The position numbers and the translations under genes were made by a program. Below, piece by piece: positions 1-64,000 of a stretch of 64,000 nucleotides of DNA. The stretch is taken from contig JAFRXO010000006.1 in the NCBI GenBank assembly GCA_017443465.1, forward strand, positions 1 through 64,000. The letters run 5' to 3'. The notes under the pieces are model-generated. The model made no database searches, was not told the origin of the DNA, and saw only the letters and a list, made by a program, of their open reading frames with translations. Every line of letters starts with the position of its first letter. The first letter of the stretch is position 1. Origin of the DNA: Bacteroidales bacterium (GTDB lineage: Bacteria; Bacteroidota; Bacteroidia; Bacteroidales; UBA932).

Positions 1-118
1 AGGGCGGAAAAAGCAGATTATCGTTTTGATTGTAAGATTTAAAGACTACCTTTGCCATTGCTGATATATATTCTTTCTTTTTCGCAACTACAAGATAGTA
101 ATTATTTATCAGAAAAGC

Positions 119-155
119 AATAGCTATCCGATTGAATTTCACAAGGATAGCTATT
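119..155. terminator. Hairpin, probable terminator
   Basis: Inverted repeat with 11-bp perfect arms AATAGCTATCC (119-129) and GGATAGCTATT (145-155), loop 15 nt, followed on the plus strand by a T-rich stretch. It could end a gene lying left of the window. Confidence 0.5.
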
Positions 156-198
156 TATTTTAAATGCCCAGCCTTTATCTGGAAGAATTTGTACAAAA

Positions 199-241
199 AA
201 GAGGATGACCTCAAGTCCTAAGACTTTTTAGTCACCCTCTT
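199..241. terminator. Hairpin, probable terminator
   Basis: Arms AAGAGGATGAC (199-209) and GTCACCCTCTT (231-241) pair except at one position. A second stem AAGTC/GACTT with loop CTAA sits inside (213-226). An A-run precedes it (195-200), so on the minus strand it is followed by a T-run. Confidence 0.45.
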
Positions 242-243
242 AT

Positions 244-400
244 TGTGAGATATAGTCCACTTATTGAGGGGGCGTTCCCCCTCAAGCTCCCCTGAACTCG
301 CTTCGCTCGGACGCAGGCTCTCGGCCTGCTTTTTTTGTGAGATATGCTTCATTCATTGAGGGGCGTACCCCTCAAACTCCCTGAACTCGCTTCGCTCGGA
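244..400. repeat. Two diverged 65-bp direct repeats
   Basis: Copies at 244-311 and 336-400 both begin TGTGAGATAT and end GAACTCGCTTCGCTCGGA. Each carries an internal stem-loop: TTGAGGGGG-CGTT-CCCCCTCAA (264-285) and TTGAGGGG-CGTA-CCCCTCAA (356-375). The loops keep CGT and both arms changed together (9 bp against 8 bp), so the hairpin appears to be conserved rather than the exact sequence. Function unknown. Confidence 0.8.
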
Positions 401-600
401 TGCGCCCAAGGCCTGGATGAGCCGATTTGGAGACGGCAGGTCCCCGGCATGACGAGTGGAGCCAGCGTCTTGCGACGGCGATTGTGTGAGGAACGTTATA
501 CGCCGTCAGGCGGATAAAAGTTCCGAGTCCGCCGTCGAGCCGGCGAAGCGAAATCATGCCCTGCCGTCGACGTATGAGGCGAATCCGGGCCTGGGCGCAT
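400..600. repeat. ~200-bp imperfect palindrome with central hairpin
   Basis: The outer arms ATGCGCCCA (400-408) and TGGGCGCAT (592-600) are exact complements. Going inward, further matching blocks occur at similar distance on both sides (GACGGCAGG, GGCATGA, GACGGCG, each facing its complement). The centre is a hairpin at 490-524: GGAAC...CGCC-gtca-GGCG...GTTCC. It could be a structured RNA gene, a palindromic repeat or a non-autonomous mobile remnant. The sequence alone does not decide. Confidence 0.7.
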
Positions 601-609
601 TGAGGGGCC

Positions 610-1182
610 CTAGTCCAGCATGAGTCCGTGCCTGACCTGGCGGACGGCTTCTTCCCCTTTCAGTTTCCTCAGGATTTCCAGTCCGAATTCGATCGCGCAT
701 CCGGCACCGCGTCCTGTAACCAGGTTCCCGTCAGCTACCGCCTTCTGGCAGAGGTACTGAGCTCCCTTGTCCAGCAAATAACCCTCGAATCCGTCAAAGC
801 AGGTGAATTTCCTCCCCTCCAGTCCGGGCAGCTGGGAGACAACGAGCCCCGGTGCTGCGCATATGGCAGCAACGATCCCTCCCTGGGCGAAATGTTCGCG
901 CATCAGATCGATCAATCCAGAGTGTGCTGCCAGGTTGCGTGTTCCGGGCATGCCTCCGGGGAAGATCATCACATCCTCCGGACCGGTTTCATCCTTCGCT
1001 GACGGAAGTTCGGCATATGTCATGTCAGCCGTGACTGTGATACCGTGCGAGGACGTCACCATATAGGAATCCGAAATAGAAACGGTCTTGACATCCAGGG
1101 AACCTCTCCTGAGGACGTCGATGGTGCAGATGGCTTCCATGTCTTCGAAACCGTCTGCCAGGAAAATGTGAATGCCTTTCAT
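610..1182 (-). CDS. DJ-1/PfpI family protein (YajL-like)
   Basis: A 190-residue protein spanning one DJ-1/ThiJ domain. The nucleophile-elbow cysteine is C108 in AAICAAPG and the acid that lowers its pKa in this family is E16 in GFEDMEA. The GGMPG loop near residue 77 is also typical. Family members include Cys-dependent chaperones, glyoxalases and disputed deglycases. Length and motifs fit the YajL/DJ-1 branch better than PfpI proteases, but the exact substrate cannot be read from sequence. It is the last gene of a minus-strand pair, 13 nt downstream of the YugP-type peptidase gene, and probably cotranscribed with it. Confidence 0.88.
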   Translation of the reverse strand: MKGIHIFLADGFEDMEAICTIDVLRRGSLDVKTVSISDSYMVTSSHGITVTADMTYAELPSAKDETGPEDVMIFPGGMPGTRNLAAHSGLIDLMREHFAQGGIVAAICAAPGLVVSQLPGLEGRKFTCFDGFEGYLLDKGAQYLCQKAVADGNLVTGRGAGCAIEFGLEILRKLKGEEAVRQVRHGLMLD

Positions 1183-1195
1183 ATTAAATTAATTA

Positions 1196-1894
1196 TCAGT
1201 CCCTTCCGCGTCCAAGAGAGATATAGTACAACAGGGTAGCCAGAGAGCCGAGGGCCGAGATGACATATGTGTATGCCGCCCATTTGAGCGCATCGGTGGC
1301 AAGGGGCAGGGTAGCAACGTCGGAGACACCTGAGCTCCGCAGCCATGAGACCGCTCTCTGGGAGGCGTTGATCTCTACGGGAAGGGTTACAAGGCTGAAT
1401 AAGGTGGACATTGCGAACAATGCCACACCGAGCCAGAATATTCCGGGGAAAATGCTGATTACCATCAGTCCGGCCATCAGAACCCACATGACTATGTTGT
1501 TGCTGAAAGAGACTACCGGCACCAGGGCTGAACGCATTTTCAGCGGAGCATATCCGGTGGCGTGCTGGATGACATGGCCGCACTCATGCGCTGCAATCGC
1601 AGCGGCGGCTATGGATGCCCTTCCGTAAACACCCTCGCTCAGGTTCACCGTCTTGTTGACAGGATTGTAATGGTCCGTGAGCTGCCCGGGAATGGAAACT
1701 ATCTGCACATCGTATATCCCATTGTCATGGAGCATCTTCTGCGCTACCTGGGCGCCGGTCATGCCATTAGGGGTACGAACCTGAGAGTATTTGTGGAAAC
1801 GGGAATTCAGGGTTGACTGGATGAGCCAGCTCAGGATCATGACCAGTCCCATGATTATCCATATCGAATAGCCGCTGAGTAATGATGAATCCAT
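1196..1894 (-). CDS. YugP-type membrane zinc metallopeptidase
   Basis: A 232-residue membrane protein of the neutral zinc metallopeptidase family named after Bacillus YugP. The zinc motif HECGH lies at residues 103-107 in AIAAHECGHVIQ. One hydrophobic segment lies at about residues 9-26, and further segments follow the active site (about 125-175 and near the C-terminus), placing the active site at the membrane. Family substrates are unknown; a role in membrane protein turnover is inferred. The start ATG at 1894 has a good upstream promoter (1919-1926). It is followed by the DJ-1-like gene in the same direction. Confidence 0.87.
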   Translation of the reverse strand: MDSSLLSGYSIWIIMGLVMILSWLIQSTLNSRFHKYSQVRTPNGMTGAQVAQKMLHDNGIYDVQIVSIPGQLTDHYNPVNKTVNLSEGVYGRASIAAAAIAAHECGHVIQHATGYAPLKMRSALVPVVSFSNNIVMWVLMAGLMVISIFPGIFWLGVALFAMSTLFSLVTLPVEINASQRAVSWLRSSGVSDVATLPLATDALKWAAYTYVISALGSLATLLYYISLGRGRD

Positions 1895-1918
1895 AATTGT
1901 TCATTTTATGTTATCATC

Positions 1919-1950
1919 CAAAGATAATAAAAAACGTTATTCCGGCCAAT
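1919..1950 (-). promoter_or_regulatory. Promoter of the YugP-type gene
   Basis: On the minus strand TATCTTTG (1919-1926) matches the Bacteroidetes -7 consensus TAnnTTTG. An ATTG (1947-1950) lies 20 nt upstream as an imperfect -33 TTTG. The -7 box ends 24 nt before the ATG. Confidence 0.6.
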
Positions 1951-1991
1951 AAGTCAGAATAATTTGGTAATTTTACAAATTATTTGACCAT

Positions 1992-3107
1992 ATGGACCAT
2001 TCCGGTGACGATTTTTCACGGCTGGAGCTCAGGCTCCCCAATGCGCTCGAGAACTACAGGTACTTTCGCTCGCGGCTGGAAGCCACGACGAAACTGTTGG
2101 TTCTCGTGAAGGCCAATGCATATGGTCACGGGGCAGTGGAATTCGCGGCTATGATGCAATCGGCTGGCGCTGATTACCTTGCAGTAGCTCTTCCTATCGA
2201 AGGGATGGAACTCCGCAAGGCTGGTATCACCCTGCCTATCCTGGTATTGACCGCCGGCACTGACTTCTTCAATGAGATTATAGACCATCGTCTCGAACCC
2301 GGAATCCCGAATCTTTACACCCTGAAGGCATTGTGTGACGTACTCACTGCACGTGGAATCAAGGACTATCCTATCCATATCAAGTTGGATACTGGAATGC
2401 ACAGGCTGGGTTTCATGACTTCGGAACTGCCTGACTTGATTGCTTTCCTTAACGGGACCGACCGCGTCCGTGTGAAATCAGTGTATTCCCATCTGGCAGT
2501 TGCCGAGGATCCCGCCTGGGATGAGTTTACCCTAGGGCAGATCGGGATGTTCCGCCGGAATGCCGAAGACCTGGGAGAGGGGATCGGTTACAAGCCTATG
2601 TGGCATATCCTGAATTCCGCCGGCATAGAGCGTTTCCCGCAGTACCAGTTCGATATGGTCCGCCTGGGTATAGGCATATATGGGATCAGCTCCCTTCCAG
2701 GAGTTTCTCTCGCCCCGGTTGCATCCCTAAAGTGCAAGATATTGCAGATAAAGACCTTGACTGCATCCGACGGTGCGATCGGGTACGGCCAGCACGGGCC
2801 CATAGCCCCTGAGGGGACGGTAATCGCCACCATACCTGTAGGTTATGCCGACTGCGTGGACCGCAGGTTCGGCTGCGGCCGCGTTTCGTTCAGCGTGAAC
2901 GGCCATAGGGTCCCGACTATCGGAAACATATGCATGGATATGTGCATGATTGATGTGACCGGCGTACCGGCTGCGGTAGGGGACACTGTAACTATTTTCG
3001 GAGAGGATCCTACTGTATCCGAACTTGCGGACATCCTGGGAACTATCCCATATGAAATCTTCACGTCCGTCCCGCGCCGTATCGAGCGCGTCGTGATCCG
3101 CCGCTGA
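1992..3107 (+). CDS. alr: Alanine racemase
   Basis: A 371-residue PLP-dependent racemase that interconverts L- and D-alanine for peptidoglycan. K40 in VLVKANAYGHG is the Schiff-base lysine and Y285 in IPVGYAD is the opposing catalytic tyrosine. Length equals the usual Alr. Unlike many Bacteroidetes, there is no fused MurF domain upstream. It stands alone on the plus strand, convergent with tadA, their stops separated by one base. The start ATG is inside a CATATG hexamer; a later start would cut into the first barrel strand. Confidence 0.95.
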   Translation: MDHSGDDFSRLELRLPNALENYRYFRSRLEATTKLLVLVKANAYGHGAVEFAAMMQSAGADYLAVALPIEGMELRKAGITLPILVLTAGTDFFNEIIDHRLEPGIPNLYTLKALCDVLTARGIKDYPIHIKLDTGMHRLGFMTSELPDLIAFLNGTDRVRVKSVYSHLAVAEDPAWDEFTLGQIGMFRRNAEDLGEGIGYKPMWHILNSAGIERFPQYQFDMVRLGIGIYGISSLPGVSLAPVASLKCKILQIKTLTASDGAIGYGQHGPIAPEGTVIATIPVGYADCVDRRFGCGRVSFSVNGHRVPTIGNICMDMCMIDVTGVPAAVGDTVTIFGEDPTVSELADILGTIPYEIFTSVPRRIERVVIRR

Positions 3108-3108
3108 A

Positions 3109-3543
3109 TCAGCGTTTCGAATTGAAGAATCCGCTTATCAGGCCGGAGCATTCCTCGGTGAGGACTCCGGAAGTGACCTTGGTCTTCGGATGGAGGAGGG
3201 AAGGGGAGAAAAGGGAATAACCCCTCTTCGGGTCGGCAGCACCATATACCAGATGCCCGAGCTGGGCCCAGTTCATCGCGGCAGCACACATCGGGCATGG
3301 CTCGACGGTGACATATAATGTGCAATCATTCAGGTATTTCCCGCCTAGCGCTTCGGTCGCAGCGGTAATTGCGATCATTTCGGCGTGGGCGGTGGGATCG
3401 TGGAGTCTCTCGCTCATGTTGTACCCTTTGGCGATTACCCTGTTCCCGCAGACGATAACTGCTCCTACCGGTACTTCATCCTCCTCAGCGGCTGCCTTCG
3501 CCTGAAGGATCGCTTCCTTCATGTATTTCTCGTCCGCTGTCAT
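3109..3543 (-). CDS. tadA: tRNA-specific adenosine deaminase TadA
   Basis: A 144-residue cytidine/deoxycytidylate deaminase fold enzyme. Zinc and catalytic residues are in TAHAEM (H53, E55) and EPCPMC (C83, C86). The LNDCTLYVTVEPC segment and the KTKVTSGVL tail resemble TadA of Bacteroidetes, which converts A34 to inosine in tRNA-Arg. A guanine deaminase is the main alternative, made less likely by these segments. The ATG at 3543 lies 59 nt inside the upstream acyl-CoA synthetase gene, an unusually long same-strand overlap; an internal ATG at 3522 would still overlap. Confidence 0.88.
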   Translation of the reverse strand: MTADEKYMKEAILQAKAAAEEDEVPVGAVIVCGNRVIAKGYNMSERLHDPTAHAEMIAITAATEALGGKYLNDCTLYVTVEPCPMCAAAMNWAQLGHLVYGAADPKRGYSLFSPSLLHPKTKVTSGVLTEECSGLISGFFNSKR

Positions 3544-5203
3544 CAGCCTGTTTTTCTTTCTTGTCGGTGTAGAGGAACCTGCGGATCTTATGGGTGGCGG
3601 TTTTCTCGAAGGGCTCCTTCATTATTTCCACATCCTTCACCTGGGAAGTCCTGTTCACCCTCTTGTTGATGTACTCCATGATGGCGTTCCGCTTGGCCTC
3701 CAGGTTTTCGAAGAATTTGTCTTCCTTCTCCTGGTCCCAGTCCAGAACCTTGTCATCGAGTTTGATGAGGGCTACCAGCCGTCCGTCCCTCTCGACTACG
3801 AGGGAGTCATTGACTCCGGAGTAATTGTTGATGACCTGCTCGATTTCCTCAGGATAAATGTTTTCTCCGGAAGGTCCGACTATCATGTTCCCGAGGCGTC
3901 CCTTAATATAGTATCGGCCCTTGCTGTCAACTGAAGCCAGGTCATTGGTCCTGAACCATCCGTCCGGGGTGAGGGCGGCACGTGTACGCTGCGGGTCTTT
4001 GTAATAGCCTAGCATGACGTTGTTTCCGTTCACCACTATCTCTCCCTCTCCGGTCTTCGGATTGACGTTCTGGAGTTTGACTTCGACTCCATATGCCGGC
4101 ACTCCGCAGGAGCCGACTACAGTCTTTCCGACACAGGCATTGGTGATCAGAGGTGCGGTCTCGGTCAGGCCGTATCCGATTGCATATGGGAAATGGGCTT
4201 TCTTGAGGAAGGATTCGACTTCGGGATCCAGTTTCGCTCCACCTACCCCGAAGAAGCGCAGCCTGCCACCCATAGACTTGTAAAGCCTCCGTCCTACGAG
4301 CCAGTAAAGCAGGTGGGGAGTTTTCTTCTCCATCCATGACAGGATGCGGCTCTTGGCAATGGTAGGAACTATGGAAGCCCTGTAGATCTTCTCGATAATC
4401 AGCGGGACGGAACACATTATCGTTGGCTTCACCTTCTTGACTGCATCCATGAGGATGGAAGGAGTGGGCGGGCGCTGGATGTAATAGACGCATCCTCCTG
4501 CGTAGAGGGGATAGAGGAGGCTGAAGGCCATTTCATATGTGTGCGCCATAGGCAGGATGGAAAGCCACCTGTCCTTCGGCCCCGCTTTCTGGGCATGGGC
4601 CGCTGCGATAATGTTCACACAGAGGTTCCGGTGTGACAGCATAACCCCCTTCGCATTTCCGGAAGTGCCTGAGGTATAGAAGATTGCAGCTAGGTCATCC
4701 GGCAGGGGATCTTTAACGACCCCGTCACAGGTGAAGGCCTCATCGTCAGCCTTGATTATCTCGAAAGTCTCGATGTCAATCACGAGGGTAAGCTTCTGCT
4801 TGCATTCTTCGCTGAGTTTGGGAAGCAGGCGCTTCGAAATGAACAGAGCCTTTGCGCTGGAGTGGGTGAGGATGTTAGTGACTTCGCTTTCGGAGGATTC
4901 TGCCAGGATTGGAACAAATATCCTTCCGAAGGGCACCACGGAGAACATCGCAACCGTCCAGTTCGGCATGTTCTGTGACATCAGTGCTACCTTGTCCCCG
5001 GCACTGACATTGAACCTGGAGAGAAGGTGCGACAGGTCGAGGCACTTCTTGCGGAATGAAGCATATGTGTGTGCCTGTGTACCGTCTATGTACTGTGAAA
5101 GCGGCCTCTTTGCAAAGGCAATGGTGGAGTATTCGAAAAGCTTCGCAAGTGTCGTGATGTAATTCTCGCGATTTGTAGTCAGACGTCTGTAGAAGCTGTT
5201 CAT
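3485..5203 (-). CDS. Long-chain acyl-CoA synthetase (AMP-forming)
   Basis: A 572-residue adenylate-forming enzyme that activates fatty acids with ATP and CoA. The AMP-binding P-loop IFYTSGTSGNAKG begins near residue 174, followed by the conserved YGLTETAP motif and the WFRTNDLASVDSKGRYYIKGR hinge region. FadD-like length. The C-terminal tail (after TATHKIRRFLY) is polar and overlaps tadA. Directly upstream, 10 nt away, is a PlsC-like acyltransferase, so the two probably supply and use acyl groups for phospholipid or lipid A-like products. No membrane segment is evident. Confidence 0.9.
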   Translation of the reverse strand: MNSFYRRLTTNRENYITTLAKLFEYSTIAFAKRPLSQYIDGTQAHTYASFRKKCLDLSHLLSRFNVSAGDKVALMSQNMPNWTVAMFSVVPFGRIFVPILAESSESEVTNILTHSSAKALFISKRLLPKLSEECKQKLTLVIDIETFEIIKADDEAFTCDGVVKDPLPDDLAAIFYTSGTSGNAKGVMLSHRNLCVNIIAAAHAQKAGPKDRWLSILPMAHTYEMAFSLLYPLYAGGCVYYIQRPPTPSILMDAVKKVKPTIMCSVPLIIEKIYRASIVPTIAKSRILSWMEKKTPHLLYWLVGRRLYKSMGGRLRFFGVGGAKLDPEVESFLKKAHFPYAIGYGLTETAPLITNACVGKTVVGSCGVPAYGVEVKLQNVNPKTGEGEIVVNGNNVMLGYYKDPQRTRAALTPDGWFRTNDLASVDSKGRYYIKGRLGNMIVGPSGENIYPEEIEQVINNYSGVNDSLVVERDGRLVALIKLDDKVLDWDQEKEDKFFENLEAKRNAIMEYINKRVNRTSQVKDVEIMKEPFEKTATHKIRRFLYTDKKEKQADDSGREIHEGSDPSGEGSR

Positions 5204-5213
5204 AGGTGTTCGG

Positions 5214-5798
5214 TTAATGGGTTATGAAGCGCTCCGGGTGCTTTCCCTGGATGTGCATGTCCTCGTAGATCTGCTGTATCCTGGTCATGTCCGCGCGGGC
5301 GTCGTCCGACAACTCGAATTTCTCACCGCAGCTTATCCTCTTGGTGCCCCAGTCGAAATACGCGAGATAAACGGGAACACCTGCTTCTTTTGCGATGGTG
5401 TGGAATCCTGTCTTCCAGCGCTTCACGGGTTTGCGGGTCCCTTCTGGAGCAATGGCGAGGATGAACTCATCCTCTTTTTCCATCTCCGAAATGAGGCTTC
5501 TTACGAGTGTCGTTGCGTTGGTCCTGTCAACCGGTATGCCTCCCATCTTTCGAAGCAGCCCTCCGAGGGGCCAGAAGAATAGCTCCTTCTTGACTATGAC
5601 CCTGGCTTTCTGCTTGCCATATGAAGTGTAGAAAAAGTAGGACACCACGAAGTCCCAGAGGGAAGTGTGAGGAACCCCCAGAAGGACTGCCTTCTTTTCC
5701 GGGACAGGTCCTCCGACGCGGGTCCAGCCCATCTTTTTCAGCACCCACCCGCAGAAACGGGCCCATCGTGCTTTGCGCGTACTGTTTCCTTCACTCAT
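5214..5798 (-). CDS. PlsC-like 1-acylglycerol-phosphate acyltransferase family
   Basis: A 194-residue acyltransferase of the glycerol-3-phosphate acyltransferase superfamily. The catalytic HX4D is H44-TSLW-D49 in GVPHTSLWDF and the substrate-binding motif APEGTRK has E119-G-T121. It is shorter than classical PlsC and resembles the group of small Bacteroidetes acyltransferases with unknown acceptor. Probably membrane-associated by a hydrophobic stretch around residues 38-60. It lies 7 nt after parE and 10 nt before the acyl-CoA synthetase. Confidence 0.85.
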   Translation of the reverse strand: MSEGNSTRKARWARFCGWVLKKMGWTRVGGPVPEKKAVLLGVPHTSLWDFVVSYFFYTSYGKQKARVIVKKELFFWPLGGLLRKMGGIPVDRTNATTLVRSLISEMEKEDEFILAIAPEGTRKPVKRWKTGFHTIAKEAGVPVYLAYFDWGTKRISCGEKFELSDDARADMTRIQQIYEDMHIQGKHPERFITH

Positions 5799-5805
5799 AT
5801 GCAGA

Positions 5806-7731
5806 TCAGATGTTTATGTCCTCCAGTTCGACTTCTGAACGCAGGTTCTTGCGGATGAAGTTCTGGCGCTCGATGGTGTTGTCTCCCATGTAGAACTCCA
5901 TTATCTGGGATATGGATTCCTCATCGCTGAGTTTCACAAGGTCGAGCCTCATGCCTTCTCCTATGAAGTCGGTGAATTCATTCGAAGAAATCTCTCCCAA
6001 GCCTTTGAAGCGGGTTATCTCGGGCTTGTCCTTGATTTCCTTGAGGGCTTTGGCCCTCTCGTCATCATTATAGCAGTAACGTGTTTCCTTCTTGTTGCGG
6101 ACCCTGAAGAGGGGAGTCTGGAGGATGAAAACGTGGTCACGGCGGATGAGGTCCGGGTAGAACTTCATGAGGAAGGTCAGCACCAGCATGCGGATATGCA
6201 TTCCGTCATCATCGGCATCGGTCGCTATGATGATGTTGTTGTAACGGAGCCCGTCCATGTCATCCTCTACTCCTAGGGCGGAGATAAGGAGGTTAAGTTC
6301 CTCATTCTCAGCAACCCTCTTGCGGCTCTCCTTGAAAGAGTTGATAGGCTTTCCCCTGAGGCTGAACACAGCCTGGTAGTCGGCATTCCTGGCCTTTGTG
6401 ATGGTCCCTGAAGCGGAGTCACCCTCGGTTATGAATATGCTCGATTTCTCACCCATCTCCTCCTTCCCCTTGGGAAGCTTGTCGCTGAAGTGGAAGCGGC
6501 AGTCGCGGAGCTTGCGGTTATAGACGTTGGCTTTCTTGTTGCGCTCGCGGGTCTTCTTCTGGATCCCGGAGATCTCCTCCCTTTCCTTCTGCGACGCCTT
6601 GATCTTCTCCTCTATGGTGGGGACGATGTCCATATGCATATGGAGGTAATTGTCCAGATGCTTGGCTATGAAATCGTTGACGAAAGTCCTGATGGTAGGT
6701 CCGCGGTCTATAGATGCGGATCCGTCAGCGTTGCGTATCGTCTTTCCGGAGGCGTCAGTCTCCTCTTTTTCCCACATATAGGTGGATCCCAGCTTTGTCT
6801 TGGTCTGGCCTTCGAAGTTGGGCTCCTGGATCTTGATGCTTATGGCTCCGACTATTCCCTGGCGGCAGTCCTCAGGAGCGTAGTTCTTCTTGAAGAACTC
6901 CTTGAGGGTCTTTGCTATAGCTTCGCGGAAAGCTGCCAGGTGGGTTCCTCCGTCGCGGGTGTTCTGCCCGTTGACGAAGGAGGTGATGTCCTCACCGTAA
7001 TTGTTGTCATGGGTGAGGACCACTTCTATGTCATCGTCTTCCAGGTGGATAGGCGGATAGAGGGGCGGTTCGGCGAGAGCTTCGTTTACAAGGTCCAGAA
7101 GGCCGTTCTGGGACTTGTAGGCAGTTCCGTTCAGGACAAGGGACAGTCCCTTGTTGAGGTAAGAATAGTTCTTTACCATAGTCTGGACGAAATCCATGTT
7201 GAAATCGAACGCTCCGAACATCTCGTTGTCCGGAATGAATCTCACCATGGTGCCGTTCTTCTCGGAGACTGACTCCCTTTTGCCGCTGTCCACAAGTTCA
7301 CCTCTGGAATAGGAGGCCCAGGAACTCTCTCCGTCACGGAAAGATTCCACATAGAACTTGGAGGACAGGGCGTTGACCGCCTTGGAACCGACGCCGTTGA
7401 GTCCTACGGATTTCTTGAATACGGCAGTGTCGAATTTCGCTCCGGTCATCAGGACACTGGTAGCGCGAACGACTGAATCCAGCGGGATGCCGCGGCCGAA
7501 ATCCCTGACAGTTACTTCCTTGTCCTGGATGTCGACCTTGATCTGCTTCCCGAATCCCATGGCGAATTCATCGATGGAATTGTCGATGATCTCCTTGAGA
7601 AGGACATATATGCCGTCTCCGGGGTTCGAACCGTTCCCCAGGCGTCCGATGTACATTCCGGGACGTCTGCGGATGTGTTCGATCCCTTCAAGGGTCCGTA
7701 TGTTGGCGTCAGTATAAAGTGGTTCCGGCAT
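5806..7731 (-). CDS. parE: DNA topoisomerase IV subunit B
   Basis: A 641-residue type IIA topoisomerase ATPase subunit. The GHKL ATP site includes E47 and N51 in KEIIDNSIDEF, and GLNGVGSKAVNAL. The TOPRIM domain has EGDSASG (about residue 435) and DADDDG (about 505). The LYTDANIRTLEGIEHIRRRPG opening and the TRYCYND segment are ParE-like. Its partner parC is not in the window. GyrB is the alternative but typical GyrB features such as the longer C-terminal insert are absent. Start codon is 1 nt from the tpiA stop. Confidence 0.88.
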   Translation of the reverse strand: MPEPLYTDANIRTLEGIEHIRRRPGMYIGRLGNGSNPGDGIYVLLKEIIDNSIDEFAMGFGKQIKVDIQDKEVTVRDFGRGIPLDSVVRATSVLMTGAKFDTAVFKKSVGLNGVGSKAVNALSSKFYVESFRDGESSWASYSRGELVDSGKRESVSEKNGTMVRFIPDNEMFGAFDFNMDFVQTMVKNYSYLNKGLSLVLNGTAYKSQNGLLDLVNEALAEPPLYPPIHLEDDDIEVVLTHDNNYGEDITSFVNGQNTRDGGTHLAAFREAIAKTLKEFFKKNYAPEDCRQGIVGAISIKIQEPNFEGQTKTKLGSTYMWEKEETDASGKTIRNADGSASIDRGPTIRTFVNDFIAKHLDNYLHMHMDIVPTIEEKIKASQKEREEISGIQKKTRERNKKANVYNRKLRDCRFHFSDKLPKGKEEMGEKSSIFITEGDSASGTITKARNADYQAVFSLRGKPINSFKESRKRVAENEELNLLISALGVEDDMDGLRYNNIIIATDADDDGMHIRMLVLTFLMKFYPDLIRRDHVFILQTPLFRVRNKKETRYCYNDDERAKALKEIKDKPEITRFKGLGEISSNEFTDFIGEGMRLDLVKLSDEESISQIMEFYMGDNTIERQNFIRKNLRSEVELEDINI

Positions 7732-7732
7732 T

Positions 7733-8488
7733 TCAGAAGCTCTGGGCGATCTGTATGAAACTGTCGGCCTTGAGGGCTGCTCCGCCGATCAGACCACCGT
7801 CGATGTCGCTCTGGGCGAAAAGCTCCTTGGCATTGGAAGGCTTGCAGCTGCCTCCATAGAGGATGGAGGTGTCGTCAGCTACCTGTGCTCCGAACTTGCC
7901 TGCGAGGACTTTGCGGATGCATGCATGGATTTCCTCAGCCTGCTCGGCAGTCGCGGTCTTTCCGGTGCCGATGGCCCAGACGGGCTCATATGCGACTATG
8001 ATGTTCTTCATGTCTTCTGCGGTGAAGTTGAAGAGGACATTCTCGATCTGGCTCTTGACTACATCGAAGTGCTGTCCTGCTTCCCTCTGGTCGAGGTTCT
8101 CGCCTACGCAGAGGATGACCTTGAGGCCTGCACCGAGTGCGAGGCGGACTTTCTCGACGAGTTTCTCATCGGTCTCGCCGTAGTACTGCCTCCTCTCCGA
8201 GTGGCCGAGGATGGTAAGTCCGCATCCTGCGGAAACGAGCATATCCGCAGCAACTTCTCCTGTATAGGCGCCGCTTTCCTTGTCAGCGCAGTTCTGTGCG
8301 GAGAGCTGTACTTTCGATCCCTCGAGAGCCTGTGCTACCGGTACGAGATGGGTGAATGGAGGTGCCACCACGAGTTCAACTCCTTCAGGAAGATTCTTTG
8401 ATGCTTCTACAACGGCCTTGGCGAGGGCCACGCCTTCGGGGACTGTGGTATTCATTTTCCAGTTGCCCGCTACGATGTGTTTTCTCAT
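7733..8488 (-). CDS. tpiA: Triosephosphate isomerase
   Basis: A 251-residue glycolytic TIM-barrel enzyme interconverting dihydroxyacetone phosphate and glyceraldehyde 3-phosphate. Catalytic residues are K11 (GNWKMN), H96 (LGHSERR) and E168 ([12 protein letters not shown]). I start at ATG 8488, giving [13 protein letters not shown]; an in-frame upstream ATG at 8530 would add 14 residues unlike the family and would lie upstream of the promoter -7 box (8518-8525). First gene of a five-gene minus-strand operon reaching tadA. Confidence 0.96.
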
Positions 8489-8517
8489 GTTTTTTCCGGT
8501 TATGATAACGTATTTGG

Positions 8518-8549
8518 CAAATTTACTCAATTCTTCAGATTAATTCAAT
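8518..8549 (-). promoter_or_regulatory. Promoter of the tpiA operon
   Basis: TAAATTTG on the minus strand (8518-8525) matches the -7 consensus, with ATTG (8546-8549) 20 nt upstream. The box ends 29 nt before the tpiA ATG. Confidence 0.6.
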
Positions 8550-8557
8550 AAAATGGC

Positions 8558-8565
8558 TAACTTTG
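8558..8565 (+). promoter_or_regulatory. -7 box of the tyrS promoter
   Basis: TAACTTTG, a full match to TAnnTTTG, ends 19 nt before the tyrS ATG. No clear -33 TTTG. The divergent tpiA -7 box is 32 nt away. Confidence 0.6.
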
Positions 8566-8584
8566 CATTCCAAATTGACATCTG

Positions 8585-9877
8585 ATGAAGAATTTTGTAG
8601 AAGAAATCAAATGGAGGGGAATGCTCCAGGACATAATGCCCGGAACAGAGGAACTGCTTGCCAAGGGGCAGGCTTCGGCATATGTAGGAATCGATCCCAC
8701 AGCTGACTCCCTCCACATAGGCCATTTGGTCAGTATAATGATGCTGAGGCATTTCCAGGCATGCGGGCACAAGCCCTACGCCCTTGTAGGCGGAGCTACC
8801 GGCATGATCGGGGATCCTTCGATGAAATCCTCGGAGCGTAACCTCCTGGATGAGGAAACACTTGCCCACAATGTCTCATGTATCCGCGCCCAGCTCAGCC
8901 ATTTCCTTGACTTCGACTCCGGTGCGGAGAACTCCGCGGTCCTGGTCAACAATTATGACTGGATGAAGGACTGGTCGTTCATCAATTTCATCCGCGATAT
9001 AGGAAAGCACATCACGGTCAACTACATGATGGCCAAGGACAGCGTGAAGGTCCGCCTCTCACGCGACTCCTCTGTCGGAATGTCTTTCACCGAATTCAGC
9101 TACCAGCTGCTCCAGGCATATGATTTCCTGTGGCTCTACGAGCATGAAGGAGTGCACCTGCAGATGGGCGGAAGCGACCAGTGGGGCAACATCACCACCG
9201 GAGTGGAGCTGATCCGCCGTATCCTCGGGAAGGATGACGCATATGCCATGACATGCCCTCTGATCAAGAAGGCCGACGGGAAGAAATTCGGAAAGACGGA
9301 GAAGGGGAACATATGGCTCGATCCCGCCAAGACGTCCCCATATGAATTCTATCAGTTCTGGCTGAATGTTTCTGATGAGGACGCAGCGCGTTATATCCGC
9401 ATATTCACGTCTCTGGACAGTGAGACCATTGACTCTGCAATCGCCCAGCACGAGACGGATCCAGGCATGCGCAGCCTCCAGAAACTGCTGGCGAAGGAAG
9501 TTACCGTCATGGTACATGGGGAAGAGGAGTATGAGAATGCGGTTTCAGCATCGCAGATGCTTTTCGGGAAATCCACTTCAGAGGACCTGAGGAAACTCGA
9601 CGAAAGGACATTCCTCCAGGTGTTCTCCGGAGTGCCGACATTCGATGTCGCACGTGAGGACCTGCCTTGCAACATACTCGAGCTCCTTGCTGTCAAGACT
9701 TCTGTCTATCCTTCCAAGGGAGAGGCGCGCAAGGCTGTTCAGCAGGGAGGCTTCAGCCTGAACAAGGACCGCGTGACCGACATCTACCGCGACATCACTT
9801 CCGAGGATATCGTGGACGGGAAGTACATCCTTGTCCAGAAGGGGAAGAAGAACTATAGTATCATTAACATCAAGTAG
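8585..9877 (+). CDS. tyrS: Tyrosyl-tRNA synthetase
   Basis: A 430-residue class I aminoacyl-tRNA synthetase that charges tRNA-Tyr. HIGH signature at residues 44-47; the KMSKS loop is KFGKT near residue 234-238. A C-terminal S4-like RNA-binding domain (from about residue 360, [19 protein letters not shown]) completes the bacterial TyrRS layout. It is followed after 8 nt by rbfA. Confidence 0.96.
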
Positions 9878-9885
9878 TTCCGGCT

Positions 9886-10233
9886 ATGGAAAAGCAGGCT
9901 TCGAAGCGGCAGCTCCAGGTCGCCCGCGAGATCCAGAAGGATCTGGCGGAAATCATACGCGGCCAGGGCATGGCGGCATATGGCGGAGCCATGGTGACGG
10001 TCAGCGAGGTGCGGATCAGTCCGGACCTTTCCGTGGCCAAGGTGTTCGTAAGCATATTCCCTTCTGCTAAGCAGGAAGAGACCATGTCCATCCTTGAAGA
10101 AAAGAAGAGGTCTATCCGCGGGGAACTGGGACACAAGGTTGCCAAGCAGCTGCGTATTGTCCCGGAGATCAATTTCTACCTGGATTCAACCTTGGATTAC
10201 GTAGATCATCTGGACAGCCTCCTGAAAGGCTAG
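9886..10233 (+). CDS. rbfA: Ribosome-binding factor A
   Basis: A 115-residue KH-like protein that acts in late maturation of the 30S subunit and of the 16S rRNA 5' end. Recognised by SKRQLQVAREIQKDLAEII at the N-terminus and VSEVRISPDLSVAKVFVSI in the core; length is normal. Cotranscribed with tyrS. Confidence 0.93.
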   Translation: MEKQASKRQLQVAREIQKDLAEIIRGQGMAAYGGAMVTVSEVRISPDLSVAKVFVSIFPSAKQEETMSILEEKKRSIRGELGHKVAKQLRIVPEINFYLDSTLDYVDHLDSLLKG

Positions 10234-10270
10234 AGATCCTATCTCCATCAACAGAAAGGACATAAAGCGA

Positions 10271-10302
10271 GGAACCGGCAACCCTCACGGGCAACCGGTT
10301 CC
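10271..10302. terminator. Hairpin after rbfA
   Basis: Perfect 8-bp stem GGAACCGG (10271-10278) and CCGGTTCC (10295-10302). No T-run follows directly, but a second inverted repeat TGCAAC/GTTGCA (10327-10332, 10357-10362) and a T9 run at 10373-10381 lie downstream, so termination may be spread over this region. Confidence 0.45.
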
Positions 10303-10389
10303 TAAACGTGTACTAAAACCTAAACCTGCAACATAGATGCATTTCAATAAGGAAACGTTGCACGGTTCAGGGATTTTTTTTTCATAGCC

Positions 10390-10566
10390 TTATTTCTTGG
10401 CTTCCTCGACTGATACTTTCCTGAAGTCCTTGAGATCTTTCATGAGTTCGAGGGCGGCCTTGCGGGCACGTGCTCCGGCGGCTTTGTTGCCTTTCTCTAC
10501 CTGAGCGTCAGCGTTGAGTGCGAAGCTTTCGTACTCGGCTTTGATTTTTTCAACAAGTGCTTTCAT
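10390..10566 (-). CDS. Histone H1-like protein (Hc1 family)
   Basis: A 58-residue lysine- and alanine-rich protein, translated by me from the minus strand. It begins MKALVEKIKAEYESF and ends VEEAKK, with a basic centre containing KAAGARARKAALELMKDLK. This is the small bacterial H1/Hc1-like protein widespread in Bacteroidetes, thought to bind DNA non-specifically, though a ribosome-related role cannot be excluded. Single gene between rbfA and pth with its own -7 box at 10645-10652, giving a leader of about 70 nt. Confidence 0.85.
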   Translation of the reverse strand: MKALVEKIKAEYESFALNADAQVEKGNKAAGARARKAALELMKDLKDFRKVSVEEAKK

Positions 10567-10644
10567 GATTTTTAGGTATTAATACGTTAGTAAACAGTAG
10601 TTTTCTATTTTCTGAGTGCAATTTAGGAAAAATTAACTCAATTG

Positions 10645-10652
10645 CAAAATTA
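10645..10652 (-). promoter_or_regulatory. -7 box of the H1-like gene
   Basis: TAATTTTG on the minus strand matches TAnnTTTG. It overlaps the pth stop codon (10650-10652), so the H1-like gene can be transcribed separately from pth. Confidence 0.5.
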
Positions 10653-11270
10653 TTCGTCTTTTTTTCTACCTAATTCATTTTGTAACATGCCATTATCGGC
10701 CTTGGGACGGGCTCTGAGGCTGTTCATCGCCTTTTCTGGGCCGATGAGGACGAAATCCTTCGCTCCGGCGATTGTCCTCTCCAGGATATCCGGCAGTGAA
10801 TCCATTTCTTCACTGCTCAGGCTGCCGAGCACATAATCGACCTGACCGCCCCTTGAGAATTCATTGCCTATACCTACCCTGATCCTGGTATAATCCTGGG
10901 ATTCAAGCATCTCTTCGATGCTGGCAAGGCCGTTGTGACCTCCGCAGCTGCCCCTACGCCTCATCCTTATGGTTCCGAACGGGAGATTGAGGTCATCGCA
11001 GATGACGAGAAGGTTTTCCAGGGGGATTTCCAGATGGTTGACCCAGTACCTGACGGCGTAACCGCTCAGGTTCATGTAGGTGGAAGGCTTCAGCAGGGTG
11101 ACTTTCCGGCCTTTCAGGGAGAATTCGGCGACATCCCCGTAGCGGGCAGTACGGAAAACAGCGTTGGATGCCTGCGCCCATGCATCCAACGTCATAAATC
11201 CCATATTGTGCCGGGTGGAGGCATACTCGTTTCCGATGTTGCCCAATCCGGCTATGAGGTACTCAGCCAC
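10650..11270 (-). CDS. pth: Peptidyl-tRNA hydrolase
   Basis: A 206-residue enzyme that cleaves the ester bond of peptidyl-tRNAs dropped from ribosomes. The family start YLIAGLGNIGNEYASTRHNMGF carries the catalytic histidine H21; VICDDLNLPFG carries the conserved aspartate near residue 96. Lies 18 nt downstream of rplY, an arrangement common in bacteria. Confidence 0.95.
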   Translation of the reverse strand: MAEYLIAGLGNIGNEYASTRHNMGFMTLDAWAQASNAVFRTARYGDVAEFSLKGRKVTLLKPSTYMNLSGYAVRYWVNHLEIPLENLLVICDDLNLPFGTIRMRRRGSCGGHNGLASIEEMLESQDYTRIRVGIGNEFSRGGQVDYVLGSLSSEEMDSLPDILERTIAGAKDFVLIGPEKAMNSLRARPKADNGMLQNELGRKKDE

Positions 11271-11288
11271 TCTGCTCCGGGATTAGTA

Positions 11289-11885
11289 CTACTCGGTAGC
11301 TTCAGCAGCTTCAGCGGCTGCGGCAGCAGCGGAGGCGTTGCGGGTAGCCTTGACCATGCAGACGACAGCGTCGGGCTGGGTGACCATGGTAATGCCTTCG
11401 TAGCTGAGGTCGCGTGCGCGGATCTTCTTGTCGAGACCCAGGGAAGTGATGTCAACGGGAAGTACATCGGGGAGGTCCTTCTGGAGTCCGCAGACCTTGA
11501 GCTTGCGGAGAGCCTGCCTGAATTTACCACCCTGCTGAACGCCGATAGCGTGTCCTGAAATCTGTACGGGAATCTCGATTACGACCGGCTTGTCCTCGGA
11601 AACCTTGAGGAAGTCGACATGGAGGCAGTTGTCCTTTACCGGATGGAACTGGAGCTCATGTACGACAGCGGTGTAGCTCTCGCCATTGTCGAGAACGATG
11701 TCGATGATGTAGGACCCGGGATCACTCAGGAGTCCGCCAAGCTGTTTTGCAGTGACAGTGAAAAGTACGTTTTCGATTCCCTGACCGTAGAGGTTGCATG
11801 GAACGAGCCCCTCTTTGCGGAAGGCCTTGATGACGGCCTTGTTCCCAACTTTACGGACTTTGCCGTCAAGTGTGAAATGTTTCAT
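11289..11885 (-). CDS. rplY: 50S ribosomal protein L25 (Ctc form)
   Basis: A 198-residue long-form L25 with the N-terminal 5S rRNA-binding domain (residues 1-90) and the CTC C-terminal domain. It ends in a low-complexity tail of alanine and glutamate after residue ~180. Forms an operon with pth. The distance from its -7 box (11975-11982) to the ATG leaves a leader of roughly 80 nt holding CCGG and GGGGCCCC self-complementary blocks (11917-11937), which could serve autoregulation. Confidence 0.93.
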   Translation of the reverse strand: MKHFTLDGKVRKVGNKAVIKAFRKEGLVPCNLYGQGIENVLFTVTAKQLGGLLSDPGSYIIDIVLDNGESYTAVVHELQFHPVKDNCLHVDFLKVSEDKPVVIEIPVQISGHAIGVQQGGKFRQALRKLKVCGLQKDLPDVLPVDITSLGLDKKIRARDLSYEGITMVTQPDAVVCMVKATRNASAAAAAAEAAEATE

Positions 11886-11974
11886 TGTTTTTTTGTTTAA
11901 AATGTGTTACTCAGCCACCGGTCATGCCGGGGCCCCATTGCACCAAAAGCTCTGCGCTTTTATTTTTGGGCGCG

Positions 11975-12005
11975 CAAATATATGAAAAATATTTCATAAT
12001 GCAAT
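11975..12005 (-). promoter_or_regulatory. Promoter of rplY-pth
   Basis: TATATTTG (11975-11982, minus strand) with ATTG (12002-12005) exactly 19 nt upstream, one mismatch from the TTTG-N19-TAnnTTTG consensus. Confidence 0.65.
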
Positions 12006-12013
12006 GAGCCGGT

Positions 12014-13351
12014 TCACTTTACCAACCCCACCGCCTTGTTCCACTTGGTGTCCCTGTAGGCATTCGTGTACTTCGCCTCTCCCATGGGGATGAATGTGCT
12101 CAGGCCGGAGTAGTGGTTGATCCTGAAACCTCCGTAGGTAGGCATGAAAGAGTCCGTGTGCCATGTTGTTTCATATGAGGTTATGACGGCTTTGGAAAGT
12201 GCGTTGTGAAGGACGTCGGCTTCAGAGGAAGAGATCCCGGCTTTGAGGAAGTAGTCCTCCAGGTCGAAGAACCAGTGCGAGTTATGACGGTAGTAGCGCT
12301 GGACTTTAAATGGATCCACATGCTCGAGGTCTGATGCATGCGCTTCGATGAGCTTTTTGCATACGTCCGCAAGTTCCTGCATATGGGATGAGATCGCTAT
12401 CGAGACGGTCGCGGACCCCTCGTCCCCGCTTTTGTCCTTGTAATAATCGAAATAGTCCTGGCAGGCACCCTTTATGTCAGGGCTGTCTCCCTTGAAGACC
12501 CTTTCTCCAAGTTTTGTATAGTCGAATCCGGTGGAAAGGATCTCGGCAGGGGAGAAGGCTATGAGGTCCACCTTGTCCTTGAGAGAATAAGCCACCTCGA
12601 CCCCTCCCATCAGGCAGGCGTCGAAGATGATGTAGTCCATATGCATGGGGATCGCCTCCGTGAACTGTTCCAGGGGCATCTCGAAAGGCTTTGGCAGAGT
12701 CGTCGGGTACTTTACCTCATCCTGTCCTATGCTTTTTGTCAGCGGACCGGGGAAGACCGGCCAGCTGTACTGTCCTGCCTGGGATGCGGCCATCGGAGCC
12801 ATCCTGGGACCGGAACCTAGGTCTATGAAGGTTGACGAGGTAAAGTAGCCGGGAGGGAGCCAGCCGGAGGCGTGCGAACTGAAAATCATCCCGTAGCGGT
12901 CAGCCCCGAAATTGTCTTTTATGTAGTTCAGGGCGGTGTTCATCGTAAGAGAGGAAGCGGCAATGGCATCCGGGAGTGCGTGGAGGGTGTCCAGCTGCAC
13001 CTTCCCGTCCATGTCCGTGTACATCCTGATGATGTAGGTCGGAACAGATACTGAGTAGCCTTTTTTCTGGCTGCTGCGGGATATGATGAAAATCCCGTCC
13101 TCATAGAAGGAGTCTGTCGGGACATATCCTGAGGCCAGTTCCTGTATGTCCTGGTCAAGGCTGGAGGCAAGGTTGTTGAAACCTGCCGAATAGAGGATCA
13201 GGGCATCTCGTCCGATATTCTCATCGCTCCTCTCTTCGGGGCGTGTCCTGGGTGTGGGATCGTCAGGGATTCCGAAATCGTCTTTACCACAGGAGGAGAA
13301 CAACGCGGTGAGCGCTGAAGCAAGCAGGAATATGTATAATACCCTTTTCAT
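12014..13351 (-). CDS. Clostripain-like (C11) cysteine peptidase lipoprotein
   Basis: A 445-residue lipoprotein with signal peptide and lipobox FSSC (C21). The caspase-clan dyad is H160 in SSHASGW and C246 in FDACLMGG, as in PF03415 peptidases, which cut after Arg or Lys. Upstream of the catalytic domain is a Pro/Arg-rich linker (residues 30-45). I start at ATG 13351 because the in-frame ATG at 13363 lies inside the -7 box. Probably at the cell surface, for protein or peptide digestion. Divergent from another peptidase lipoprotein with a 41-bp gap. Confidence 0.88.
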   Translation of the reverse strand: MKRVLYIFLLASALTALFSSCGKDDFGIPDDPTPRTRPEERSDENIGRDALILYSAGFNNLASSLDQDIQELASGYVPTDSFYEDGIFIISRSSQKKGYSVSVPTYIIRMYTDMDGKVQLDTLHALPDAIAASSLTMNTALNYIKDNFGADRYGMIFSSHASGWLPPGYFTSSTFIDLGSGPRMAPMAASQAGQYSWPVFPGPLTKSIGQDEVKYPTTLPKPFEMPLEQFTEAIPMHMDYIIFDACLMGGVEVAYSLKDKVDLIAFSPAEILSTGFDYTKLGERVFKGDSPDIKGACQDYFDYYKDKSGDEGSATVSIAISSHMQELADVCKKLIEAHASDLEHVDPFKVQRYYRHNSHWFFDLEDYFLKAGISSSEADVLHNALSKAVITSYETTWHTDSFMPTYGGFRINHYSGLSTFIPMGEAKYTNAYRDTKWNKAVGLVK

Positions 13352-13360
13352 TGCAAAGTA

Positions 13361-13368
13361 CAAATATA
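13361..13368 (-). promoter_or_regulatory. -7 box of the clostripain-like gene
   Basis: TATATTTG on the minus strand, ending only 9 nt before the ATG at 13351, so the leader must be a few bases at most. Confidence 0.6.
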
Positions 13369-13380
13369 CTCAAGTTTTCT

Positions 13381-13388
13381 TATATTTG
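13381..13388 (+). promoter_or_regulatory. -7 box of the M49 peptidase gene
   Basis: TATATTTG ends 4 nt before the ATG at 13393, which predicts a leaderless or nearly leaderless mRNA. The oppositely directed -7 box at 13361-13368 is 12 bp away. Confidence 0.6.
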
Positions 13389-13392
13389 TCAC

Positions 13393-15393
13393 ATGACTAA
13401 AATCTTAAGGATGATCATCATCGCCGGTTCCGCCGCTATTGCGGCGGCCTGTGTCCGGGACAAAGCTCCCCAGGACTCTTTCAAGTACACAATCGATTCA
13501 TTTGCAGACATCAAGGTAATGCGCTTCCGCGTTCCTGGATGGGATGCCCTTTCTCTTCGCCAGAAAGAGTATGCCTATCATCTCAGCGAAGCGGCCAAGT
13601 GGGGCAGGGACATCACCTGGGACCAGTATTTCAGGTACAACCTCCCTGTCAGGCATGCTATCGAGGACATCCTGGAGAAATATGCAGGTGCCCGCGAAGG
13701 AGAGGATTGGGAAGGTTTCATGACATATGCCAAGAGAGTCTTCTTCTCCAATGGGATCCATCATCACTATGCTGAGGATAAATTCGTTCCCGGCTGTTCC
13801 CAGGACTATTTCGCCTCTCTGATGGAGGCCGCCAAGGTGGAGAATTCCGCTGAACTCCTCAATGTAATGTACAATCCGAACATATATCCCCAGAGGCGCT
13901 CTACCTCAAAGACCGGGGACATAGTCGAACTCTCTGCCGTGAACTTCTATGACGGAGTGAGCCGTGACGAGGTGGATGCATTCTATGACGCCATGGCTGT
14001 CAAGGATGATCCGGAACCGGTTTCATATGGCCTGAACTCGAAGGTCGTCAAGGGCGAGGACGGAGTCATAAAAGAGGAACTGTGGCGCTCCGGAGGGACC
14101 TACGGCAAGGCTATAGACAAGATATGCGAAGAGCTGGAAAAGGCTGCGGCAGTGGCCGAAAACGACATCCAGGCCAGGGCCCTGGGCCTTCTCGTCGATT
14201 ATTACAGGACGGGAGACCTGGAAAAGTGGGATGAATTCAACATCGAATGGGTAAAGGACACCATCGGAGTCGTGGATTTCATCAACGGGTTCATTGAGGA
14301 CTACGATGATCCACTTGGCCGCAAGGCTACCTGGGAAGGATATGTCCACGTGAAGGATTCCGCGGCCTCCGCCCGCACTGAGACTCTCTCTGCGAATGCA
14401 CAGTGGTTCGAGGACAATTCTCCAGTGGATCCCCGCTTCAAGAAAAAGACTGTCAAGGGAATATCCGCCAAGGTGGTTAACGCTGTCACCCTTGCCGGAG
14501 CGTGCTATCCCTCGACACCCATAGGTATAAACCTTCCCAATGCCGACTGGATCCGCAAGGAGCATGGCTCCAAGTCCGTGACCATAGCAAACATCACCCA
14601 TGCATATGATGCCGCGGCCCTTGAGGCTCCGGCCAGCACTCTCACCGAGTTCGCATGGTCCCAGGAAGAGATAGACCTCTATAAGAAATACGGTGACTAT
14701 ACAGATGAAGTGCACACCGACCTTCATGAATGTCTCGGACACGGTTCCGGCCAACTCCTTCCCGGGGTTTCCCCGACCGCTCTCGGAGAGTACCAGTCAG
14801 CATTGGAAGAAGCCCGCGCCGACCTTTTCGGACTGTATTATATAGCAGATCCCAAGATGATCGAGCTGGGAATAATGAAGGATAAGGAAGCATATAAGGC
14901 CCAGTACTCAGGTTACATCCGCAACGGCCTCATGACCCAGTTCACCCGTGTGGAGCTCGGTCGCCAGAACACTGAGGCGCATATGCAGAACCGTCAGCTC
15001 ATTTCGGCCTGGTGCTATGAGAAGGGAGCCCGGAACAATGTCATCGAGAAGAAGGTACGTAACGGCAAGACCTATTTCGTGGTAAATGACTACGAGGCCC
15101 TCCGCGAGCTCTTCGCATCCCTGCTTGCTGAGATCCAGCGCATAAAATCCGAAGGCGATTATGCCGCAGGCCGCGACCTGATCGAGACATATGCGGTAAA
15201 CATAGATCCGGTTCTCCACAAGGAAGTCCGCGAGCGTTATGCCGCTCTCGGCCTCAAGCCGTACGGAGGTTTCATAAATCCGGACATAGTCCCTGTGGAG
15301 TCCGGCGGAAAGGTGACCGACTATCAGGTGGTGTACAAGACCGATTACCTGGAGCAGCAGCTTGAGTACGGCCGTAAATACCGTACACTCTGA
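13393..15393 (+). CDS. Dipeptidyl peptidase III-like (M49) lipoprotein
   Basis: A 666-residue metallopeptidase. The zinc motif HECLGH begins at residue 445, and the third ligand motif EEARADLFGLYY follows. DPP III removes dipeptides from N-termini of short peptides. The N-terminus MTKILRMIIIAGSAAIAAAC is a lipoprotein signal with lipobox cysteine C20, so the enzyme is exported, unlike eukaryotic DPP III. I chose ATG 13393 over an in-frame ATG at 13351 because it sits just after a -7 box and yields a clean signal peptide. Three bases later xerD starts. Confidence 0.9.
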   Translation: MTKILRMIIIAGSAAIAAACVRDKAPQDSFKYTIDSFADIKVMRFRVPGWDALSLRQKEYAYHLSEAAKWGRDITWDQYFRYNLPVRHAIEDILEKYAGAREGEDWEGFMTYAKRVFFSNGIHHHYAEDKFVPGCSQDYFASLMEAAKVENSAELLNVMYNPNIYPQRRSTSKTGDIVELSAVNFYDGVSRDEVDAFYDAMAVKDDPEPVSYGLNSKVVKGEDGVIKEELWRSGGTYGKAIDKICEELEKAAAVAENDIQARALGLLVDYYRTGDLEKWDEFNIEWVKDTIGVVDFINGFIEDYDDPLGRKATWEGYVHVKDSAASARTETLSANAQWFEDNSPVDPRFKKKTVKGISAKVVNAVTLAGACYPSTPIGINLPNADWIRKEHGSKSVTIANITHAYDAAALEAPASTLTEFAWSQEEIDLYKKYGDYTDEVHTDLHECLGHGSGQLLPGVSPTALGEYQSALEEARADLFGLYYIADPKMIELGIMKDKEAYKAQYSGYIRNGLMTQFTRVELGRQNTEAHMQNRQLISAWCYEKGARNNVIEKKVRNGKTYFVVNDYEALRELFASLLAEIQRIKSEGDYAAGRDLIETYAVNIDPVLHKEVRERYAALGLKPYGGFINPDIVPVESGGKVTDYQVVYKTDYLEQQLEYGRKYRTL

Positions 15394-15396
15394 CGG

Positions 15397-16326
15397 GTGG
15401 ATCTCCTGGAAGAATATTCATCCTATCTCAGGATAGAAAAAGGTGTATCTGAGAATACGATAAAATCCTATTGCTCAGATATATCCGCTTTCTTCTCCCA
15501 TTGCGGCTCCTCTCCTGTGGAGGTTTCGGCCGAAGACATCCTCACCTATCTTGGGCAGAGGATGGACAGTGCCGCCGGGTCCGGGGGCCCGAGAAGCACC
15601 GGTGCCGGCAAGTCCCGCAAACTGGAAGGGGGAGTCTCCAAGCGTACCCAGGCCAGGATGATTTCCGCCCTGAATTCGTTCTTCGACTGGATGGTCCTGG
15701 AGAAATACCGCGATGACAACCCCTGCGAGAAAGTAGAGTTTCCCAAGATGGGGCGCTGGCTCCCGGATGTCCTCAGCGTGGAGGAAGTCAATGCCATAAT
15801 CGATTCAGTACGTACTGACACCTGGATGGGGAAGAGGGACCGGGCGCTCCTTGAGATATTGTACGGCTGTGGGCTCCGTGTTTCGGAAGTGTCTTCCCTG
15901 AAAGTGTCCGACCTGTTTTTTGGAGAAGGATTCATCAGGGTTATAGGCAAAGGGGACAAGCAGAGGCTGGTCCCTGTAGGGGAACCGGCCCGGGATGCCG
16001 TCATCTCGTGCCTGGAGAGCCGGCGCGATCCTGCTCCAGGATGCGACGACTTCATCTTCCTGAACAAGGACGGACGCCCTCTCAGCAGGGTCTCCGTTTT
16101 CAATATGATAAAGCGCCAGGCTATGGCCGCCGGCATCCAGAAGGAGATTTCACCTCACACATTCCGCCATTCATTTGCCACGCATATGATCGAGGCGGGG
16201 GCGGACCTCCGTGCCGTGCAGGAGATGCTGGGACATGAAAGCATAATGACTACGGAGATATACACCCATATCGATTCGTCCATATGGCAGAAAACGGTGC
16301 TTGACCATTTTCCGTACAAAAAATAA
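15397..16326 (+). CDS. xerD: Tyrosine recombinase XerD-like
   Basis: A 309-residue site-specific recombinase. Catalytic residues are R161 (GLRVSEV), H254 and R257 (HTFRHSF), H280 (LGHES) and Y289 (EIYTHI), with the SAM-like DNA-binding domain in front. GTG start, 3 nt after the M49 peptidase stop. Such genes resolve chromosome dimers at dif; the single-copy housekeeping context supports XerD rather than an integron or phage integrase. An insertion rich in Gly, Ser and Arg (about residues 59-78) splits the N-terminal domain and is unusual for XerD. Confidence 0.88.
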   Translation: MDLLEEYSSYLRIEKGVSENTIKSYCSDISAFFSHCGSSPVEVSAEDILTYLGQRMDSAAGSGGPRSTGAGKSRKLEGGVSKRTQARMISALNSFFDWMVLEKYRDDNPCEKVEFPKMGRWLPDVLSVEEVNAIIDSVRTDTWMGKRDRALLEILYGCGLRVSEVSSLKVSDLFFGEGFIRVIGKGDKQRLVPVGEPARDAVISCLESRRDPAPGCDDFIFLNKDGRPLSRVSVFNMIKRQAMAAGIQKEISPHTFRHSFATHMIEAGADLRAVQEMLGHESIMTTEIYTHIDSSIWQKTVLDHFPYKK

Positions 16327-16330
16327 TTCT

Positions 16331-16338
16331 TAAATTTG
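16331..16338 (+). promoter_or_regulatory. -7-like box before apt
   Basis: TAAATTTG matches TAnnTTTG, lies 5 nt after the xerD stop and overlaps the TTG triplet at 16336-16338. If used, apt would have to start downstream (GTG 16363). Confidence 0.4.
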
Positions 16339-16935
16339 AAGAAACTTAAATCCAGAATAACCGTGTTTGAAGACATCCTCAACTACTACAAGGACTTTCC
16401 CAAGGAAGGAATCACTTTCATAGACATCATCCCAACCCTCAGGGACAGGGAGAAGTTCGCCATGCTGATAGACGAGATTGCCGCCTACACCACTGCACCC
16501 AATGTGGCGACTGTCGAGGCCCGCGGTTTCCTTTTCGCAGCCCCCCTGCTCATCCGTCCCGGCACCGGAGTAGAGAATGTCATCCCTATCCGCAAGAAGG
16601 GAAAACTCCCGTTCAGCGAGGGAGACCTTGTGTCGGTAGAGATCGTAAAGGAGTACGGACACGACAACGTGTTCTTCCGTAAAAGTGACATCGCCGCCGG
16701 AAAAGTCGAGGACGGTGTCATGTGGGTTTCAGTCCTGGATGACGTCCTGGCTACCGGAGGCACAGCAAAGGGTATCGCTGATGCATTGAATGCCGTCACG
16801 GTCAATAAGGACGGCAAGGAGTATCCCGTACGTGTGAAAGAGTTCGTTTTCCTCTGCGAGATAGACGGCCTCCCCGGAAGGGCCCTTCTGGAATCCATAG
16901 CTCCGGTGCATTCAATTATGCACGTCACGGAGTAG
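16336..16935 (+). CDS. apt: Adenine phosphoribosyltransferase
   Basis: Up to 199 residues; joins adenine and PRPP to AMP in purine salvage. The PRPP site is VLDDVLATGGTA (about residues 133-144), and VEARGFLFAAP and RKKGKLP are typical APT segments. The start is uncertain: no ATG is available, only TTG 16336 or GTG 16363. The latter gives VFEDILNYYKDFPKEGI, closer to family N-termini and clear of the -7-like box. The 3' end overlaps the convergent HhH gene by 11 nt. Confidence 0.88.
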   Translation: MKKLKSRITVFEDILNYYKDFPKEGITFIDIIPTLRDREKFAMLIDEIAAYTTAPNVATVEARGFLFAAPLLIRPGTGVENVIPIRKKGKLPFSEGDLVSVEIVKEYGHDNVFFRKSDIAAGKVEDGVMWVSVLDDVLATGGTAKGIADALNAVTVNKDGKEYPVRVKEFVFLCEIDGLPGRALLESIAPVHSIMHVTE

Positions 16936-17815
16936 CTATCACGCATTTTTCGAGTTTCCTGGCGTCTTCCTCCCGGAGGACGCCAGCTTCTTCCAACCCT
17001 TTCACAGTCCACTGTGAGGAGGGATGGTTTTTCCGGTACAGGACTATCCCGTGTGCGGCATAGCGTCTTATGTAAGGGTGCATGGCCAGGCTGTCCTCAG
17101 GCAGGGACCAGAGCCTGTATGGCTTTTTTCCGGTGACTGTGATAAGGTCCGAAAGCTTATCGTACTTTTCTTCGTCGAATCGGTAGAGGTCCATCAACTG
17201 CTCAGGATAGGAGTAGCTGCCTCCCAGTTCATCGCGGTAGGAGACCATCTTTGAGGCATAGAATGGTCCGATGCCGGGAAGGGTCTCGAAAGTGGCGGAG
17301 TCTGCCTGGTTGAGGTCTATCTTGGGGATCTGTATGAAGGGCTCCAGCCTTCTGTACACCGAATCGGCTACTACATATGATTTGGCGAAGTCTTCTTTGC
17401 GCGAGAAGTGTCCGCCTTTTTTCCGGTAGTTGTCTATGCTCATGGCCTGTTTTTCACTGAAGCCCAGGCGCTGCAGGTCTTCTACGGAGACTGTGTTGGG
17501 ATTGAAAGGAAAAGACTCGCAGGTGCGGGGAGCATATGCATTGCGGATGTTCGAGGAGGTGGAACTCCTTGAACTGTAGTTCTTCCTGATGGTTGTGACT
17601 GTCCTCTGGGCGGGGGAGTCTGTGTCCTCTGTCCCGGCAGTCCTTGTCTCGATTACATAGACTGTGTCGGGCCGGTCTTTCATCGACTCGATTTTCACTG
17701 CTGCCGCCTTGTGAAGGAAAAGTGCTGTCTGGAAACCTGTCGCCATGAAGGCGATGGCTATGACTCCGGTCCGGAATGCAGCCCCGAAGCCTTTCTCATT
17801 CTTCTTCCTGTCCAT
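16925..17815 (-). CDS. Helix-hairpin-helix (ComEA-like) membrane-anchored protein
   Basis: About 296 residues. A short basic N-terminus is followed by one membrane segment (about 15-37), a Ser/Thr-rich linker and at least two HhH units: LQRLGFSEKQAMSIDNYRKK and TFETLPGIGPFYASKMVSYR, with a weaker third near the C-terminus. ComEA-type proteins bind double-stranded DNA at the cell surface in transformation; related Bacteroidetes proteins are uncharacterised. I prefer ATG 17815; an earlier ATG at 17842 is possible. Either start lies inside the 3' end of rsmI, implying translational coupling. Confidence 0.75.
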   Translation of the reverse strand: MDRKKNEKGFGAAFRTGVIAIAFMATGFQTALFLHKAAAVKIESMKDRPDTVYVIETRTAGTEDTDSPAQRTVTTIRKNYSSRSSTSSNIRNAYAPRTCESFPFNPNTVSVEDLQRLGFSEKQAMSIDNYRKKGGHFSRKEDFAKSYVVADSVYRRLEPFIQIPKIDLNQADSATFETLPGIGPFYASKMVSYRDELGGSYSYPEQLMDLYRFDEEKYDKLSDLITVTGKKPYRLWSLPEDSLAMHPYIRRYAAHGIVLYRKNHPSSQWTVKGLEEAGVLREEDARKLEKCVIATP

Positions 17816-18536
17816 TTCCGTCCCCTCTTTCTTTCTGCACATGGTTTTGTTTTCTTGCCGCCTCTCCGGCGACGGTTATTACTATCTCTCCTTTCGGCTC
17901 ATGCTCCGAGTACCAGGCATATGCCTCAGCGAGAGTCCCTCTGAAATGTTCTTCGTGTACCTTGGAGATCTCCCTGGCGACCGAGCACCTGCGGTCATCT
18001 CCGAAGACCTCCTTGAATTGTCCCAGTGTCTTGACAAGCCGGTAGGGCGACTCGTAGAAGACCATGGTGCGCTTTTCGTCTTTAAGGGCATTCACTGCGC
18101 TCTGCCGCCCTTTCTTCTGGGGCAGGAATCCTTCGAAGCAGAACCTGTCGCAGGGGAGACCTGAACTGACAATGGCGGGAATGCATGCGGTCGGTCCCGG
18201 AAGCGTTTGTACTTCAATGCCTTCTTCCGCACAGGTCCGGACCAGGAGGAATCCGGGGTCGGATATGCCCGGAGTTCCTGCGTCACTGATCAGGGCCACA
18301 TTCGCCCCCGAGAGTATTTTCTCCTTTATCAGGCCTGCCGTACCGTGCTCATTGAACTTGTGGTGAGACTTCATCGGGGTGTGTATCCCGTAGTGCTTGA
18401 GCAGCACGGAACTGGTCCTGGTATCCTCGGCGAGAATGAGGTCGGCTTCTGTAAGGACCCGGATGGCCCTCATGGTCATATCCTCAAGGTTCCCGACAGG
18501 TGTAGGGACTATGAAAAGCTTTCCCTGCGCAGGCAT
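17796..18536 (-). CDS. rsmI: 16S rRNA (cytidine1402-2'-O)-methyltransferase
   Basis: A 246-residue SAM-dependent tetrapyrrole-methylase-fold enzyme that methylates C1402 in the decoding centre. Signatures: LFIVPTPVGNLEDMTMRAI at the N-terminus, AEDTRTS, and LISDAGTPGISDPG. The last residues are polar and basic. Located 4 nt downstream of the Pro/Glu-rich protein gene and overlapping the HhH gene. Confidence 0.95.
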   Translation of the reverse strand: MPAQGKLFIVPTPVGNLEDMTMRAIRVLTEADLILAEDTRTSSVLLKHYGIHTPMKSHHKFNEHGTAGLIKEKILSGANVALISDAGTPGISDPGFLLVRTCAEEGIEVQTLPGPTACIPAIVSSGLPCDRFCFEGFLPQKKGRQSAVNALKDEKRTMVFYESPYRLVKTLGQFKEVFGDDRRCSVAREISKVHEEHFRGTLAEAYAWYSEHEPKGEIVITVAGEAARKQNHVQKERGDGNGQEEE

Positions 18537-18540
18537 ATGC

Positions 18541-19302
18541 TTAACGGAGTTTCCGGCGTACGGCCATCATGAAGCGGTAAACCAGGTCGGATCCGGTGTT
18601 CCAGTCCGGGAAGTTGTCTGATATGTAAGAGACTGCTTCCGGGAAGCTGGTCATGGAGTTCAGTTTCCCGATTGTGTCGAGGAAGGATTGGGCGTCTCCT
18701 TTGAAAAGGGTATTTATGAACAGGACCCTGTCGTTGAGGGCGATGCCGCTGATGATGTTGCCTACAGGAGCTCCGGGGATGTCAGTGCGCCAGGTCTCCT
18801 TCTTCTCCATCAGGTCATGTACGGCTTTTTTCTTCTTTAGTGCGTGAGCCTCGTTAATGTTCTCTACGGGACCTGTCCAGGTCTCCTCAGGTTCCGGAGC
18901 GGCCTCTTTCCTGGGCTTGCGCTGGGCTTTGGGCTTTTCGGGCTCCGGCTCGGGTTCAGGCTTATGCTCGGGCTCAGGGACCGGTTCCGGTTCCGGCTCC
19001 GGCAGGGGCTCAGGCTCAGGTTCCGGTTTGGGCTCGGGTTCAGGCATCGGCTTCTCTTCGGGCTTCTGTGCCGGTTCGGGAACGACTTCTGCATCCGGAA
19101 TCACATCGGGCTCCGTCACGGGCTCTACGACTATGTCTTCGACCTGGGGAAGGTCTATGTTTTCGGAGACATCTATGGAGATGTCAATCGGTTCATCATT
19201 CTGCAATCCTTCGAGCCTGGCTTCCAGGGCTTCAAGACGTTCCCTGAGAAAGGCGGCCTCCGCTCTCAATTCGGAAATAATCTCGTTGACGTTGTTCTCC
19301 AT
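18541..19302 (-). CDS. Coiled-coil protein with long Pro-Glu repeat linker
   Basis: A 253-residue protein I cannot assign. Residues 1-40 ([20 protein letters not shown] and on) form a likely coiled coil. Residues ~60-140 are a PEPEP/PKPEP low-complexity stretch, and the C-terminal ~100 residues are a compact domain ([20 protein letters not shown] to MMAVRRKLR) with [19 protein letters not shown]. No signal peptide or membrane segment. The Pro-Glu stretch would act as a stiff spacer between the two ends. Divergent from tdk and first in a minus-strand operon with rsmI. Start taken at ATG 19302. Confidence 0.75.
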
Positions 19303-19317
19303 ATGTTCAATTATGAC

Positions 19318-19325
19318 TATATTTG
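19318..19325 (+). promoter_or_regulatory. -7 box of tdk-trpS
   Basis: TATATTTG, full match to TAnnTTTG, ends 26 nt before the tdk ATG at 19352. A GTTG at 19291-19294 lies 23 nt upstream, a weak -33 candidate. Confidence 0.55.
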
Positions 19326-19351
19326 CGTTTGACTTCAACAAAAATAAGGAA

Positions 19352-19927
19352 ATGTTCGCAGAAAACACAAAAAAAACGGGATTGGTGGAAGTGATTTGCG
19401 GATCCATGTTTTCGGGTAAGACCGAAGAGCTTATCCGCCGCCTGAAAAGGGCCCAGTTCGCTAATCAGAAGATCATGATTTTCAAGCCGCAGATCGACAC
19501 CCGCTATTCTGACAAAGATGTGGTTTCTCACGACTTGACAAGTATTCCCTGCACTCCTGTGAAAGACGCCTCGGATATGCTTTCCGTCCCGTCCGACGTC
19601 CAGGTAATCGGGATTGACGAGGCCCAGTTCTTCGGGAAGGACCTTGCTGACGTCGCCAGGACCCTTGCAGACAGGGGCAAGAGGGTGATTGTCGCCGGAC
19701 TGGACATGGACTACCTCGGAAAGCCTTTCGGCCCGATGCCGGCCGTCCTCGCAATCGCGGAGGATGTGACGAAGGTCCATGCCATATGTGTGAAATGCGG
19801 TCGTCTCGCCACATTCTCACACCGCCTTACGGCCAGCCACAGGCTCGTTGAACTCGGAGAAAAGGACAAATATGAGCCTCTGTGCCGTGAATGTTTCAAC
19901 GAGGCAATAGCGCAGGAGCAGAAGTAA
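19352..19927 (+). CDS. tdk: Thymidine kinase
   Basis: A 191-residue type II thymidine kinase of the dTMP salvage pathway. P-loop GSMFSGKT at residues 17-24; catalytic glutamate E90 in IDEAQFF; zinc cysteines C146, C149, C178 and C181. A longer reading frame continues upstream to 18857, but that part is the complement of the neighbouring Pro/Glu-rich gene; the ATG at 19352 fits the family start and the promoter at 19318-19325. trpS follows after 13 nt. Confidence 0.95.
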
Positions 19928-19940
19928 AGAACTGACAGAT

Positions 19941-20930
19941 ATGGAAATAGTACTCAGCGGAATCAGGCCTACAGGCCAGCTTCATCTCGGAAATTATTAT
20001 GGCGCACTGCGCAACTTCGTCCGCATACAGGACAAATACGAATGCTATTACTTCATTGCGGATCTCCATTCCCTCACCACACATCCGCATCCCGATGACT
20101 TCCATGCCAATGTGAAGAACATCCTCGCGGAATATCTGGCTGCCGGCCTTGATCCTGAGAAATCGGCCCTCTACATCCAGAGTGACGTTCCCGAAGTGAG
20201 TGAACTCTACGTACTGCTTAACATGCTGGCATATAAGGGCGAACTCGAGCGTACTGCCGCATTCAAGGACAAAGTGCGCCACAACCCCGAGAATGTAAAC
20301 GCCGGGCTGCTGACCTATCCGGTCCTGATGGCATCGGACATCCTTATCCAGAGAGCCAACTGGGTTCCTGTCGGAAAGGACCAGGACCAGCATCTGGAAA
20401 TGTCGCGGGTGTTTGCCAAGAGGTTCAACAATTTCTACGGAGTGGAAGTCTTCCCCGAACCTCATGCTATGGACTTCGGCGGCGGTTCCCTCAAGGTCCC
20501 CGGGCTGGACGGGAACGGCAAGATGGGAAAGAGCGAAGGGAACGGAATCTATCTGGCGGATGACGAGAAGACCATTACCAAGAAGGTGATGAGGGCGGTT
20601 ACCGATTCAGGTCCTACCGTTCCCAATTCTCCGAAGCCGGTGGTGATAGAGAATCTCTTCACCCTCCTCAAGCTCGTTTCCACTCCTGACACCGTCGAGT
20701 TCTTCGACGAGAAGTGGAATGACTGCAGCATCCGTTACGGTGACCTGAAGAAACAGCTTGCTGCGGACATATGCAAGGTGACCCTTCCTATCAGGGAGCG
20801 GATCATCGAAATCAGCCAGGACAACGATTATCTGGCAAAGGTGGTCAAGTCAGGCTGCGAAAGGGCGCGCGCCAATGCTTCAAAGACACTTGAAGCCGCC
20901 CGCAAAGCAGTAGGCTTCAGAAAGTTCTAG
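19941..20930 (+). CDS. trpS: Tryptophanyl-tRNA synthetase
   Basis: A 329-residue class I synthetase. HIGH-type motif HLGN at residues 15-18 (GIRPTGQLHLGNYYGALRN) and KMSKS-type KMGKS at about 194-198. Length is typical of bacterial TrpRS. Cotranscribed with tdk; ends before the large inverted repeat at 20945-21032. Confidence 0.96.
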   Translation: MEIVLSGIRPTGQLHLGNYYGALRNFVRIQDKYECYYFIADLHSLTTHPHPDDFHANVKNILAEYLAAGLDPEKSALYIQSDVPEVSELYVLLNMLAYKGELERTAAFKDKVRHNPENVNAGLLTYPVLMASDILIQRANWVPVGKDQDQHLEMSRVFAKRFNNFYGVEVFPEPHAMDFGGGSLKVPGLDGNGKMGKSEGNGIYLADDEKTITKKVMRAVTDSGPTVPNSPKPVVIENLFTLLKLVSTPDTVEFFDEKWNDCSIRYGDLKKQLAADICKVTLPIRERIIEISQDNDYLAKVVKSGCERARANASKTLEAARKAVGFRKF

Positions 20931-20944
20931 GATAGTATCCTTAC

Positions 20945-21032
20945 AGTTTCCCCCGGTATTGCCATATAGCTCCTGCGGCTAAAGCCGCCCTGAACGGGAA
21001 AATGTCGCTATATGGCAATACCGGGGGAAACT
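20945..21032. repeat. 26-bp perfect inverted repeat between trpS and recA
   Basis: Arms 20945-20970 and 21007-21032 are perfect complements over 26 bp (outer end AGTTTCCCCC, inner end CATATAGC). The 36-nt loop contains a further tetraloop stem GCGGC-taaa-GCCGC (20975-20988, inside the block) and CCC-tgaac-GGG (20988-20998). Both flanking genes point at it, so a bidirectional terminator is the plain reading. The arms are far longer than needed and no T-run follows, so a folded RNA or a palindromic repeat is possible. Confidence 0.85.
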
Positions 21033-21045
21033 ATGTGCTGGAAGC

Positions 21046-22074
21046 CTAGTCTTTTACGTTCTTTAGGGCTTCGCGGATCTTGGCCTCGATTTCGGCGGCC
21101 AGTTCGGGATTGTCCTCGATGAGTTGCTTAGTAGCTTCACGTCCCTGAGCGAGTTTCTGGTCATTGTAACTGAACCAGGAACCGCTCTTGTTGATTATTC
21201 CGAATTCCACTCCCAGGTCGATGATCTCTCCGGTGCGGGAGATACCCTTTCCGTAAACGATATCGAATTCCGCCTTCTTGAACGGGGGAGCCATCTTGTT
21301 CTTCACTACCTTCACCCTTGTGCGGCTTCCGAGAGCATCCTCTCCGTCCTTGATCTGGGTGGTGCGGCGAACGTCGATACGCACTGAAGCGTAGAACTTG
21401 AGGGCGTTTCCGCCGGTAGTCGTCTCAGGATTTCCGAACATGATGCCGATCTTCTCCCTGAGCTGGTTGATGAAGATGCAGCAAGTGTTTGTCTTGCTGA
21501 TGTTTGCAGTAAGTTTCCTAAGTGCCTGGCTCATGAGCCTTGCCTGGAGACCCACTTTGTTGTCTCCCATTTCTCCTTCGATCTCGGCCTTCGGGGTCAG
21601 TGCCGCAACCGAGTCGATGACTACGATGTCAACGGCTCCTGAACGGATCAGGTTGTCGGCAATCTCCAGAGCCTGCTCTCCATTGTCAGGCTGTGAAATC
21701 AGGAGGCTCTCAAGTTTGACTCCGAGGCTCTCGGCATATGCCCTGTCAAAAGCATGCTCGGCATCTATCATAGCTGCGATGCCTCCGGCCTTCTGGGCCT
21801 GGGCTATGGCATGGATGGCCAATGTGGTCTTTCCGCTGGATTCAGGACCGTAGATCTCGATGACCCTTCCGCGCGGATAGCCTCCGATGCCCAATGCGTG
21901 GTCGAGCGCTATCGACCCGCTTGGAATAACCTGTACATCCCATTGTGGCTGATCTCCCAGCTTCATGATTGTACCTTTCCCGTAATCTTTCTCAATCTTG
22001 TCGATCGTCGCCTGAAGCGCTTTCATCTTGGCGGCCTGGACATCAGCACCCTGTACTCTCTCTTCTTTAGCCAT
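21046..22074 (-). CDS. recA: Recombinase RecA
   Basis: A 342-residue ATP-dependent strand-exchange protein for homologous recombination and damage response. Walker [10 protein letters not shown] at residues 76-84, the MRQ-type segment LMSQALRKL, and loop L2 [16 protein letters not shown] are intact. Single gene with its own promoter and a 5' palindromic leader. recX lies about 3.6 kb away on the other strand rather than directly downstream. Confidence 0.98.
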
Positions 22075-22100
22075 AATGTTTGTTGTTTAATTGTTAAATC

Positions 22101-22133
22101 GGCCGGATAGCCATCCGGCCACACACAAAGTTA
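22101..22133 (-). promoter_or_regulatory. recA promoter and 5' palindrome
   Basis: TAACTTTG on the minus strand (22126-22133) is a full -7 match. Just downstream, where transcription should begin, lies a perfect palindromic stem GGCCGGAT-4 nt-ATCCGGCC (22101-22120). It could be a repressor site over the start point or a hairpin at the very 5' end of the mRNA. Confidence 0.6.
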
Positions 22134-22156
22134 GCAAAATAATCGGAATATTTCTG

Positions 22157-22164
22157 TAATTTTG
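22157..22164 (+). promoter_or_regulatory. -7 box of the rlmN operon
   Basis: TAATTTTG matches TAnnTTTG and ends 36 nt before the rlmN ATG; the recA -7 box on the other strand is 23 bp away. Confidence 0.5.
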
Positions 22165-22200
22165 TACAATTGCCGGCATGTCCGGCAGAGAAGATGCCAT

Positions 22201-23220
22201 ATGAAACAGAAACTGCTGGGAATGAGCCCCGCCGAGCTGAAGGAAGCTGCAGTGCGGATAGGGTTGAAGCCATATGCGGGCAAACAGCTTGCAGAGTGGA
22301 TGTACGTGCGCAGGGTCCGTTCTTTCGAGGCTATGACCAACATCTCGAAAGAGGGTAGGGCGGCACTGGCAGATTCATATGACCTCGGAACCTCCGATCC
22401 GGTGGAGGTACATGTCTCTTCCGACGGCACGAAAAAGTACCTTTTCGGTTTCGACGGGAAAAGTTCCATCGAATCGGTAGTGATTCCCGATGAAGACCGC
22501 AGGACTCTCTGCGTGTCATCCCAGTCCGGCTGCCGGATGGGCTGCAAGTTCTGCATGACCGGGAGGCAGGGTTTCCACGGGAACCTGTCCGCCGCTGACA
22601 TCCTTAACCAGTTCCTCAGCGTAGAGGAGTCGCACGAACTTACCAACGCAGTCTTCATGGGGATGGGAGAACCCTTGGACAATTACGATAATGTACTGAG
22701 GGCCATAGAGGTACTTACCTCGGACTGGGGCTTCGCATGGAGTCCGAAACGTGTGACCCTCTCGACTATAGGGGTGCTTCCGAACCTGAAGCGTTTCCTC
22801 GACGGAAGCCGATGCCACATAGCCGTAAGCCTGCATAATCCGTTCGCAGAAGAGAGAGCTTCGATGATGCCCGTGCAGAAAGCATGGCCTGCGTCGGAGA
22901 TCCTAGACCTGCTCCGGTCATATGATTTCAGCGGTCAGAGGAGGGTGAGCTTCGAGTACACCATGTTCGCCGGATTCAACGACGACAAGGTGCATGCGGA
23001 TGCCCTTGTGCGGCTTCTACGCGGACTGGAATGCCGTGTGAACCTGATACGTTTCCACCGCATCCCCGATTTCCCATATGACCCTTCTCCGCTGCCTGTG
23101 ATGGAAGCATTCCGCGACCGCTTGTCCCGACAGGGGGTGACATGTACTATCAGGGCGTCGCGCGGAGAAGATATTTTTGCTGCATGCGGCCTCCTGGCCG
23201 GAAAGCATGATAAAGATTAA
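22201..23220 (+). CDS. rlmN: 23S rRNA/tRNA (adenine-C2)-methyltransferase
   Basis: A 339-residue radical SAM enzyme that methylates A2503 of 23S rRNA and A37 of some tRNAs. The cluster cysteines are C111, C115 and C118 (SGCRMGCKFCMTG); the methylated cysteine lies near the C-terminus in DIFAACGLL. I start at ATG 22201, after the -7 box at 22157-22164; an upstream in-frame ATG at 22162 falls inside that box. Confidence 0.94.
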   Translation: MKQKLLGMSPAELKEAAVRIGLKPYAGKQLAEWMYVRRVRSFEAMTNISKEGRAALADSYDLGTSDPVEVHVSSDGTKKYLFGFDGKSSIESVVIPDEDRRTLCVSSQSGCRMGCKFCMTGRQGFHGNLSAADILNQFLSVEESHELTNAVFMGMGEPLDNYDNVLRAIEVLTSDWGFAWSPKRVTLSTIGVLPNLKRFLDGSRCHIAVSLHNPFAEERASMMPVQKAWPASEILDLLRSYDFSGQRRVSFEYTMFAGFNDDKVHADALVRLLRGLECRVNLIRFHRIPDFPYDPSPLPVMEAFRDRLSRQGVTCTIRASRGEDIFAACGLLAGKHDKD

Positions 23221-23227
23221 GAATCTC

Positions 23228-25684
23228 ATGATGAGACATTTCGGTTTGATAGGGATCCTCTTTGCCCTGCTCGTGTCCGGGGCTGCGGACTTCAGTGCCC
23301 AGGCTTCTCCCGCGCGGGTTAGGCAGGATGACGAGAAGGCCGCTGCATATCTCCCTCCGGGAATGGACCCTCTCCGGGATTCCATTTCCAGGACCGCGTT
23401 CCGCGCCAAGATGGACTCTGTAAGGAAACTCCACCCCGTAGTGGCCCTCGTCCTGATGGGAGGCGGAGCCAAGGGAGCTGCCCATGTTGGGGTAATCCGC
23501 TATTTGGAAGAGCTTGACATCCCGATCGATATGGTTCTCGGGACCAGCATGGGAGGTCTGGTCGGAGGTCTGCTTGCGGTAGGATACAATTCCAGCCAGA
23601 TGGATTCGCTTATGCGCAGCATAGACTGGAATGTGGCCCTGACGGACAAGATCCCGCCCAGCTATGTGTCGTACAACGATAGGAAGTACAAGGAAAAATA
23701 CGCCCTTTCATTCCCGTTCTATTACTCCAAGAAGGATTTCCTGAAGCAGAGGGCCGAGGCTGAGAACTATGAGCGGAAACATGATGATCTCCACCTTGGC
23801 AATGAATCAGGGGCGGATGCTTCTTCTGTCGTGAAAGACAACATCCTGGGCAGCCTGCCTTCCGGAATGGTTTTCGGACAGAATGTCAATAACATCTTCT
23901 CTTCGGTTACTACGGGTTACCAGGATTCCACCCAGTTCTGGAAACTGCCTGTTCCTTTCGCCTGTGTCGCCACCGAGATGGTTACCGGAAAGGCTAAGGT
24001 CTGGTACGAAGGTGAACTTAACACTGCATTGCGTTCCACCATGAGCATTCCCGGGCTGTTCACCCCGGTCAGGGTAGGAGGTATGGTCCTGGTCGATGGC
24101 GGCATGAGGGATAATTATCCCACCAAGCTTGCCAAGGAACTCGGGGCTGACATTGTGATAGGAGTGAACATATCATCCGGCTACAGGGATTACAAGCGTC
24201 TGAAGAATTTCGGGGACCTCCTGTCCCAGTTCATAGACATGTACGGCAGGGAAGCCATCGAAGAGAACCTGAAGATTCCTGATGTGACTGTCAAGCCTGA
24301 CATGAAAGGCTACAATATGATGAGCTTCGATGCCGAAAGCATAGACACCCTTGTCCGGCGCGGTTATGAAGCTGCGATGGAACAGACGGAACAGCTTAAG
24401 GAAATCAAGGAGAAGATGAATGGTTACGGGATGCGTTTCAATGCTCCTCCTGCAGTGAACCTGGCCACGAAGAAAGTTTCGATTTCCGGCATAAGTATCA
24501 ACGGGGTAGATGATTCCGAGAGTCTTTTCCTCCAGAAACGTATCTCTCTCGACCCGCTGCAGAAGTTCGGCAGCAAGGAAATAGAGGATGCGGAGTCCAT
24601 TATCTATGCAACAGGAGCCTTCGATTATGTGACATATGGATTGCTCGGCCGGAGGGAACCTTACCGGCTGGTATTCAACAGCAAGAAGGGACCGGTGAAC
24701 CATCTTGGCCTCGGTGCCCGTTTTGACTCCGAAGAGATCGTTTCGGCAATTCTGAACCTGGGGATCAATGTTCACAGGATCAATGGATTCCGTTTTGATT
24801 TCGAGGGAAAGATCGGTACGAATCCCTTCGTAGGCCTTACGGCAAGCTATATGCTTTCCGACGGTATGTCAGTAAACGCTTCGGCGAGCTGGCATTATAC
24901 TGACAGGAATCTTTTCACCTTCGGATCCACCCAGTTCAAGCTCAACTACTACAACATCCAGGAGTCATTGTTCCTGTCCAATCTGCGGTGGAGCTGGTTC
25001 GACATGAAAATCGGCGTCCGGAACAACTATTTCAACGTCCGGTCCATGCTTTCGGACGAGACCGACGGGGATTATGACCTGAAGGACCTTCGCAGCGACT
25101 GCTTCGGCCCGTTCTTGAACATGCGCTGCGACACATATGACAACGGCTATTTCCCGACCAGGGGAGTCAATATCGGAATCGATTACCAGTGGCTGCTTTC
25201 TCCCGAGAAAGGTCTGCTGGAGAAGTCCTTCCATACCATCCAGCTCGATGTGGCAGCGGTCGTCCGCTTCGGCAACGCCTTCCATATGATCCCGTCACTC
25301 AGGTCCCGTTACCTGATAGGGGATGACATTCCTATAGCCTACACCAATGTGATGGGAGGCAGCATGGCCGGGCGTTATCTGGACCAGCAGATGCCTTTCA
25401 TTGGGATCAATTATGCTGCCGGTATGCCGAATTTCCTGACTGTGGTCAGGGATGATTTCAGGGTACGCCTGTTCAAGAACAATTACCTTACGGCTATTGC
25501 GAATTACGCCATCGCATTCAATGAGATTGACGACATTTCCCAGCCAGGCAGCCAGTTGGATTCTTTCGGCGCCGGTGTCCAGTACTCATATAACACTGTC
25601 ATCGGTCCTCTCTCAATGAATGTACACTGGTCCGATTACACCCACAGGTGGGGAGTATATGTCGGCATAGGTTTCGATTTCTGA
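23228..25684 (+). CDS. Patatin-like phospholipase with outer-membrane beta-barrel
   Basis: About 818 residues. A signal peptide (MMRHFGLIGILFALLVSGAA) precedes a patatin domain with the nucleophile S107 in GTSMGG, the oxyanion loop LMGGGAKGAAH just before it, and the aspartate of DGGMRDN near residue 290. A POTRA-like region follows, then a C-terminal Omp85/BamA-type barrel ending in phenylalanine (VGIGFDF). The layout is that of type Vd autotransporters such as PlpD. It probably displays a lipolytic domain at the outer membrane. ATG 23207 is an alternative start overlapping rlmN by 14 nt. Confidence 0.88.
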   Translation: MMRHFGLIGILFALLVSGAADFSAQASPARVRQDDEKAAAYLPPGMDPLRDSISRTAFRAKMDSVRKLHPVVALVLMGGGAKGAAHVGVIRYLEELDIPIDMVLGTSMGGLVGGLLAVGYNSSQMDSLMRSIDWNVALTDKIPPSYVSYNDRKYKEKYALSFPFYYSKKDFLKQRAEAENYERKHDDLHLGNESGADASSVVKDNILGSLPSGMVFGQNVNNIFSSVTTGYQDSTQFWKLPVPFACVATEMVTGKAKVWYEGELNTALRSTMSIPGLFTPVRVGGMVLVDGGMRDNYPTKLAKELGADIVIGVNISSGYRDYKRLKNFGDLLSQFIDMYGREAIEENLKIPDVTVKPDMKGYNMMSFDAESIDTLVRRGYEAAMEQTEQLKEIKEKMNGYGMRFNAPPAVNLATKKVSISGISINGVDDSESLFLQKRISLDPLQKFGSKEIEDAESIIYATGAFDYVTYGLLGRREPYRLVFNSKKGPVNHLGLGARFDSEEIVSAILNLGINVHRINGFRFDFEGKIGTNPFVGLTASYMLSDGMSVNASASWHYTDRNLFTFGSTQFKLNYYNIQESLFLSNLRWSWFDMKIGVRNNYFNVRSMLSDETDGDYDLKDLRSDCFGPFLNMRCDTYDNGYFPTRGVNIGIDYQWLLSPEKGLLEKSFHTIQLDVAAVVRFGNAFHMIPSLRSRYLIGDDIPIAYTNVMGGSMAGRYLDQQMPFIGINYAAGMPNFLTVVRDDFRVRLFKNNYLTAIANYAIAFNEIDDISQPGSQLDSFGAGVQYSYNTVIGPLSMNVHWSDYTHRWGVYVGIGFDF

Positions 25685-25710
25685 TGATTTCCGCTGGGGA
25701 GGGATAGCAT

Positions 25711-26196
25711 ATGGCTGAAAAAGAAAAGGTGCTTTCGAGATTGCAGAAGCTTTGTGCCGGGCAGGAATGCTGCACGAAGGATGTGTATTCCAAGGCATTG
25801 AAGGCTCTTGAGGGAGATGCGCATGCGGCATCGGAGGTAGTTGCGTCTCTGGTCGCCGACGGATATCTGGATGACAGGAGGTATGCAGTGGCATATGCCC
25901 GCGACAAGGCGGTCCTGACGGGATGGGGTCCTGTCAAGGTGCGTTTCATGCTCTTGGGGAAAGGTCTTTCAGGTGAAGTCATAGATGCCGCTTTGGAGGA
26001 AGTGGACGGCTCGTCCGCATCACGCAAACTGTCTGCTTTGCTTGCCAGGAAGGCATCCGTTCTTTCAGGCGATCCCCAGATGAAACTCAAGCTCCTGAAG
26101 TTCGCCTTGGGACGCGGATATGAATATGACACCGTAAAGCCTGTCGTAGAGGAAGTAATCCGTTCTGCCGCTGGTGTTTCGGATGATATTGATTAA
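25711..26196 (+). CDS. recX: Regulatory protein RecX
   Basis: A 161-residue all-helical protein of the RecX family, which binds RecA filaments and limits their activity. Recognised by LVADGYLDDRRYAVAYARDK and the repeated three-helix layout (GWGPVKVRFMLLGKGLSGEVI). Located 26 nt after the patatin-like gene and 31 nt before pgi. Confidence 0.9.
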   Translation: MAEKEKVLSRLQKLCAGQECCTKDVYSKALKALEGDAHAASEVVASLVADGYLDDRRYAVAYARDKAVLTGWGPVKVRFMLLGKGLSGEVIDAALEEVDGSSASRKLSALLARKASVLSGDPQMKLKLLKFALGRGYEYDTVKPVVEEVIRSAAGVSDDID

Positions 26197-26227
26197 ATTT
26201 GCATGATAAACAGAACAAAATAAGATT

Positions 26228-27562
26228 ATGGTCAAAGTCAATGTAGATGGATGCTCTCCCTTTGTCAAGGAGTCGCAGTACAAAGATTATCTGTCCAAGG
26301 CAATGGATGCCTTCGACACCCTCACCAAAGGAAATGGCGCAGGCAATGACTTCCTGGGATGGAAACACCTCCCGTCGGGAACCCCCGAACTGCTCGTTTC
26401 AGAATGTGAAGCCGTACGTGACGAGTGGAAGGCCAAGGGAGTGAACCTGGTTGTCGTAATCGGCATCGGCGGTTCTTATCTCGGTGCGCGTTGCGCTATC
26501 GACGCCCTCAGCCACAACTTCTCCAAGCTCCTGGGACCCGGAGACGGAAATCCGGACGTGGTCTTTGCCGGGAACAACCTTTCGGAAGAGTATCTGGCTG
26601 AGTTGATGGACCTCGTTGCCAAGCGCAACACCGCCTGCATAGTGATTTCGAAGTCAGGTACTACAACCGAACCCGCGGTAGCATTCAGGATCGTCAAGGC
26701 ATATATCGAGTCGAATTACGAGGACTCTCATGAGCGCATAGTAGCCATTACGGATGCCAAGAAGGGCGCCCTGAAGACCCTTTCCACCCAGAAGGGCTAC
26801 AGGACATTCGTGGTTCCTGACGATGTGGGAGGCCGCTATTCCGTCCTTACCCCTGTCGGTATCCTTCCGATCATAGTGGCAGGATTCAACATGCGTGCGA
26901 TGCTTGCCGGTGCTACCAGGATGGAGACAGCCCTCCAGGAGAAGTCCGTGGAAAATCCAGCCGTCCAGTATGCCGCGATGAGGAATCTCCTTTACTCCAA
27001 GTACGGCAAGAAGGTCGAGGTCCTCGTGACCTATAATCCTAAGTTCCAGTACCTTGGAGAATGGTGGAAACAGCTTTTCGGTGAGTCCGAAGGAAAGGAA
27101 GGCGTAGGCATATTCCCCGCTTCCGTGAACAATACGGCCGACCTCCACTCCATGGGACAGTTCATCCAGGAAGGAGACAGGGTGATGTTCGAGACCGTGG
27201 TGAACATCGAGAAGAGCAACCGTACAGTCGTGATAGGGGAGGATCCCCAGAATCTCGACCAGCTCAACTACCTTACAGGCAAGAGGGTAGAGCATTGCAA
27301 CCATATGGCCCAGCTCGGAACGCGCCTGGCGCACATCGACGGCGGCGTTCCGCAGATAGAAGTGTCAATCGAGAAGATCGACGAGGAGAACCTCGGAGCC
27401 CTCTTCTATTTCTTCGAGTTCGCCTGCGGAATCAGTGCATATGTGCTTGGAATCAATCCTTTCAACCAGCCCGGAGTCGAGGCGTACAAAAAGAATATGT
27501 TCGCCCTTCTGGACAAGCCAGGATATGAGGCTGAGAGCAAGGCTATCAGGGAGAGACTGTAA
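26228..27562 (+). CDS. pgi: Glucose-6-phosphate isomerase
   Basis: A 444-residue bacterial-type Pgi (the short form) interconverting glucose 6-phosphate and fructose 6-phosphate. Sugar-phosphate motifs are VIGIGGSYLGAR (about residues 77-88), VISKSGTTTEP, and GESEGKEGVGIFP. Last gene of the rlmN-patatin-recX-pgi run, ending in a strong terminator. Confidence 0.96.
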   Translation: MVKVNVDGCSPFVKESQYKDYLSKAMDAFDTLTKGNGAGNDFLGWKHLPSGTPELLVSECEAVRDEWKAKGVNLVVVIGIGGSYLGARCAIDALSHNFSKLLGPGDGNPDVVFAGNNLSEEYLAELMDLVAKRNTACIVISKSGTTTEPAVAFRIVKAYIESNYEDSHERIVAITDAKKGALKTLSTQKGYRTFVVPDDVGGRYSVLTPVGILPIIVAGFNMRAMLAGATRMETALQEKSVENPAVQYAAMRNLLYSKYGKKVEVLVTYNPKFQYLGEWWKQLFGESEGKEGVGIFPASVNNTADLHSMGQFIQEGDRVMFETVVNIEKSNRTVVIGEDPQNLDQLNYLTGKRVEHCNHMAQLGTRLAHIDGGVPQIEVSIEKIDEENLGALFYFFEFACGISAYVLGINPFNQPGVEAYKKNMFALLDKPGYEAESKAIRERL

Positions 27563-27577
27563 CTGAGAAGCTTAAGG

Positions 27578-27612
27578 AAAACGGGGATGGCTTAAAGTCA
27601 TCCCCGTTTTTT
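27578..27612 (+). terminator. Rho-independent terminator of pgi
   Basis: 12-bp stem AAAACGGGGATG / CATCCCCGTTTT around a 9-nt loop, followed by a T-run. Confidence 0.85.
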
Positions 27613-27684
27613 ATTGGAAAACACAAAAAAAAGAAGGAGATTGATTCAGAACGAATTCTTCGTCAATCTCCTTCCCCTCCCTCG

Positions 27685-27758
27685 CAGTGCGGAAGGGACT
27701 CGAACCCTCGACCTCCGGCGTGACAGGCCGGCATTCTAACCAGCTGAACTACCGCACT
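27685..27758 (-). tRNA. tRNA-Asp (GTC)
   Basis: On the minus strand the 7-bp acceptor stem AGTGCGG/CCGCACT is perfect, the anticodon loop is CTGTCAC with GTC, and the T arm is GAGGG-TTCGAGT-CCCTT. The discriminator base is G, as expected for Asp identity. CCA is not encoded. Its promoter at 27787-27817 is a perfect consensus. Confidence 0.95.
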
Positions 27759-27786
27759 AAGTAAACAGCTTTCGCTATTGTGAGTG

Positions 27787-27817
27787 CAAATATAAGCATA
27801 TTTTTTTCGTCTGCAAA
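27787..27817 (-). promoter_or_regulatory. Consensus promoter of tRNA-Asp
   Basis: TTTG (27814-27817) - 19 nt - TATATTTG (27787-27794) on the minus strand, a perfect match to the Bacteroidetes TTTG-N19-TAnnTTTG promoter. It ends 28 nt from the tRNA 5' end. Confidence 0.85.
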
Positions 27818-27838
27818 CTTTTTTGAGGGAAAATTGAG

Positions 27839-27846
27839 TAACTTTG
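27839..27846 (+). promoter_or_regulatory. -7 box of uvrA
   Basis: TAACTTTG matches TAnnTTTG and ends 18 nt before ATG 27865. Confidence 0.55.
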
Positions 27847-27864
27847 AACTCTTATCCGAATGAT

Positions 27865-30774
27865 ATGCCTGAAGAGGGAAACATCGTCATAAAAGGAGCG
27901 AAGGTTAACAACCTGAAAAACATCTCGCTCAATATCCCCAGGGGAAAACTGGTAATCATTACCGGTATATCCGGTTCGGGCAAATCTTCACTTGCCTTCG
28001 ACACCCTGTTCGCGGAAGGACAGAGGCGGTTTGCCGAGAGTCTTTCATCATATGCCCGGCAATTCCTGGGCAGGATGAGCAAGCCTGACGTGGAATTGAT
28101 AGAAGGCATTCCTCCCGCTATCGCGATAGAGCAGAGAGTCAATGTGCGCAATCCTAGGTCAACTGTGGCCACTACTACGGAAATATATGATTATCTCAAG
28201 CTCATATATGCCCGTATCGGACGTACCTTCTCGCCTGTAAGCGGACAGGAGGTCAAATGTCACAGTGAGACAGACGTAATGTCGTCAATCGTCCGGGGGG
28301 ATTCCCGCTTGCTTTACATACTCGCGGACCTTGGCTGGGATGACAGGGACGACAAGGTGGAGCTCATGCTTTCGCTGAAGGAGGCCGGGTACACCCGCCT
28401 TTTCGGCGAAGACGGTCCCGTCAGGATCGAAGAAGTGATGAAGAAGGCGGAAAGTTCTGATTATCCGCATGGTCTGACGCTCCTGGTGGACCGCCTGAAA
28501 CTGCCTCTGTTCAAGGACGGCCTGCCATATGACGATGAAGGGGCACCGCTTCCCCAGACGGAATGGGAGGACCTGCAGATGAGGCTCCTGTCTTCCATAG
28601 ACAATGCTTTTACAATGGGGAAGGGCACTCTGATCCTCAGGAAAGAGGGAGGAGAAGAAAAGTTCAGCAACCGGTATGAACTGGACGGGATTACCTTCCA
28701 GAAACCGGACGAGTATCTCTTCAGCTTCAATTCCCCCCTTGGGGCCTGCCCTGTCTGCGGAGGCCTCGGGAAAATAATAGGCATAAGCGAAGACCTGGTC
28801 ATCCCGGACAAGATGAAAAGCATCTATGACGGGGCCATCGCCTGCTGGAGGGGAGAGAAGATGGGATGGTTCAGGGACCAGGTGGTAAAGGTAGGAGAGA
28901 GGTACGGCATAAGGGTTTTCGAACCATATTGCAAGCTGACCGAGAAGGAGAAGGACACATTGTGGAATGCCCGCGGGGTCGAGGGGGACGAGAACACGAT
29001 GGTCGGTATAAACGAATTCTTCCAGTGGGTTGAGGCCAACAGGTACAAGATCCAGTACAAATACATGCTCAGCCGTTTTTCCGGGAGGACTGTCTGCAAT
29101 TCATGTCACGGGACCAGGCTCCGGGAAGAGGCCCTGTATGTCAGGATAGGGGGGAAGAACATAGCAGAGATCCTGGCGATGAACGTGGAGGAGTTGACGG
29201 ACTTCTTCTCGAATCTGGAACTGTCAGGATATGAACGCAATATAGCCGGAAAAGCTATAGAAGAGATCACCTTCCGCCTTTCCCTGATACGTGACGTGGG
29301 ACTCGGTTACCTCACACTTGACCGTGCCTGCAACACCCTCTCGGGTGGGGAGAGCCAGAGGGTCAATCTCGTGACTGCCCTCGGCAGTTCCCTTGTCGGT
29401 TCCATGTACATCCTCGACGAGCCTTCGATCGGGCTTCATCCGAGGGATACCGACAGGCTGATTGGAGTCCTCAGAAGGCTTCGAGACCTGGGTAACACTG
29501 TCATCGTAGTGGAGCATGACGAAGAGATGATGAGGGCCGCAGATGTACTCATTGACATGGGCCCGCTGGCCGGAAAGGATGGCGGTGAAGTAGTGTGGAT
29601 GGGGAACCCCGGAGGGAAAATCCCCCGTAAGGTGATGGACAGGTCCCTGACCCTGCAGTACCTTTCCGGCAAGATAAGCCGTTACGTCAGGGAGAAACGG
29701 GGATGGAATTACTCCATTACAGTCAAAGGCGCGAGCGAGCATAACCTCAAGGACATAGATGTAAGGTTCCCTCTGGGGACCCTGACCGTAGTGACGGGAG
29801 TGAGCGGGTCCGGAAAGTCATCACTTGTAGGGGACATCCTTTATCCCGCCCTTCACAGGCGTATCAACGAGACCGGAGCCCTTCCGGGGCTTTTCCGCGG
29901 CCTGGACGGGAACCTGGACCGGATCACTCGTGTGGAGTATGTGGACCAGAATCCCATAGGAAAGAGCTCCAGGTCGAACGCCGTGACCTACCTGAAGGTT
30001 TACGATGACATCAGGAAGCTTCTTGCCATGCAGAAGTTTGCGAAAATCAACGGTTTCACTCCGCAGTTCTTCTCATTCAACCAAGACGGAGGCCGCTGTC
30101 CGGAATGCCAGGGAGAGGGCGTTGTCAAGATCGGAATGCAGTTCCTGGCCGACGTGACGATGGTCTGCGAAGCATGCGGCGGAAAGCGCTTCAAACCGGA
30201 TATCCTTGAGGTCCGTTACAACGGAAAGAACATTGATGACATCCTGAACATGAGCGTTGATGAGGCCATGGGATTCTTCAGTTCCCAAAGTGACGAACTG
30301 GCCGGGAGGATAGCCCGTAGGCTGCAGCCTCTCGTGGATGTCGGTCTCTCATACATCAAGCTCGGCCAGAGCAGCAGCACCCTTTCGGGAGGAGAGAGCC
30401 AGAGGATAAAGCTGGCGTGGTTCCTTTCGATGAACCTGGACGCCGACAAGAATTCCAGGGAGCGCATAATGTTCATTTTCGACGAGCCGACCACAGGCCT
30501 TCATTTCTATGATGTAGAGAAGCTCCTGAAGTCTTTTGACGCCCTCCTTGCCGCAGGTCACAGCATAGTCGTCGTTGAACACAACCTGGATGTGATCGCC
30601 TCCGCAGACTGGGTGATAGACCTTGGCCCGGATGCCGGAGACGAGGGTGGAACCGTGGTCTATTCCGGTACGCCGGAAGATCTGGCCGCACACGGTTCAG
30701 GCTATACCGCGGAGTATCTCAGGAAGGCCGGACTCAGCCCTCTACCTGGATCCAGCACGCCACTGAATCATTGA
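27865..30774 (+). CDS. uvrA: Excinuclease ABC subunit A
   Basis: A 969-residue tandem ABC ATPase that recognises bulky DNA lesions and loads UvrB. Two Walker A sites (GISGSGKSS near the N-terminus, GVSGSGKSS near residue 650), two ABC signatures (TLSGGESQR) and zinc modules (CPVCGGLG, CNSCHGTR, CPECQGEG with CEACGG) are present. The length is full, so the UvrB-binding part is kept, unlike UvrA2. I start at ATG 27865; a TTG at 27844 lies inside the -7 box. Genomes of this group often hold several UvrA paralogues; which one this is cannot be said. Overlaps the convergent gene by 41 nt. Confidence 0.93.
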   Translation: MPEEGNIVIKGAKVNNLKNISLNIPRGKLVIITGISGSGKSSLAFDTLFAEGQRRFAESLSSYARQFLGRMSKPDVELIEGIPPAIAIEQRVNVRNPRSTVATTTEIYDYLKLIYARIGRTFSPVSGQEVKCHSETDVMSSIVRGDSRLLYILADLGWDDRDDKVELMLSLKEAGYTRLFGEDGPVRIEEVMKKAESSDYPHGLTLLVDRLKLPLFKDGLPYDDEGAPLPQTEWEDLQMRLLSSIDNAFTMGKGTLILRKEGGEEKFSNRYELDGITFQKPDEYLFSFNSPLGACPVCGGLGKIIGISEDLVIPDKMKSIYDGAIACWRGEKMGWFRDQVVKVGERYGIRVFEPYCKLTEKEKDTLWNARGVEGDENTMVGINEFFQWVEANRYKIQYKYMLSRFSGRTVCNSCHGTRLREEALYVRIGGKNIAEILAMNVEELTDFFSNLELSGYERNIAGKAIEEITFRLSLIRDVGLGYLTLDRACNTLSGGESQRVNLVTALGSSLVGSMYILDEPSIGLHPRDTDRLIGVLRRLRDLGNTVIVVEHDEEMMRAADVLIDMGPLAGKDGGEVVWMGNPGGKIPRKVMDRSLTLQYLSGKISRYVREKRGWNYSITVKGASEHNLKDIDVRFPLGTLTVVTGVSGSGKSSLVGDILYPALHRRINETGALPGLFRGLDGNLDRITRVEYVDQNPIGKSSRSNAVTYLKVYDDIRKLLAMQKFAKINGFTPQFFSFNQDGGRCPECQGEGVVKIGMQFLADVTMVCEACGGKRFKPDILEVRYNGKNIDDILNMSVDEAMGFFSSQSDELAGRIARRLQPLVDVGLSYIKLGQSSSTLSGGESQRIKLAWFLSMNLDADKNSRERIMFIFDEPTTGLHFYDVEKLLKSFDALLAAGHSIVVVEHNLDVIASADWVIDLGPDAGDEGGTVVYSGTPEDLAAHGSGYTAEYLRKAGLSPLPGSSTPLNH

Positions 30775-32977
30775 CCGGCTCTCCGGCTTCAAAGTAAAGG
30801 ATCCCGCTTCCGCGGCTCTTCAGGTGAAGGGTGACTCCATGCCCGTCTTCATCTATTTCATAGTCATATATCCCCCTTTCCCTGTCGAATTCCAATTCCT
30901 CCAGACCTATGTCGAATGGCGCCAGAGGGGGAACCACTTCCGCCCACACGTGTACATCCTCCCCGACTTTCCGCTCCACGTAAGAACCCGGATGAAGGGT
31001 TATCGAACCTGATGTGAATGCAGTCAATCCGCTCTTGTCAACTCTCCAGCTGTCTTCCGTCATCAGTCCGTTCCCTTCCGGCCTTACCGTGAAGTGATAC
31101 TCACAATTCCTCTCTACGTCGTGATTCCCCTTGCCGTCGCCAAGGAAAAACCTGTATATCAAATTCTTGCCGGCACCTGTGTACTCTTTTGCCGACTGGT
31201 ATTCCAGCTCCATCTCCACATATGAACCTAATCCGTCGCGGTCATCTCCCTGAAGGTTTTCCATAGAGTACAGGCTCACTTCCCGGCTCAGTCCTCCGTC
31301 ATCTCCGATGTTGAGGTTGTCCGCTCCCGCGAGACTTTTGAAGTAGCCTTTGCTGAATCTCTGGGATTCATTGGCAACCCTGCTCGGGGCAAAGGCCAGG
31401 GCCGAATTGGGGCAGTTCCCTATAGTTACCGACGCCACATTCATCTTCACCCCCGCATCCAGTGCCGACCGGTCCATCCGGATGGAAATCTTGGCCATCA
31501 TCCTGTACAAAGGGATTGATAACGGCTCCTTCCCGCTGCATGAGAAGTTTTCTATCTTTCCGCTCATCGGAATCCCCCTGGAGAATTCATCCGGATAGGC
31601 CATATGTTTCCGGTAGGCCATCAGGTCCTCCCAGGTGTTTATCCCGGTCAGGTTGAATCCTGCGTTCGCTACGGCGAAAATGCTGTATTTACAGTCCCTC
31701 AGGAGGCTGATGCCGGCCACTGGCAGTCCGTTCTCCCTCCTTATGTCCTTCCCCGCGTAGAATCGCTTCTCACATAGCATAGAGTCTGCCCCGAAAAGGA
31801 AGAGATTCACGTCTTCTATCCTGTTCTCGTCCGGATCGGAAGACTTGGTGACTGCCGAGGTGGCCATCGGTCTCAGAATGAAAGGGACGACTATATTATC
31901 TTTCTGCGCCCACGGCTGCGGAGTGCATATGAATTTCACTGTGGAACCAGCGACGGGAGTGTCGGGATCAAGCGAGCCTGCACGTGTGATAGTGAGGTCG
32001 ATCGCATATGTCAAGCCGTTCGACAGACCGTGTTTCCCGGATGTGTAGCCGAAGTCTTCTTGGTTGATATTCAGTGGGTAATAGTACTTCTTCCCGTTGA
32101 TCCTGCCTTCTATTACGAGGCGCGTGAACGGCTGTCCCAGGCTCTCCTCTTCTATTTCATTGGGGTAGCAGAAAAGGCTGAGATCCGGACTTTGGACCGG
32201 CTGGCCTATGTCCGGGAGCCGGCCCTCAAGCATGGAAGGGGTGGAAAGCGACTGCATGTCGTTCTCCCTGAGGCTGCCGTTGTTGATTATATCTTCAGGG
32301 ACGGTTGTGTCGGGAGGAAGTATCTGGCAGATTCCGTTGACATTAGTAAGGTAAGCTTTTACATCAGTGAGAGAGGCTCCCTGATAGGGCCTTCCGTTGA
32401 AGTCGCAGCTGATTGTGCGCAGAAGCACCCTGGCCATGAGGGGGGAGAGCCTCATTGAAACGGGTGTCCCGGCGTTGATCTTCATGCTTGCACTCATCAC
32501 TGGTCTCTGGGGGTCTTCATCTTTCAGGTGGGAGACGCTTGAGGCCAGGGAGGCATATGAGCTTACAGTGTTCCATTCGAAACTGCCTTGAGGTACATTT
32601 GCTATTATAGTCAGGATTTTCCGTCCGCTGCGGGATCCTCCCTGTATCTTTGAGGGAGCCCCTTCAATCCTCTGCCAGGAATCCAGGCGTCCAAGGCTGT
32701 CGTCATTGAAGAAGAAGATGTCCAGGGATTCTATGGATGTTCCATCAGCCGCTTTCAGGCTCAGTTCTGTGATTGCCTGGGAAAATTGTTCAGGGGCGAT
32801 CCTGCCGGAGTCGTTGTCACACGCGTCGAGGAGGGTTGTAAGAGTGATGAATAGCAAGCAGTAAAAATAGATCGGCCAGAACGGCCTGTTTGGCGAACGC
32901 CGGGTAGAGTGACGAGAAATGTGCCCCTCCTCTACGCTGTGACTTCTTTTGTTTGTGTCATGGAACAGTTTCCTCAT
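30734..32977 (-). CDS. Fimbrillin-like tandem-domain lipoprotein
   Basis: A 747-residue surface lipoprotein. The N-terminus has an unusually long basic region (34 residues), a hydrophobic segment and lipobox cysteine C53 (LLDAC). Two fimbrillin-like beta-rich units follow. The first ends around DLTITRAGSLDPDTPV, a phrase typical of Bacteroidales Mfa/DUF4906-type proteins; the second begins near ILRPMATSAVTK. Such proteins are pilus subunits or anchors, but no other fimbrial gene is nearby. Start ATG 32977 is supported by a -7 box at 32999-33006. The last 41 nt overlap the 3' end of uvrA. Confidence 0.7.
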   Translation of the reverse strand: MRKLFHDTNKRSHSVEEGHISRHSTRRSPNRPFWPIYFYCLLFITLTTLLDACDNDSGRIAPEQFSQAITELSLKAADGTSIESLDIFFFNDDSLGRLDSWQRIEGAPSKIQGGSRSGRKILTIIANVPQGSFEWNTVSSYASLASSVSHLKDEDPQRPVMSASMKINAGTPVSMRLSPLMARVLLRTISCDFNGRPYQGASLTDVKAYLTNVNGICQILPPDTTVPEDIINNGSLRENDMQSLSTPSMLEGRLPDIGQPVQSPDLSLFCYPNEIEEESLGQPFTRLVIEGRINGKKYYYPLNINQEDFGYTSGKHGLSNGLTYAIDLTITRAGSLDPDTPVAGSTVKFICTPQPWAQKDNIVVPFILRPMATSAVTKSSDPDENRIEDVNLFLFGADSMLCEKRFYAGKDIRRENGLPVAGISLLRDCKYSIFAVANAGFNLTGINTWEDLMAYRKHMAYPDEFSRGIPMSGKIENFSCSGKEPLSIPLYRMMAKISIRMDRSALDAGVKMNVASVTIGNCPNSALAFAPSRVANESQRFSKGYFKSLAGADNLNIGDDGGLSREVSLYSMENLQGDDRDGLGSYVEMELEYQSAKEYTGAGKNLIYRFFLGDGKGNHDVERNCEYHFTVRPEGNGLMTEDSWRVDKSGLTAFTSGSITLHPGSYVERKVGEDVHVWAEVVPPLAPFDIGLEELEFDRERGIYDYEIDEDGHGVTLHLKSRGSGILYFEAGEPVNDSVACWIQVEG

Positions 32978-32998
32978 GGCATTTTGTTTTGTCGGATG

Positions 32999-33006
32999 CA
33001 AATCTA
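32999..33006 (-). promoter_or_regulatory. -7 box of the fimbrillin-like gene
   Basis: TAGATTTG on the minus strand matches TAnnTTTG and ends 21 nt before ATG 32977. Confidence 0.55.
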
Positions 33007-33036
33007 GCATATGGAAGGGCGGCTCCAATGAAAAAA

Positions 33037-33068
33037 AAGAATCGTAAGCAGGAATACTTACGATTCTT
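33037..33068 (-). terminator. Terminator of hsp20
   Basis: Perfect 12-bp stem AAGAATCGTAAG / CTTACGATTCTT with an 8-nt loop; on the minus strand it is followed by a T8 run (33031-33038). Confidence 0.85.
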
Positions 33069-33103
33069 CGAAATTGCTTGCACAACTTGTCGTGCAGATA
33101 CTT

Positions 33104-33135
33104 TTTTTACTGGATCTCGTTTTTACTGGATCTCG
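33104..33135. repeat. 16-bp tandem duplication at the hsp20 stop
   Basis: TTTTTACTGGATCTCG occurs twice in a row (33104-33119, 33120-33135). The second copy carries the hsp20 stop codon and last codons, so the first is a duplicate of the gene's end just beyond the stop. Confidence 0.85.
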
Positions 33136-33551
33136 ATCTTCTTGTGCCTGTCTTCCGGCTTGACTATTGTCAGTTTCGGGAGGTTGACCTTGAGGATGCC
33201 GTTCTCTACCTTTGCTCCGATCTTCTCGCGGTCCACATCGTCGGGGAGGATCAGAGTCTGCTGGAATTTCTCGAAGGAGAATTCGCGGCGGATGTAGTGC
33301 CCGTTCTTCTTCTCTTCGTTCTCCCTCTTCTTGTCGAGGTTGATTACGAGGTCTCCGTTCTCGTCCAGGCTGACCTTGAAGTCATCCTTAGACATTCCGG
33401 GAGCTGCGACTTCCACGTCATAGCTCTTCTCATTTTCTAATACGTTGACAGCTGGGGTAGTGGAGTGCGTGCGCTCGAGCCAGTTGTTGTCGAAAAAGTC
33501 ATTGAACACGTCCGGAATCCAATTGTCGTGAAAACGTCTTGCTGGTAACAT
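33123..33551 (-). CDS. Hsp20/alpha-crystallin small heat-shock protein
   Basis: A 142-residue ATP-independent holdase. The alpha-crystallin domain runs from about residue 35 (PAVNVLENEKSYDVEVAAPG) to the GILKVNLPK motif, followed by a short tail with IEI, the usual IxI oligomer contact. A good AGGAG ribosome site lies 10 nt before the ATG, uncommon in this window. No CIRCE element or TAnnTTTG box is evident upstream, so it may use another promoter class. Confidence 0.95.
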   Translation of the reverse strand: MLPARRFHDNWIPDVFNDFFDNNWLERTHSTTPAVNVLENEKSYDVEVAAPGMSKDDFKVSLDENGDLVINLDKKRENEEKKNGHYIRREFSFEKFQQTLILPDDVDREKIGAKVENGILKVNLPKLTIVKPEDRHKKIEIQ

Positions 33552-33757
33552 AATATTGATCTCCTATTTTTAAATGTTCTTTTTATCTGCCCTTCAATTG
33601 TGGGCGACTGGATGAAAGGCAATTTGCAGACCACCCCGGTTTTTGGCAGTTCTATTCGCAAAAGGTAGACAAAATGGCAGAAATATGCGCCAAAATGGCG
33701 TAAAATACTGTCAAAAAGTCAGATTACTATATCCATGGGGATACAAAATAAAATGCG

Positions 33758-33765
33758 TATATTTG
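33758..33765 (+). promoter_or_regulatory. -7 box of the glycan cassette
   Basis: TATATTTG ends 24 nt before ATG 33790. The upstream 33552-33757 stretch holds no gene, only two copies of CAAAATGGC 24 bp apart (near 33672 and 33696). Confidence 0.6.
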
Positions 33766-33789
33766 CGTAATCGTAAAATCGGATCATTC

Positions 33790-34686
33790 ATGGGCTTGTT
33801 CCATTTTGCCGGACTGTGCAAAAGTTTGCTTTACAGTACCTCAGCCATATTTCCTACCCCGCTCTACCTGAAGATGCTTTTCCGCGTCATGATGGGGGAC
33901 AGTCTTGACCTTAAGGATCCGAAGACCTATAACGAGAAGATACAGTGGCTGAAGATCCACGACCGTAAGGAAGAATATGTGCCCATGGTAGACAAGGTTA
34001 CCGCCAAGGACCATGTGCTGAAGGTCACCGGGGATGATTCCCTGATAATCAAGACCCTCGGGGTGTGGAAACATTTCGCTGACATAGATTTCGACTCACT
34101 TCCTGACTCGTTCGTCCTTAAGGCCAACAACTCCGGCGGCAGCAAAGGCGTGGTCATATGTAAGGACAAGTCTTCGCTTGACCGCGTTTCTGCCGGGCGC
34201 AAGCTCGAGAAGGCGCTCAGGAGGAATCTCTACCTCCGTTACAGGGAGTGGCCCTACAAGAACATATCTCCCGCCATCCTGGCTGAAGAGTACATAGGAA
34301 AGGCTGACGTGGATTTCAGCGAGGTCAAGCTGGTGTGTATCAACGGGAAGGTGAGCTACGCATTCATATGCCTGGACAGACACAGCGGCAAGGGTACGAC
34401 CTACGATTTCTACGACTGCGAATGGAATATGCTCCCCTTCACCCAGGTGAAAGAGCACAACAGCGGGAAGCCGGCTCCGAGACCTGTCCATTTCGACCGT
34501 ATGATAGAAGTCGCGGAGCAACTTTCGGCGGGGATGCGTCTGCTTCGTGTGGATTTCTACGACACTCCGGAGCGCCTGCTTTTCGGGGAGATGACATTCT
34601 ACGACGGAAGCGGGTTCGAGTTGTTCCATCCCGGAGAGTGGGACGGAATCATAGGTTCATGGCTGGACCTCGGAATTACTTCATAA
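33790..34686 (+). CDS. TupA-like ATP-grasp glycan-modifying protein
   Basis: A 298-residue protein of the TupA-like ATP-grasp family (PF14305 type), known from teichuronopeptide and capsule loci. Recognised by the opening (PLYLKMLFRVMMGDSLDLKD, TYNEKIQWLKIHDR), FVLKANNSGGSKGVVIC as the ATP-binding segment, ILAEEYIG, and the closing LRVDFYD...GEMTFYDGSGF. It probably ligates an amino acid or similar group to a surface polysaccharide; the substrate is unknown. A longer frame starts at 33643, but the promoter at 33758-33765 supports ATG 33790. First of three genes. Confidence 0.82.
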   Translation: MGLFHFAGLCKSLLYSTSAIFPTPLYLKMLFRVMMGDSLDLKDPKTYNEKIQWLKIHDRKEEYVPMVDKVTAKDHVLKVTGDDSLIIKTLGVWKHFADIDFDSLPDSFVLKANNSGGSKGVVICKDKSSLDRVSAGRKLEKALRRNLYLRYREWPYKNISPAILAEEYIGKADVDFSEVKLVCINGKVSYAFICLDRHSGKGTTYDFYDCEWNMLPFTQVKEHNSGKPAPRPVHFDRMIEVAEQLSAGMRLLRVDFYDTPERLLFGEMTFYDGSGFELFHPGEWDGIIGSWLDLGITS

Positions 34687-34692
34687 GACAAG

Positions 34693-35676
34693 ATGGCTGA
34701 GACTGCGAAATATGATATAGATGCGGTTATCTCCTGGGTTGACGGGGATGATCCCGAGCACAGGGCCAAGAGGCGCCTGTACGGTGACAAATCCGTCCTG
34801 GGCGATGATGAGATAGGGGGTGAGATCCGCTACAAGAGTATCGGTGAGATCCGTTACTGCGTAGCATCGCTCTACCGTTTCGCACCATGGCTGCGGAAGA
34901 TATTCATAATAACCGACAATCAGGACCCATGCCTCGGGGATTTCCTTGCGAAGACCTTCCCGGATTCGTCCATATCCTTGGAAATAGTTGACCATGAGGT
35001 GATTTTCCGGGGTCATGAAGATGTCCTCCCGGTCTTCAACGCCAGGTCCATAGAAACTGTGATGTGGAGGATTCCCGGCCTGAGCGAGCATTTCATCTAC
35101 CTGAATGACGACTTCACTGTAATCAATCCAATCTCTCCGGAGGATTTCTTCATAGGAGACAAGGTAGTGGCATATGGACGATGGTTCAGCGTCAAGTTCT
35201 CGAAGTTCCTCAGGAAGCTTAAACCCCGTTCCCACGGACATGTCAAGGCCAGTTTCAGGGACTCGATGGTGAAGGCCGCGGACACTGTGGGGGAGAAGCA
35301 CTTCTTCCTCAGGCTGAACCACACCCCGCACGCTCTTAAAGTGAGCACATATGCTTCATTCTACAGTTCAAGGCCGGACATTTTCCGTAAGAACCTCTCG
35401 TTCCGTTTCAGGAACAAGGAACAGTATAATTCTGCAGAGCTGGCCTTCCTCCTCGAGAAACAGGCCGGAAGGCTCATCAGGCGCAGCGTGAAAGGGAACC
35501 TCCTCTACCTCAAGCCTCACGGGGAGGCTTATATGAAGCGTCATATCAAGCGTTTCACCAGTTCTACGAAGGAGAAATTCTGCTGCGCCAATTCCCTCCC
35601 ATATGCTTCACCGGAGGATCAGCGCGCGGTGCTTGACTGGCTCGAGAGCAGGATAGGAGTTAAAATCGACATTTGA
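34693..35676 (+). CDS. Stealth family sugar-phosphate transferase (1)
   Basis: A 327-residue protein with the Stealth conserved regions: CR1 IDAVISWVDGDDPEH (from residue 9), CR2 with EIRYCVASLYRFAPWLRKIF and the FIYLNDDFTV acidic motif preceded by SIETVMWRIPGLSEH, then a CR3-like histidine-rich stretch. Family members transfer hexose-1-phosphate to glycans, as bacterial capsule polymerases and human GNPTAB do. It has no signal peptide and should act in the cytoplasm. It ends in TGATG, sharing one base with the next start. Confidence 0.87.
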   Translation: MAETAKYDIDAVISWVDGDDPEHRAKRRLYGDKSVLGDDEIGGEIRYKSIGEIRYCVASLYRFAPWLRKIFIITDNQDPCLGDFLAKTFPDSSISLEIVDHEVIFRGHEDVLPVFNARSIETVMWRIPGLSEHFIYLNDDFTVINPISPEDFFIGDKVVAYGRWFSVKFSKFLRKLKPRSHGHVKASFRDSMVKAADTVGEKHFFLRLNHTPHALKVSTYASFYSSRPDIFRKNLSFRFRNKEQYNSAELAFLLEKQAGRLIRRSVKGNLLYLKPHGEAYMKRHIKRFTSSTKEKFCCANSLPYASPEDQRAVLDWLESRIGVKIDI

Positions 35677-36554
35677 TGGATGCCCTGATTACATATGTAG
35701 ATGGGAACGATCCCGTGTGGCAGGAACAGTATGAGTCCTGCTTCCATCAGAAACCTCTGGCAAAGCGCTACCGAGACTGGGGGACGCTGAGATATCTGCT
35801 GAGGGGAGTGGAGACATGCATGCCGTTCATAGACAATGTCTTCCTGGTGGTATCCTCGAAGAGCCAGGTCCCTTCCTGGGTTGATACAGGGAAAGTCCGC
35901 GTCGTCCTCCATTCGGATATAATGCCTTTCGGGAGCCTTCCTACCTTTAACAGTACATCCATCGAGATGTTCCTCCACCGTGCTCCGGGACTGGGAGAAG
36001 AGTTCATCTATTTCAATGATGACATGTTCCCGGTCTCCAAGTGTGCGCCGGATGACTTTTTCCCGGACGGCCGCCCTGCAATTGCTTTTTCAAAATGCCT
36101 TTTCACTGGAGGAATGTACCGTAAGCAGGTCAGGAATTCGGACTTGCTGGCAAGGCGGGCCCTCGGAATGGATGGAGGCCTGATTTACGTGAGGCCCCAG
36201 CACATATGCTCTCCTATGCTCAGGAGCGAAAGCGAGGCATGTTTCCAGGCTGTAGAGGATGAGATCCTTTCCCGCCTTTCGCCAACCAGGACGGTCTCTA
36301 ACGTGAACCAGTACCTCTTCCTGGACTATCTCTACTATCAGGGGAAGGCCGTAAACAGGAAGATTTCCAACCGTCATCTTTCATATGCCGTGCATTCCGT
36401 ATCGAGGATATGCGACAACATCCTGCATCCTTCCACGAAGCTCATATGCGTCAATGACGTAAGGCTTGCAGACGGGCTGTATGAAAAATATAAGGCCCTG
36501 GTAACCAGGGCCTTCTCTGAGAGGTTTCCGATAAAATCCCGTTTCGAGATCTGA
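35676..36554 (+). CDS. Stealth family sugar-phosphate transferase (2)
   Basis: A 292-residue second Stealth protein, clearly related but not a recent copy of its neighbour. CR1 is DALITYVDGNDPVW, CR2 has GTLRYLLRGVETCMPFIDNVF, and FNSTSIEMFLHRAPGLGEEF leads into FIYFNDDMFPV. A C-terminal SRICDNILHPSTKLICVND resembles CR4. Translation is coupled to the first Stealth gene (TGATG). Two Stealth enzymes together suggest a repeat unit with two different phosphodiester links, or one initiating and one extending activity. Confidence 0.87.
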   Translation: MDALITYVDGNDPVWQEQYESCFHQKPLAKRYRDWGTLRYLLRGVETCMPFIDNVFLVVSSKSQVPSWVDTGKVRVVLHSDIMPFGSLPTFNSTSIEMFLHRAPGLGEEFIYFNDDMFPVSKCAPDDFFPDGRPAIAFSKCLFTGGMYRKQVRNSDLLARRALGMDGGLIYVRPQHICSPMLRSESEACFQAVEDEILSRLSPTRTVSNVNQYLFLDYLYYQGKAVNRKISNRHLSYAVHSVSRICDNILHPSTKLICVNDVRLADGLYEKYKALVTRAFSERFPIKSRFEI

Positions 36555-36558
36555 TCTT

Positions 36559-37830
36559 CTAACCGAAGTTGTCGAAGTGGAGGTTGGTCTCGAGGTTTAC
36601 ACCGAGTGAGTCCAGCAGGTTCTCCACTGTCTTTACGAGCATTGGCGGACCGCACATGAAGTACTGGATGTCCTCCGGAGCCTCGTGTGTGTTCAGGTAG
36701 AGCTGTCCCATGCACGGAGCTACGAATCCAGCCGTGTACTTGACTCCTGCTGCATCTGCAGCGGGATCCGGGCGGTCGAGGGTCAGGTAGAACTTGAAGT
36801 TCGGGAACTCTTTCTCGATAGCCCAGTAGTCCTCGAGGTAGAATGCCTCGGAGAGGCTGCGGGCTCCGTAGAAGAAGCTGACCTTGCGGGTGGTCTTCTC
36901 GTTGCGGAACAGGTGGATGATGTGGCTGCGCAGTGGAGCCATACCGGCACCTCCTCCGACGAAGATGTACTCGGTCTCTGCAGGCTCGTTCTTGGGCAGG
37001 AGGAAGTCTCCGTAAGGACCGGCGATGTTGACCTTGTCTCCCGGATGACGGGTGAAGACATATGACGAAGCGATTCCTGGATTGACCGGGAGAAGCTTGT
37101 TGCTGCCCTTGGGGGCCGTCATGTCGAAGGGAGGAGTAGCGATACGCACGTTGAGCTTGATGATGTTGCCCTCTCCGGGATAAGTAGCCATGGAGTAGGC
37201 GCGGATCGTATCCTCAGGATTGACGCACTTGAGATCGAAGAAGTTGAATCTCTCCCATGTAGCCCTGTACTCGGGATCCACATCGATGTCCTTGTAGTCG
37301 AACGTTCCCTTGGGGATGTCGATCTGGATGTACTGTCCGGATTTGAAATTGAAGTGTACACCATCGGGAACCTTGACTGTGAATTCCTTGATGAAGGAAG
37401 CCACATTATGGTTGCTGATGACCTCGCACTCCATCTTCTGGACGTCGAGAGCGGATTCGTCGACCTGGATCTTGAGGTCGGACTTGACCTTGACCTGGCA
37501 TCCCAGACGCCAGTTGTCCTTTATCTGCCTGCGGGAGAAATGTCCCACTTCGGTAGCGAGGATGTCTCCGCCGCCTTCAAGAACCTGGACCTTGCACTGT
37601 CCGCAGTTGCCCTTTCCGCCGCAGGCGGAGGGGAGGAATACTTTCTGGTCGGCCAGGGTGTGGAGCAGGTCATTTCCCTGCGGCACCTCCAGGACCTTCT
37701 TGCCGTCGTTCAGGTCGATCTTGACCGTGCCTGACGGAGTGACCTTGGCTTTGACGAAAAGGAGCAGCGTGACCAGGATAAGGGTCACCAGGAATATCAT
37801 CAGTGCTGCTGCAAGAATGATTTTAGTCAT
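36559..37830 (-). CDS. nqrF: Na+-translocating NADH:quinone reductase subunit F
   Basis: A 423-residue electron-input subunit. One N-terminal membrane helix (residues 4-26), a 2Fe-2S ferredoxin domain with C70, C76, C79 and C111, then FAD- and NADH-binding domains of the ferredoxin reductase type (RAYSMATYPGE, FVGGGAGMAPLRSH, FMCGPPMLV). It takes hydride from NADH. Last gene of the nqrABCDEF operon, converging on the Stealth cassette with a 4-nt gap. Confidence 0.97.
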   Translation of the reverse strand: MTKIILAAALMIFLVTLILVTLLLFVKAKVTPSGTVKIDLNDGKKVLEVPQGNDLLHTLADQKVFLPSACGGKGNCGQCKVQVLEGGGDILATEVGHFSRRQIKDNWRLGCQVKVKSDLKIQVDESALDVQKMECEVISNHNVASFIKEFTVKVPDGVHFNFKSGQYIQIDIPKGTFDYKDIDVDPEYRATWERFNFFDLKCVNPEDTIRAYSMATYPGEGNIIKLNVRIATPPFDMTAPKGSNKLLPVNPGIASSYVFTRHPGDKVNIAGPYGDFLLPKNEPAETEYIFVGGGAGMAPLRSHIIHLFRNEKTTRKVSFFYGARSLSEAFYLEDYWAIEKEFPNFKFYLTLDRPDPAADAAGVKYTAGFVAPCMGQLYLNTHEAPEDIQYFMCGPPMLVKTVENLLDSLGVNLETNLHFDNFG

Positions 37831-37845
37831 ATAGCGTCCTCCCCG

Positions 37846-38439
37846 TTAAAGTGTGATTCCCATGAAGGTCATGAAGGCCATGGCCATGAGACCTACGGTA
37901 ATGAAAGTGATACCGATTCCGCGAAGCGGCTTCGGAACGTTGGAGTACTGGAGTTTCTCCCTGATGGCTGCGAGAGCCACTATTGCGATGAACCAGCCCA
38001 CTCCGGAACCGAGAGCATATACGGTAGCTTCACCGCAGCTTGCAAACTCCCTGTTCTGCATGAAGAGAGAGCCGCCCATGATGGCGCAGTTGACGGCGAT
38101 GAGCGGGAGGTAGATACCCAGAGCCGAATACAGGCTCGGGGCATATCTTTCCACTACCATTTCCACTATCTGGACCGCGGCTGCGATCACGGCAATGAAG
38201 ACTATGAAAGTCAGGAAGCTCAGGTCAACCCCGAAGATACCGTCCTCGGCAAGAACGTACTTGTTGAGGAGGTAGTTGATTGGAAGGGTGACGAGAAGCA
38301 CGAAGATGACGGCAACACCAAGGCCGGCGGCAGTCTTCACGTTCTTGCTTACTGCCAGGTATGAGCACATACCCAGGAAGTAGGCGAAGATCATGTTGTC
38401 TACGAAGATAGACTTGACGAATAAGCTTATATAATCCAT
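37846..38439 (-). CDS. nqrE: Na+-translocating NADH:quinone reductase subunit E
   Basis: A 197-residue membrane protein with six hydrophobic segments, beginning [20 protein letters not shown], the NqrE/RnfA family start. Half of the membrane core that binds an iron centre together with NqrD. It retains [19 protein letters not shown] at the C-terminus. Fifth gene of the operon. Confidence 0.97.
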
Positions 38440-38460
38440 ATTCTGATGCCTCTTTTGATG

Positions 38461-39081
38461 TTAGTCTTCCTGGAGTTCTTTCTGTACACCCCTCTGGATC
38501 CAGATGACGCATCCGATGAGGATAAGCGCCATCGGCGGAAGGATCACCAGGCCGTTGTTGACATAGCCGGCGTCATAGAATGCCTGCGGAATGATCCTGA
38601 AGCCCAGGAGGGTTCCTGAACCGAAGAGTTCGCGGAAGATCGCGAGGACGATGAGGATCATGCCGTAGCCGATTCCGTTGAAGAGGCCGTCAAGGAATGA
38701 GGGGATCGGCTTGTTGGCAAGCGCGAAAGCCTCGATGCGGCCCATGACGATGCAGTTCGTGATGATGAGTCCGATATAGACTGAAAGCTGCGTATCGATC
38801 TGATAAGCATATGCTTTCAGTATCTGGTCGACAAGGATGACCAGCATGGACACCACGACGAGCTGGATGATGATACGGACCCTGTTGGGAATCGAGTTCC
38901 TCAGCAGGGAGAGTACCAGGCAGGAGAGGGCTGTTACGATGGTCACGGAAAGGGCCATGACCAGGGCTCCCTTAAGCTCGACTGTAACAGCCAGCGCGGA
39001 GCATATGCCGAGCACCAGTACGGTGATCGGGTTGACGCTGAACAGGGGGTTCAGTATGGTTTCTTTGAGTTTTGCGTTCAT
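38461..39081 (-). CDS. nqrD: Na+-translocating NADH:quinone reductase subunit D
   Basis: A 206-residue membrane protein of the NqrD/RnfE family, with NPLFSVNPITVLVLGICSAL at the start and GRIEAFALANKPIPSFLDG in the centre. It pairs with NqrE in inverted topology to form the central channel-like part of the Na+ pump. Confidence 0.97.
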   Translation of the reverse strand: MNAKLKETILNPLFSVNPITVLVLGICSALAVTVELKGALVMALSVTIVTALSCLVLSLLRNSIPNRVRIIIQLVVVSMLVILVDQILKAYAYQIDTQLSVYIGLIITNCIVMGRIEAFALANKPIPSFLDGLFNGIGYGMILIVLAIFRELFGSGTLLGFRIIPQAFYDAGYVNNGLVILPPMALILIGCVIWIQRGVQKELQED

Positions 39082-39084
39082 ATG

Positions 39085-39819
39085 CTATTCCTCCGCTTTT
39101 GTCAGGTATGCTTTGTAGAGGTCGAGCCAGTCGGCGATAGCGGCTCCGACACCACGTGATGTCATGGTGGCTCCGGTGATGGCGTCTATTGCGTTGGACT
39201 TGTTACCTTCACCTCCCTTGACGATCTCGAAGGCCGGTTTGGCATTCAGGTCGATGGACTTGCCTACGAACCTGGCCCTGAACGACGGGTCGTCCTTGAT
39301 CTTGGCTCCGAGGCCGGGAGTCTCGCTTTCATGGTTGAAGAAGGCACCTGCAAGGGTCTTCATGTCAGGCTCGAGGGCGAGGTAGCCCCAGATCGGGCCC
39401 CAGAGTCCGGCTCCGTAAACAGGGATGACAGTGATGTCCTTTCCGTCCTTGTTGAAGACATAGACGGGAAGTTTCATCTGGTCAGCCTTCCCTCTCTTGA
39501 GGATGGAATTCTGGGCCTTGAGTTTGCTTGTAGAGAATATCTCGGATGCGGCTTTGTCCATTTCCGAGACCTTGCTGCCCTTGTTGTCGATTATGAAGGA
39601 TTCCTTGATGGCCCCTTTGTAAAGGTTGATCATGGCATCGTTGGAGAGGCCTTCTGTATTGAATTGGGCGGCGGTCATCATCTGGCTGATAGTGTCGGCC
39701 TTGATGTTGGCGTCCTGCCTGGGTTTGAGGGCCTGGGATGCAAGGGCGAGAATCGCTGCCGACAGAATCACGATTATGCTCGTGTACACTATTGTGTATG
39801 CATTGCTGTTTGTGTTCAT
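39085..39819 (-). CDS. nqrC: Na+-translocating NADH:quinone reductase subunit C
   Basis: A 244-residue subunit with one N-terminal membrane helix and a periplasmic FMN domain. The covalent flavin attachment motif is TGAT in DAITGATMTSRG, with the acceptor T218. Attachment needs the flavin transferase ApbE, which is not in this window. Three bases separate it from nqrD. Confidence 0.97.
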   Translation of the reverse strand: MNTNSNAYTIVYTSIIVILSAAILALASQALKPRQDANIKADTISQMMTAAQFNTEGLSNDAMINLYKGAIKESFIIDNKGSKVSEMDKAASEIFSTSKLKAQNSILKRGKADQMKLPVYVFNKDGKDITVIPVYGAGLWGPIWGYLALEPDMKTLAGAFFNHESETPGLGAKIKDDPSFRARFVGKSIDLNAKPAFEIVKGGEGNKSNAIDAITGATMTSRGVGAAIADWLDLYKAYLTKAEE

Positions 39820-39831
39820 ATCTCAGTGGTG

Positions 39832-41007
39832 TTAAGCGATTTTTGCCTTTTTCGCCCTCTTGTTGACAGCTGAAGAGGTGACACAGTAATCAATCAGCGG
39901 AGCGAAGGTGTTCATCAGCAGGATGGCGAGCATCATGCCTTCAGCGTAGCCCGGGTTGAAGAGCCTGATGGTAACGCAGAGGGCACCGATCAGGAATCCG
40001 TAGATCCATTTTCCGGTCTCGGTCTGTGCACTGGTTACGGGGTCTGTGGCCATGAATACCGTACCGAAGGCGAAGCCGCCGAGTACGAGCTGATAGTAGG
40101 CCGGGATATCCGTAATGCCGGCGATATTGCCGAGCCAACCGATGCAGAGGGCGCCGATGACGGAAGAAAGCATGGTCTTCCAGCTTCCTACGCCAGTCCA
40201 GATGAGGATGAAAGCACCGATCAGGATTGCGATCGTGGAGGTCTCACCGACGGATCCGGGGACAGTACCTGCGAACAGGTTCCAGAAATCATATCCTGCA
40301 CCGTTGAGGGCGGAAATGCCTGCGTCGGAGTTCTGGAAAGCATATGTCAGCGGAGTTGCGCCGGAAGCCGCGTCAGCGAGGGTCTCGCCATGCTTGAGGG
40401 CGAGCCAGTTCGGGGCGTCGAGAGTTCCGGTTCCGGAGAGCTTGGCGGGATAGGAGAAGAAGAGGAATGCCCTGGCGAGGAGTGCCGGGTTCAGGAAGTT
40501 GTAACCTGAACCGCCGAAGATCTCTTTGCCGAAGATGACTGCAAATGCCACTGCGAGGGCGAGCATCCACAGGGGAGTGTCCACCGGCACGATGAGCGGA
40601 ATCAGCATTCCGGTCATGAGATAGCCTTCATTGAGTTCTTCGTTCTTGATCTGGGCTCCTGTGAACTCGATCGCGAGTCCTACGATATAGGAAACGAGAT
40701 AGAGGGGAAGCACCTTGAGGAAGCCGAACCAGAACTGCTGCCAGAGGTTCCAGTCCGTTCCCATGGTGAGATTGTGCATATGTCCGATGTTCCACATGCC
40801 GAAAAGAGCGGCAGGGATTACGGCAAGCACTGCTATGATCATTACTCTCTTGACGTCGACTCCGTCGCGGACATGGGAACCGCGTCCCGTAACGGTAGCG
40901 GGTACCCTCAGGAAGGTGTCGAACGCCTCATAGGTCGAATTGAGCCAACCCAGTTTGCCGCCTCTCTCGAAGAGGCCCGGCTTTGGAGTGTTATTGTTGT
41001 CTGCCAT
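39832..41007 (-). CDS. nqrB: Na+-translocating NADH:quinone reductase subunit B
   Basis: A 391-residue membrane subunit with about ten hydrophobic segments, carrying covalent FMN at T218 in SGAT (ASGATPLTYA) and non-covalent riboflavin. The YNFLNPALLARAFLFFSYP segment is typical. Together with NqrA it forms the quinone site. Confidence 0.97.
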   Translation of the reverse strand: MADNNNTPKPGLFERGGKLGWLNSTYEAFDTFLRVPATVTGRGSHVRDGVDVKRVMIIAVLAVIPAALFGMWNIGHMHNLTMGTDWNLWQQFWFGFLKVLPLYLVSYIVGLAIEFTGAQIKNEELNEGYLMTGMLIPLIVPVDTPLWMLALAVAFAVIFGKEIFGGSGYNFLNPALLARAFLFFSYPAKLSGTGTLDAPNWLALKHGETLADAASGATPLTYAFQNSDAGISALNGAGYDFWNLFAGTVPGSVGETSTIAILIGAFILIWTGVGSWKTMLSSVIGALCIGWLGNIAGITDIPAYYQLVLGGFAFGTVFMATDPVTSAQTETGKWIYGFLIGALCVTIRLFNPGYAEGMMLAILLMNTFAPLIDYCVTSSAVNKRAKKAKIA

Positions 41008-41018
41008 AATTCGGTCCT

Positions 41019-42377
41019 TTATGCCATTTCCTTAAGCATCAGGTCGATGCCCTTGGAGATTATGTCCTGGATGTCGTTCTTGGAAGGATCTACGTACTCG
41101 CAGAGAGCAAGGTCCCAGGGGAGAACCTCGTAGATTCCGAACTGCTCCATCTTGTCAATGTCGCCGGCGAGGCAGGCCTTGATCAGATAGATGGGATAGA
41201 TGTCCATCGGGAGCACCTTGGAGTAAACGTCAGACACGACGAATGCCCTCTGGCCTCCGTGGAGATTGGTGTCCATGTCGTACTTCTTCTTGGGGCAGAG
41301 CCAGCTGAAAAAGGTGCGGCTGGAAGAGAAGACTCCCGGCCTGAAGGGCTTGGCCCATCCGAGGATCTCCCTTTCGCGGCCTTCACGGAGGATGCTGACC
41401 TGGTTGGCGAAGAATCCGCCATAACCTTCGGGCCCGACGTTCTCTCCGGAAAGGATGTCGCCGCTGACGATGCGCAGCTCGCCTTTGTCAGTGTCGAAGA
41501 ACTCGCTGACTTCCTTCATGTTGAAGCCCGGAAGTGTCTCTACATAAGCAGGATCCTTTGCTGCAGGACCGGTGATGGCCACCTTGCGCATCAGATTGAG
41601 CTTTCCTGTCGTGAAGACCTTTCCGATGGCTGCAAGCATGAGCAGGGAAACCGTCCAGACAGTGTCGCCCTTCATTATCGGGGAGATGTGGCTGATCTGG
41701 ATGCCGACATTGCCGGCTGGATGTTTCCCGCTGAAGGAATGCAGGACTGCTCCCTCGAGTTTGTGGAACGGGGAACTGGATTCGGTTGCGGCATTTATTC
41801 CGACATGTACGCCGCCGTCGGTAAGCTTTGCGAGGGCTGTAACCCCGGCCTGGATTGCAGAAAGATCCTCACCAAGTGCGAAATCGTTGTCTGCTGCAAG
41901 GGGAGCGGTGTTGAATGCGGAGACGTAGATGGCCTTCGGCTTAAGGTCCGGATCGGCGATGATTCCGTAAGGCCTCTGGACGATTGAAGGCCACAGGCCG
42001 CTGTCCATGATGGTCTGACGGACCTGCTCTGCCGAGAGTCCCTCAACATTCTTCACGCCGAAATTGACCCATTTCTGCTCCTCATCACTCTTGACAAGCA
42101 CTGCAAGCAGTTTTCTCTTTTCGCCCCTGACGATCGCCTGGACAGTCCCGCTGACAGGTGATGTGAGCAGGATGCCGGTATGCGCCTTGTCGGCCATGAC
42201 CGGAGACCCGGCCATGACTTTGTCACCCTCCTTGACCAGAAGCCTCGGAGTGAAGCCTTTGAAATCGGTGGGTTTGACTGCGACAACATCAGGGATGAAA
42301 GTCTTTCTGACTTTGAGGTCTGCAGCGCCCTTTACGGGGACGTCCAGGCCTCTGGACAATTCGATGTTGTTTGACAT
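41019..42377 (-). CDS. nqrA: Na+-translocating NADH:quinone reductase subunit A
   Basis: A 452-residue cytoplasmic subunit that binds ubiquinone or menaquinone with NqrB. N-terminal lipoyl-like segment (FIPDVVAVKPTDFKG) and a long Rossmann-like core; no transmembrane helix. First gene of the nqr operon. Upstream on the minus strand TAACTTCG (42417-42424) is one mismatch from a -7 box, and it faces the divergent uvrD promoter at 42437-42444. Confidence 0.96.
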   Translation of the reverse strand: MSNNIELSRGLDVPVKGAADLKVRKTFIPDVVAVKPTDFKGFTPRLLVKEGDKVMAGSPVMADKAHTGILLTSPVSGTVQAIVRGEKRKLLAVLVKSDEEQKWVNFGVKNVEGLSAEQVRQTIMDSGLWPSIVQRPYGIIADPDLKPKAIYVSAFNTAPLAADNDFALGEDLSAIQAGVTALAKLTDGGVHVGINAATESSSPFHKLEGAVLHSFSGKHPAGNVGIQISHISPIMKGDTVWTVSLLMLAAIGKVFTTGKLNLMRKVAITGPAAKDPAYVETLPGFNMKEVSEFFDTDKGELRIVSGDILSGENVGPEGYGGFFANQVSILREGREREILGWAKPFRPGVFSSSRTFFSWLCPKKKYDMDTNLHGGQRAFVVSDVYSKVLPMDIYPIYLIKACLAGDIDKMEQFGIYEVLPWDLALCEYVDPSKNDIQDIISKGIDLMLKEMA

Positions 42378-42436
42378 TATAAAAAGGTTATTATAGTATT
42401 TCTAAATACGCGGGTGCGAAGTTACTCAATTTTTCG

Positions 42437-42444
42437 TAAATTTG
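42437..42444 (+). promoter_or_regulatory. -7 box of the UvrD-type helicase gene
   Basis: TAAATTTG, a full match, ends 19 nt before ATG 42464. AAGAGG just before the start is an unusually good Shine-Dalgarno match for this window. Confidence 0.6.
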
Positions 42445-42463
42445 CTTAAAATATTAAGAGGAA

Positions 42464-44827
42464 ATGATTCAAGAGAGCGATTTTATGAGGGATCTCAATG
42501 ATGAGCAGAGATCTGCGGTGGAATGCACTGAGGGGCCGGTACTCATTGTCGCGGGTGCGGGGTCCGGAAAGACCAGGGTCCTGACTTCGAGGATAGCCCT
42601 TTTGCTGGAACGCGGATGCGAGCCGGAGAGGATCCTCGCCCTGACTTTCACCAAGAAGGCGGCGGGTGAGATGAAGGAAAGGATAGCGTCCGTCGTCGGC
42701 GGGCGGAAAGCCTGGAGACTGTGCATGGGAACCTTCCATTCCGTGTTCGTCCGCTTCCTCAGGGAATTCGCCTCATCCATAGGCTACAGGGCCGATTTCA
42801 CCATATATGACAAAGGAGACTCCGAAAGCGCCATAAAAGCGTGCATCAGGGAACTTGCCCTCGACGACAAGACCTACAAGCCCAGGGACGTAGCATCCAG
42901 GATATCCCTCGCCAAGAACAATCTGGTCACTGCCCAGGCATATGCTGCAAACGACAACGCGGTTCAGGAAGACATACGCCGCAAACGTCCGGCAATCAAG
43001 GACATATATGCCCTCTACGAGAAGAAATGCAAGCAGTCGTCGGTAATGGATTTCGACGACATCCTCCTGAACATGAACATCCTCCTGAGGGACGATCCGA
43101 TGGCGCTTCTGTCCATAGCCGGAAGATTCAGCTACATCCTGGTGGATGAGTACCAGGACACCAATTTCGCCCAGTACCTTATCCTCCGCAAGCTGGCCGA
43201 CTCCCACAGGAACATATGCGTGGTCGGGGACGACTCCCAGTCCATATACTCATTCCGTGGCGCGCGTATTGAGAACATCCTCAAGTTCCGTTCAGACTTC
43301 AAGGATGCCAAGGTTTTCCGCCTGGAAAAGAACTACAGGTCCACAAAGAGCATAGTCAAGGCGGCCAACTCAGTGATAGCCAAGAACTCCCGCAGGATTC
43401 CGAAGGTCTGCGTCTCGGTCGGAGAGTCCGGAGAGAAAATCCGCCTCATCCACGCCTGGACGGAAATGGAAGAAGGACTCCTGATAGCCTCTTCAATCAT
43501 ATCCCGGATGGAATCGGACCATTGTACATATGAGGATTTCGCCATATTGTACAGGACCAATTCCCAGTCCAGGGCCCTTGAGGAATGCCTCAGGAAAAGG
43601 AACCTGCCCTACAGGATCTATTCAGGCAGGTCTTTCTTTGACAGGGCCGAGGTCAAGGACATGATGGCCTACCTGAAACTTGCGGTCAATCCGGACGATG
43701 ACGAATCCTTCAAGCGGGCCGTCAACATGCCTCCCCGCGGAATAGGGGAGACATCCATGTCAGCTCTCGCTTCGGCTGCCAGGGAAAAGGAAACATCCCT
43801 GTTCAAGGCGGCATATGCCGACGACCTGGAGAACTACGGGCTGAAAAACGCCGCTCAGACCAGGATACGTGCCTTCTGCGAACTGATTTCCCGTGCCGCC
43901 GCCAGTGCCGTGGCCGGAGATGCCTTCGAAGTTGCCACCTCCCTGAGTGACGAATCGGGGCTGTACCGCTATTACAAACAGGACGATTCGCTGGAGTCCC
44001 AGACACGGGCCGCCAACATAGAGGAACTCATGAACGGCATAGCCTCGTTCAAGGAAGAGAGGCAGGAAGAATATGAGTCTGAATCAGAAGAAGGCACTGG
44101 AGAGCCGGTGATGCCGGTAATAACCCTCCAGGAATTCCTCGAGGATTCCTCCCTTCTCAGCAACGCTGACATCGCTGACGGGGACGAGAGTGACAACCGC
44201 ATATCCATGATGACGATACATTCGGCCAAGGGCCTTGAATTCCCATATGTCTATATCGCCGGAATGGAAGAGAACCTCTTCCCGAATATGATGATGTCCT
44301 CCGGAGGAAACGACCTTGAAGAAGAGCGCAGGTTGTTCTATGTGGCCATCACCAGGGCGGAAAAGGCAGTCTCACTGTCCTACTCCGAGACCAGGATGCG
44401 GAACGGAAAGCACGAGGAGAACAGACCCAGCCGTTTCATTTCGGAAATCGACCCCGAATTCATAGCCAATCCGCTCCGGAGCAGCGGCCCCGGCCTTCTC
44501 GGAGGAATCTCTCTCCCGGGTAGGACATCCGTCTTCGGCAAGCCCCTTGCAACCGACACTCCCTCAAGACCTTCCGTTTCCGGAACTGCTTCACAGCCCA
44601 TTCGCAAAAACCCGCTTCCGCCTCCTGTGGATGCCGATTTCATCCCTCTTCCAATGACCGCATTCAAGGCCGGACAGCGTGTCGAGCACAACCGTTTCGG
44701 TCTCGGCACAGTGAAAGAGGTGACGGGAGAGGCACCGGACCTGAAGGCCCGTGTCAACTTCGACAGATACGGGGAAAAGCTTCTTATGCTCAAGTTCGCG
44801 AAGATGCGTTTCCCGAAAGATTCGTAA
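42464..44827 (+). CDS. uvrD: UvrD/PcrA-type superfamily 1 DNA helicase
   Basis: A 787-residue 3'-5' helicase. Motif I AGAGSGKTRVL (about residues 29-39), motif Ia TFTKKAAGEMKER, motif II VDEYQDTN, motif III GDDSQSIYSFRGA, motif V TIHSAKGLEFPYVY and motif VI RRLFYVAITRA are all intact. The C-terminal ~60 residues carry GQRVEHNRFGLGTVKEVTGE, the Tudor-like RNA polymerase-binding domain of UvrD/PcrA. Works in nucleotide excision and replication repair, with uvrA also in the window. Confidence 0.93.
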   Translation: MIQESDFMRDLNDEQRSAVECTEGPVLIVAGAGSGKTRVLTSRIALLLERGCEPERILALTFTKKAAGEMKERIASVVGGRKAWRLCMGTFHSVFVRFLREFASSIGYRADFTIYDKGDSESAIKACIRELALDDKTYKPRDVASRISLAKNNLVTAQAYAANDNAVQEDIRRKRPAIKDIYALYEKKCKQSSVMDFDDILLNMNILLRDDPMALLSIAGRFSYILVDEYQDTNFAQYLILRKLADSHRNICVVGDDSQSIYSFRGARIENILKFRSDFKDAKVFRLEKNYRSTKSIVKAANSVIAKNSRRIPKVCVSVGESGEKIRLIHAWTEMEEGLLIASSIISRMESDHCTYEDFAILYRTNSQSRALEECLRKRNLPYRIYSGRSFFDRAEVKDMMAYLKLAVNPDDDESFKRAVNMPPRGIGETSMSALASAAREKETSLFKAAYADDLENYGLKNAAQTRIRAFCELISRAAASAVAGDAFEVATSLSDESGLYRYYKQDDSLESQTRAANIEELMNGIASFKEERQEEYESESEEGTGEPVMPVITLQEFLEDSSLLSNADIADGDESDNRISMMTIHSAKGLEFPYVYIAGMEENLFPNMMMSSGGNDLEEERRLFYVAITRAEKAVSLSYSETRMRNGKHEENRPSRFISEIDPEFIANPLRSSGPGLLGGISLPGRTSVFGKPLATDTPSRPSVSGTASQPIRKNPLPPPVDADFIPLPMTAFKAGQRVEHNRFGLGTVKEVTGEAPDLKARVNFDRYGEKLLMLKFAKMRFPKDS

Positions 44828-44838
44828 GCGTTCCGCAG

Positions 44839-44873
44839 AAAACGTAAATACTTCCCCGGTATTTACGTTTTTT
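44839..44873. terminator. Terminator of the helicase gene
   Basis: Perfect 13-bp stem AAAACGTAAATAC / GTATTTACGTTTT with a 7-nt C-rich loop and a T-run. Confidence 0.85.
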
Positions 44874-44874
44874 A

Positions 44875-44949
44875 GCATATGCATATGCCCTGGTACATAT
44901 TTTTGCCATGTCCGCGTACGTCTCGCGGGCGTAAAACCATATGCATATG
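44875..44949. repeat. Pair of CATATGCATATG double palindromes
   Basis: GCATATGCATATGC (44875-44888) and CATATGCATATG (44938-44949) flank the -7 box at 44898-44905, centres 62 bp apart (about six helical turns). The second copy overlaps the start codon of the next gene. An operator pair is a natural reading. Confidence 0.6.
44898..44905 (+). promoter_or_regulatory. -7 box of the DUF4493-like gene
   Basis: TATTTTTG matches TAnnTTTG and ends 35 nt before ATG 44941. Confidence 0.5.
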
Positions 44950-46020
44950 TACAAGTCATCTTTTCGCCTTGCGGGCCGTCTGTGGCCCATTATCATCCTG
45001 CTGATTCCCCTTTGGTCGTGCGATCTGCTCCAGCAGAAGGAAGACGGGGTACTCCGTTTCCATTTCGTCCGTAACGTCCAGACCCGCTCTTCAGCTATGC
45101 CGGTGGATACTAACGATTTCCTCCTGGACATCACTGCTGAAGATGGCAGCATCGTGTATTCCGGAAGGTACGGAGACTCTCCCGAACGCATTATGACAAC
45201 CCCTGGAACCTATTCGGTTAAAGTCAATTCCGTAGAATTCGAGAGGCCGGCCTTCGATTTCCCGGTGTATGGGGACAGGCAGGTGGCCGTGGTGAGGGCG
45301 GGGCAGATTACGGATGTGGAACTGCTGTGCCGCCAGGTGAATTCCGGCCTGAGGTTGAAAGTGGACCCCGGTTTTCCGGCCGCTTTCCCGGACGGAGTCC
45401 TGTACGCCCGCTCTGCGGTAGGACAGCTGGCATATGATTATGGCGAGAAGAGGATCGGCTATTTCAATCCAGGTGACATCACTGTAGTCCTCTCGGATGA
45501 TGGGGAAGACAAAGCGCTCTTCACGCGGGAACTTGAAGCCAGGGAAATCCTTACCGTCGGTCTTAAGGTTCCCTCGTCTGCTACCGGAGGGAACCTGAGC
45601 GTGTCGGTCGATACTACCCGCAACTGGAATGATGAAGACTACGAGCTCGGGGGAGAGGGTGAAGCCGGCAGCTCCATGCAGACCGCCCTGGGAGTCGGGG
45701 ATGCCAGGACTTCAGCCGGTCTCAAGGGCGTCTGGGTCTGCGGATGCATAGCCGGTGGAGACCTTTCATCGTCATCCGAAGGGATCAGTTTCAAGCCTCC
45801 GTTCAAATCCAACACCCACATAGCCCTTTCTTCACGTACCTCCGTGACGTCCAAGGCGTTCTGCCTGAGTGTAGAATTGAAAAAGGGCGCCGTCAGGGAC
45901 GCCCTTAATCTGGTTGACAATCCTCAGGTCCTCGGCCACACTGTCTGGCTGAAAGGAGACCTTGTCGAGTCCTATTATGGAATCCCGGGTCTGAAGAATG
46001 TCACTGAGTATGCCTTATGA
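44941..46020 (+). CDS. DUF4493/DUF6359-like lipoprotein
   Basis: A 359-residue lipoprotein with signal peptide and lipobox WSC (C27). The first half (GVLRFHFVRNVQTRSS to DVELLCRQVNSGLRLKVDPG) matches the pattern of DUF4493 proteins of Bacteroidales, with an MTTPGTYSVKVNS strand. The second half (TALGVGDARTSAGLKGVWVCG) resembles the DUF6359 OB-like domain. Function unknown; probably an outer-membrane surface protein. ATG 44947 two codons later is an equal start. Its stop codon abuts the stop of the convergent M16 peptidase with no gap. Confidence 0.7.
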   Translation: MHMYKSSFRLAGRLWPIIILLIPLWSCDLLQQKEDGVLRFHFVRNVQTRSSAMPVDTNDFLLDITAEDGSIVYSGRYGDSPERIMTTPGTYSVKVNSVEFERPAFDFPVYGDRQVAVVRAGQITDVELLCRQVNSGLRLKVDPGFPAAFPDGVLYARSAVGQLAYDYGEKRIGYFNPGDITVVLSDDGEDKALFTRELEAREILTVGLKVPSSATGGNLSVSVDTTRNWNDEDYELGGEGEAGSSMQTALGVGDARTSAGLKGVWVCGCIAGGDLSSSSEGISFKPPFKSNTHIALSSRTSVTSKAFCLSVELKKGAVRDALNLVDNPQVLGHTVWLKGDLVESYYGIPGLKNVTEYAL

Positions 46021-48918
46021 TCAATATCCGAAGATGTCCTCGGAAGTCACTACCTTCACCGGGCCGAGGCTCCTGAGGTAGGGCATGTCGAGGTCGGCTA
46101 TGTCACCAACGATACCGTAGTGATAGGTGCGTCCCTTGACCCATTTCTCCTGAACTGCCTTGAGGTCTTTCAGCTCCATATCCTGGACCAGCTGGAACAC
46201 AGCCTTGTCTACCGGTTCGGAGAGACCGAGTTCCTTGCACCTGAGGTAGCTGTTCAGGACTCCAATTCCCGTGGTCCTGTTGGTGCGGAGCCTGGAGAGC
46301 AGGCCGGTCTTGGCATTGTCGAAGGCTTTATCCGACTCGGGCATGTCATTGATAATTGAATCGAAAGTCTCGACAGCCTGGTGGAGTTTGTCATTCTGGG
46401 ATCCGATCGTGGCGGAGAAGGTGTAGGACTCATTCTTGTCTGTCGGTTCAGAAAGCCTGGCCCCCGCACTGTAGGCAAGTGCCCTTGCCTCACGCATTTC
46501 CTGGAACACAACTCCTCCCATTCCTCCTCCGAAATACTCGTTGAACAGGCGGATTCCGGCGGCGTTGGATGCGTCGTAGCTCTCACCCCTGTTGGAGAAC
46601 TGGGTGTAGTTGAACTGGCGGGCATCGTAGGGAGAGACGATGACTTCCGGAGTCGGGGTTTCGACAGGCTTGGCGTACTTCCTGGTCAAAGGCTCGAGCT
46701 CTCCGGAGATCTTGTGGTGCTCCTGGAGCATTGCAGTGACTTCTTCGATGCTCTGCGGCCCGTAGTAGAGGATCCTGTGCTGTTTCCCGGCGAGTGACCT
46801 GACCTTGGAGAGCAGTTCTTCTGAAGTGATGTCCATCAGGGCCTTGTTGGAGAGTGTTGTAGCCTTTACATAATCAGGCCCGTAGCGGAGGTAATCGCTC
46901 ATTGCTGAGAAATTCGCCCTCTGGTTCAGTTTGCTGTCCGAACGGTTCTTGAGCATGTCTGCCTTAAGGCCGGCGAGGACTTCTTCATCGGCGGTGGCGT
47001 TCTCCACCAGGTCCCAAACCATGTCGAGGGCGCTTCCGATGTTCTCTCCGAGTCCGCTGATCCTGATGGAGGTGGTCCCGTCATTCACTCCCGCGCTGAA
47101 GGAACTGGCGAGTCCGTACATAGCCGTAGCGATGTCAGAAGCACTCCTTTCCTTCGTTCCGAGATAGTCGAGGTAATCGAATGCAAGGGGAAGGGCGGCA
47201 TCGTCCAGGATGCCCGTATCATATGAAAGGACGAGGGTGGCGATGTCGTTGAGCTCGTTCTTCTTGTAGAGGAGTTCCTGTCCGGCATAGGTGCCGGTAG
47301 ACATGTCTTTGGAGAAATCGGTGAAGACCGGCTCTATCGGCTTGACGTCGGCCGTCCTGATTTCAGCGAGCATGGCGCTTTCCTTGTCGCGGTTGGTGGC
47401 GATGGGAGTAATCTTGGGAGCATCTATCTTCTTGATGCTGCTGTCGATGCCAAGATGCTTGTAAACAATCGCATAGCTCTGCGGAGCCAGCCATTTCCCG
47501 GCCCATGCGACTACGTCGTCCTTGGTGACCTTCTCCAGGCGGCCGAGCTGGCCTACAGTCTCCTTCCAGCTGCTGCCGTTGATGAAGGAATCCACGAACA
47601 GCATGGCCCTGGAGCTGTTGCGCTCAAGCTGGCGCATCTGCTGGAGTTTGTAATTGTTGACTGCTGCGGTGATGAGGGACTCGTCGAAGTCTCCGCGACG
47701 GAGTTTGTCAACTTCGGCGAGGAGCACGTCAGCAGCTTCCTGGAGGGTCTGGCCTTCCTTCGGGTAGGCCTCCAGGACCATCATTCCGTAATCGGTCCTG
47801 CCGTATCCGAAAGCGGCGGATTCCAGGACTTTCTGCTGCTGGTTCACATCCAGGTCGATGAGGCCTGCCTGCCCGTTGTAGAGGATTGACGAGACTATGG
47901 AACCTATCTCGCCTTCGGGAGTGGATTCGCCCGGATATCTCCATGCCAGCATGGCGAATTCAGCCTCGGTACCATATATATCCTTGGTCTTCGGAGTGGT
48001 TATCGGGTCCTCAGGAGCATATGTGAAGGCGGGGAGGTTGTCGTTCGGTTTCCAGTCGCCGAAGTATTTCTTGATTATGGCCACGAACTCGTCAGGATCG
48101 AAATCTCCGGACACGCATATGGCGCAGTTGTTCGGGACGTACATCGTTGCGAACTGGTGCTTGATGGCGGTGATGGAAGGATTCTTAAGGTGGTCCTGGG
48201 TCCCGATGACTGTCTGTGTGCCGTAGGGATGGTTCTTGAAAAGCATGGAGTCGATGGCGTCGATGGTTTTCTCCCCGTCATCGTTAAGGCCCATGTTCTT
48301 CTCCTCGTATACAGCTTCAAGCTCAGTGTGGAAGCCCCTGATAACCATATTCTTGAACCTGTCCGACTGGATCTTGGCCCAGTTCTCTATCTGGTTGGAG
48401 GGGATGTCTTCCTGGTAGCAGGTGACGTCGTTGGAGGTGAAGGCATTGGAGCCCTGGGAACCGATCATCTGCATCGCCTTGTCGTATTCATTCGGGATGG
48501 CATATTTTGATGCGGCGTTGCTGATGGAGTCGATTACATGGTAGATCGCCAGCCTCTCATTCTGGTCTGTCTTGGTCCTGTAGACATTGTACAGGGATTC
48601 AATCTCGTCCAGCAGGGGCTTCTCAGCAGCATAGTCGGATGTTCCGAGCTGCTCAGTGCCCTTGAACATGAGGTGCTCGAGATAGTGGGCCAGGCCGGTG
48701 TTGTCTGCGGGGTCGTTCTTTCCGCCGCTGCGGACTGCGATATAGGTCTGGAGCCTTGGCTGCTCTTTGTTCACTGTCATGTAAACCTTGAGCCCGTTGT
48801 CAAGTGTGTAGATCTTGGTGCCCATCGGGTCACCTTTCACTGTCTCATACTTGCCGCTGCATCCGGCGAGCATGAATGCGGCCAGCGCGGCCGCGAAGAT
48901 GAGTAAACGCTCTTTCAT
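46021..48918 (-). CDS. M16 (pitrilysin) zinc peptidase lipoprotein
   Basis: A 965-residue double-length M16 enzyme. Lipobox AGC (C20) follows the signal peptide. The inverted zinc motif HYLEH is at residues 78-82, with the distal glutamate in YEEKN near 205. A second, inactive M16 half begins near residue 520. M16 enzymes enclose and cut peptides of limited size. It lies 18 nt after the flavoprotein gene and is probably cotranscribed with it. Confidence 0.92.
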   Translation of the reverse strand: MKERLLIFAAALAAFMLAGCSGKYETVKGDPMGTKIYTLDNGLKVYMTVNKEQPRLQTYIAVRSGGKNDPADNTGLAHYLEHLMFKGTEQLGTSDYAAEKPLLDEIESLYNVYRTKTDQNERLAIYHVIDSISNAASKYAIPNEYDKAMQMIGSQGSNAFTSNDVTCYQEDIPSNQIENWAKIQSDRFKNMVIRGFHTELEAVYEEKNMGLNDDGEKTIDAIDSMLFKNHPYGTQTVIGTQDHLKNPSITAIKHQFATMYVPNNCAICVSGDFDPDEFVAIIKKYFGDWKPNDNLPAFTYAPEDPITTPKTKDIYGTEAEFAMLAWRYPGESTPEGEIGSIVSSILYNGQAGLIDLDVNQQQKVLESAAFGYGRTDYGMMVLEAYPKEGQTLQEAADVLLAEVDKLRRGDFDESLITAAVNNYKLQQMRQLERNSSRAMLFVDSFINGSSWKETVGQLGRLEKVTKDDVVAWAGKWLAPQSYAIVYKHLGIDSSIKKIDAPKITPIATNRDKESAMLAEIRTADVKPIEPVFTDFSKDMSTGTYAGQELLYKKNELNDIATLVLSYDTGILDDAALPLAFDYLDYLGTKERSASDIATAMYGLASSFSAGVNDGTTSIRISGLGENIGSALDMVWDLVENATADEEVLAGLKADMLKNRSDSKLNQRANFSAMSDYLRYGPDYVKATTLSNKALMDITSEELLSKVRSLAGKQHRILYYGPQSIEEVTAMLQEHHKISGELEPLTRKYAKPVETPTPEVIVSPYDARQFNYTQFSNRGESYDASNAAGIRLFNEYFGGGMGGVVFQEMREARALAYSAGARLSEPTDKNESYTFSATIGSQNDKLHQAVETFDSIINDMPESDKAFDNAKTGLLSRLRTNRTTGIGVLNSYLRCKELGLSEPVDKAVFQLVQDMELKDLKAVQEKWVKGRTYHYGIVGDIADLDMPYLRSLGPVKVVTSEDIFGY

Positions 48919-48936
48919 GAAGTATGTATTATTGAA

Positions 48937-50283
48937 TTATCTGCATATGACCGATTGTGCTGCGCACTGACCCGCGAGGAAACCGGTCGAGAATGCGCAC
49001 TGCAGGTTGTATCCGCCTGTGTCGGCGTCCACATCCAGCACTTCTCCGCACAAATATAATCCTTTTTGCTTTTTTGACTCAAGTGTCTTGGCCACAACTT
49101 CTTCCGGAGGGATTCCGCCAGCAGTCACCACAGCCCTTTCATAGCCCACGAAACCTTCAATGTCCATATGCCAGTCTTTCAGCCGGCGGGCGAGTCCTTC
49201 CAGGTCGGCACCTTTTCCCAGGCCGGGATTCCATCCAAGGAAACCGTCTATGAGGCCGTGGGGCAGTACTTTGCCCAGGAGGATCCTGAACATCCGGTCT
49301 AGATTGATGCCGCGGCTTCTGGGGTCGGCTTTTATTTCCGCCCAGAGGCGGCGGAGCCTGTCCAGGAGTTCATCCCTGCCGACTGCAGGCTTCATGTCGA
49401 TAGAAATCCCGGCCTTCCGGCCGTTGACGATTCCCTTGACGCACTCCCGGCTGACCTGGAAGCCCAGCGGGCCCTCAAGCCCTCCGTCAGTGAAATCCAG
49501 GTCACCTGTGACGCTCTGGACCTCTCGCCCGTCCAGGAAAAGGGTCAGGCCTGTGTTCTTCAGCGAAATGCCCATGAGCTGCTTACCTGCTGCAGACAAG
49601 GGAACGCTGCGGTCGATGTGCCCCCTGAGCTCTCCGCCTGAAGCCCTCTGGACCTTGTAACCGCGGGGAACAATCGCAGTCAGGGATGGGAAAAGGGGAG
49701 AGATGCTGTGGCCAAATGAGGAAGCGAAGGAGTAGCCGTCTCCGCTCGATCCGGTAGAAGGGTAGGAGAGGCCTCCGGTGGCGATGATCAGGCACCGGCA
49801 GGAGAAAGTCCTTTCCCCTGCCTGGATGTTGAACACCCTGTCTCCGGAGTCATATGCCACCTTTCCGACCTGTACCCCGGACATTATCCTTACTCCGAGA
49901 GAAGTCGCCGCCTTTACCAGGCCGTCAACTATGTCAGAAGCCATATGTGAGGCCGGGAAGGCCCTGTCGCCCCTTTCGACTACTGTTGGAATGCCTTGGT
50001 TCTCAAAGAATTCAATGGCTTTTGCCGATGGGAAATTGAAGAATGCCGGACGCACGAGGGAGGCTTTCGAACGGATGTGGGAAGAGAAGGACTCCCAGTC
50101 CTTGAGATTGGTGAAATTACATCTCCCTTTGCCGGTAATCATGATTTTCCTTCCCGGCCGGGGCATCTTTTCCAGAACTGTGACAGATGCTTCAGAAGAT
50201 GATTCCGAGATGGTTCTGGCAGCACTGAAAGCAGCCATGAGGCCGGAGGCGCCTCCTCCAATCACGGTTATTTCAGAAAACAT
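48937..50283 (-). CDS. BaiN/HI0933-type flavoprotein
   Basis: A 448-residue FAD-dependent oxidoreductase of the HI0933/YhiN family. Dinucleotide-binding motif VIGGGASGLMAAFSA at residues 7-21, then PGRKIMITGKGRCNFTN, and LIIATGGLSYPSTGSSGDGY. C-terminal GGYNLQCAFSTGFLAGQ contacts FAD. The reaction is unknown for most members. I start at ATG 50283 because the FAD motif is right behind it; a TTG at 50295 falls inside the tRNA. Only two bases (50284-50285) separate the ATG from the 3' end of tRNA-Thr. Confidence 0.9.
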   Translation of the reverse strand: MFSEITVIGGGASGLMAAFSAARTISESSSEASVTVLEKMPRPGRKIMITGKGRCNFTNLKDWESFSSHIRSKASLVRPAFFNFPSAKAIEFFENQGIPTVVERGDRAFPASHMASDIVDGLVKAATSLGVRIMSGVQVGKVAYDSGDRVFNIQAGERTFSCRCLIIATGGLSYPSTGSSGDGYSFASSFGHSISPLFPSLTAIVPRGYKVQRASGGELRGHIDRSVPLSAAGKQLMGISLKNTGLTLFLDGREVQSVTGDLDFTDGGLEGPLGFQVSRECVKGIVNGRKAGISIDMKPAVGRDELLDRLRRLWAEIKADPRSRGINLDRMFRILLGKVLPHGLIDGFLGWNPGLGKGADLEGLARRLKDWHMDIEGFVGYERAVVTAGGIPPEEVVAKTLESKKQKGLYLCGEVLDVDADTGGYNLQCAFSTGFLAGQCAAQSVICR

Positions 50284-50285
50284 AG

Positions 50286-50358
50286 AGCCACTCAAGAGGC
50301 TCGAACTCTCGACCTGCGCGTTACGAATGCGCTGCTCTACCGACTGAGCTAAAGTGGC
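50286..50358 (-). tRNA. tRNA-Thr (CGT)
   Basis: On the minus strand the acceptor stem GCCACTT/GAGTGGC pairs with one G-U, the D stem is GCTC/GAGC, the anticodon loop TTCGTAA holds CGT, and the T arm is GAGAG-TTCGAGC-CTCTT. The anticodon stem GCGCA/CGCGC has an A-C mismatch at its loop-closing pair. CCA is not encoded. It reads ACG codons. Confidence 0.93.
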
Positions 50359-50385
50359 ATACGCTCACCTTTCGTGAACGGACTG

Positions 50386-50393
50386 CAAATATA
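50386..50393 (-). promoter_or_regulatory. -7 box of tRNA-Thr
   Basis: TATATTTG on the minus strand ends 27 nt before the tRNA 5' end; ATTG (50410-50413) lies 16 nt upstream as a weak -33. Confidence 0.6.
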
Positions 50394-50408
50394 TAAAAAA
50401 AATGGGAA

Positions 50409-50936
50409 TCAATGAAATTTGAGGCTTTCTTTGATGTGCCCTATGGTCTTCTGCTGGATGGCGCTGGGGCAGACCAGGAGCCACAGGCAGAGAAGGCTCA
50501 GGCATATGAGCAGGAGGTTTGCCAGGAAACCCCATCCGCACAGGATCGCAGCGAGAAACAAGACGGCGGCGCTGCAGGACAGGAGACCGCGGCGCAGGGG
50601 AGTGTTGCTGTTCCCCTCCCTCAGGCTTACGGCATATCTTTCCAGTCCTTCACCGGCAGCATCCTTCCCGGCGTCTTCTACCTTGCAGGAAATGTAGCGG
50701 TTCCTCCAGGGAGTGGAGAGGTCCAGGAAGAAATCGGCAGCTTCGACAGAATCAGGCAGGTCTTCCATTTTGACCGTCTGGGAGAATTTTCCTCCGTCTT
50801 CGGAGACCTCGTACAGTTTCCCCAATGGAGACAGGACAGTCTTGACCGCCCCGAGGGCGAAACCGAAACCTTCCGAGGTCTTGTAAAACACGGATCCGGC
50901 GTCCATCATCTGAGTCTTTTTATCGAAACCAGGCAT
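50409..50936 (-). CDS. Small membrane protein of unknown function
   Basis: 175 residues that I do not recognise. Residues 1-110 are soluble, with SVFYKTSEGFGFALGAVKTV near the start. Two adjacent hydrophobic helices follow (about 118-137 and 138-157), then a basic tail (QQKTIGHIKESLK). A reading frame of similar size exists on the plus strand over the same bases; I prefer the minus strand because it has a -7 box (50958-50965) at normal distance, ATG start and sensible membrane helices. Confidence 0.6.
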   Translation of the reverse strand: MPGFDKKTQMMDAGSVFYKTSEGFGFALGAVKTVLSPLGKLYEVSEDGGKFSQTVKMEDLPDSVEAADFFLDLSTPWRNRYISCKVEDAGKDAAGEGLERYAVSLREGNSNTPLRRGLLSCSAAVLFLAAILCGWGFLANLLLICLSLLCLWLLVCPSAIQQKTIGHIKESLKFH

Positions 50937-50957
50937 ATGCTTTCATCTCATTTGACG

Positions 50958-50965
50958 CAAAGATA
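50958..50965 (-). promoter_or_regulatory. -7 box of the small membrane protein gene
   Basis: TATCTTTG on the minus strand matches TAnnTTTG and ends 21 nt before ATG 50936. Confidence 0.55.
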
Positions 50966-50978
50966 AGTCAAAAAGTTG

Positions 50979-50986
50979 TAAATTTG
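50979..50986 (+). promoter_or_regulatory. -7 box of the metal-chelate binding lipoprotein
   Basis: TAAATTTG ends 4 nt before ATG 50991, predicting leaderless mRNA. The opposing box at 50958-50965 is 13 bp away. Confidence 0.6.
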
Positions 50987-50990
50987 AGGC

Positions 50991-52013
50991 ATGCTCAAAC
51001 TGAATCATCCTCTCACGTTCCTGGTCCTGACGCTCGCACTCGCGGTGTGCTCGTGCTCGCGTCGTACAGCCGCCGGTTCATCTCCGGAAGGTTACGGCGC
51101 CAGATGGTTTGCCCTGGAAGGGGATTCTCTCCTGGTGAGCATTTCTCCGTTTGACGGTTCGCGGGATTCACTCCTCATAGAGCATCCATACGGGAGGATC
51201 ATATGCATGTCATCCTCCCATGTCGGATTCCTGGAAGCACTTGGGTGTGACTCGGTTGCGGTCGGTGTCTCCGGTGTCGGCTACCTCTGGGGAGAGAAGG
51301 TCCGCGCCAGTGCCGCCGAAGTGGGCTATGACGCCGCCCTGGATTATGAGACAGTGCTGAAACTCAATCCGGACCTGGTCCTGGCGTACTCCGTTTCCGC
51401 ATCAGTCCCTCCATATGTAGCGAAACTGCGTTCACTCGGCGTGCGGGTAATCATAATCAATGAGCATCTGGAATCCCATCCCCTCGCCAGGGCTGAATAC
51501 CTCCGGTTCATCGGCGCCCTGACCGGCAGGCTCGCCCGGGCCGATTCGCTTTTCGGGGCGATTAAAGAGTCATATCTGTCCCGTACCGTGCACGCGCGCG
51601 AACCCAGGAAAGTCATCCTGAACATCCCATATGCCGGGATCTGGTATGTCCCGGGGGAGGATAATTACATGTCCCAGCTCATCCGGGATGCGGGAGGAGT
51701 GGTCCTTGGCGCTCAGAAAGGTCTCTCGGGCTCATCAGTAATCAGTCTGGAAGAGGCTCTGGCATATGGGATGCAGGCCGACATCTGGCTGAATCCCGGC
51801 GGATGCCGCACGAAGGCACAGCTCTACGGGATTAATGACCTGTTCAGGAAGTTCCCCTCGGAAATCTATAATAATAACCTCCGGACGGTACCATCCGGAG
51901 GAAATGATTTCTGGGAGAGCGGGGTAGTGAGGCCCGACCTTGTACTGTCCGACCTCTGCAACATATTCAGCGGAACGGATGCCCCGCTGAACTATCACAT
52001 CAGGCTGGAATAG
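50991..52013 (+). CDS. Periplasmic iron-chelate/cobalamin-binding lipoprotein
   Basis: A 340-residue ABC transporter substrate-binding protein of the helical-backbone (BtuF/FepB/FhuD) class. Signal peptide with cysteines at 20 and 22 (LAVCSC). The first lobe starts at RIICMSSSHVGFLEALGC; the helix and second lobe follow NPDLVLAYSVSASVPPYVAKLRSLGV; LNPGG and NDFWESG near the end are typical. The matching permease and ATPase genes are not beside it, so it serves a transporter elsewhere. Stop codon abuts that of the convergent gene with no gap. Confidence 0.85.
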   Translation: MLKLNHPLTFLVLTLALAVCSCSRRTAAGSSPEGYGARWFALEGDSLLVSISPFDGSRDSLLIEHPYGRIICMSSSHVGFLEALGCDSVAVGVSGVGYLWGEKVRASAAEVGYDAALDYETVLKLNPDLVLAYSVSASVPPYVAKLRSLGVRVIIINEHLESHPLARAEYLRFIGALTGRLARADSLFGAIKESYLSRTVHAREPRKVILNIPYAGIWYVPGEDNYMSQLIRDAGGVVLGAQKGLSGSSVISLEEALAYGMQADIWLNPGGCRTKAQLYGINDLFRKFPSEIYNNNLRTVPSGGNDFWESGVVRPDLVLSDLCNIFSGTDAPLNYHIRLE

Positions 52014-52580
52014 CTAGAATATAACCTTGAAATCCATTATCTGTCGCTCGCACCAGGTCGCGCTGACCTGTACGATGCCGTCTTCCCTTTTCACCAGGGG
52101 GATGTGCTCGGACAGCTCCAGGGCTACTATGTCCCCGATCCTGATGTAGGTAGTCTGGGTGACTTCGCTTACGGCTTTTTCGAGCTGCTTCTCGGTGAAC
52201 ATGTTGCCTTCGAAGAGCACTTTGTCTCCGCAGCAGAGCTTGAACCAGTTATCTTCCTGGCCAAGGGTGACCTTCTGGAAGAACGGAGTGGGAATGTAGG
52301 TGCTGTGGTCCAGACATGAAGCCATGGCGAATCCCTCAGGACTGCCGTCGATGAAATTCTCAGGGTAGAGGAGGGCGCCGAATCCTATTACATCGAAATA
52401 GCGTCCGGCAAATCTTCCGGATACGCATTTCCCGGTTTTGCTTACCCTTCCGGTCAGGATAGGGACGCAGCTGAGGCTCTGGACGCTTTCAGGAGGGAAG
52501 AAATCCTCGCTCTTCCTGTCCCAAGTGGTGTCCGGCCTGGCAACGGTCTTGCCGCCAAAAGTCCTTACGATTATATTCAT
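52014..52580 (-). CDS. Conserved-looking protein of unknown function
   Basis: 188 residues, no signal peptide or membrane segment. I do not recognise the family. The C-terminal YIRIGDIVALELS phrase and the FIDGSPEGFAMASCLDHS segment faintly recall fumarylacetoacetate hydrolase-fold proteins, but the metal-ligand motif of that family is not visible, so this is only a guess. It starts inside the exonuclease stop (ATGA overlap), so it is translationally coupled to it and sits in the dnaN operon. Confidence 0.65.
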   Translation of the reverse strand: MNIIVRTFGGKTVARPDTTWDRKSEDFFPPESVQSLSCVPILTGRVSKTGKCVSGRFAGRYFDVIGFGALLYPENFIDGSPEGFAMASCLDHSTYIPTPFFQKVTLGQEDNWFKLCCGDKVLFEGNMFTEKQLEKAVSEVTQTTYIRIGDIVALELSEHIPLVKREDGIVQVSATWCERQIMDFKVIF

Positions 52581-53527
52581 TGGAATTTGAATTTATCCTG
52601 TAGTTTCCTCAGTGAGTCTTCCGATGGCGGAGTGTGCATGTCAATCTCCTTCTGCTCATTCCGCTCCTTCTCGAACTGTTTCCGGAGCAAGGTGAACTGC
52701 CTCTTAGTGTCCAGGGTGAAGTCTCCGCGTTCCACCCATGAGAAATAGGACGGTTCAGTCTTCCAGACCTCCCTGGCGGTCTTTCCCTTATGCTTTCCGA
52801 AGTTAATCACTGCCTCATGCCTGTCGTCCCAGACCAGCCTTCCGGCATAGTCCAGGGGCTTGGGGCGAACCATGAAAGATGACAGGAATTCAACGTCATT
52901 CTTCAGGGCCTGGGGATGGTCCTCGGTGGGCTCGCTGTACATCTCGAGCTGGCCTTTCAGCACTTCATATGTGGCAATGGTGTCAGCTTCGGCGCTGTGG
53001 GCGTTGTCGAAATCCTTTCCTCCGCAGTAAAAGCGGTGTGCGGCCTTCAGGTTGCGGGGCTCCATTACGTGGTAAATGTTCTGGACATCGATCATCCTTT
53101 TGTCGTGGAGGTTGATATCCAGGTCTTTCCCTGCGAAGAACCTGGCCCTTTCGATCTCCTCCGCCAGCAGCGGAAGGTCGAATTTGGCGGAGTTGAAGCC
53201 GGCCAGGTCGGCATCTTCCAGCCACTTGACCACTTCGTCCGCCACTTCGAAGAAGCGGGGGCAATCCCTCAGGTCTTCATCTTTGATTCCGTTTACTGCT
53301 GATGCGCTCGGGGCTATAGGCCTCTGGGCGCCTTTTTCCACAGGGAGCGGGCGGCCCCACTGGTCGCATGCGAAGGCCCATGGCCTTATCCTCCAGGTCT
53401 TTATCCGTTGCTCACCGCCTGGAAAGACCTTTACGAAACTGAGTTCGACGATCGAATCGACAGGGATATTGAGGCCGGTGCTCTCTATGTCGAAAAAGAG
53501 CAGGGGCCTCTGGAGATTAAGTTCCAT
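52577..53527 (-). CDS. DnaQ/ExoX-type 3'-5' exonuclease
   Basis: 316 residues. The DEDDh exonuclease domain has ExoI D13-I-E15 (FFDIESTGLN), ExoII around GFNSAKFDLPLL and ExoIII HSAEADTIATYE. The C-terminal third (VINFGKHKGKTAREVW, PSYFSWVERGDF) matches the module that follows the nuclease in ExoX proteins. It may proofread or process DNA ends. It lies 3 nt behind dnaN, the clamp, which fits a replication or repair role. Confidence 0.85.
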   Translation of the reverse strand: MELNLQRPLLFFDIESTGLNIPVDSIVELSFVKVFPGGEQRIKTWRIRPWAFACDQWGRPLPVEKGAQRPIAPSASAVNGIKDEDLRDCPRFFEVADEVVKWLEDADLAGFNSAKFDLPLLAEEIERARFFAGKDLDINLHDKRMIDVQNIYHVMEPRNLKAAHRFYCGGKDFDNAHSAEADTIATYEVLKGQLEMYSEPTEDHPQALKNDVEFLSSFMVRPKPLDYAGRLVWDDRHEAVINFGKHKGKTAREVWKTEPSYFSWVERGDFTLDTKRQFTLLRKQFEKERNEQKEIDMHTPPSEDSLRKLQDKFKFQ

Positions 53528-53530
53528 ATT

Positions 53531-54652
53531 TTAAGAAATCATTATGGGCATGAGGATGCCGCAGACTTTCTCCTTCTCCGACTCCTCTTCCGTCGGGACT
53601 ATGAGGGCTGCGCGACGGGCATCTGCGAACTTCATTACGACCTCGCTGCAGGACATGTTGCTGAGGATCTCGATGAGGAATGTGGATTTGAATCCTATCG
53701 AGAAGCTGTCTCCGCTGTAGTCGCAGGGGACTTTCTCATATGCCGCGATCGAGAAGCCGAGGTCCTGGGCGGTGATTTCGATCTGACCGGGGGCGAGGGC
53801 GAACTTGATGTGGTCGGATGCCTTGTTGGAGCAGACTGCGACACGGCGCACTGTGTTCAGGAGCTGTACGCGGTCTATCTTGAGGATGTTGGAGTTGTTC
53901 TTCGGGATGACGTCACGGTAGCGCGGGTACTTTCCTACTATCAGGCGGCAGACCATGAGGGTCTGTCCGAAGGAGAAGACCACAGTGCTGGCGTCGAATT
54001 CCACCTTGACCTCACCGTCTTCCTTGCCAAGGATCTGCTTGAGGACTCCTGCGGGCTTTTTGTGGAGGATGAAGGAAGCCTTCTCGGGGGCCTTCACCTG
54101 CTTTGTGGTGTAGCATATGAGCTTGTGGGAGTCGGAAGCCACGAGGGTGGTGGACTCGGTGTCGATGTCGAAATAAATACCGTTCATCGCCGGACGGATC
54201 TCATCGTCCGCAGTGGCATATACGGTTCCGGAAATCCCTTCGATCAGGTCCGCAGCGTCGAAGCTGACCTTGATGGAATCCTCGCCGGTCATCTTGATTT
54301 CCGGGTAGTCTCCTGCCGGGAAATAGGGAAGCTGGGAGTTTCCGCTCATCCAGCGGCATTCGAAAGATGAGTCGCTTACGGTCCTTATATCTATCGGCTG
54401 GTCCGGAATCTCCTTGAGCAGGTCGAGGAAATTGCGTGCCGGTACGGCCATCTCGCCTTCTTCATCGCAGGATGTGACTTCTATGGTAGTGCGGAGGGTA
54501 AGTTCCGAATCCGAAGCCGTAAGGACCAGTTTCGAATCCTTGAGGCAGAAAAGGAAATTTTCGAGAATCGGAGTAGGGGACTTTACCGGCACAGCCTTGA
54601 AGATGTCCATGAGGGCCTTGAGAAGCCCGGCGCTTGAGACTTGGAATTTCAT
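53531..54652 (-). CDS. dnaN: DNA polymerase III sliding clamp
   Basis: 373 residues, three-domain beta clamp beginning MKFQVSSAGLLKALMDIFKA and ending in the typical PIMIS-like tail (ICGILMPIMIS, where the usual end is a P-M-R/L motif). It tethers polymerase to DNA. I start at ATG 54652; an in-frame ATG at 54667 adds five residues not found in the family. Not next to dnaA, so the replication origin need not be here. Heads a three-gene operon. Confidence 0.96.
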   Translation of the reverse strand: MKFQVSSAGLLKALMDIFKAVPVKSPTPILENFLFCLKDSKLVLTASDSELTLRTTIEVTSCDEEGEMAVPARNFLDLLKEIPDQPIDIRTVSDSSFECRWMSGNSQLPYFPAGDYPEIKMTGEDSIKVSFDAADLIEGISGTVYATADDEIRPAMNGIYFDIDTESTTLVASDSHKLICYTTKQVKAPEKASFILHKKPAGVLKQILGKEDGEVKVEFDASTVVFSFGQTLMVCRLIVGKYPRYRDVIPKNNSNILKIDRVQLLNTVRRVAVCSNKASDHIKFALAPGQIEITAQDLGFSIAAYEKVPCDYSGDSFSIGFKSTFLIEILSNMSCSEVVMKFADARRAALIVPTEEESEKEKVCGILMPIMIS

Positions 54653-54680
54653 GATATGATGTGGCATTTTTTCATTCCTA

Positions 54681-54688
54681 CAAATATA
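54681..54688 (-). promoter_or_regulatory. -7 box of dnaN
   Basis: TATATTTG on the minus strand ends 28 nt before ATG 54652. Directly upstream are two copies of a 15-bp motif (54687-54721). Confidence 0.6.
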
Positions 54689-54721
54689 GGAAATAATCTC
54701 GATTTAGGAAATATTCTCGCA
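54687..54721 (-). repeat. Paired direct repeats upstream of dnaN
   Basis: TAGGAAATAATCTCG (from 54687) and TAGGAAATATTCTCG (from 54706) differ at one or two bases and are 19 bp apart, just upstream of and touching the dnaN -7 box. Spacing near two helical turns suits binding of a dimeric regulator. Confidence 0.6.
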
Positions 54722-54804
54722 TCACGAAAACATTTCTTTTACCGCGAGTGGCATGTAATTTGAAAAATTCGTCCCCCGGAAAACAAATGTTAAAATTCGG
54801 AAAT

Positions 54805-56274
54805 ATGAAAAGATCTATTATTGTAAATGTGCTGGCCTCCGCCATGGTTTGCGGAGCAGCTGCTTGCTGCATGCTTACTGCGTGCGCATCCCAGCCTGCC
54901 GGCGATGCAGCGCGTGCTGCCGCTTCCCTGACTCCTGCCGAATCCTCATACAGGCCTACTGTCAATCTGGCAGACACCGATTATCCCGACCTTACATATG
55001 CAGCTGAATCTGCAGTGGACGCAGTCGTCTATGTGAAGGTTACGATCCAGTCCAAGGTAGATTACAGCCAGATGGACCCGTGGCTCAGGTATTTCTTCGG
55101 TTTCGGAGACCAGATGCCCCGTCAGCGTGAGCAGAGCGGAAGCGGTTCGGGCGTCATCATCCGTCCGGACGGCTACATAGTGACCGCTAACCATGTAGTC
55201 GCAAACGCCACCAAGGTAGAGGTCACCCTCAACGACAACAAGACATATGAAGCCCAGATCATTGGAAGCGATTCCGCTACCGATGTCGCCCTTCTGAAAA
55301 TCGACGCGAGCGGAATCCCTTCAATCCCGATGGCGGATTCCGACGAACTCCGTCTCGGCGAATGGGTCCTGGCTATCGGATCACCTCTTGGAGAGGAACT
55401 CCGCGGTACCATCACCGCCGGAATCGTCAGTGCCAAAGGCCGTTCCAATCTCGGACAGAATGACGGCCAGTTCAGGATCGAGTCCTTCATCCAGACTGAT
55501 GCAGCCGTCAACCCCGGCAACTCCGGTGGAGCCCTTGTGAACAAGAAGGGTGAACTGGTTGGAATCAACACCGCCATCGTCAGCCAGACGGGCGCATATT
55601 CCGGTTACTCTTTTGCAGTTCCGACCAACATAGTGAAGAAGGTTGTCGGCGACCTGATCGACTTCGGTTCAGTCAAGCGCGCTAAACTGGGCGTCAGCAT
55701 GGGTACTGTAAACGATAAAATAGCGAAAGACCTGAAACTTTCTGAAACTAAGGGCGTATATATAGACGAGGTTTCGAAAGGCAGCGCTGCCGACAAGGGC
55801 GGACTCAAGCACGAAGACGTGATTTTCGCTATTGATGACACCCCGATCAACACCGCTTCCGAGCTTCAGGCCAAAGTGAATTCCTTCCATCCTGGCGACA
55901 AGGCAGTCATCCACTTCATCCGTGAGGGTAAGAGGATGCAGACCGAAGTCACCTTCCAGGGAGAGATGCAAGAGACCGGTACCGTCGATGAGGACGGAAC
56001 GACCGCTTTCTACGGAGCAAGGCTTAAAGCCGCCGACAAGGAGACACTCAGCAAACTTGGCATCAAGGGCGGAGTGGTCATCGTGGACGCAGGCAACGGC
56101 AAGATGTTCCAGGCAGGAGCGAGCGACGGTTTTGTCATCGAATATGTCAACGATGAGCCTGTTGCGAAACCTGAGGACGTGGTCAACATTGCCAAGAAGT
56201 CCAAGAGGGCGATTTTCATCGAGGGCGTTACAGCCAATGGTAAATCTTCTTACTTCGGCTTCGGCAAGGACTAG
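54805..56274 (+). CDS. HtrA/DegQ-type serine protease
   Basis: About 489 residues. N-terminal signal with several cysteines (lipobox-like LTAC, C27). Trypsin-like triad H130 (VTANHVV), D160 (SATDVALLK) and S230 (NPGNSGGAL), then two PDZ domains (from about residues 300 and 395). A periplasmic protease-chaperone against misfolded envelope proteins. ATG 54787 is an alternative start. It precedes rpoD by 24 nt. Confidence 0.93.
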   Translation: MKRSIIVNVLASAMVCGAAACCMLTACASQPAGDAARAAASLTPAESSYRPTVNLADTDYPDLTYAAESAVDAVVYVKVTIQSKVDYSQMDPWLRYFFGFGDQMPRQREQSGSGSGVIIRPDGYIVTANHVVANATKVEVTLNDNKTYEAQIIGSDSATDVALLKIDASGIPSIPMADSDELRLGEWVLAIGSPLGEELRGTITAGIVSAKGRSNLGQNDGQFRIESFIQTDAAVNPGNSGGALVNKKGELVGINTAIVSQTGAYSGYSFAVPTNIVKKVVGDLIDFGSVKRAKLGVSMGTVNDKIAKDLKLSETKGVYIDEVSKGSAADKGGLKHEDVIFAIDDTPINTASELQAKVNSFHPGDKAVIHFIREGKRMQTEVTFQGEMQETGTVDEDGTTAFYGARLKAADKETLSKLGIKGGVVIVDAGNGKMFQAGASDGFVIEYVNDEPVAKPEDVVNIAKKSKRAIFIEGVTANGKSSYFGFGKD

Positions 56275-56298
56275 AAGATTAACCATTAGAGTCTTTCG

Positions 56299-57159
56299 AT
56301 GAGACAACTTAAGATTACCAAATCGATCACCAACCGCGAGAGCGCTTCTCTTGACAAGTACCTGCAGGAGATTGGACGCGAAGAGTTGGTCACACCTGAA
56401 GAAGAAGTCGAACTTGCCCAGCGCATCCGCAAAGGCGACCAGAAGGCCCTGGAAAAACTTACGAGAGCCAATCTGAGATTCGTAGTGTCGGTTGCCAAGC
56501 AATACCAGAACCAGGGGCTTTCCCTGCCTGACCTGATCAATGAAGGGAACCTCGGCCTCATAAAGGCCGCCGAAAAGTTCGACGAGACACGCGGTTTCAA
56601 GTTCATATCCTATGCGGTGTGGTGGATCCGCCAGTCTATTCTCCAGGCCCTGGCAGAACAGTCCAGGATCGTCAGGTTGCCTCTCAACCAGGTAGGCTCG
56701 CTTAACAAAATCAACAAGGCGCTCTCCAAATTCGAACAGGAGAACGAACGCCAGCCATCCAACGAAGAGCTGTCGGAGATGATCGATGTCCCCAAGGACA
56801 AGATCTCCGACACTCTCCGTGTTTCAGGCCGTCACGTATCGGTGGACGCTCCTTTCGTGGAAGGAGAGGACAACTCCCTTCTGGACGTCCTTCCGAACGA
56901 GGATTCCCCAAATGCTGACAGGGGACTAGAGAACGAGTCTCTCAGCACCGAGATCGACCGTGCCCTCCAGATCCTTACCCTTCGCGAGAGGGAGATAATC
57001 AAGTCCTTCTTCGGCATCGGATGCCAGGAGATGACCCTCGAGGAGATAGGGGAGAGGCTTGACCTGACCCGGGAGCGTGTCCGCCAGATCAAGGAAAAGG
57101 CTATCCGCAAATTAAAGAAACCCTCTGCGAGCAAGTTGCTCAAGGCTTATCTCGGTTAA
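56299..57159 (+). CDS. rpoD: Primary RNA polymerase sigma factor
   Basis: 286 residues, the short group-1 sigma (sigma-ABfr) of Bacteroidetes, which lacks region 1.1 and the long non-conserved insert. Region 1.2 [20 protein letters not shown], region 2 ([32 protein letters not shown]), region 3 and region 4.2 ([19 protein letters not shown]) are all present. It directs initiation at TTTG/TAnnTTTG promoters, which occur throughout this window. Between htrA and argS. Confidence 0.96.
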
Positions 57160-57169
57160 CAGAAACAGT

Positions 57170-58960
57170 ATGACACCTGAATCTTTCATAGCTTCCAAGG
57201 CCTCCGAGGCCTTGAAAGCTTTGTTCAATGTTGAGGCAGACGCCTCATCCCTGCAGGTGCAGGTCACCAGGAAGGAATTCACCGGGGATTTCACCCTTGT
57301 GGTCTTCCCTCTTCTCAAACTAGTCCGCAGGGCTCCTGAGGCTCTGGGTACGGCGATCGGCGACTGGTTCCTGGAGAATGTCCCGGAGGTGTCGGCCTAC
57401 AACTGCATGAAGGGTTTCCTCAACATGTCCCTTTCTCCGCTGTACTGGAGCGAAGCATTCCTCGGCATCGTCGGGGACGCGGATTTCGGGACGCTGCCTT
57501 CTTCCGGAAAGAGGGTGATGGTGGAGTTCTCTTCGCCCAATACCAACAAGCCCCTCCACCTCGGACATATCCGCAACAATCTCCTCGGTGACTCTGTCTC
57601 CAGGATTCTCAAGGCCAACGGCCACGATGTTGTCAAGGTGACCCTCGTCAACGACAGGGGCATCCACATATGCAAGTCCATGCTGGCATGGCAGATGCGC
57701 GGAAACGGGCAGACTCCGGAGTCCTCCGGGAAGAAGGGAGACCATCTGGTCGGAGATTTCTACGTAGAATTCAACAACATCCTCACCGAGCAGGTAGCTG
57801 AACTGGTGAAGGGTGGCATGTCACCTGACGAAGCGGCCAAGAAAGCTCCATGCATGGAGCAGGCACATGAGATGCTCCGTAAATGGGAAGCCGGCGATCC
57901 CGCCGTCCGCGAGCTCTGGGCCAAGATGAACGGCTGGGTGCTCGAAGGCTTCGACGAGACCTACAAGGCTCTCGGAATCTCCTTTGACAAAGTGGATTAC
58001 GAGCATGATACATATCTTCTCGGAAAGGAACTGGTCCAGAGGGGACTGGAGATGGGAGTCTTTGAAAAGGAGGCTGACGGAAGCGTATGGTGCGACCTGA
58101 CCTCCGACGGGCTCGACCGCAAGCTGGTGCTTCGCGGTGACGGCACTTCAGTCTATATCACCCAGGATCTCGGAACTGCTGAGCGCCGCTTCAGGGAGTA
58201 TCGCCTCGACAGGCACATCTACGTGGTCGGCAATGAGCAGGACTATCATTTCAAGGTCCTGAAGCTCATCCTCTCAAAGCTCGGATTCCAGTGGGCGGAC
58301 GAAATCTATCACCTGTCATATGGAATGGTGGAGCTTCCCGACGGGAAGATGAAATCCCGCGAGGGGACTGTAGTCGATGCGGACGACCTCCTCGAGAGGA
58401 TGTATCTCGAAGCGAAGGCTACTTCGGAAGAGAGCGGTAAGCTGGTGGACATCGATGAGGCCCAGAAAGAAGAGCTTCACAGGATGATCGGCCTCGGCGC
58501 CCTCAAATATTTCATACTCAAGGTGGATCCCAAGAAGACAATGCTCTTCAATCCCCATGAGTCGATCGATTTCAACGGGAACACCGGCCCGTTCATCCAG
58601 TACACCCACGCCAGGATCAGGTCCATCATGAGAAAGGCTGCGGAAAGGGGACTCGACTGCGATCCTTCATCTCTCTCCGGAGAGCTCCCGATGAACGCCA
58701 AGGAGCAGAGGATTGTGAAGATCCTGGGCCAGTATCCTTCCGTAGTCGCACAGGCTGGAGGAGAGCTTTCTCCCTCGCTCATCGCGAATTATGCATATGA
58801 CCTCGCGAAGGAATTCAACCAGTACTATCACGACACGACGGTTCTGGGAGAGACCGACGCACTGGTCCGGAAGGTCAGGCTCGTCCTCGTCGACACTGTG
58901 TCTTCCGTTCTCGAAAAGGCCTCCGGCCTGCTCGGTATAGTTCTTCCTGACAGGATGTAG
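57170..58960 (+). CDS. argS: Arginyl-tRNA synthetase
   Basis: 596 residues, class I synthetase. N-terminal Add1 domain, the SSPNTNKPLHLGHIRNN signature with HLGH at residues 130-133, and the DALR anticodon-binding domain at the C-terminus (NYAYDLAKEFNQYYHDT). The KMSKS position carries KMKSREG, the usual variant in ArgRS. The next gene starts on the base after its stop. Confidence 0.96.
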   Translation: MTPESFIASKASEALKALFNVEADASSLQVQVTRKEFTGDFTLVVFPLLKLVRRAPEALGTAIGDWFLENVPEVSAYNCMKGFLNMSLSPLYWSEAFLGIVGDADFGTLPSSGKRVMVEFSSPNTNKPLHLGHIRNNLLGDSVSRILKANGHDVVKVTLVNDRGIHICKSMLAWQMRGNGQTPESSGKKGDHLVGDFYVEFNNILTEQVAELVKGGMSPDEAAKKAPCMEQAHEMLRKWEAGDPAVRELWAKMNGWVLEGFDETYKALGISFDKVDYEHDTYLLGKELVQRGLEMGVFEKEADGSVWCDLTSDGLDRKLVLRGDGTSVYITQDLGTAERRFREYRLDRHIYVVGNEQDYHFKVLKLILSKLGFQWADEIYHLSYGMVELPDGKMKSREGTVVDADDLLERMYLEAKATSEESGKLVDIDEAQKEELHRMIGLGALKYFILKVDPKKTMLFNPHESIDFNGNTGPFIQYTHARIRSIMRKAAERGLDCDPSSLSGELPMNAKEQRIVKILGQYPSVVAQAGGELSPSLIANYAYDLAKEFNQYYHDTTVLGETDALVRKVRLVLVDTVSSVLEKASGLLGIVLPDRM

Positions 58961-60706
58961 ATGGAAGCTTCCGACCAGGCAGCCTACATGTTCCCGACCA
59001 CGCGTGCTGAGGTCCAGGCGCTTGGGTGGGACTACATAGACATCATCTTCTTTACCGGCGACGCATTCGTCGACCATCCTTCCTTCGGAACCGCCTGCAT
59101 CGCCAGGTGGCTCCAGAAATTCGGTTACAGGATAGCCATCGTCCCCCAGCCCGGCTGGAAGGACGACCTCAGGGATTTCCGCAAGCTTGGCGCCCCGAGG
59201 CTTTATTTCGCAGTGAATTCCGGAGCCATGGATTCCATGGTGAACCATTACACCGCAGCCAAGCGCCTCCGCAGGGACGATGCCTACACTCCCGACGGGA
59301 GGGCCGGGAGACGCCCTGATTATGCCCTTAAAACATATGTCCGGATACTCAAGGAACTCTATCCCGACGTTCCGGTCGTGATCGGCGGGGTCGAAGGCTC
59401 GCTGAGGCGGCTGACTCATTATGACTACTGGCAGGACGCCCTCAAACCCTCCATCCTCAGCGAGAGCGGGGCAGACTGGCTCTGCTACGGGATGGGGGAG
59501 CGTACAATGCTGGAACTCACCCGCGCCATAGACTCGAGGCGGAGCCTCCATGAAATGCGCAGGATCCCCCAGGTAGGATTCTACGCGGACGGAAAGCCCA
59601 AGGTCAAAGATCCAGTAATCCTTCATTCATATGAAGAATGCCTCTCCAGCAAAACCGCCTTCGCCGAGAATTTCCACATTATCGAGACGCAGGCCAACAT
59701 GCTGACTCCCGGCACCCTGGTAGAACCTGTCGGTAATGGATATGTCCAGATAAATCCGCCCCTTCCTCCTGCGACGGAGGATGAGATGGACTCATTCTGG
59801 GACCTTCCTTTCACCAGGATGCCCCATCCCAGGTACAGGGGACACCGGATCCCGGCATATGACATGATCAAGGACTCCATAATCACCCACAGGGGCTGTT
59901 TCGGAGGATGCGACTTCTGCACCATAGCCGCCCACCAGGGCAAGTTCATCCAGTGCAGGAGCGAGAGATCCATTGTCGACGAGGTCCGCAAGCTGGTCAG
60001 GACCCCCGGTTTCTCGGGGAACATTTCGGACCTCGGCGCACCGACTGCGAACATGTACGGAATGCACGGCAAAGACAAGTCCAAATGCGCCATATGCCGC
60101 AGGAAGTCCTGTCTTTTCCCCGTGGCTTGTTCCAACCTGGACCGCTCCCATGCCCGTGTCCTGGGCCTCTACCACAAAGTGGATGCGGTGAAGGGAGTCC
60201 GCCATTCCTACATCGGCTCCGGCATACGCTACGACCTCTTCCTTACCGAGAAAGGCTTCGTGGACGAGACATCCCAGCCATATCTTAAAGAACTGATTCT
60301 CAGGCACACTTCAGGACGTCTGAAGGTCGCTCCCGAGCACACTGAGGACAAAGTGCTCTACTATATGGGAAAGCCGTCCTTCAAGCTCTTCGTCAGGCTG
60401 AAGGAAGAATTCGGGAAGATAGTCCGCGCCGCCGGACTCAAAACGGACATAGTGCCATATTTCATATCCTCGCATCCCGGATGCACCATGCATGACATGC
60501 AGTCGCTGGCCTCGAATCCTGCCCTGAGGGGAGTCTATATGGACCAGGTACAGGACTTTACCCCGACCCCGATGACCACATCTTCGGTAATGTTCTGGAG
60601 CGGAATCGATCCCCGTACTATGAAGCCTGTTTTCGTGGAGCGCGACCCTGAAAGGAAAAAACGTCAGAAATCCTTCTTTTTTTCGCACAAAAGTTTTGAC
60701 ATTTGA
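58961..60706 (+). CDS. ygiQ: YgiQ family radical SAM protein
   Basis: 581 residues. A B12-binding-like N-terminal domain (YIDIIFFTGDAFVDHPSFG) precedes the radical SAM core with C313, C317 and C320 (GCFGGCDFC). GVEGSLRRLTHYDYW and the C-terminal QVQDFTPTPMT are YgiQ hallmarks. Its substrate is not known. Start codon directly follows the argS stop, so it is cotranscribed and likely coupled. Confidence 0.93.
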   Translation: MEASDQAAYMFPTTRAEVQALGWDYIDIIFFTGDAFVDHPSFGTACIARWLQKFGYRIAIVPQPGWKDDLRDFRKLGAPRLYFAVNSGAMDSMVNHYTAAKRLRRDDAYTPDGRAGRRPDYALKTYVRILKELYPDVPVVIGGVEGSLRRLTHYDYWQDALKPSILSESGADWLCYGMGERTMLELTRAIDSRRSLHEMRRIPQVGFYADGKPKVKDPVILHSYEECLSSKTAFAENFHIIETQANMLTPGTLVEPVGNGYVQINPPLPPATEDEMDSFWDLPFTRMPHPRYRGHRIPAYDMIKDSIITHRGCFGGCDFCTIAAHQGKFIQCRSERSIVDEVRKLVRTPGFSGNISDLGAPTANMYGMHGKDKSKCAICRRKSCLFPVACSNLDRSHARVLGLYHKVDAVKGVRHSYIGSGIRYDLFLTEKGFVDETSQPYLKELILRHTSGRLKVAPEHTEDKVLYYMGKPSFKLFVRLKEEFGKIVRAAGLKTDIVPYFISSHPGCTMHDMQSLASNPALRGVYMDQVQDFTPTPMTTSSVMFWSGIDPRTMKPVFVERDPERKKRQKSFFFSHKSFDI

Positions 60707-60724
60707 AAAAATGTCCTAATATTG
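60695..60724 (+). promoter_or_regulatory. Probable promoter of the small acidic protein gene
   Basis: TTTG (60695-60698) - 18 nt - TAATATTG (60717-60724), one mismatch from consensus. The -33 part lies inside the last codons of ygiQ. Confidence 0.45.
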
Positions 60725-60778
60725 TGCCTTAGAAACATGTCCTATTATTAAACGTTGACTTTTAGAAAAAACTAGAAT

Positions 60779-61147
60779 ATGGCCTCAGACACCAAAAGAC
60801 ACAGGGTTGTGAGTTACGAGAACATGAACGAGGCACTCGCTGACACCTTCAACGAGAAATATCCTCACGGGTTCAATGACTTTCTCCCGGATCTGGTAAA
60901 GTATACCAAGCCTGACGGAACTCCTTTCTATGCAGTTACATTGGAGCTCCCCGACGCAGTGTATCTTGTCAAGATCAAGGTGCAGATCGATGATGCAGAC
61001 GACGTTAACCGGTGGCTGGAAGGACAGGAGGATGCCGAAAACGAGCAGGTGGCAGGACCTTCAGGCGATGCCCCGACCGACAACGACACTATCCCCGACG
61101 ATAATATCTCCCAGTACGAACAGTCGGCCGACGATTCTGGGGACTGA
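60779..61147 (+). CDS. Small acidic protein, unknown function
   Basis: 122 residues. An N-terminal folded part (RHRVVSYENMNEALADTFNE, YPHGFNDFLPDLVKYTKPDG, PDAVYLVKIKVQIDDADDV) and a strongly acidic, disordered tail after residue 75. Similar short proteins are common in Bacteroidales, sometimes labelled as primase-like without evidence. No domain assignment is justified. Lies 2 nt before the ClC channel gene. Confidence 0.75.
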   Translation: MASDTKRHRVVSYENMNEALADTFNEKYPHGFNDFLPDLVKYTKPDGTPFYAVTLELPDAVYLVKIKVQIDDADDVNRWLEGQEDAENEQVAGPSGDAPTDNDTIPDDNISQYEQSADDSGD

Positions 61148-61149
61148 TC

Positions 61150-62895
61150 GTGAACGTCAGGGAAATACCGGAGAATCAAAAGCTTCTCATCCTTTCACTC
61201 GTAGTAGGAATTCTCTGCGGGCTCGCCGCAGTACTCCTTCACACTCTCATCCGCGTAATCCATAACGCACTGACTTCCTGGCTCGGAGGAGGGGTTGAAA
61301 CCGTCCTCCTGTTAGTGTATCCCGGAGTGGGCATGCTGCTGGCGATGCTCTTCACCCGCTATGTCATCAAGGACAACATCGGCCACGGAGTCACCAAGGC
61401 CCTTGTGGCTGTCTCCCAGAATGAATCCAGGATCAAGCCACACAACATGTGGTCGTCTATCCTCGCCAGCGCAGTGACCATTGGATTCGGCGGCTCCGTC
61501 GGAGCCGAGGCCCCGATAGTCTACACAGGCGCGGCCATAGGCTCGAACATCGCCCGCAAGATGCATATGTCTTACAGGAGCATGACGATCCTTCTGGGCT
61601 GCGGAGCCGGAGCCGCTATCGCAGGCATATTCAAGGCGCCGCTCGCCGGTGTCCTTTTCACCCTGGAGATCCTGCTGTTCAACATCAGCATGACCTCCAT
61701 GATGCCTCTCCTTCTTTCGACGGTGTCAGCTACGGTGGTGGCCTACATCTTCATGGGGAATTCCACTCCGTTCAGCTGCGTCATAAACGCTTTCTCGCTC
61801 CGGAACATCCCGTTCTACATCCTCCTGGGAGTGTTCTGCGGCTTCATGTCCCTCTATTTCATCCGTACCACCATCAGGCTTGAAGACACTATAGGGAAGA
61901 TGAAGAATCCGTTCAGGAAATGGGGCATATGCGCTCTTTGCGTCGGTGTCCTCATATTCCTGTTCCCCCCGTTGTTCGGAGAGGGCTACGATGCAGTCGG
62001 TGTCCTACTCAACGGTGGTGCGGTGAACTATGACTCGCAGACCTTCCTGGCCGGAATGCTCCATGTCCAGTGGATGGTCCCCCTGTTCTTCCTGATGGTG
62101 ATGTTCTTAAAGGTCTTCTCCATGACCTTCACCAATGCCGGCGGGGGAGTCGGAGGAACCTTCGGACCCACCCTTTTCGTGGGAGCCATAGGCGGTTTCG
62201 TGGTTGCCAGGACCATCAACCTCATCCTTGCGGGGACTTCCTTCACCGTCCCTGAGCAGAATTTCGTAATGGTCGGAATGGCAGGACTCATGGCCGGAGT
62301 CATGCAGGCCCCGATGACCGCCATCTTCCTCATAGCCGAGATGACAGGCGGCTATGAACTCTTCATCCCGCTGATCATTACCGCAACCATTTCCTTCGGC
62401 ACCATACGCATATTCGAGAAGTATTCCATATACTCCAAGCGTATCGCCCACTCGGCCCTCCTGACCCATGACAATGACAAGGCAGTACTTACCCTTCTCA
62501 AGGTCAGGGACTTGATAGAGAAGGATTTCAGCCCGGTCTCCATAGATGCTCCGCTCCGCTCATTCGTCGAGGTCATCTCCCATGCCCGCAGGAACATATT
62601 CCCTGTTGTGGACTCGCGGGGACGCTTCCACGGCTTCGTCTCGCTGGAGGATGTCAGACACGACATGTTCGAGCAGGATCTGTATGATACAAGGCATGTC
62701 TATAATTACATGCATTCTTCGCCTGCATATGTCTATCTCGACGAGCAGATGGACAGCGTCATGGACAAATTCGAGAAAACGGGCGCATGGAACCTCCCGG
62801 TAGTGGACAAAGAAAGGAAGTACATAGGCTTCGTCTCAAAATCCCAGATATTCTCCGCCTACAGGGACGAACTCCGCGAACTCTCGCAAGACTGA
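61150..62895 (+). CDS. ClC-type chloride channel or transporter with CBS pair
   Basis: 581 residues, GTG start. About ten hydrophobic segments to residue ~410, then two CBS domains (about 440-575). Ion-path motifs: GHGVTKAL (where EcClC has GSGIPE), GGSVGAEAPIVYTG with the gating glutamate in GAEAP, and GGGVGGTFGPTLF. A glutamate in FTLEILLFN is at the position of the proton glutamate, suggesting an exchanger. The serine of the anion filter is replaced by histidine. CBS domains usually bind adenine nucleotides. Confidence 0.9.
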   Translation: MNVREIPENQKLLILSLVVGILCGLAAVLLHTLIRVIHNALTSWLGGGVETVLLLVYPGVGMLLAMLFTRYVIKDNIGHGVTKALVAVSQNESRIKPHNMWSSILASAVTIGFGGSVGAEAPIVYTGAAIGSNIARKMHMSYRSMTILLGCGAGAAIAGIFKAPLAGVLFTLEILLFNISMTSMMPLLLSTVSATVVAYIFMGNSTPFSCVINAFSLRNIPFYILLGVFCGFMSLYFIRTTIRLEDTIGKMKNPFRKWGICALCVGVLIFLFPPLFGEGYDAVGVLLNGGAVNYDSQTFLAGMLHVQWMVPLFFLMVMFLKVFSMTFTNAGGGVGGTFGPTLFVGAIGGFVVARTINLILAGTSFTVPEQNFVMVGMAGLMAGVMQAPMTAIFLIAEMTGGYELFIPLIITATISFGTIRIFEKYSIYSKRIAHSALLTHDNDKAVLTLLKVRDLIEKDFSPVSIDAPLRSFVEVISHARRNIFPVVDSRGRFHGFVSLEDVRHDMFEQDLYDTRHVYNYMHSSPAYVYLDEQMDSVMDKFEKTGAWNLPVVDKERKYIGFVSKSQIFSAYRDELRELSQD

Positions 62896-62908
62896 TGTCA
62901 TTACACAT

Positions 62909-64000
62909 ATGAAAGAAATCTACATCAAGCACATATCCGAGCGCCTGGGCGTAAAGGCGTGGCAGGTCGAGAACTGTGTCGGACTCTTTGATGAAGGAGA
63001 CACCATCCCATTCATCAGCCGCTACCGCAAGGAGCGCACAGGAGGCCTTGAGGATGTCGAGATAGCCGAAATCAAGCATTGGGCTGATGTCTTCGATGCT
63101 ATGGAGAAGCGCAAAACCTCCATCCTGGAGACTGTCGCCGCCCAGGAAAAACTTACTCCGGAGCTTCAGGCTGCGATAGAGAACTGCCTGGTTTCCACCG
63201 AGTTGGAAGATCTCTACCTGCCTTACCGTCCAAAGCGTCGTACAAGGGCCTCGGTAGCTCGCGAGAATGGCCTTGAACCTCTTGCTGACAAGATGTTCAC
63301 AGTGTCCGTCCGCAACCTGGAGCAGGAAGCTTCCAAGTATCTCTCCGACAAGGTCCAATCCGTCGAGGAAGCCCTTGCTGGGGCACGTGACATCATAGCC
63401 GAGAGGATCTCTGAATCCGCCCCCGAGAGGGAAGAGATCAGGCGGATTTTCCGCGGACGAAGGATTGTCTCTTCTGCATCCAGGAAAGCGGCAGACAGCC
63501 CTGAAGCCTCCAAGTACAGGTCTTATTTCGATTTCTCTTATCCCATATCCAAGATCCCGTCCCATAATCTCCTTGCAATGCTCAGGGGGGAGAATGAAGG
63601 CTATCTGACAATCCATATAGATGCGGATGTCGAGAAATGCGGCAATAAGCTCTATTACGATTTCTGCCAGGCCCACCGCTATCCCCAGGGAGAACTGGCC
63701 GCGCAGATACGTCAGGCCGTGGACGATGCATATGACCGCCTGATGGCTCCCTCGATCGCCAATGAAGTGATCCGGGAGGCGAAAGAAAAGGCTGATGTGG
63801 AGTCGGTGAATGTCTTCGGAGAGAATCTCAAGCAGCTCCTTCTTTCCCCTCCTGTCGGACAGAAGAGGACAATGGCTATCGACCCCGGTTTCCGCAACGG
63901 CTGCAAGATAGCCTGCCTGGATGCCCAGGGGAATCTGGTCTATCACACCATAATCTATCCTCATCCGCCCCAGAATGAGAAAGTCAAATCCATCATGGCG
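62909..64000 (+). CDS. tex: Tex-like S1 RNA-binding protein (5' part, truncated by window end)
   Basis: The first 364 codons, translated by me, open to the edge of the window. Begins MKEIYIKHISERLGVKAWQV and contains TIPFISRYRKERTGGLEDVE, DLYLPYRPKRRTRASVAREN and the start of the YqgF-like nuclease fold (AIDPGFRNGCKIACLDAQG). Tex binds RNA polymerase complexes and nucleic acid and affects stability of toxin and stress transcripts. The C-terminal HhH and S1 domains should lie beyond 64000. ATG 62909 is 13 nt after the ClC stop. Confidence 0.93.
   Translation, partial: MKEIYIKHISERLGVKAWQVENCVGLFDEGDTIPFISRYRKERTGGLEDVEIAEIKHWADVFDAMEKRKTSILETVAAQEKLTPELQAAIENCLVSTELEDLYLPYRPKRRTRASVARENGLEPLADKMFTVSVRNLEQEASKYLSDKVQSVEEALAGARDIIAERISESAPEREEIRRIFRGRRIVSSASRKAADSPEASKYRSYFDFSYPISKIPSHNLLAMLRGENEGYLTIHIDADVEKCGNKLYYDFCQAHRYPQGELAAQIRQAVDDAYDRLMAPSIANEVIREAKEKADVESVNVFGENLKQLLLSPPVGQKRTMAIDPGFRNGCKIACLDAQGNLVYHTIIYPHPPQNEKVKSIMA

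Follow-up and report, generated by a model that had tools for sequence, protein, structure and literature searches.

The CATATG palindrome in the window and in the genome

The window (the whole stretch of 64,000 bases analyzed here) harbors exactly 115 copies of CATATG (Table 1), in agreement with the approximate count in the initial annotation of this DNA. The enrichment, put there at 7- to 9-fold, is 8.6-fold (13.3 copies expected from composition at a GC content of 0.536). The annotation had named near-random frequencies elsewhere in the genome as a refuting result; the rest of the genome is instead alike, and the genome as a whole, designated G000, has 4230 copies. The density is ~1600 per Mb in G000 and similar in its sister G431, whose size was rounded. 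The genome is ~53% GC and the hexamer itself 33% GC. When all hexamers were ranked against codon shuffles, as had been proposed, CATATG came first of 2080 classes by over-representation (z of ~42), with 582 copies versus 121 by shuffle in 359 kb of sampled open reading frames (ORFs).

The gaps between copies are near-Poisson (CV, 1.04; 638 gaps), and a requirement for regular spacing is thus unsupported. Three stretches described as motif free (9983-12171, 28532-31218, and 55250-57666) are indeed so by the CATATG positions. Because the ORFs examined there offer just 4 sites open to a synonymous CATATG in 7.3 kb (2, 1, and 1, all unused; ~16 would be expected from the window average, based on 141 such sites), we rejected the idea that these islands are special regions.

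Table 1. Positions of CATATG copies and related features in the window
Feature	Position	Strand	Remarks
CATATG set, 115 copies	860..63734	.	First start 860, last start 63729; codon-shuffle null; sister-genome conservation (part of window aligned)
CATATG starts at 5' end of window	860, 1014, 1264, 1989, 2119, 2927, 3049, 4090, 4183, 4534, 5062		
CATATG starts at 3' end of window	62726, 62906, 63729		
Tandem CATATGCATATG	6631..6642	.	
Tandem CATATGCATATG	44876..44887	.	Between ORFs ending 44827 and starting 44941
Tandem CATATGCATATG	44938..44949	+	First copy across start codon of ORF 44941-46020
Phase 1 example, NCA-TAT-GNN	9977..9982	.	Commonest phase, 61/97 copies in called ORFs
Phase 0 example, CAT-ATG, His-Met	14980..14985	.	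15/97 copies
Phase 2 example, NNC-ATA-TGN, Ile-Cys	20768..20773	.	21/97 copies
CAT-ATG over start codon	1989..1994	+	ORF 1992-3107
CAT-ATG over start codon	5796..5801	-	ORF 5214-5798 (minus strand)
CAT-ATG over start codon	25708..25713	+	ORF 25711-26196
CAT-ATG over start codon	39079..39084	-	ORF 38461-39081 (minus strand)

Excess over codon-level expectation

CATATG is found in all codon phases, and the three phase examples of the initial annotation were correctly assigned by ORF coordinates (Table 1). Phases 0, 1, and 2 hold 15, 61, and 21 copies in the window versus 8.1, 6.8, and 4.7 by shuffle. Protein-preserving codon shuffles of the window ORFs gave 19.6 ± 4.0 (pooled) or 22.3 ± 3.9 (within gene) copies versus the 97 observed. 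The ORFs came from a greedy longest-ORF script and some are wrong; a FimD-like gene at 30734-33085, for example, was displaced in the shuffle analysis. A codon-pair null that matched the count had been named as a further refuting result, but a codon-pair Markov model, which preserves phase 0 by construction, falls short both in the window (phase 1, 35 expected versus 61; phase 2, 13 versus 21) and in the G000 sample (203 expected versus 349 observed and 87 versus 146). The concentration of 61 of the 97 copies in one phase is what might be expected if the motif arose incidentally from translation signals or from codon or codon-pair preferences. With codon usage and codon-pair bias refuted by these shuffles and models, and with the excess extending to every codon phase, to start codons, and to intergenic DNA, such an origin is scarcely credible.

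The same-composition controls GATATC and CTATAG, suggested in the annotation, are not enriched relative to the codon shuffle. The third, GTATAC, proved a poor choice and was dropped, since relatives show depletion of it too (O/E, 0.23; 13 stretches). The remark that tyrosine takes TAT in this context was borne out: TAT is chosen over TAC in 349 of 363 cases there versus 787 of 1368, and the replacement occurs mainly in that context. CAT directly precedes the start in 35 of 221 ATG-start ORFs versus 6 of 414 in relatives. Intergenic DNA contains 8 and 10 copies in 17.7 kb (G000 and G431) versus 1 in 17.3 kb of relatives, where 5.3 were expected and the hexamer is thus depleted. The intergenic enrichment over composition (2.4-fold in G000, 5.3-fold in G431) is weaker than that in coding DNA.

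CATATG occupies most of the sites open to it synonymously, both in this gut bacterium and in the sister species, and this near saturation provides a direct measure of the pressure per copy. In G000, CATATG occupies 349 of 461 accessible Tyr sites, 87 of 94 His-Met sites, and 144 of 212 Ile-Cys/Trp sites; the values for relatives are 58 of 598, 28 of 59, and 18 of 257. The relatives' set for these occupancy and base tests comprises 35 stretches of 50-60% GC, of which 22 are GTDB loci and the other 13 belong to sampled congeners. Because the set includes the enriched stretch L032 from congener G123 (also among the 13 stretches of the GTATAC test), the contrasts are slightly conservative. The His-Met dipeptide is also over-represented in the proteins themselves (O/E, 1.52 versus 0.57). 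Three small separate contigs in the bin (3.0-6.5 kb) use only 1 of 22 accessible sites, with L167 as a fourth contig of intermediate use (4 of 10). How fully a contig uses CATATG can serve to detect foreign or mis-binned DNA in this species.

The base test covers positions 1 to 5, with positions 3 and 5 testing T against C only. In G000, the testable alternative bases are disfavored ~3.6- to 25-fold, with odds ratios of 0.06-0.28 for position 1 and 0.04-0.09 for positions 2-5. The odds ratios for CATATG at positions 2, 3, 4, and 5 are 21.5, 28.4, 13.0, and 17.8 in G000 and 19.0, 22.1, 14.3, and 23.1 in G431. At positions 1, 2, and 4, where both classes can be tested, transversions are disfavored like transitions. 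Transition-specific mismatch-repair conversion of the very-short-patch type was therefore rejected. The annotation saw no longer consensus; there is no strong extension, but a weak flank preference is present in G000 and G431 pooled, with G at -2 (105 versus 66 expected), C at +7 (187 versus 151), and a purine at -1 (46 versus 23). A is favored at -1 (17 versus 8.4), and its mirror, T at +6, is disfavored (19 versus 38).

Distribution in the genus and the search for a methyltransferase

Equal strength is displayed by one sister, G431 (UvrA, 91%), among the 399 congeners sampled. G123 displays a weaker form of the enrichment, and a near relative, G042, avoids the hexamer (O/E, 0.22). Raw counts run from 12 to 4230 in 400 genomes of the genus; odds-ratio strength was measured in six genome sets, and other congeners were assessed by raw counts, supplemented for 23 congeners by codon-shuffle ratios from small samples. 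Conservation at synonymous sites in relatives, proposed as a check, was confirmed: G000 and G431 retain 105 of 116 synonymous bases inside CATATG versus 517 of 1070 outside (p of ~3e-20). CATATG ranks 6th of 547 hexamers with at least 25 occurrences (the five above it have 25-35 each, CATATG 105), so conservation alone fails to single it out.

Turnover between the sisters amounts to 12 discordant of 122 sites, with 16.7 expected under selection and 8.9 for a mutation-protected site. This raises the possibility of a mutational asymmetry, in which CATATG is protected from mutation or favored by mismatch repair without any benefit of its own, since 8.9 discordant sites, expected with losses reduced 18-fold, is compatible with the 12 found (P = 0.19). 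A repair bias confined to one chemical class, such as T:G, nevertheless does not fit the disfavored transversions at positions 1, 2, and 4. In addition, enrichment is lower in intergenic DNA than at synonymous sites, the opposite of what a pure mutational process would give, and a gain-only drive of 18-fold is disfavored (20.0 expected, P = 0.04). We regard the asymmetry as improbable. We give about the same low credence to molecular drive, in which CATATG would be a short uptake or recombination signal whose carrier alleles are imported more often, as in Haemophilus and Neisseria. The apparent per-copy action, the near-Poisson spacing, the lack of dependence on the kind of base change at the testable positions, and the three small contigs, whose low occupancy is what foreign DNA would have, all agree with drive. 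Six bases, however, discriminate self poorly; known uptake sequences have 9-12 bases and are not palindromic; and by raw count G431 alone of the 399 other sampled congeners comes near.

The HIP1 parallel drawn in the annotation had predicted an orphan methyltransferase. None was recognized in G000 or G431, both incomplete assemblies (96.4% and 79%, respectively) in which contigs of <3 kb were read as N (8 of 28 G000 and 9 of 46 G431 stretches). PF01555, PF02086, PF02384, and PF00145 had no match in either genome; across the genomes searched, these families match in 5/16, 4/16, 6/12, and 7/12, respectively. PF07669 gave matches below cut-off only, in G000 to PrmC and a small MTS-domain methyltransferase and in G431 to one protein. 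PF05063 matched in no genome and in no control and is hence uninformative. Scanned irrespective of enzyme family for motifs of the NPP and DPP type alone, (N/D)PP(Y/F), G000 had 72 places versus 70 in the reversed control. Ten of the 25 ORFs carrying the motif were tested against Pfam, the other 15 having been dismissed on visual inspection, and the only methyltransferases among those tested were RsmD-, PrmC-, and TrmN6-like (we take RsmD and TrmN6 to be the names of the Pfam matches). Wider motifs in the sampled part of G000 and G431 picked out 17 ORFs, some recurring among those tested against Pfam.

These searches bear on the view that CATATG is a HIP1-like element with a specific (NdeI-type) DNA methyltransferase that the assemblies lack or that has diverged beyond the reach of the models; following Elhai's model, its methylation would direct mismatch repair or serve some other function. 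Pressure in both directions within the genus, from avoidance in G042 to 4230 copies in G000, is what a circulating restriction-modification specificity would cause, and the assemblies have room for a missed gene. The unmatched families, the sub-threshold PF07669 matches, and the control-level motif scan weigh against this view, as does the absence of PF02384 and PF00145 from G033 as well, an absence therefore not peculiar to CATATG-rich genomes. On balance, we consider it unlikely, but less so than asymmetry or drive.

A putative CATATG-reading factor and comparison with known systems

The annotation had attributed the pattern to selection on DNA rather than on protein or one codon pair. Pressure at the DNA level is upheld by the phases, start codons, and intergenic copies; the data do not distinguish strict selection from biased repair or uptake drive. 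We give roughly even weight to the proposal that CATATG is a HIP-type palindrome kept copy by copy by a putative CATATG-binding host factor. Such a factor would most likely read the unmodified hexamer, with weak flank contacts, and methylation would not be needed. Each extra copy would be slightly and independently favored, for example as a label of self DNA in repair, recombination, or uptake or as an aid to chromosome packing. An odds bias of ~18-fold would put the scaled advantage at ln 18, or ~2.9. Several observations count against this explanation: intergenic enrichment is well below the ~18-fold of a uniform bias at equilibrium, the flanks are not fully symmetric, sister turnover fits selection and a mutation-protected site alike, and the cyanobacterial HIPs described in PMC4390886 come with methyltransferases. 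The fuller account, that the palindrome arose in a gut Bacteroidales lineage and approached synonymous saturation without needing DNA methylation, with a putative CATATG-reading protein giving a per-copy advantage that shifts dipeptide usage, is offered tentatively, at slightly less than even weight.

To account for the purpose of HIP1, Elhai's model invokes DNA methylation together with mismatch repair, and a later study of selection on HIP1 has reportedly appeared in Nucleic Acids Research. Here, a single genus provides a natural experiment, with a sister pair at full strength, an avoiding near relative, a weaker second case, and no recognized methyltransferase. Genes common to G000, G431, and G123 but absent from G042 would be candidate reader genes. 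Among the matches listed in the open-access literature, there was no earlier report of a CATATG HIP, and the literature on iterated palindromes among them concerns cyanobacteria.

NdeI and FauNDI recognize CA^TATG, the same hexamer, but restriction would cause avoidance (perhaps in G042), not accumulation. The uptake sequences of Pasteurellaceae and Neisseriaceae are over-represented genome-wide, with a proposed per-copy drive (PMC1939737). CATATG shares the genome-wide excess of one short sequence and may share the per-copy drive; uptake sequences are longer and not palindromic.

HIP1 proved the right parallel. PMC4390886 describes HIP1 (GCGATCGC) as 8 bases long, GC-rich, common across cyanobacteria at 1000-2000 per Mb, variable between relatives, and tied to GATC and CGATCG methyltransferases, with some HIP1-rich genomes lacking the CGATCG enzyme. 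CATATG is likewise a genome-wide palindrome at ~1600 per Mb that varies between relatives. It is not HIP1 proper, being a different sequence in a Bacteroidales host: it has 6 bases, is AT-rich, and is at full strength in two sisters with no methyltransferase recognized. The same source reports alternate HIPs, namely, GGCGCC in Calothrix PCC 7103, rCCGGy in Oscillatoria PCC 10802, and GCsGC in Cyanothece PCC 7822, with 100% or at least 75% GC and, in each genome, a methyltransferase that can modify the site. These resemble CATATG as sporadic palindromes, extremely over-represented in single genomes and often avoided elsewhere; they differ in their GC richness and in having a recognized methyltransferase. 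Within the HIP class as framed by Elhai, CATATG is an extreme outlier whose density falls in the range of ~500-2500 per Mb, and it spreads over coding and noncoding DNA regardless of frame, more weakly in the latter, whereas its 33% GC departs from the 75-100% of the sequences that replace HIP1. We read CATATG as a HIP-type element outside the cyanobacteria, and its enrichment as stronger than first described.

Abundance and use of CATATG

The initial annotation estimated by eye about 115 CATATG copies in the window, and the exact count is 115, against 13.3 expected by composition. The excess extends to the whole of the window's own genome, G000 (2,645,555 bases in 81 contigs, 96.4% complete), which holds 4230 copies against about 569 expected by composition. 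GTATAC has 79 copies in the same genome, but it is depleted in relatives too, so that the fair contrast for CATATG is with composition or codon shuffles. When codons were shuffled with every protein kept, the window ORFs yielded 19.6 +/- 4.0 copies, against 97 observed; the proposed controls GATATC, GTATAC, and CTATAG, as well as CAATTG, showed no excess in these ORFs, and GAATTC (38 versus 22) and TCCGGA (58 versus 34) showed a mild one. In sampled ORFs totaling 359 kb, it ranks first among 2080 strand-merged hexamer classes (582 versus 121; z about 42), followed at ranks 2 to 4 by hexamers that overlap CATATG. A codon-pair Markov model, which already takes up part of the CATATG effect, falls short of the count in the two testable phases (203 predicted for 349, and 87 for 146). 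The most avoided hexamers in sampled G000 coding DNA include GTATAC (9 versus 73 expected) and CGCTAG with its complement (7 versus 72).

Where proteins allow CATATG to be written by synonymous codon choice (accessible sites), it usually is: at 349 of 461 (Ser/Pro/Thr/Ala)-Tyr-(G-starting codon) sites, 87 of 94 His-Met sites, and 144 of 212 Ile-(Cys/Trp) sites, against 58/598, 28/59, and 18/257 in relatives (35 stretches of 50 to 60% GC). As had been suspected, Tyr is mostly written TAT in this context (349/363, versus 787/1368 outside it). In the ORFs examined, the three stretches singled out as free of CATATG could have taken it synonymously at only 2, 1, and 1 places. CAT directly precedes the ATG start in 35 of 221 ORFs of G000, 21 of 157 of its sister G431, and 6 of 414 of relatives, and strictly intergenic DNA has 8 copies in 10.7 kb (3.3 expected by composition), 10 in 7.0 kb (1.9), and 1 in 17.3 kb (5.3), respectively. 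Three contigs of the G000 bin (contamination, 2.94%), L021 (6506 bp), L169 (6108 bp), and L173 (3044 bp), use CATATG at 1 of 22 accessible sites and therefore look foreign or mis-binned; among the genes of L169 are one that is AbiEii-like and those for a serpin and for a sigma-70-domain protein.

Repeats located in the window
Feature	Position	Remark
Tandem CATATGCATATG	6631, 44876, 44938	8 occurrences in sampled G000 DNA
Repeated element	237-600	35-nt and 25-nt direct repeats
Recurring stretch	around 414-595	on six G431 contigs, 76-87% identity

The unit under pressure and its conservation

Measured in G000 against the CATATG base, every testable alternative has an OR of 0.04 to 0.09 at positions 2 to 5 and of 0.06 to 0.28 at position 1; in relatives the same ORs scatter around 1 (0.77 to 1.69; extremes, 3.0 and 0.47 at position 4 and 2.2 at position 1). 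The test covers both transversions and transitions at positions 1, 2, and 4, and T against C at 3 and 5. Because the kinds of base change behave alike, the unit looks like the whole hexamer rather than one mutable base, and a single-class repair bias does not fit. The claim that no longer consensus surrounds the site holds only in part: with the two sisters pooled, there is a weak preference for a purine at -1, for G at -2, and for C at +7, and at +6 C is preferred to T. The flanks are incompletely symmetric, since -1 favors A but +6 does not favor T, its mirror.

In a 59-kb alignment the sisters share 77 copies, out of 105 present in G000 and 88 present in G431, against 40% retention for all hexamers pooled, at a divergence where 42% of four-fold sites differ and 90% of aligned codons are identical in amino acid. 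In the proposed check at synonymous sites, conditioned on unchanged amino acids and context, the CATATG base is kept in 105/116 cases, against 517/1070 outside (p about 3e-20). By class, inside versus outside, retention is 42/44 versus 51/89 for Tyr, 42/45 versus 225/553 for NCA, 14/18 versus 147/284 for Ile, and 7/9 versus 94/144 for His, the last not significant alone.

Gaps between copies average 540 with a CV of 1.04, and a need for even spacing does not fit the data. Below 40, the most frequent gap length is exactly 6 (8 of 638 gaps). The data call for pressure at the DNA level, as the initial annotation held, and codon effects do not fit; what is required is a pressure that treats CATATG as a unit. 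It appears to act on each copy separately, with a scaled strength per copy of about ln 18 = 2.9. A drive through uptake or recombination, third in rank, seems to us improbable, and protection of CATATG from mutation, fourth, slightly more so. Turnover between the sisters (12 discordant of 122) falls between the 16.7 expected under selection and the 8.9 expected for a mutation-protected site and does not separate the two.

Distribution among relatives

The best GTDB relatives listed for PcrA, with roughly 53 to 63% identity, belong to Bacteroidales MAGs, many of them of animal-gut origin; two are named Candidatus Cryptobacteroides, and the genus is probably Cryptobacteroides-like. UvrA places G431 as the sister (91% identity; other relatives among the matches listed, 71 to 77%). 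In a sample of 400 genus genomes from a larger group, G000 included, the highest counts, raw and uncorrected for GC, belong to G000 (4230), G431 (3353), G219 (2028), and G388 (1602), and 32 genomes of other families in the order have raw counts of 11 to 1355, none near G000. ORs at positions 2 to 5 reach full strength in G000 (21.5, 28.4, 13.0, 17.8) and G431 (19.0, 22.1, 14.3, 23.1). They are partial in G123 (L032, L337-L344; 5.8, 79, 2.3, 9.2, the 79 resting on His-Met 29/29), slight in G219 (2.2, 5.5, 0.7, 1.7), and without CATATG bias in G304 plus G236 taken together. G123 is a distant congener with its own partial iteration (O/E, 4.5; Tyr sites, 47/141). Beside the full strength of the two sisters stands a near relative, G042 (L038, L355, L356), with reversed ORs (0.5, 0.4, 0.1, 0.4) and 3 copies in 60 kb (O/E, 0.22), which avoids CATATG as if under restriction pressure for that site. 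From this pattern of strength we infer an origin of the trait on the stem shared by the two sisters; elsewhere in the genus it has at least one weaker counterpart.

Methyltransferases and comparison with HIPs

In cyanobacteria, HIPs are accompanied by methyltransferases (Elhai, PMC4390886). The HIP1 parallel led to the expectation of a matching methyltransferase, the missing METHYLTRANSFERASE, and none was recognized in the incomplete assemblies of G000 (96% complete) and G431 (79%), in which contigs below 3 kb read N. Neither genome matched PF01555 (5 of 16 genomes searched matched), PF02086 (4/16), PF02384 (6/12), or PF00145 (7/12); PF05063 was uninformative and forms no part of this negative. 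PF07669 gave solely sub-cut-off matches, two in G000 and one in G431; those in G000 correspond to PrmC and to a small methyltransferase with an MTS domain that resembles TrmN6. A codon scan of G000 for (N/D)PP(Y/F) found 38 + 34 places, against 34 + 36 for the reversed pattern, and among the 10 ORFs tested, of 25 that contain the motif, the sole methyltransferases were RsmD-, PrmC-, and TrmN6-like. G033, a congener that shows no comparable CATATG excess, has no PF02384 or PF00145 match either, so that the lack of matches is not diagnostic. An unseen methyltransferase ranks second and is in our view unlikely. The reading we favor, with about even confidence, is a putative host CATATG-binding factor, which would act on unmodified DNA.

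CATATG works like a HIP, as the proposed likeness to cyanobacterial HIP1 had it: it shares the over-representation and distribution of the class described by Elhai, but it departs from that class in not being GC-rich.
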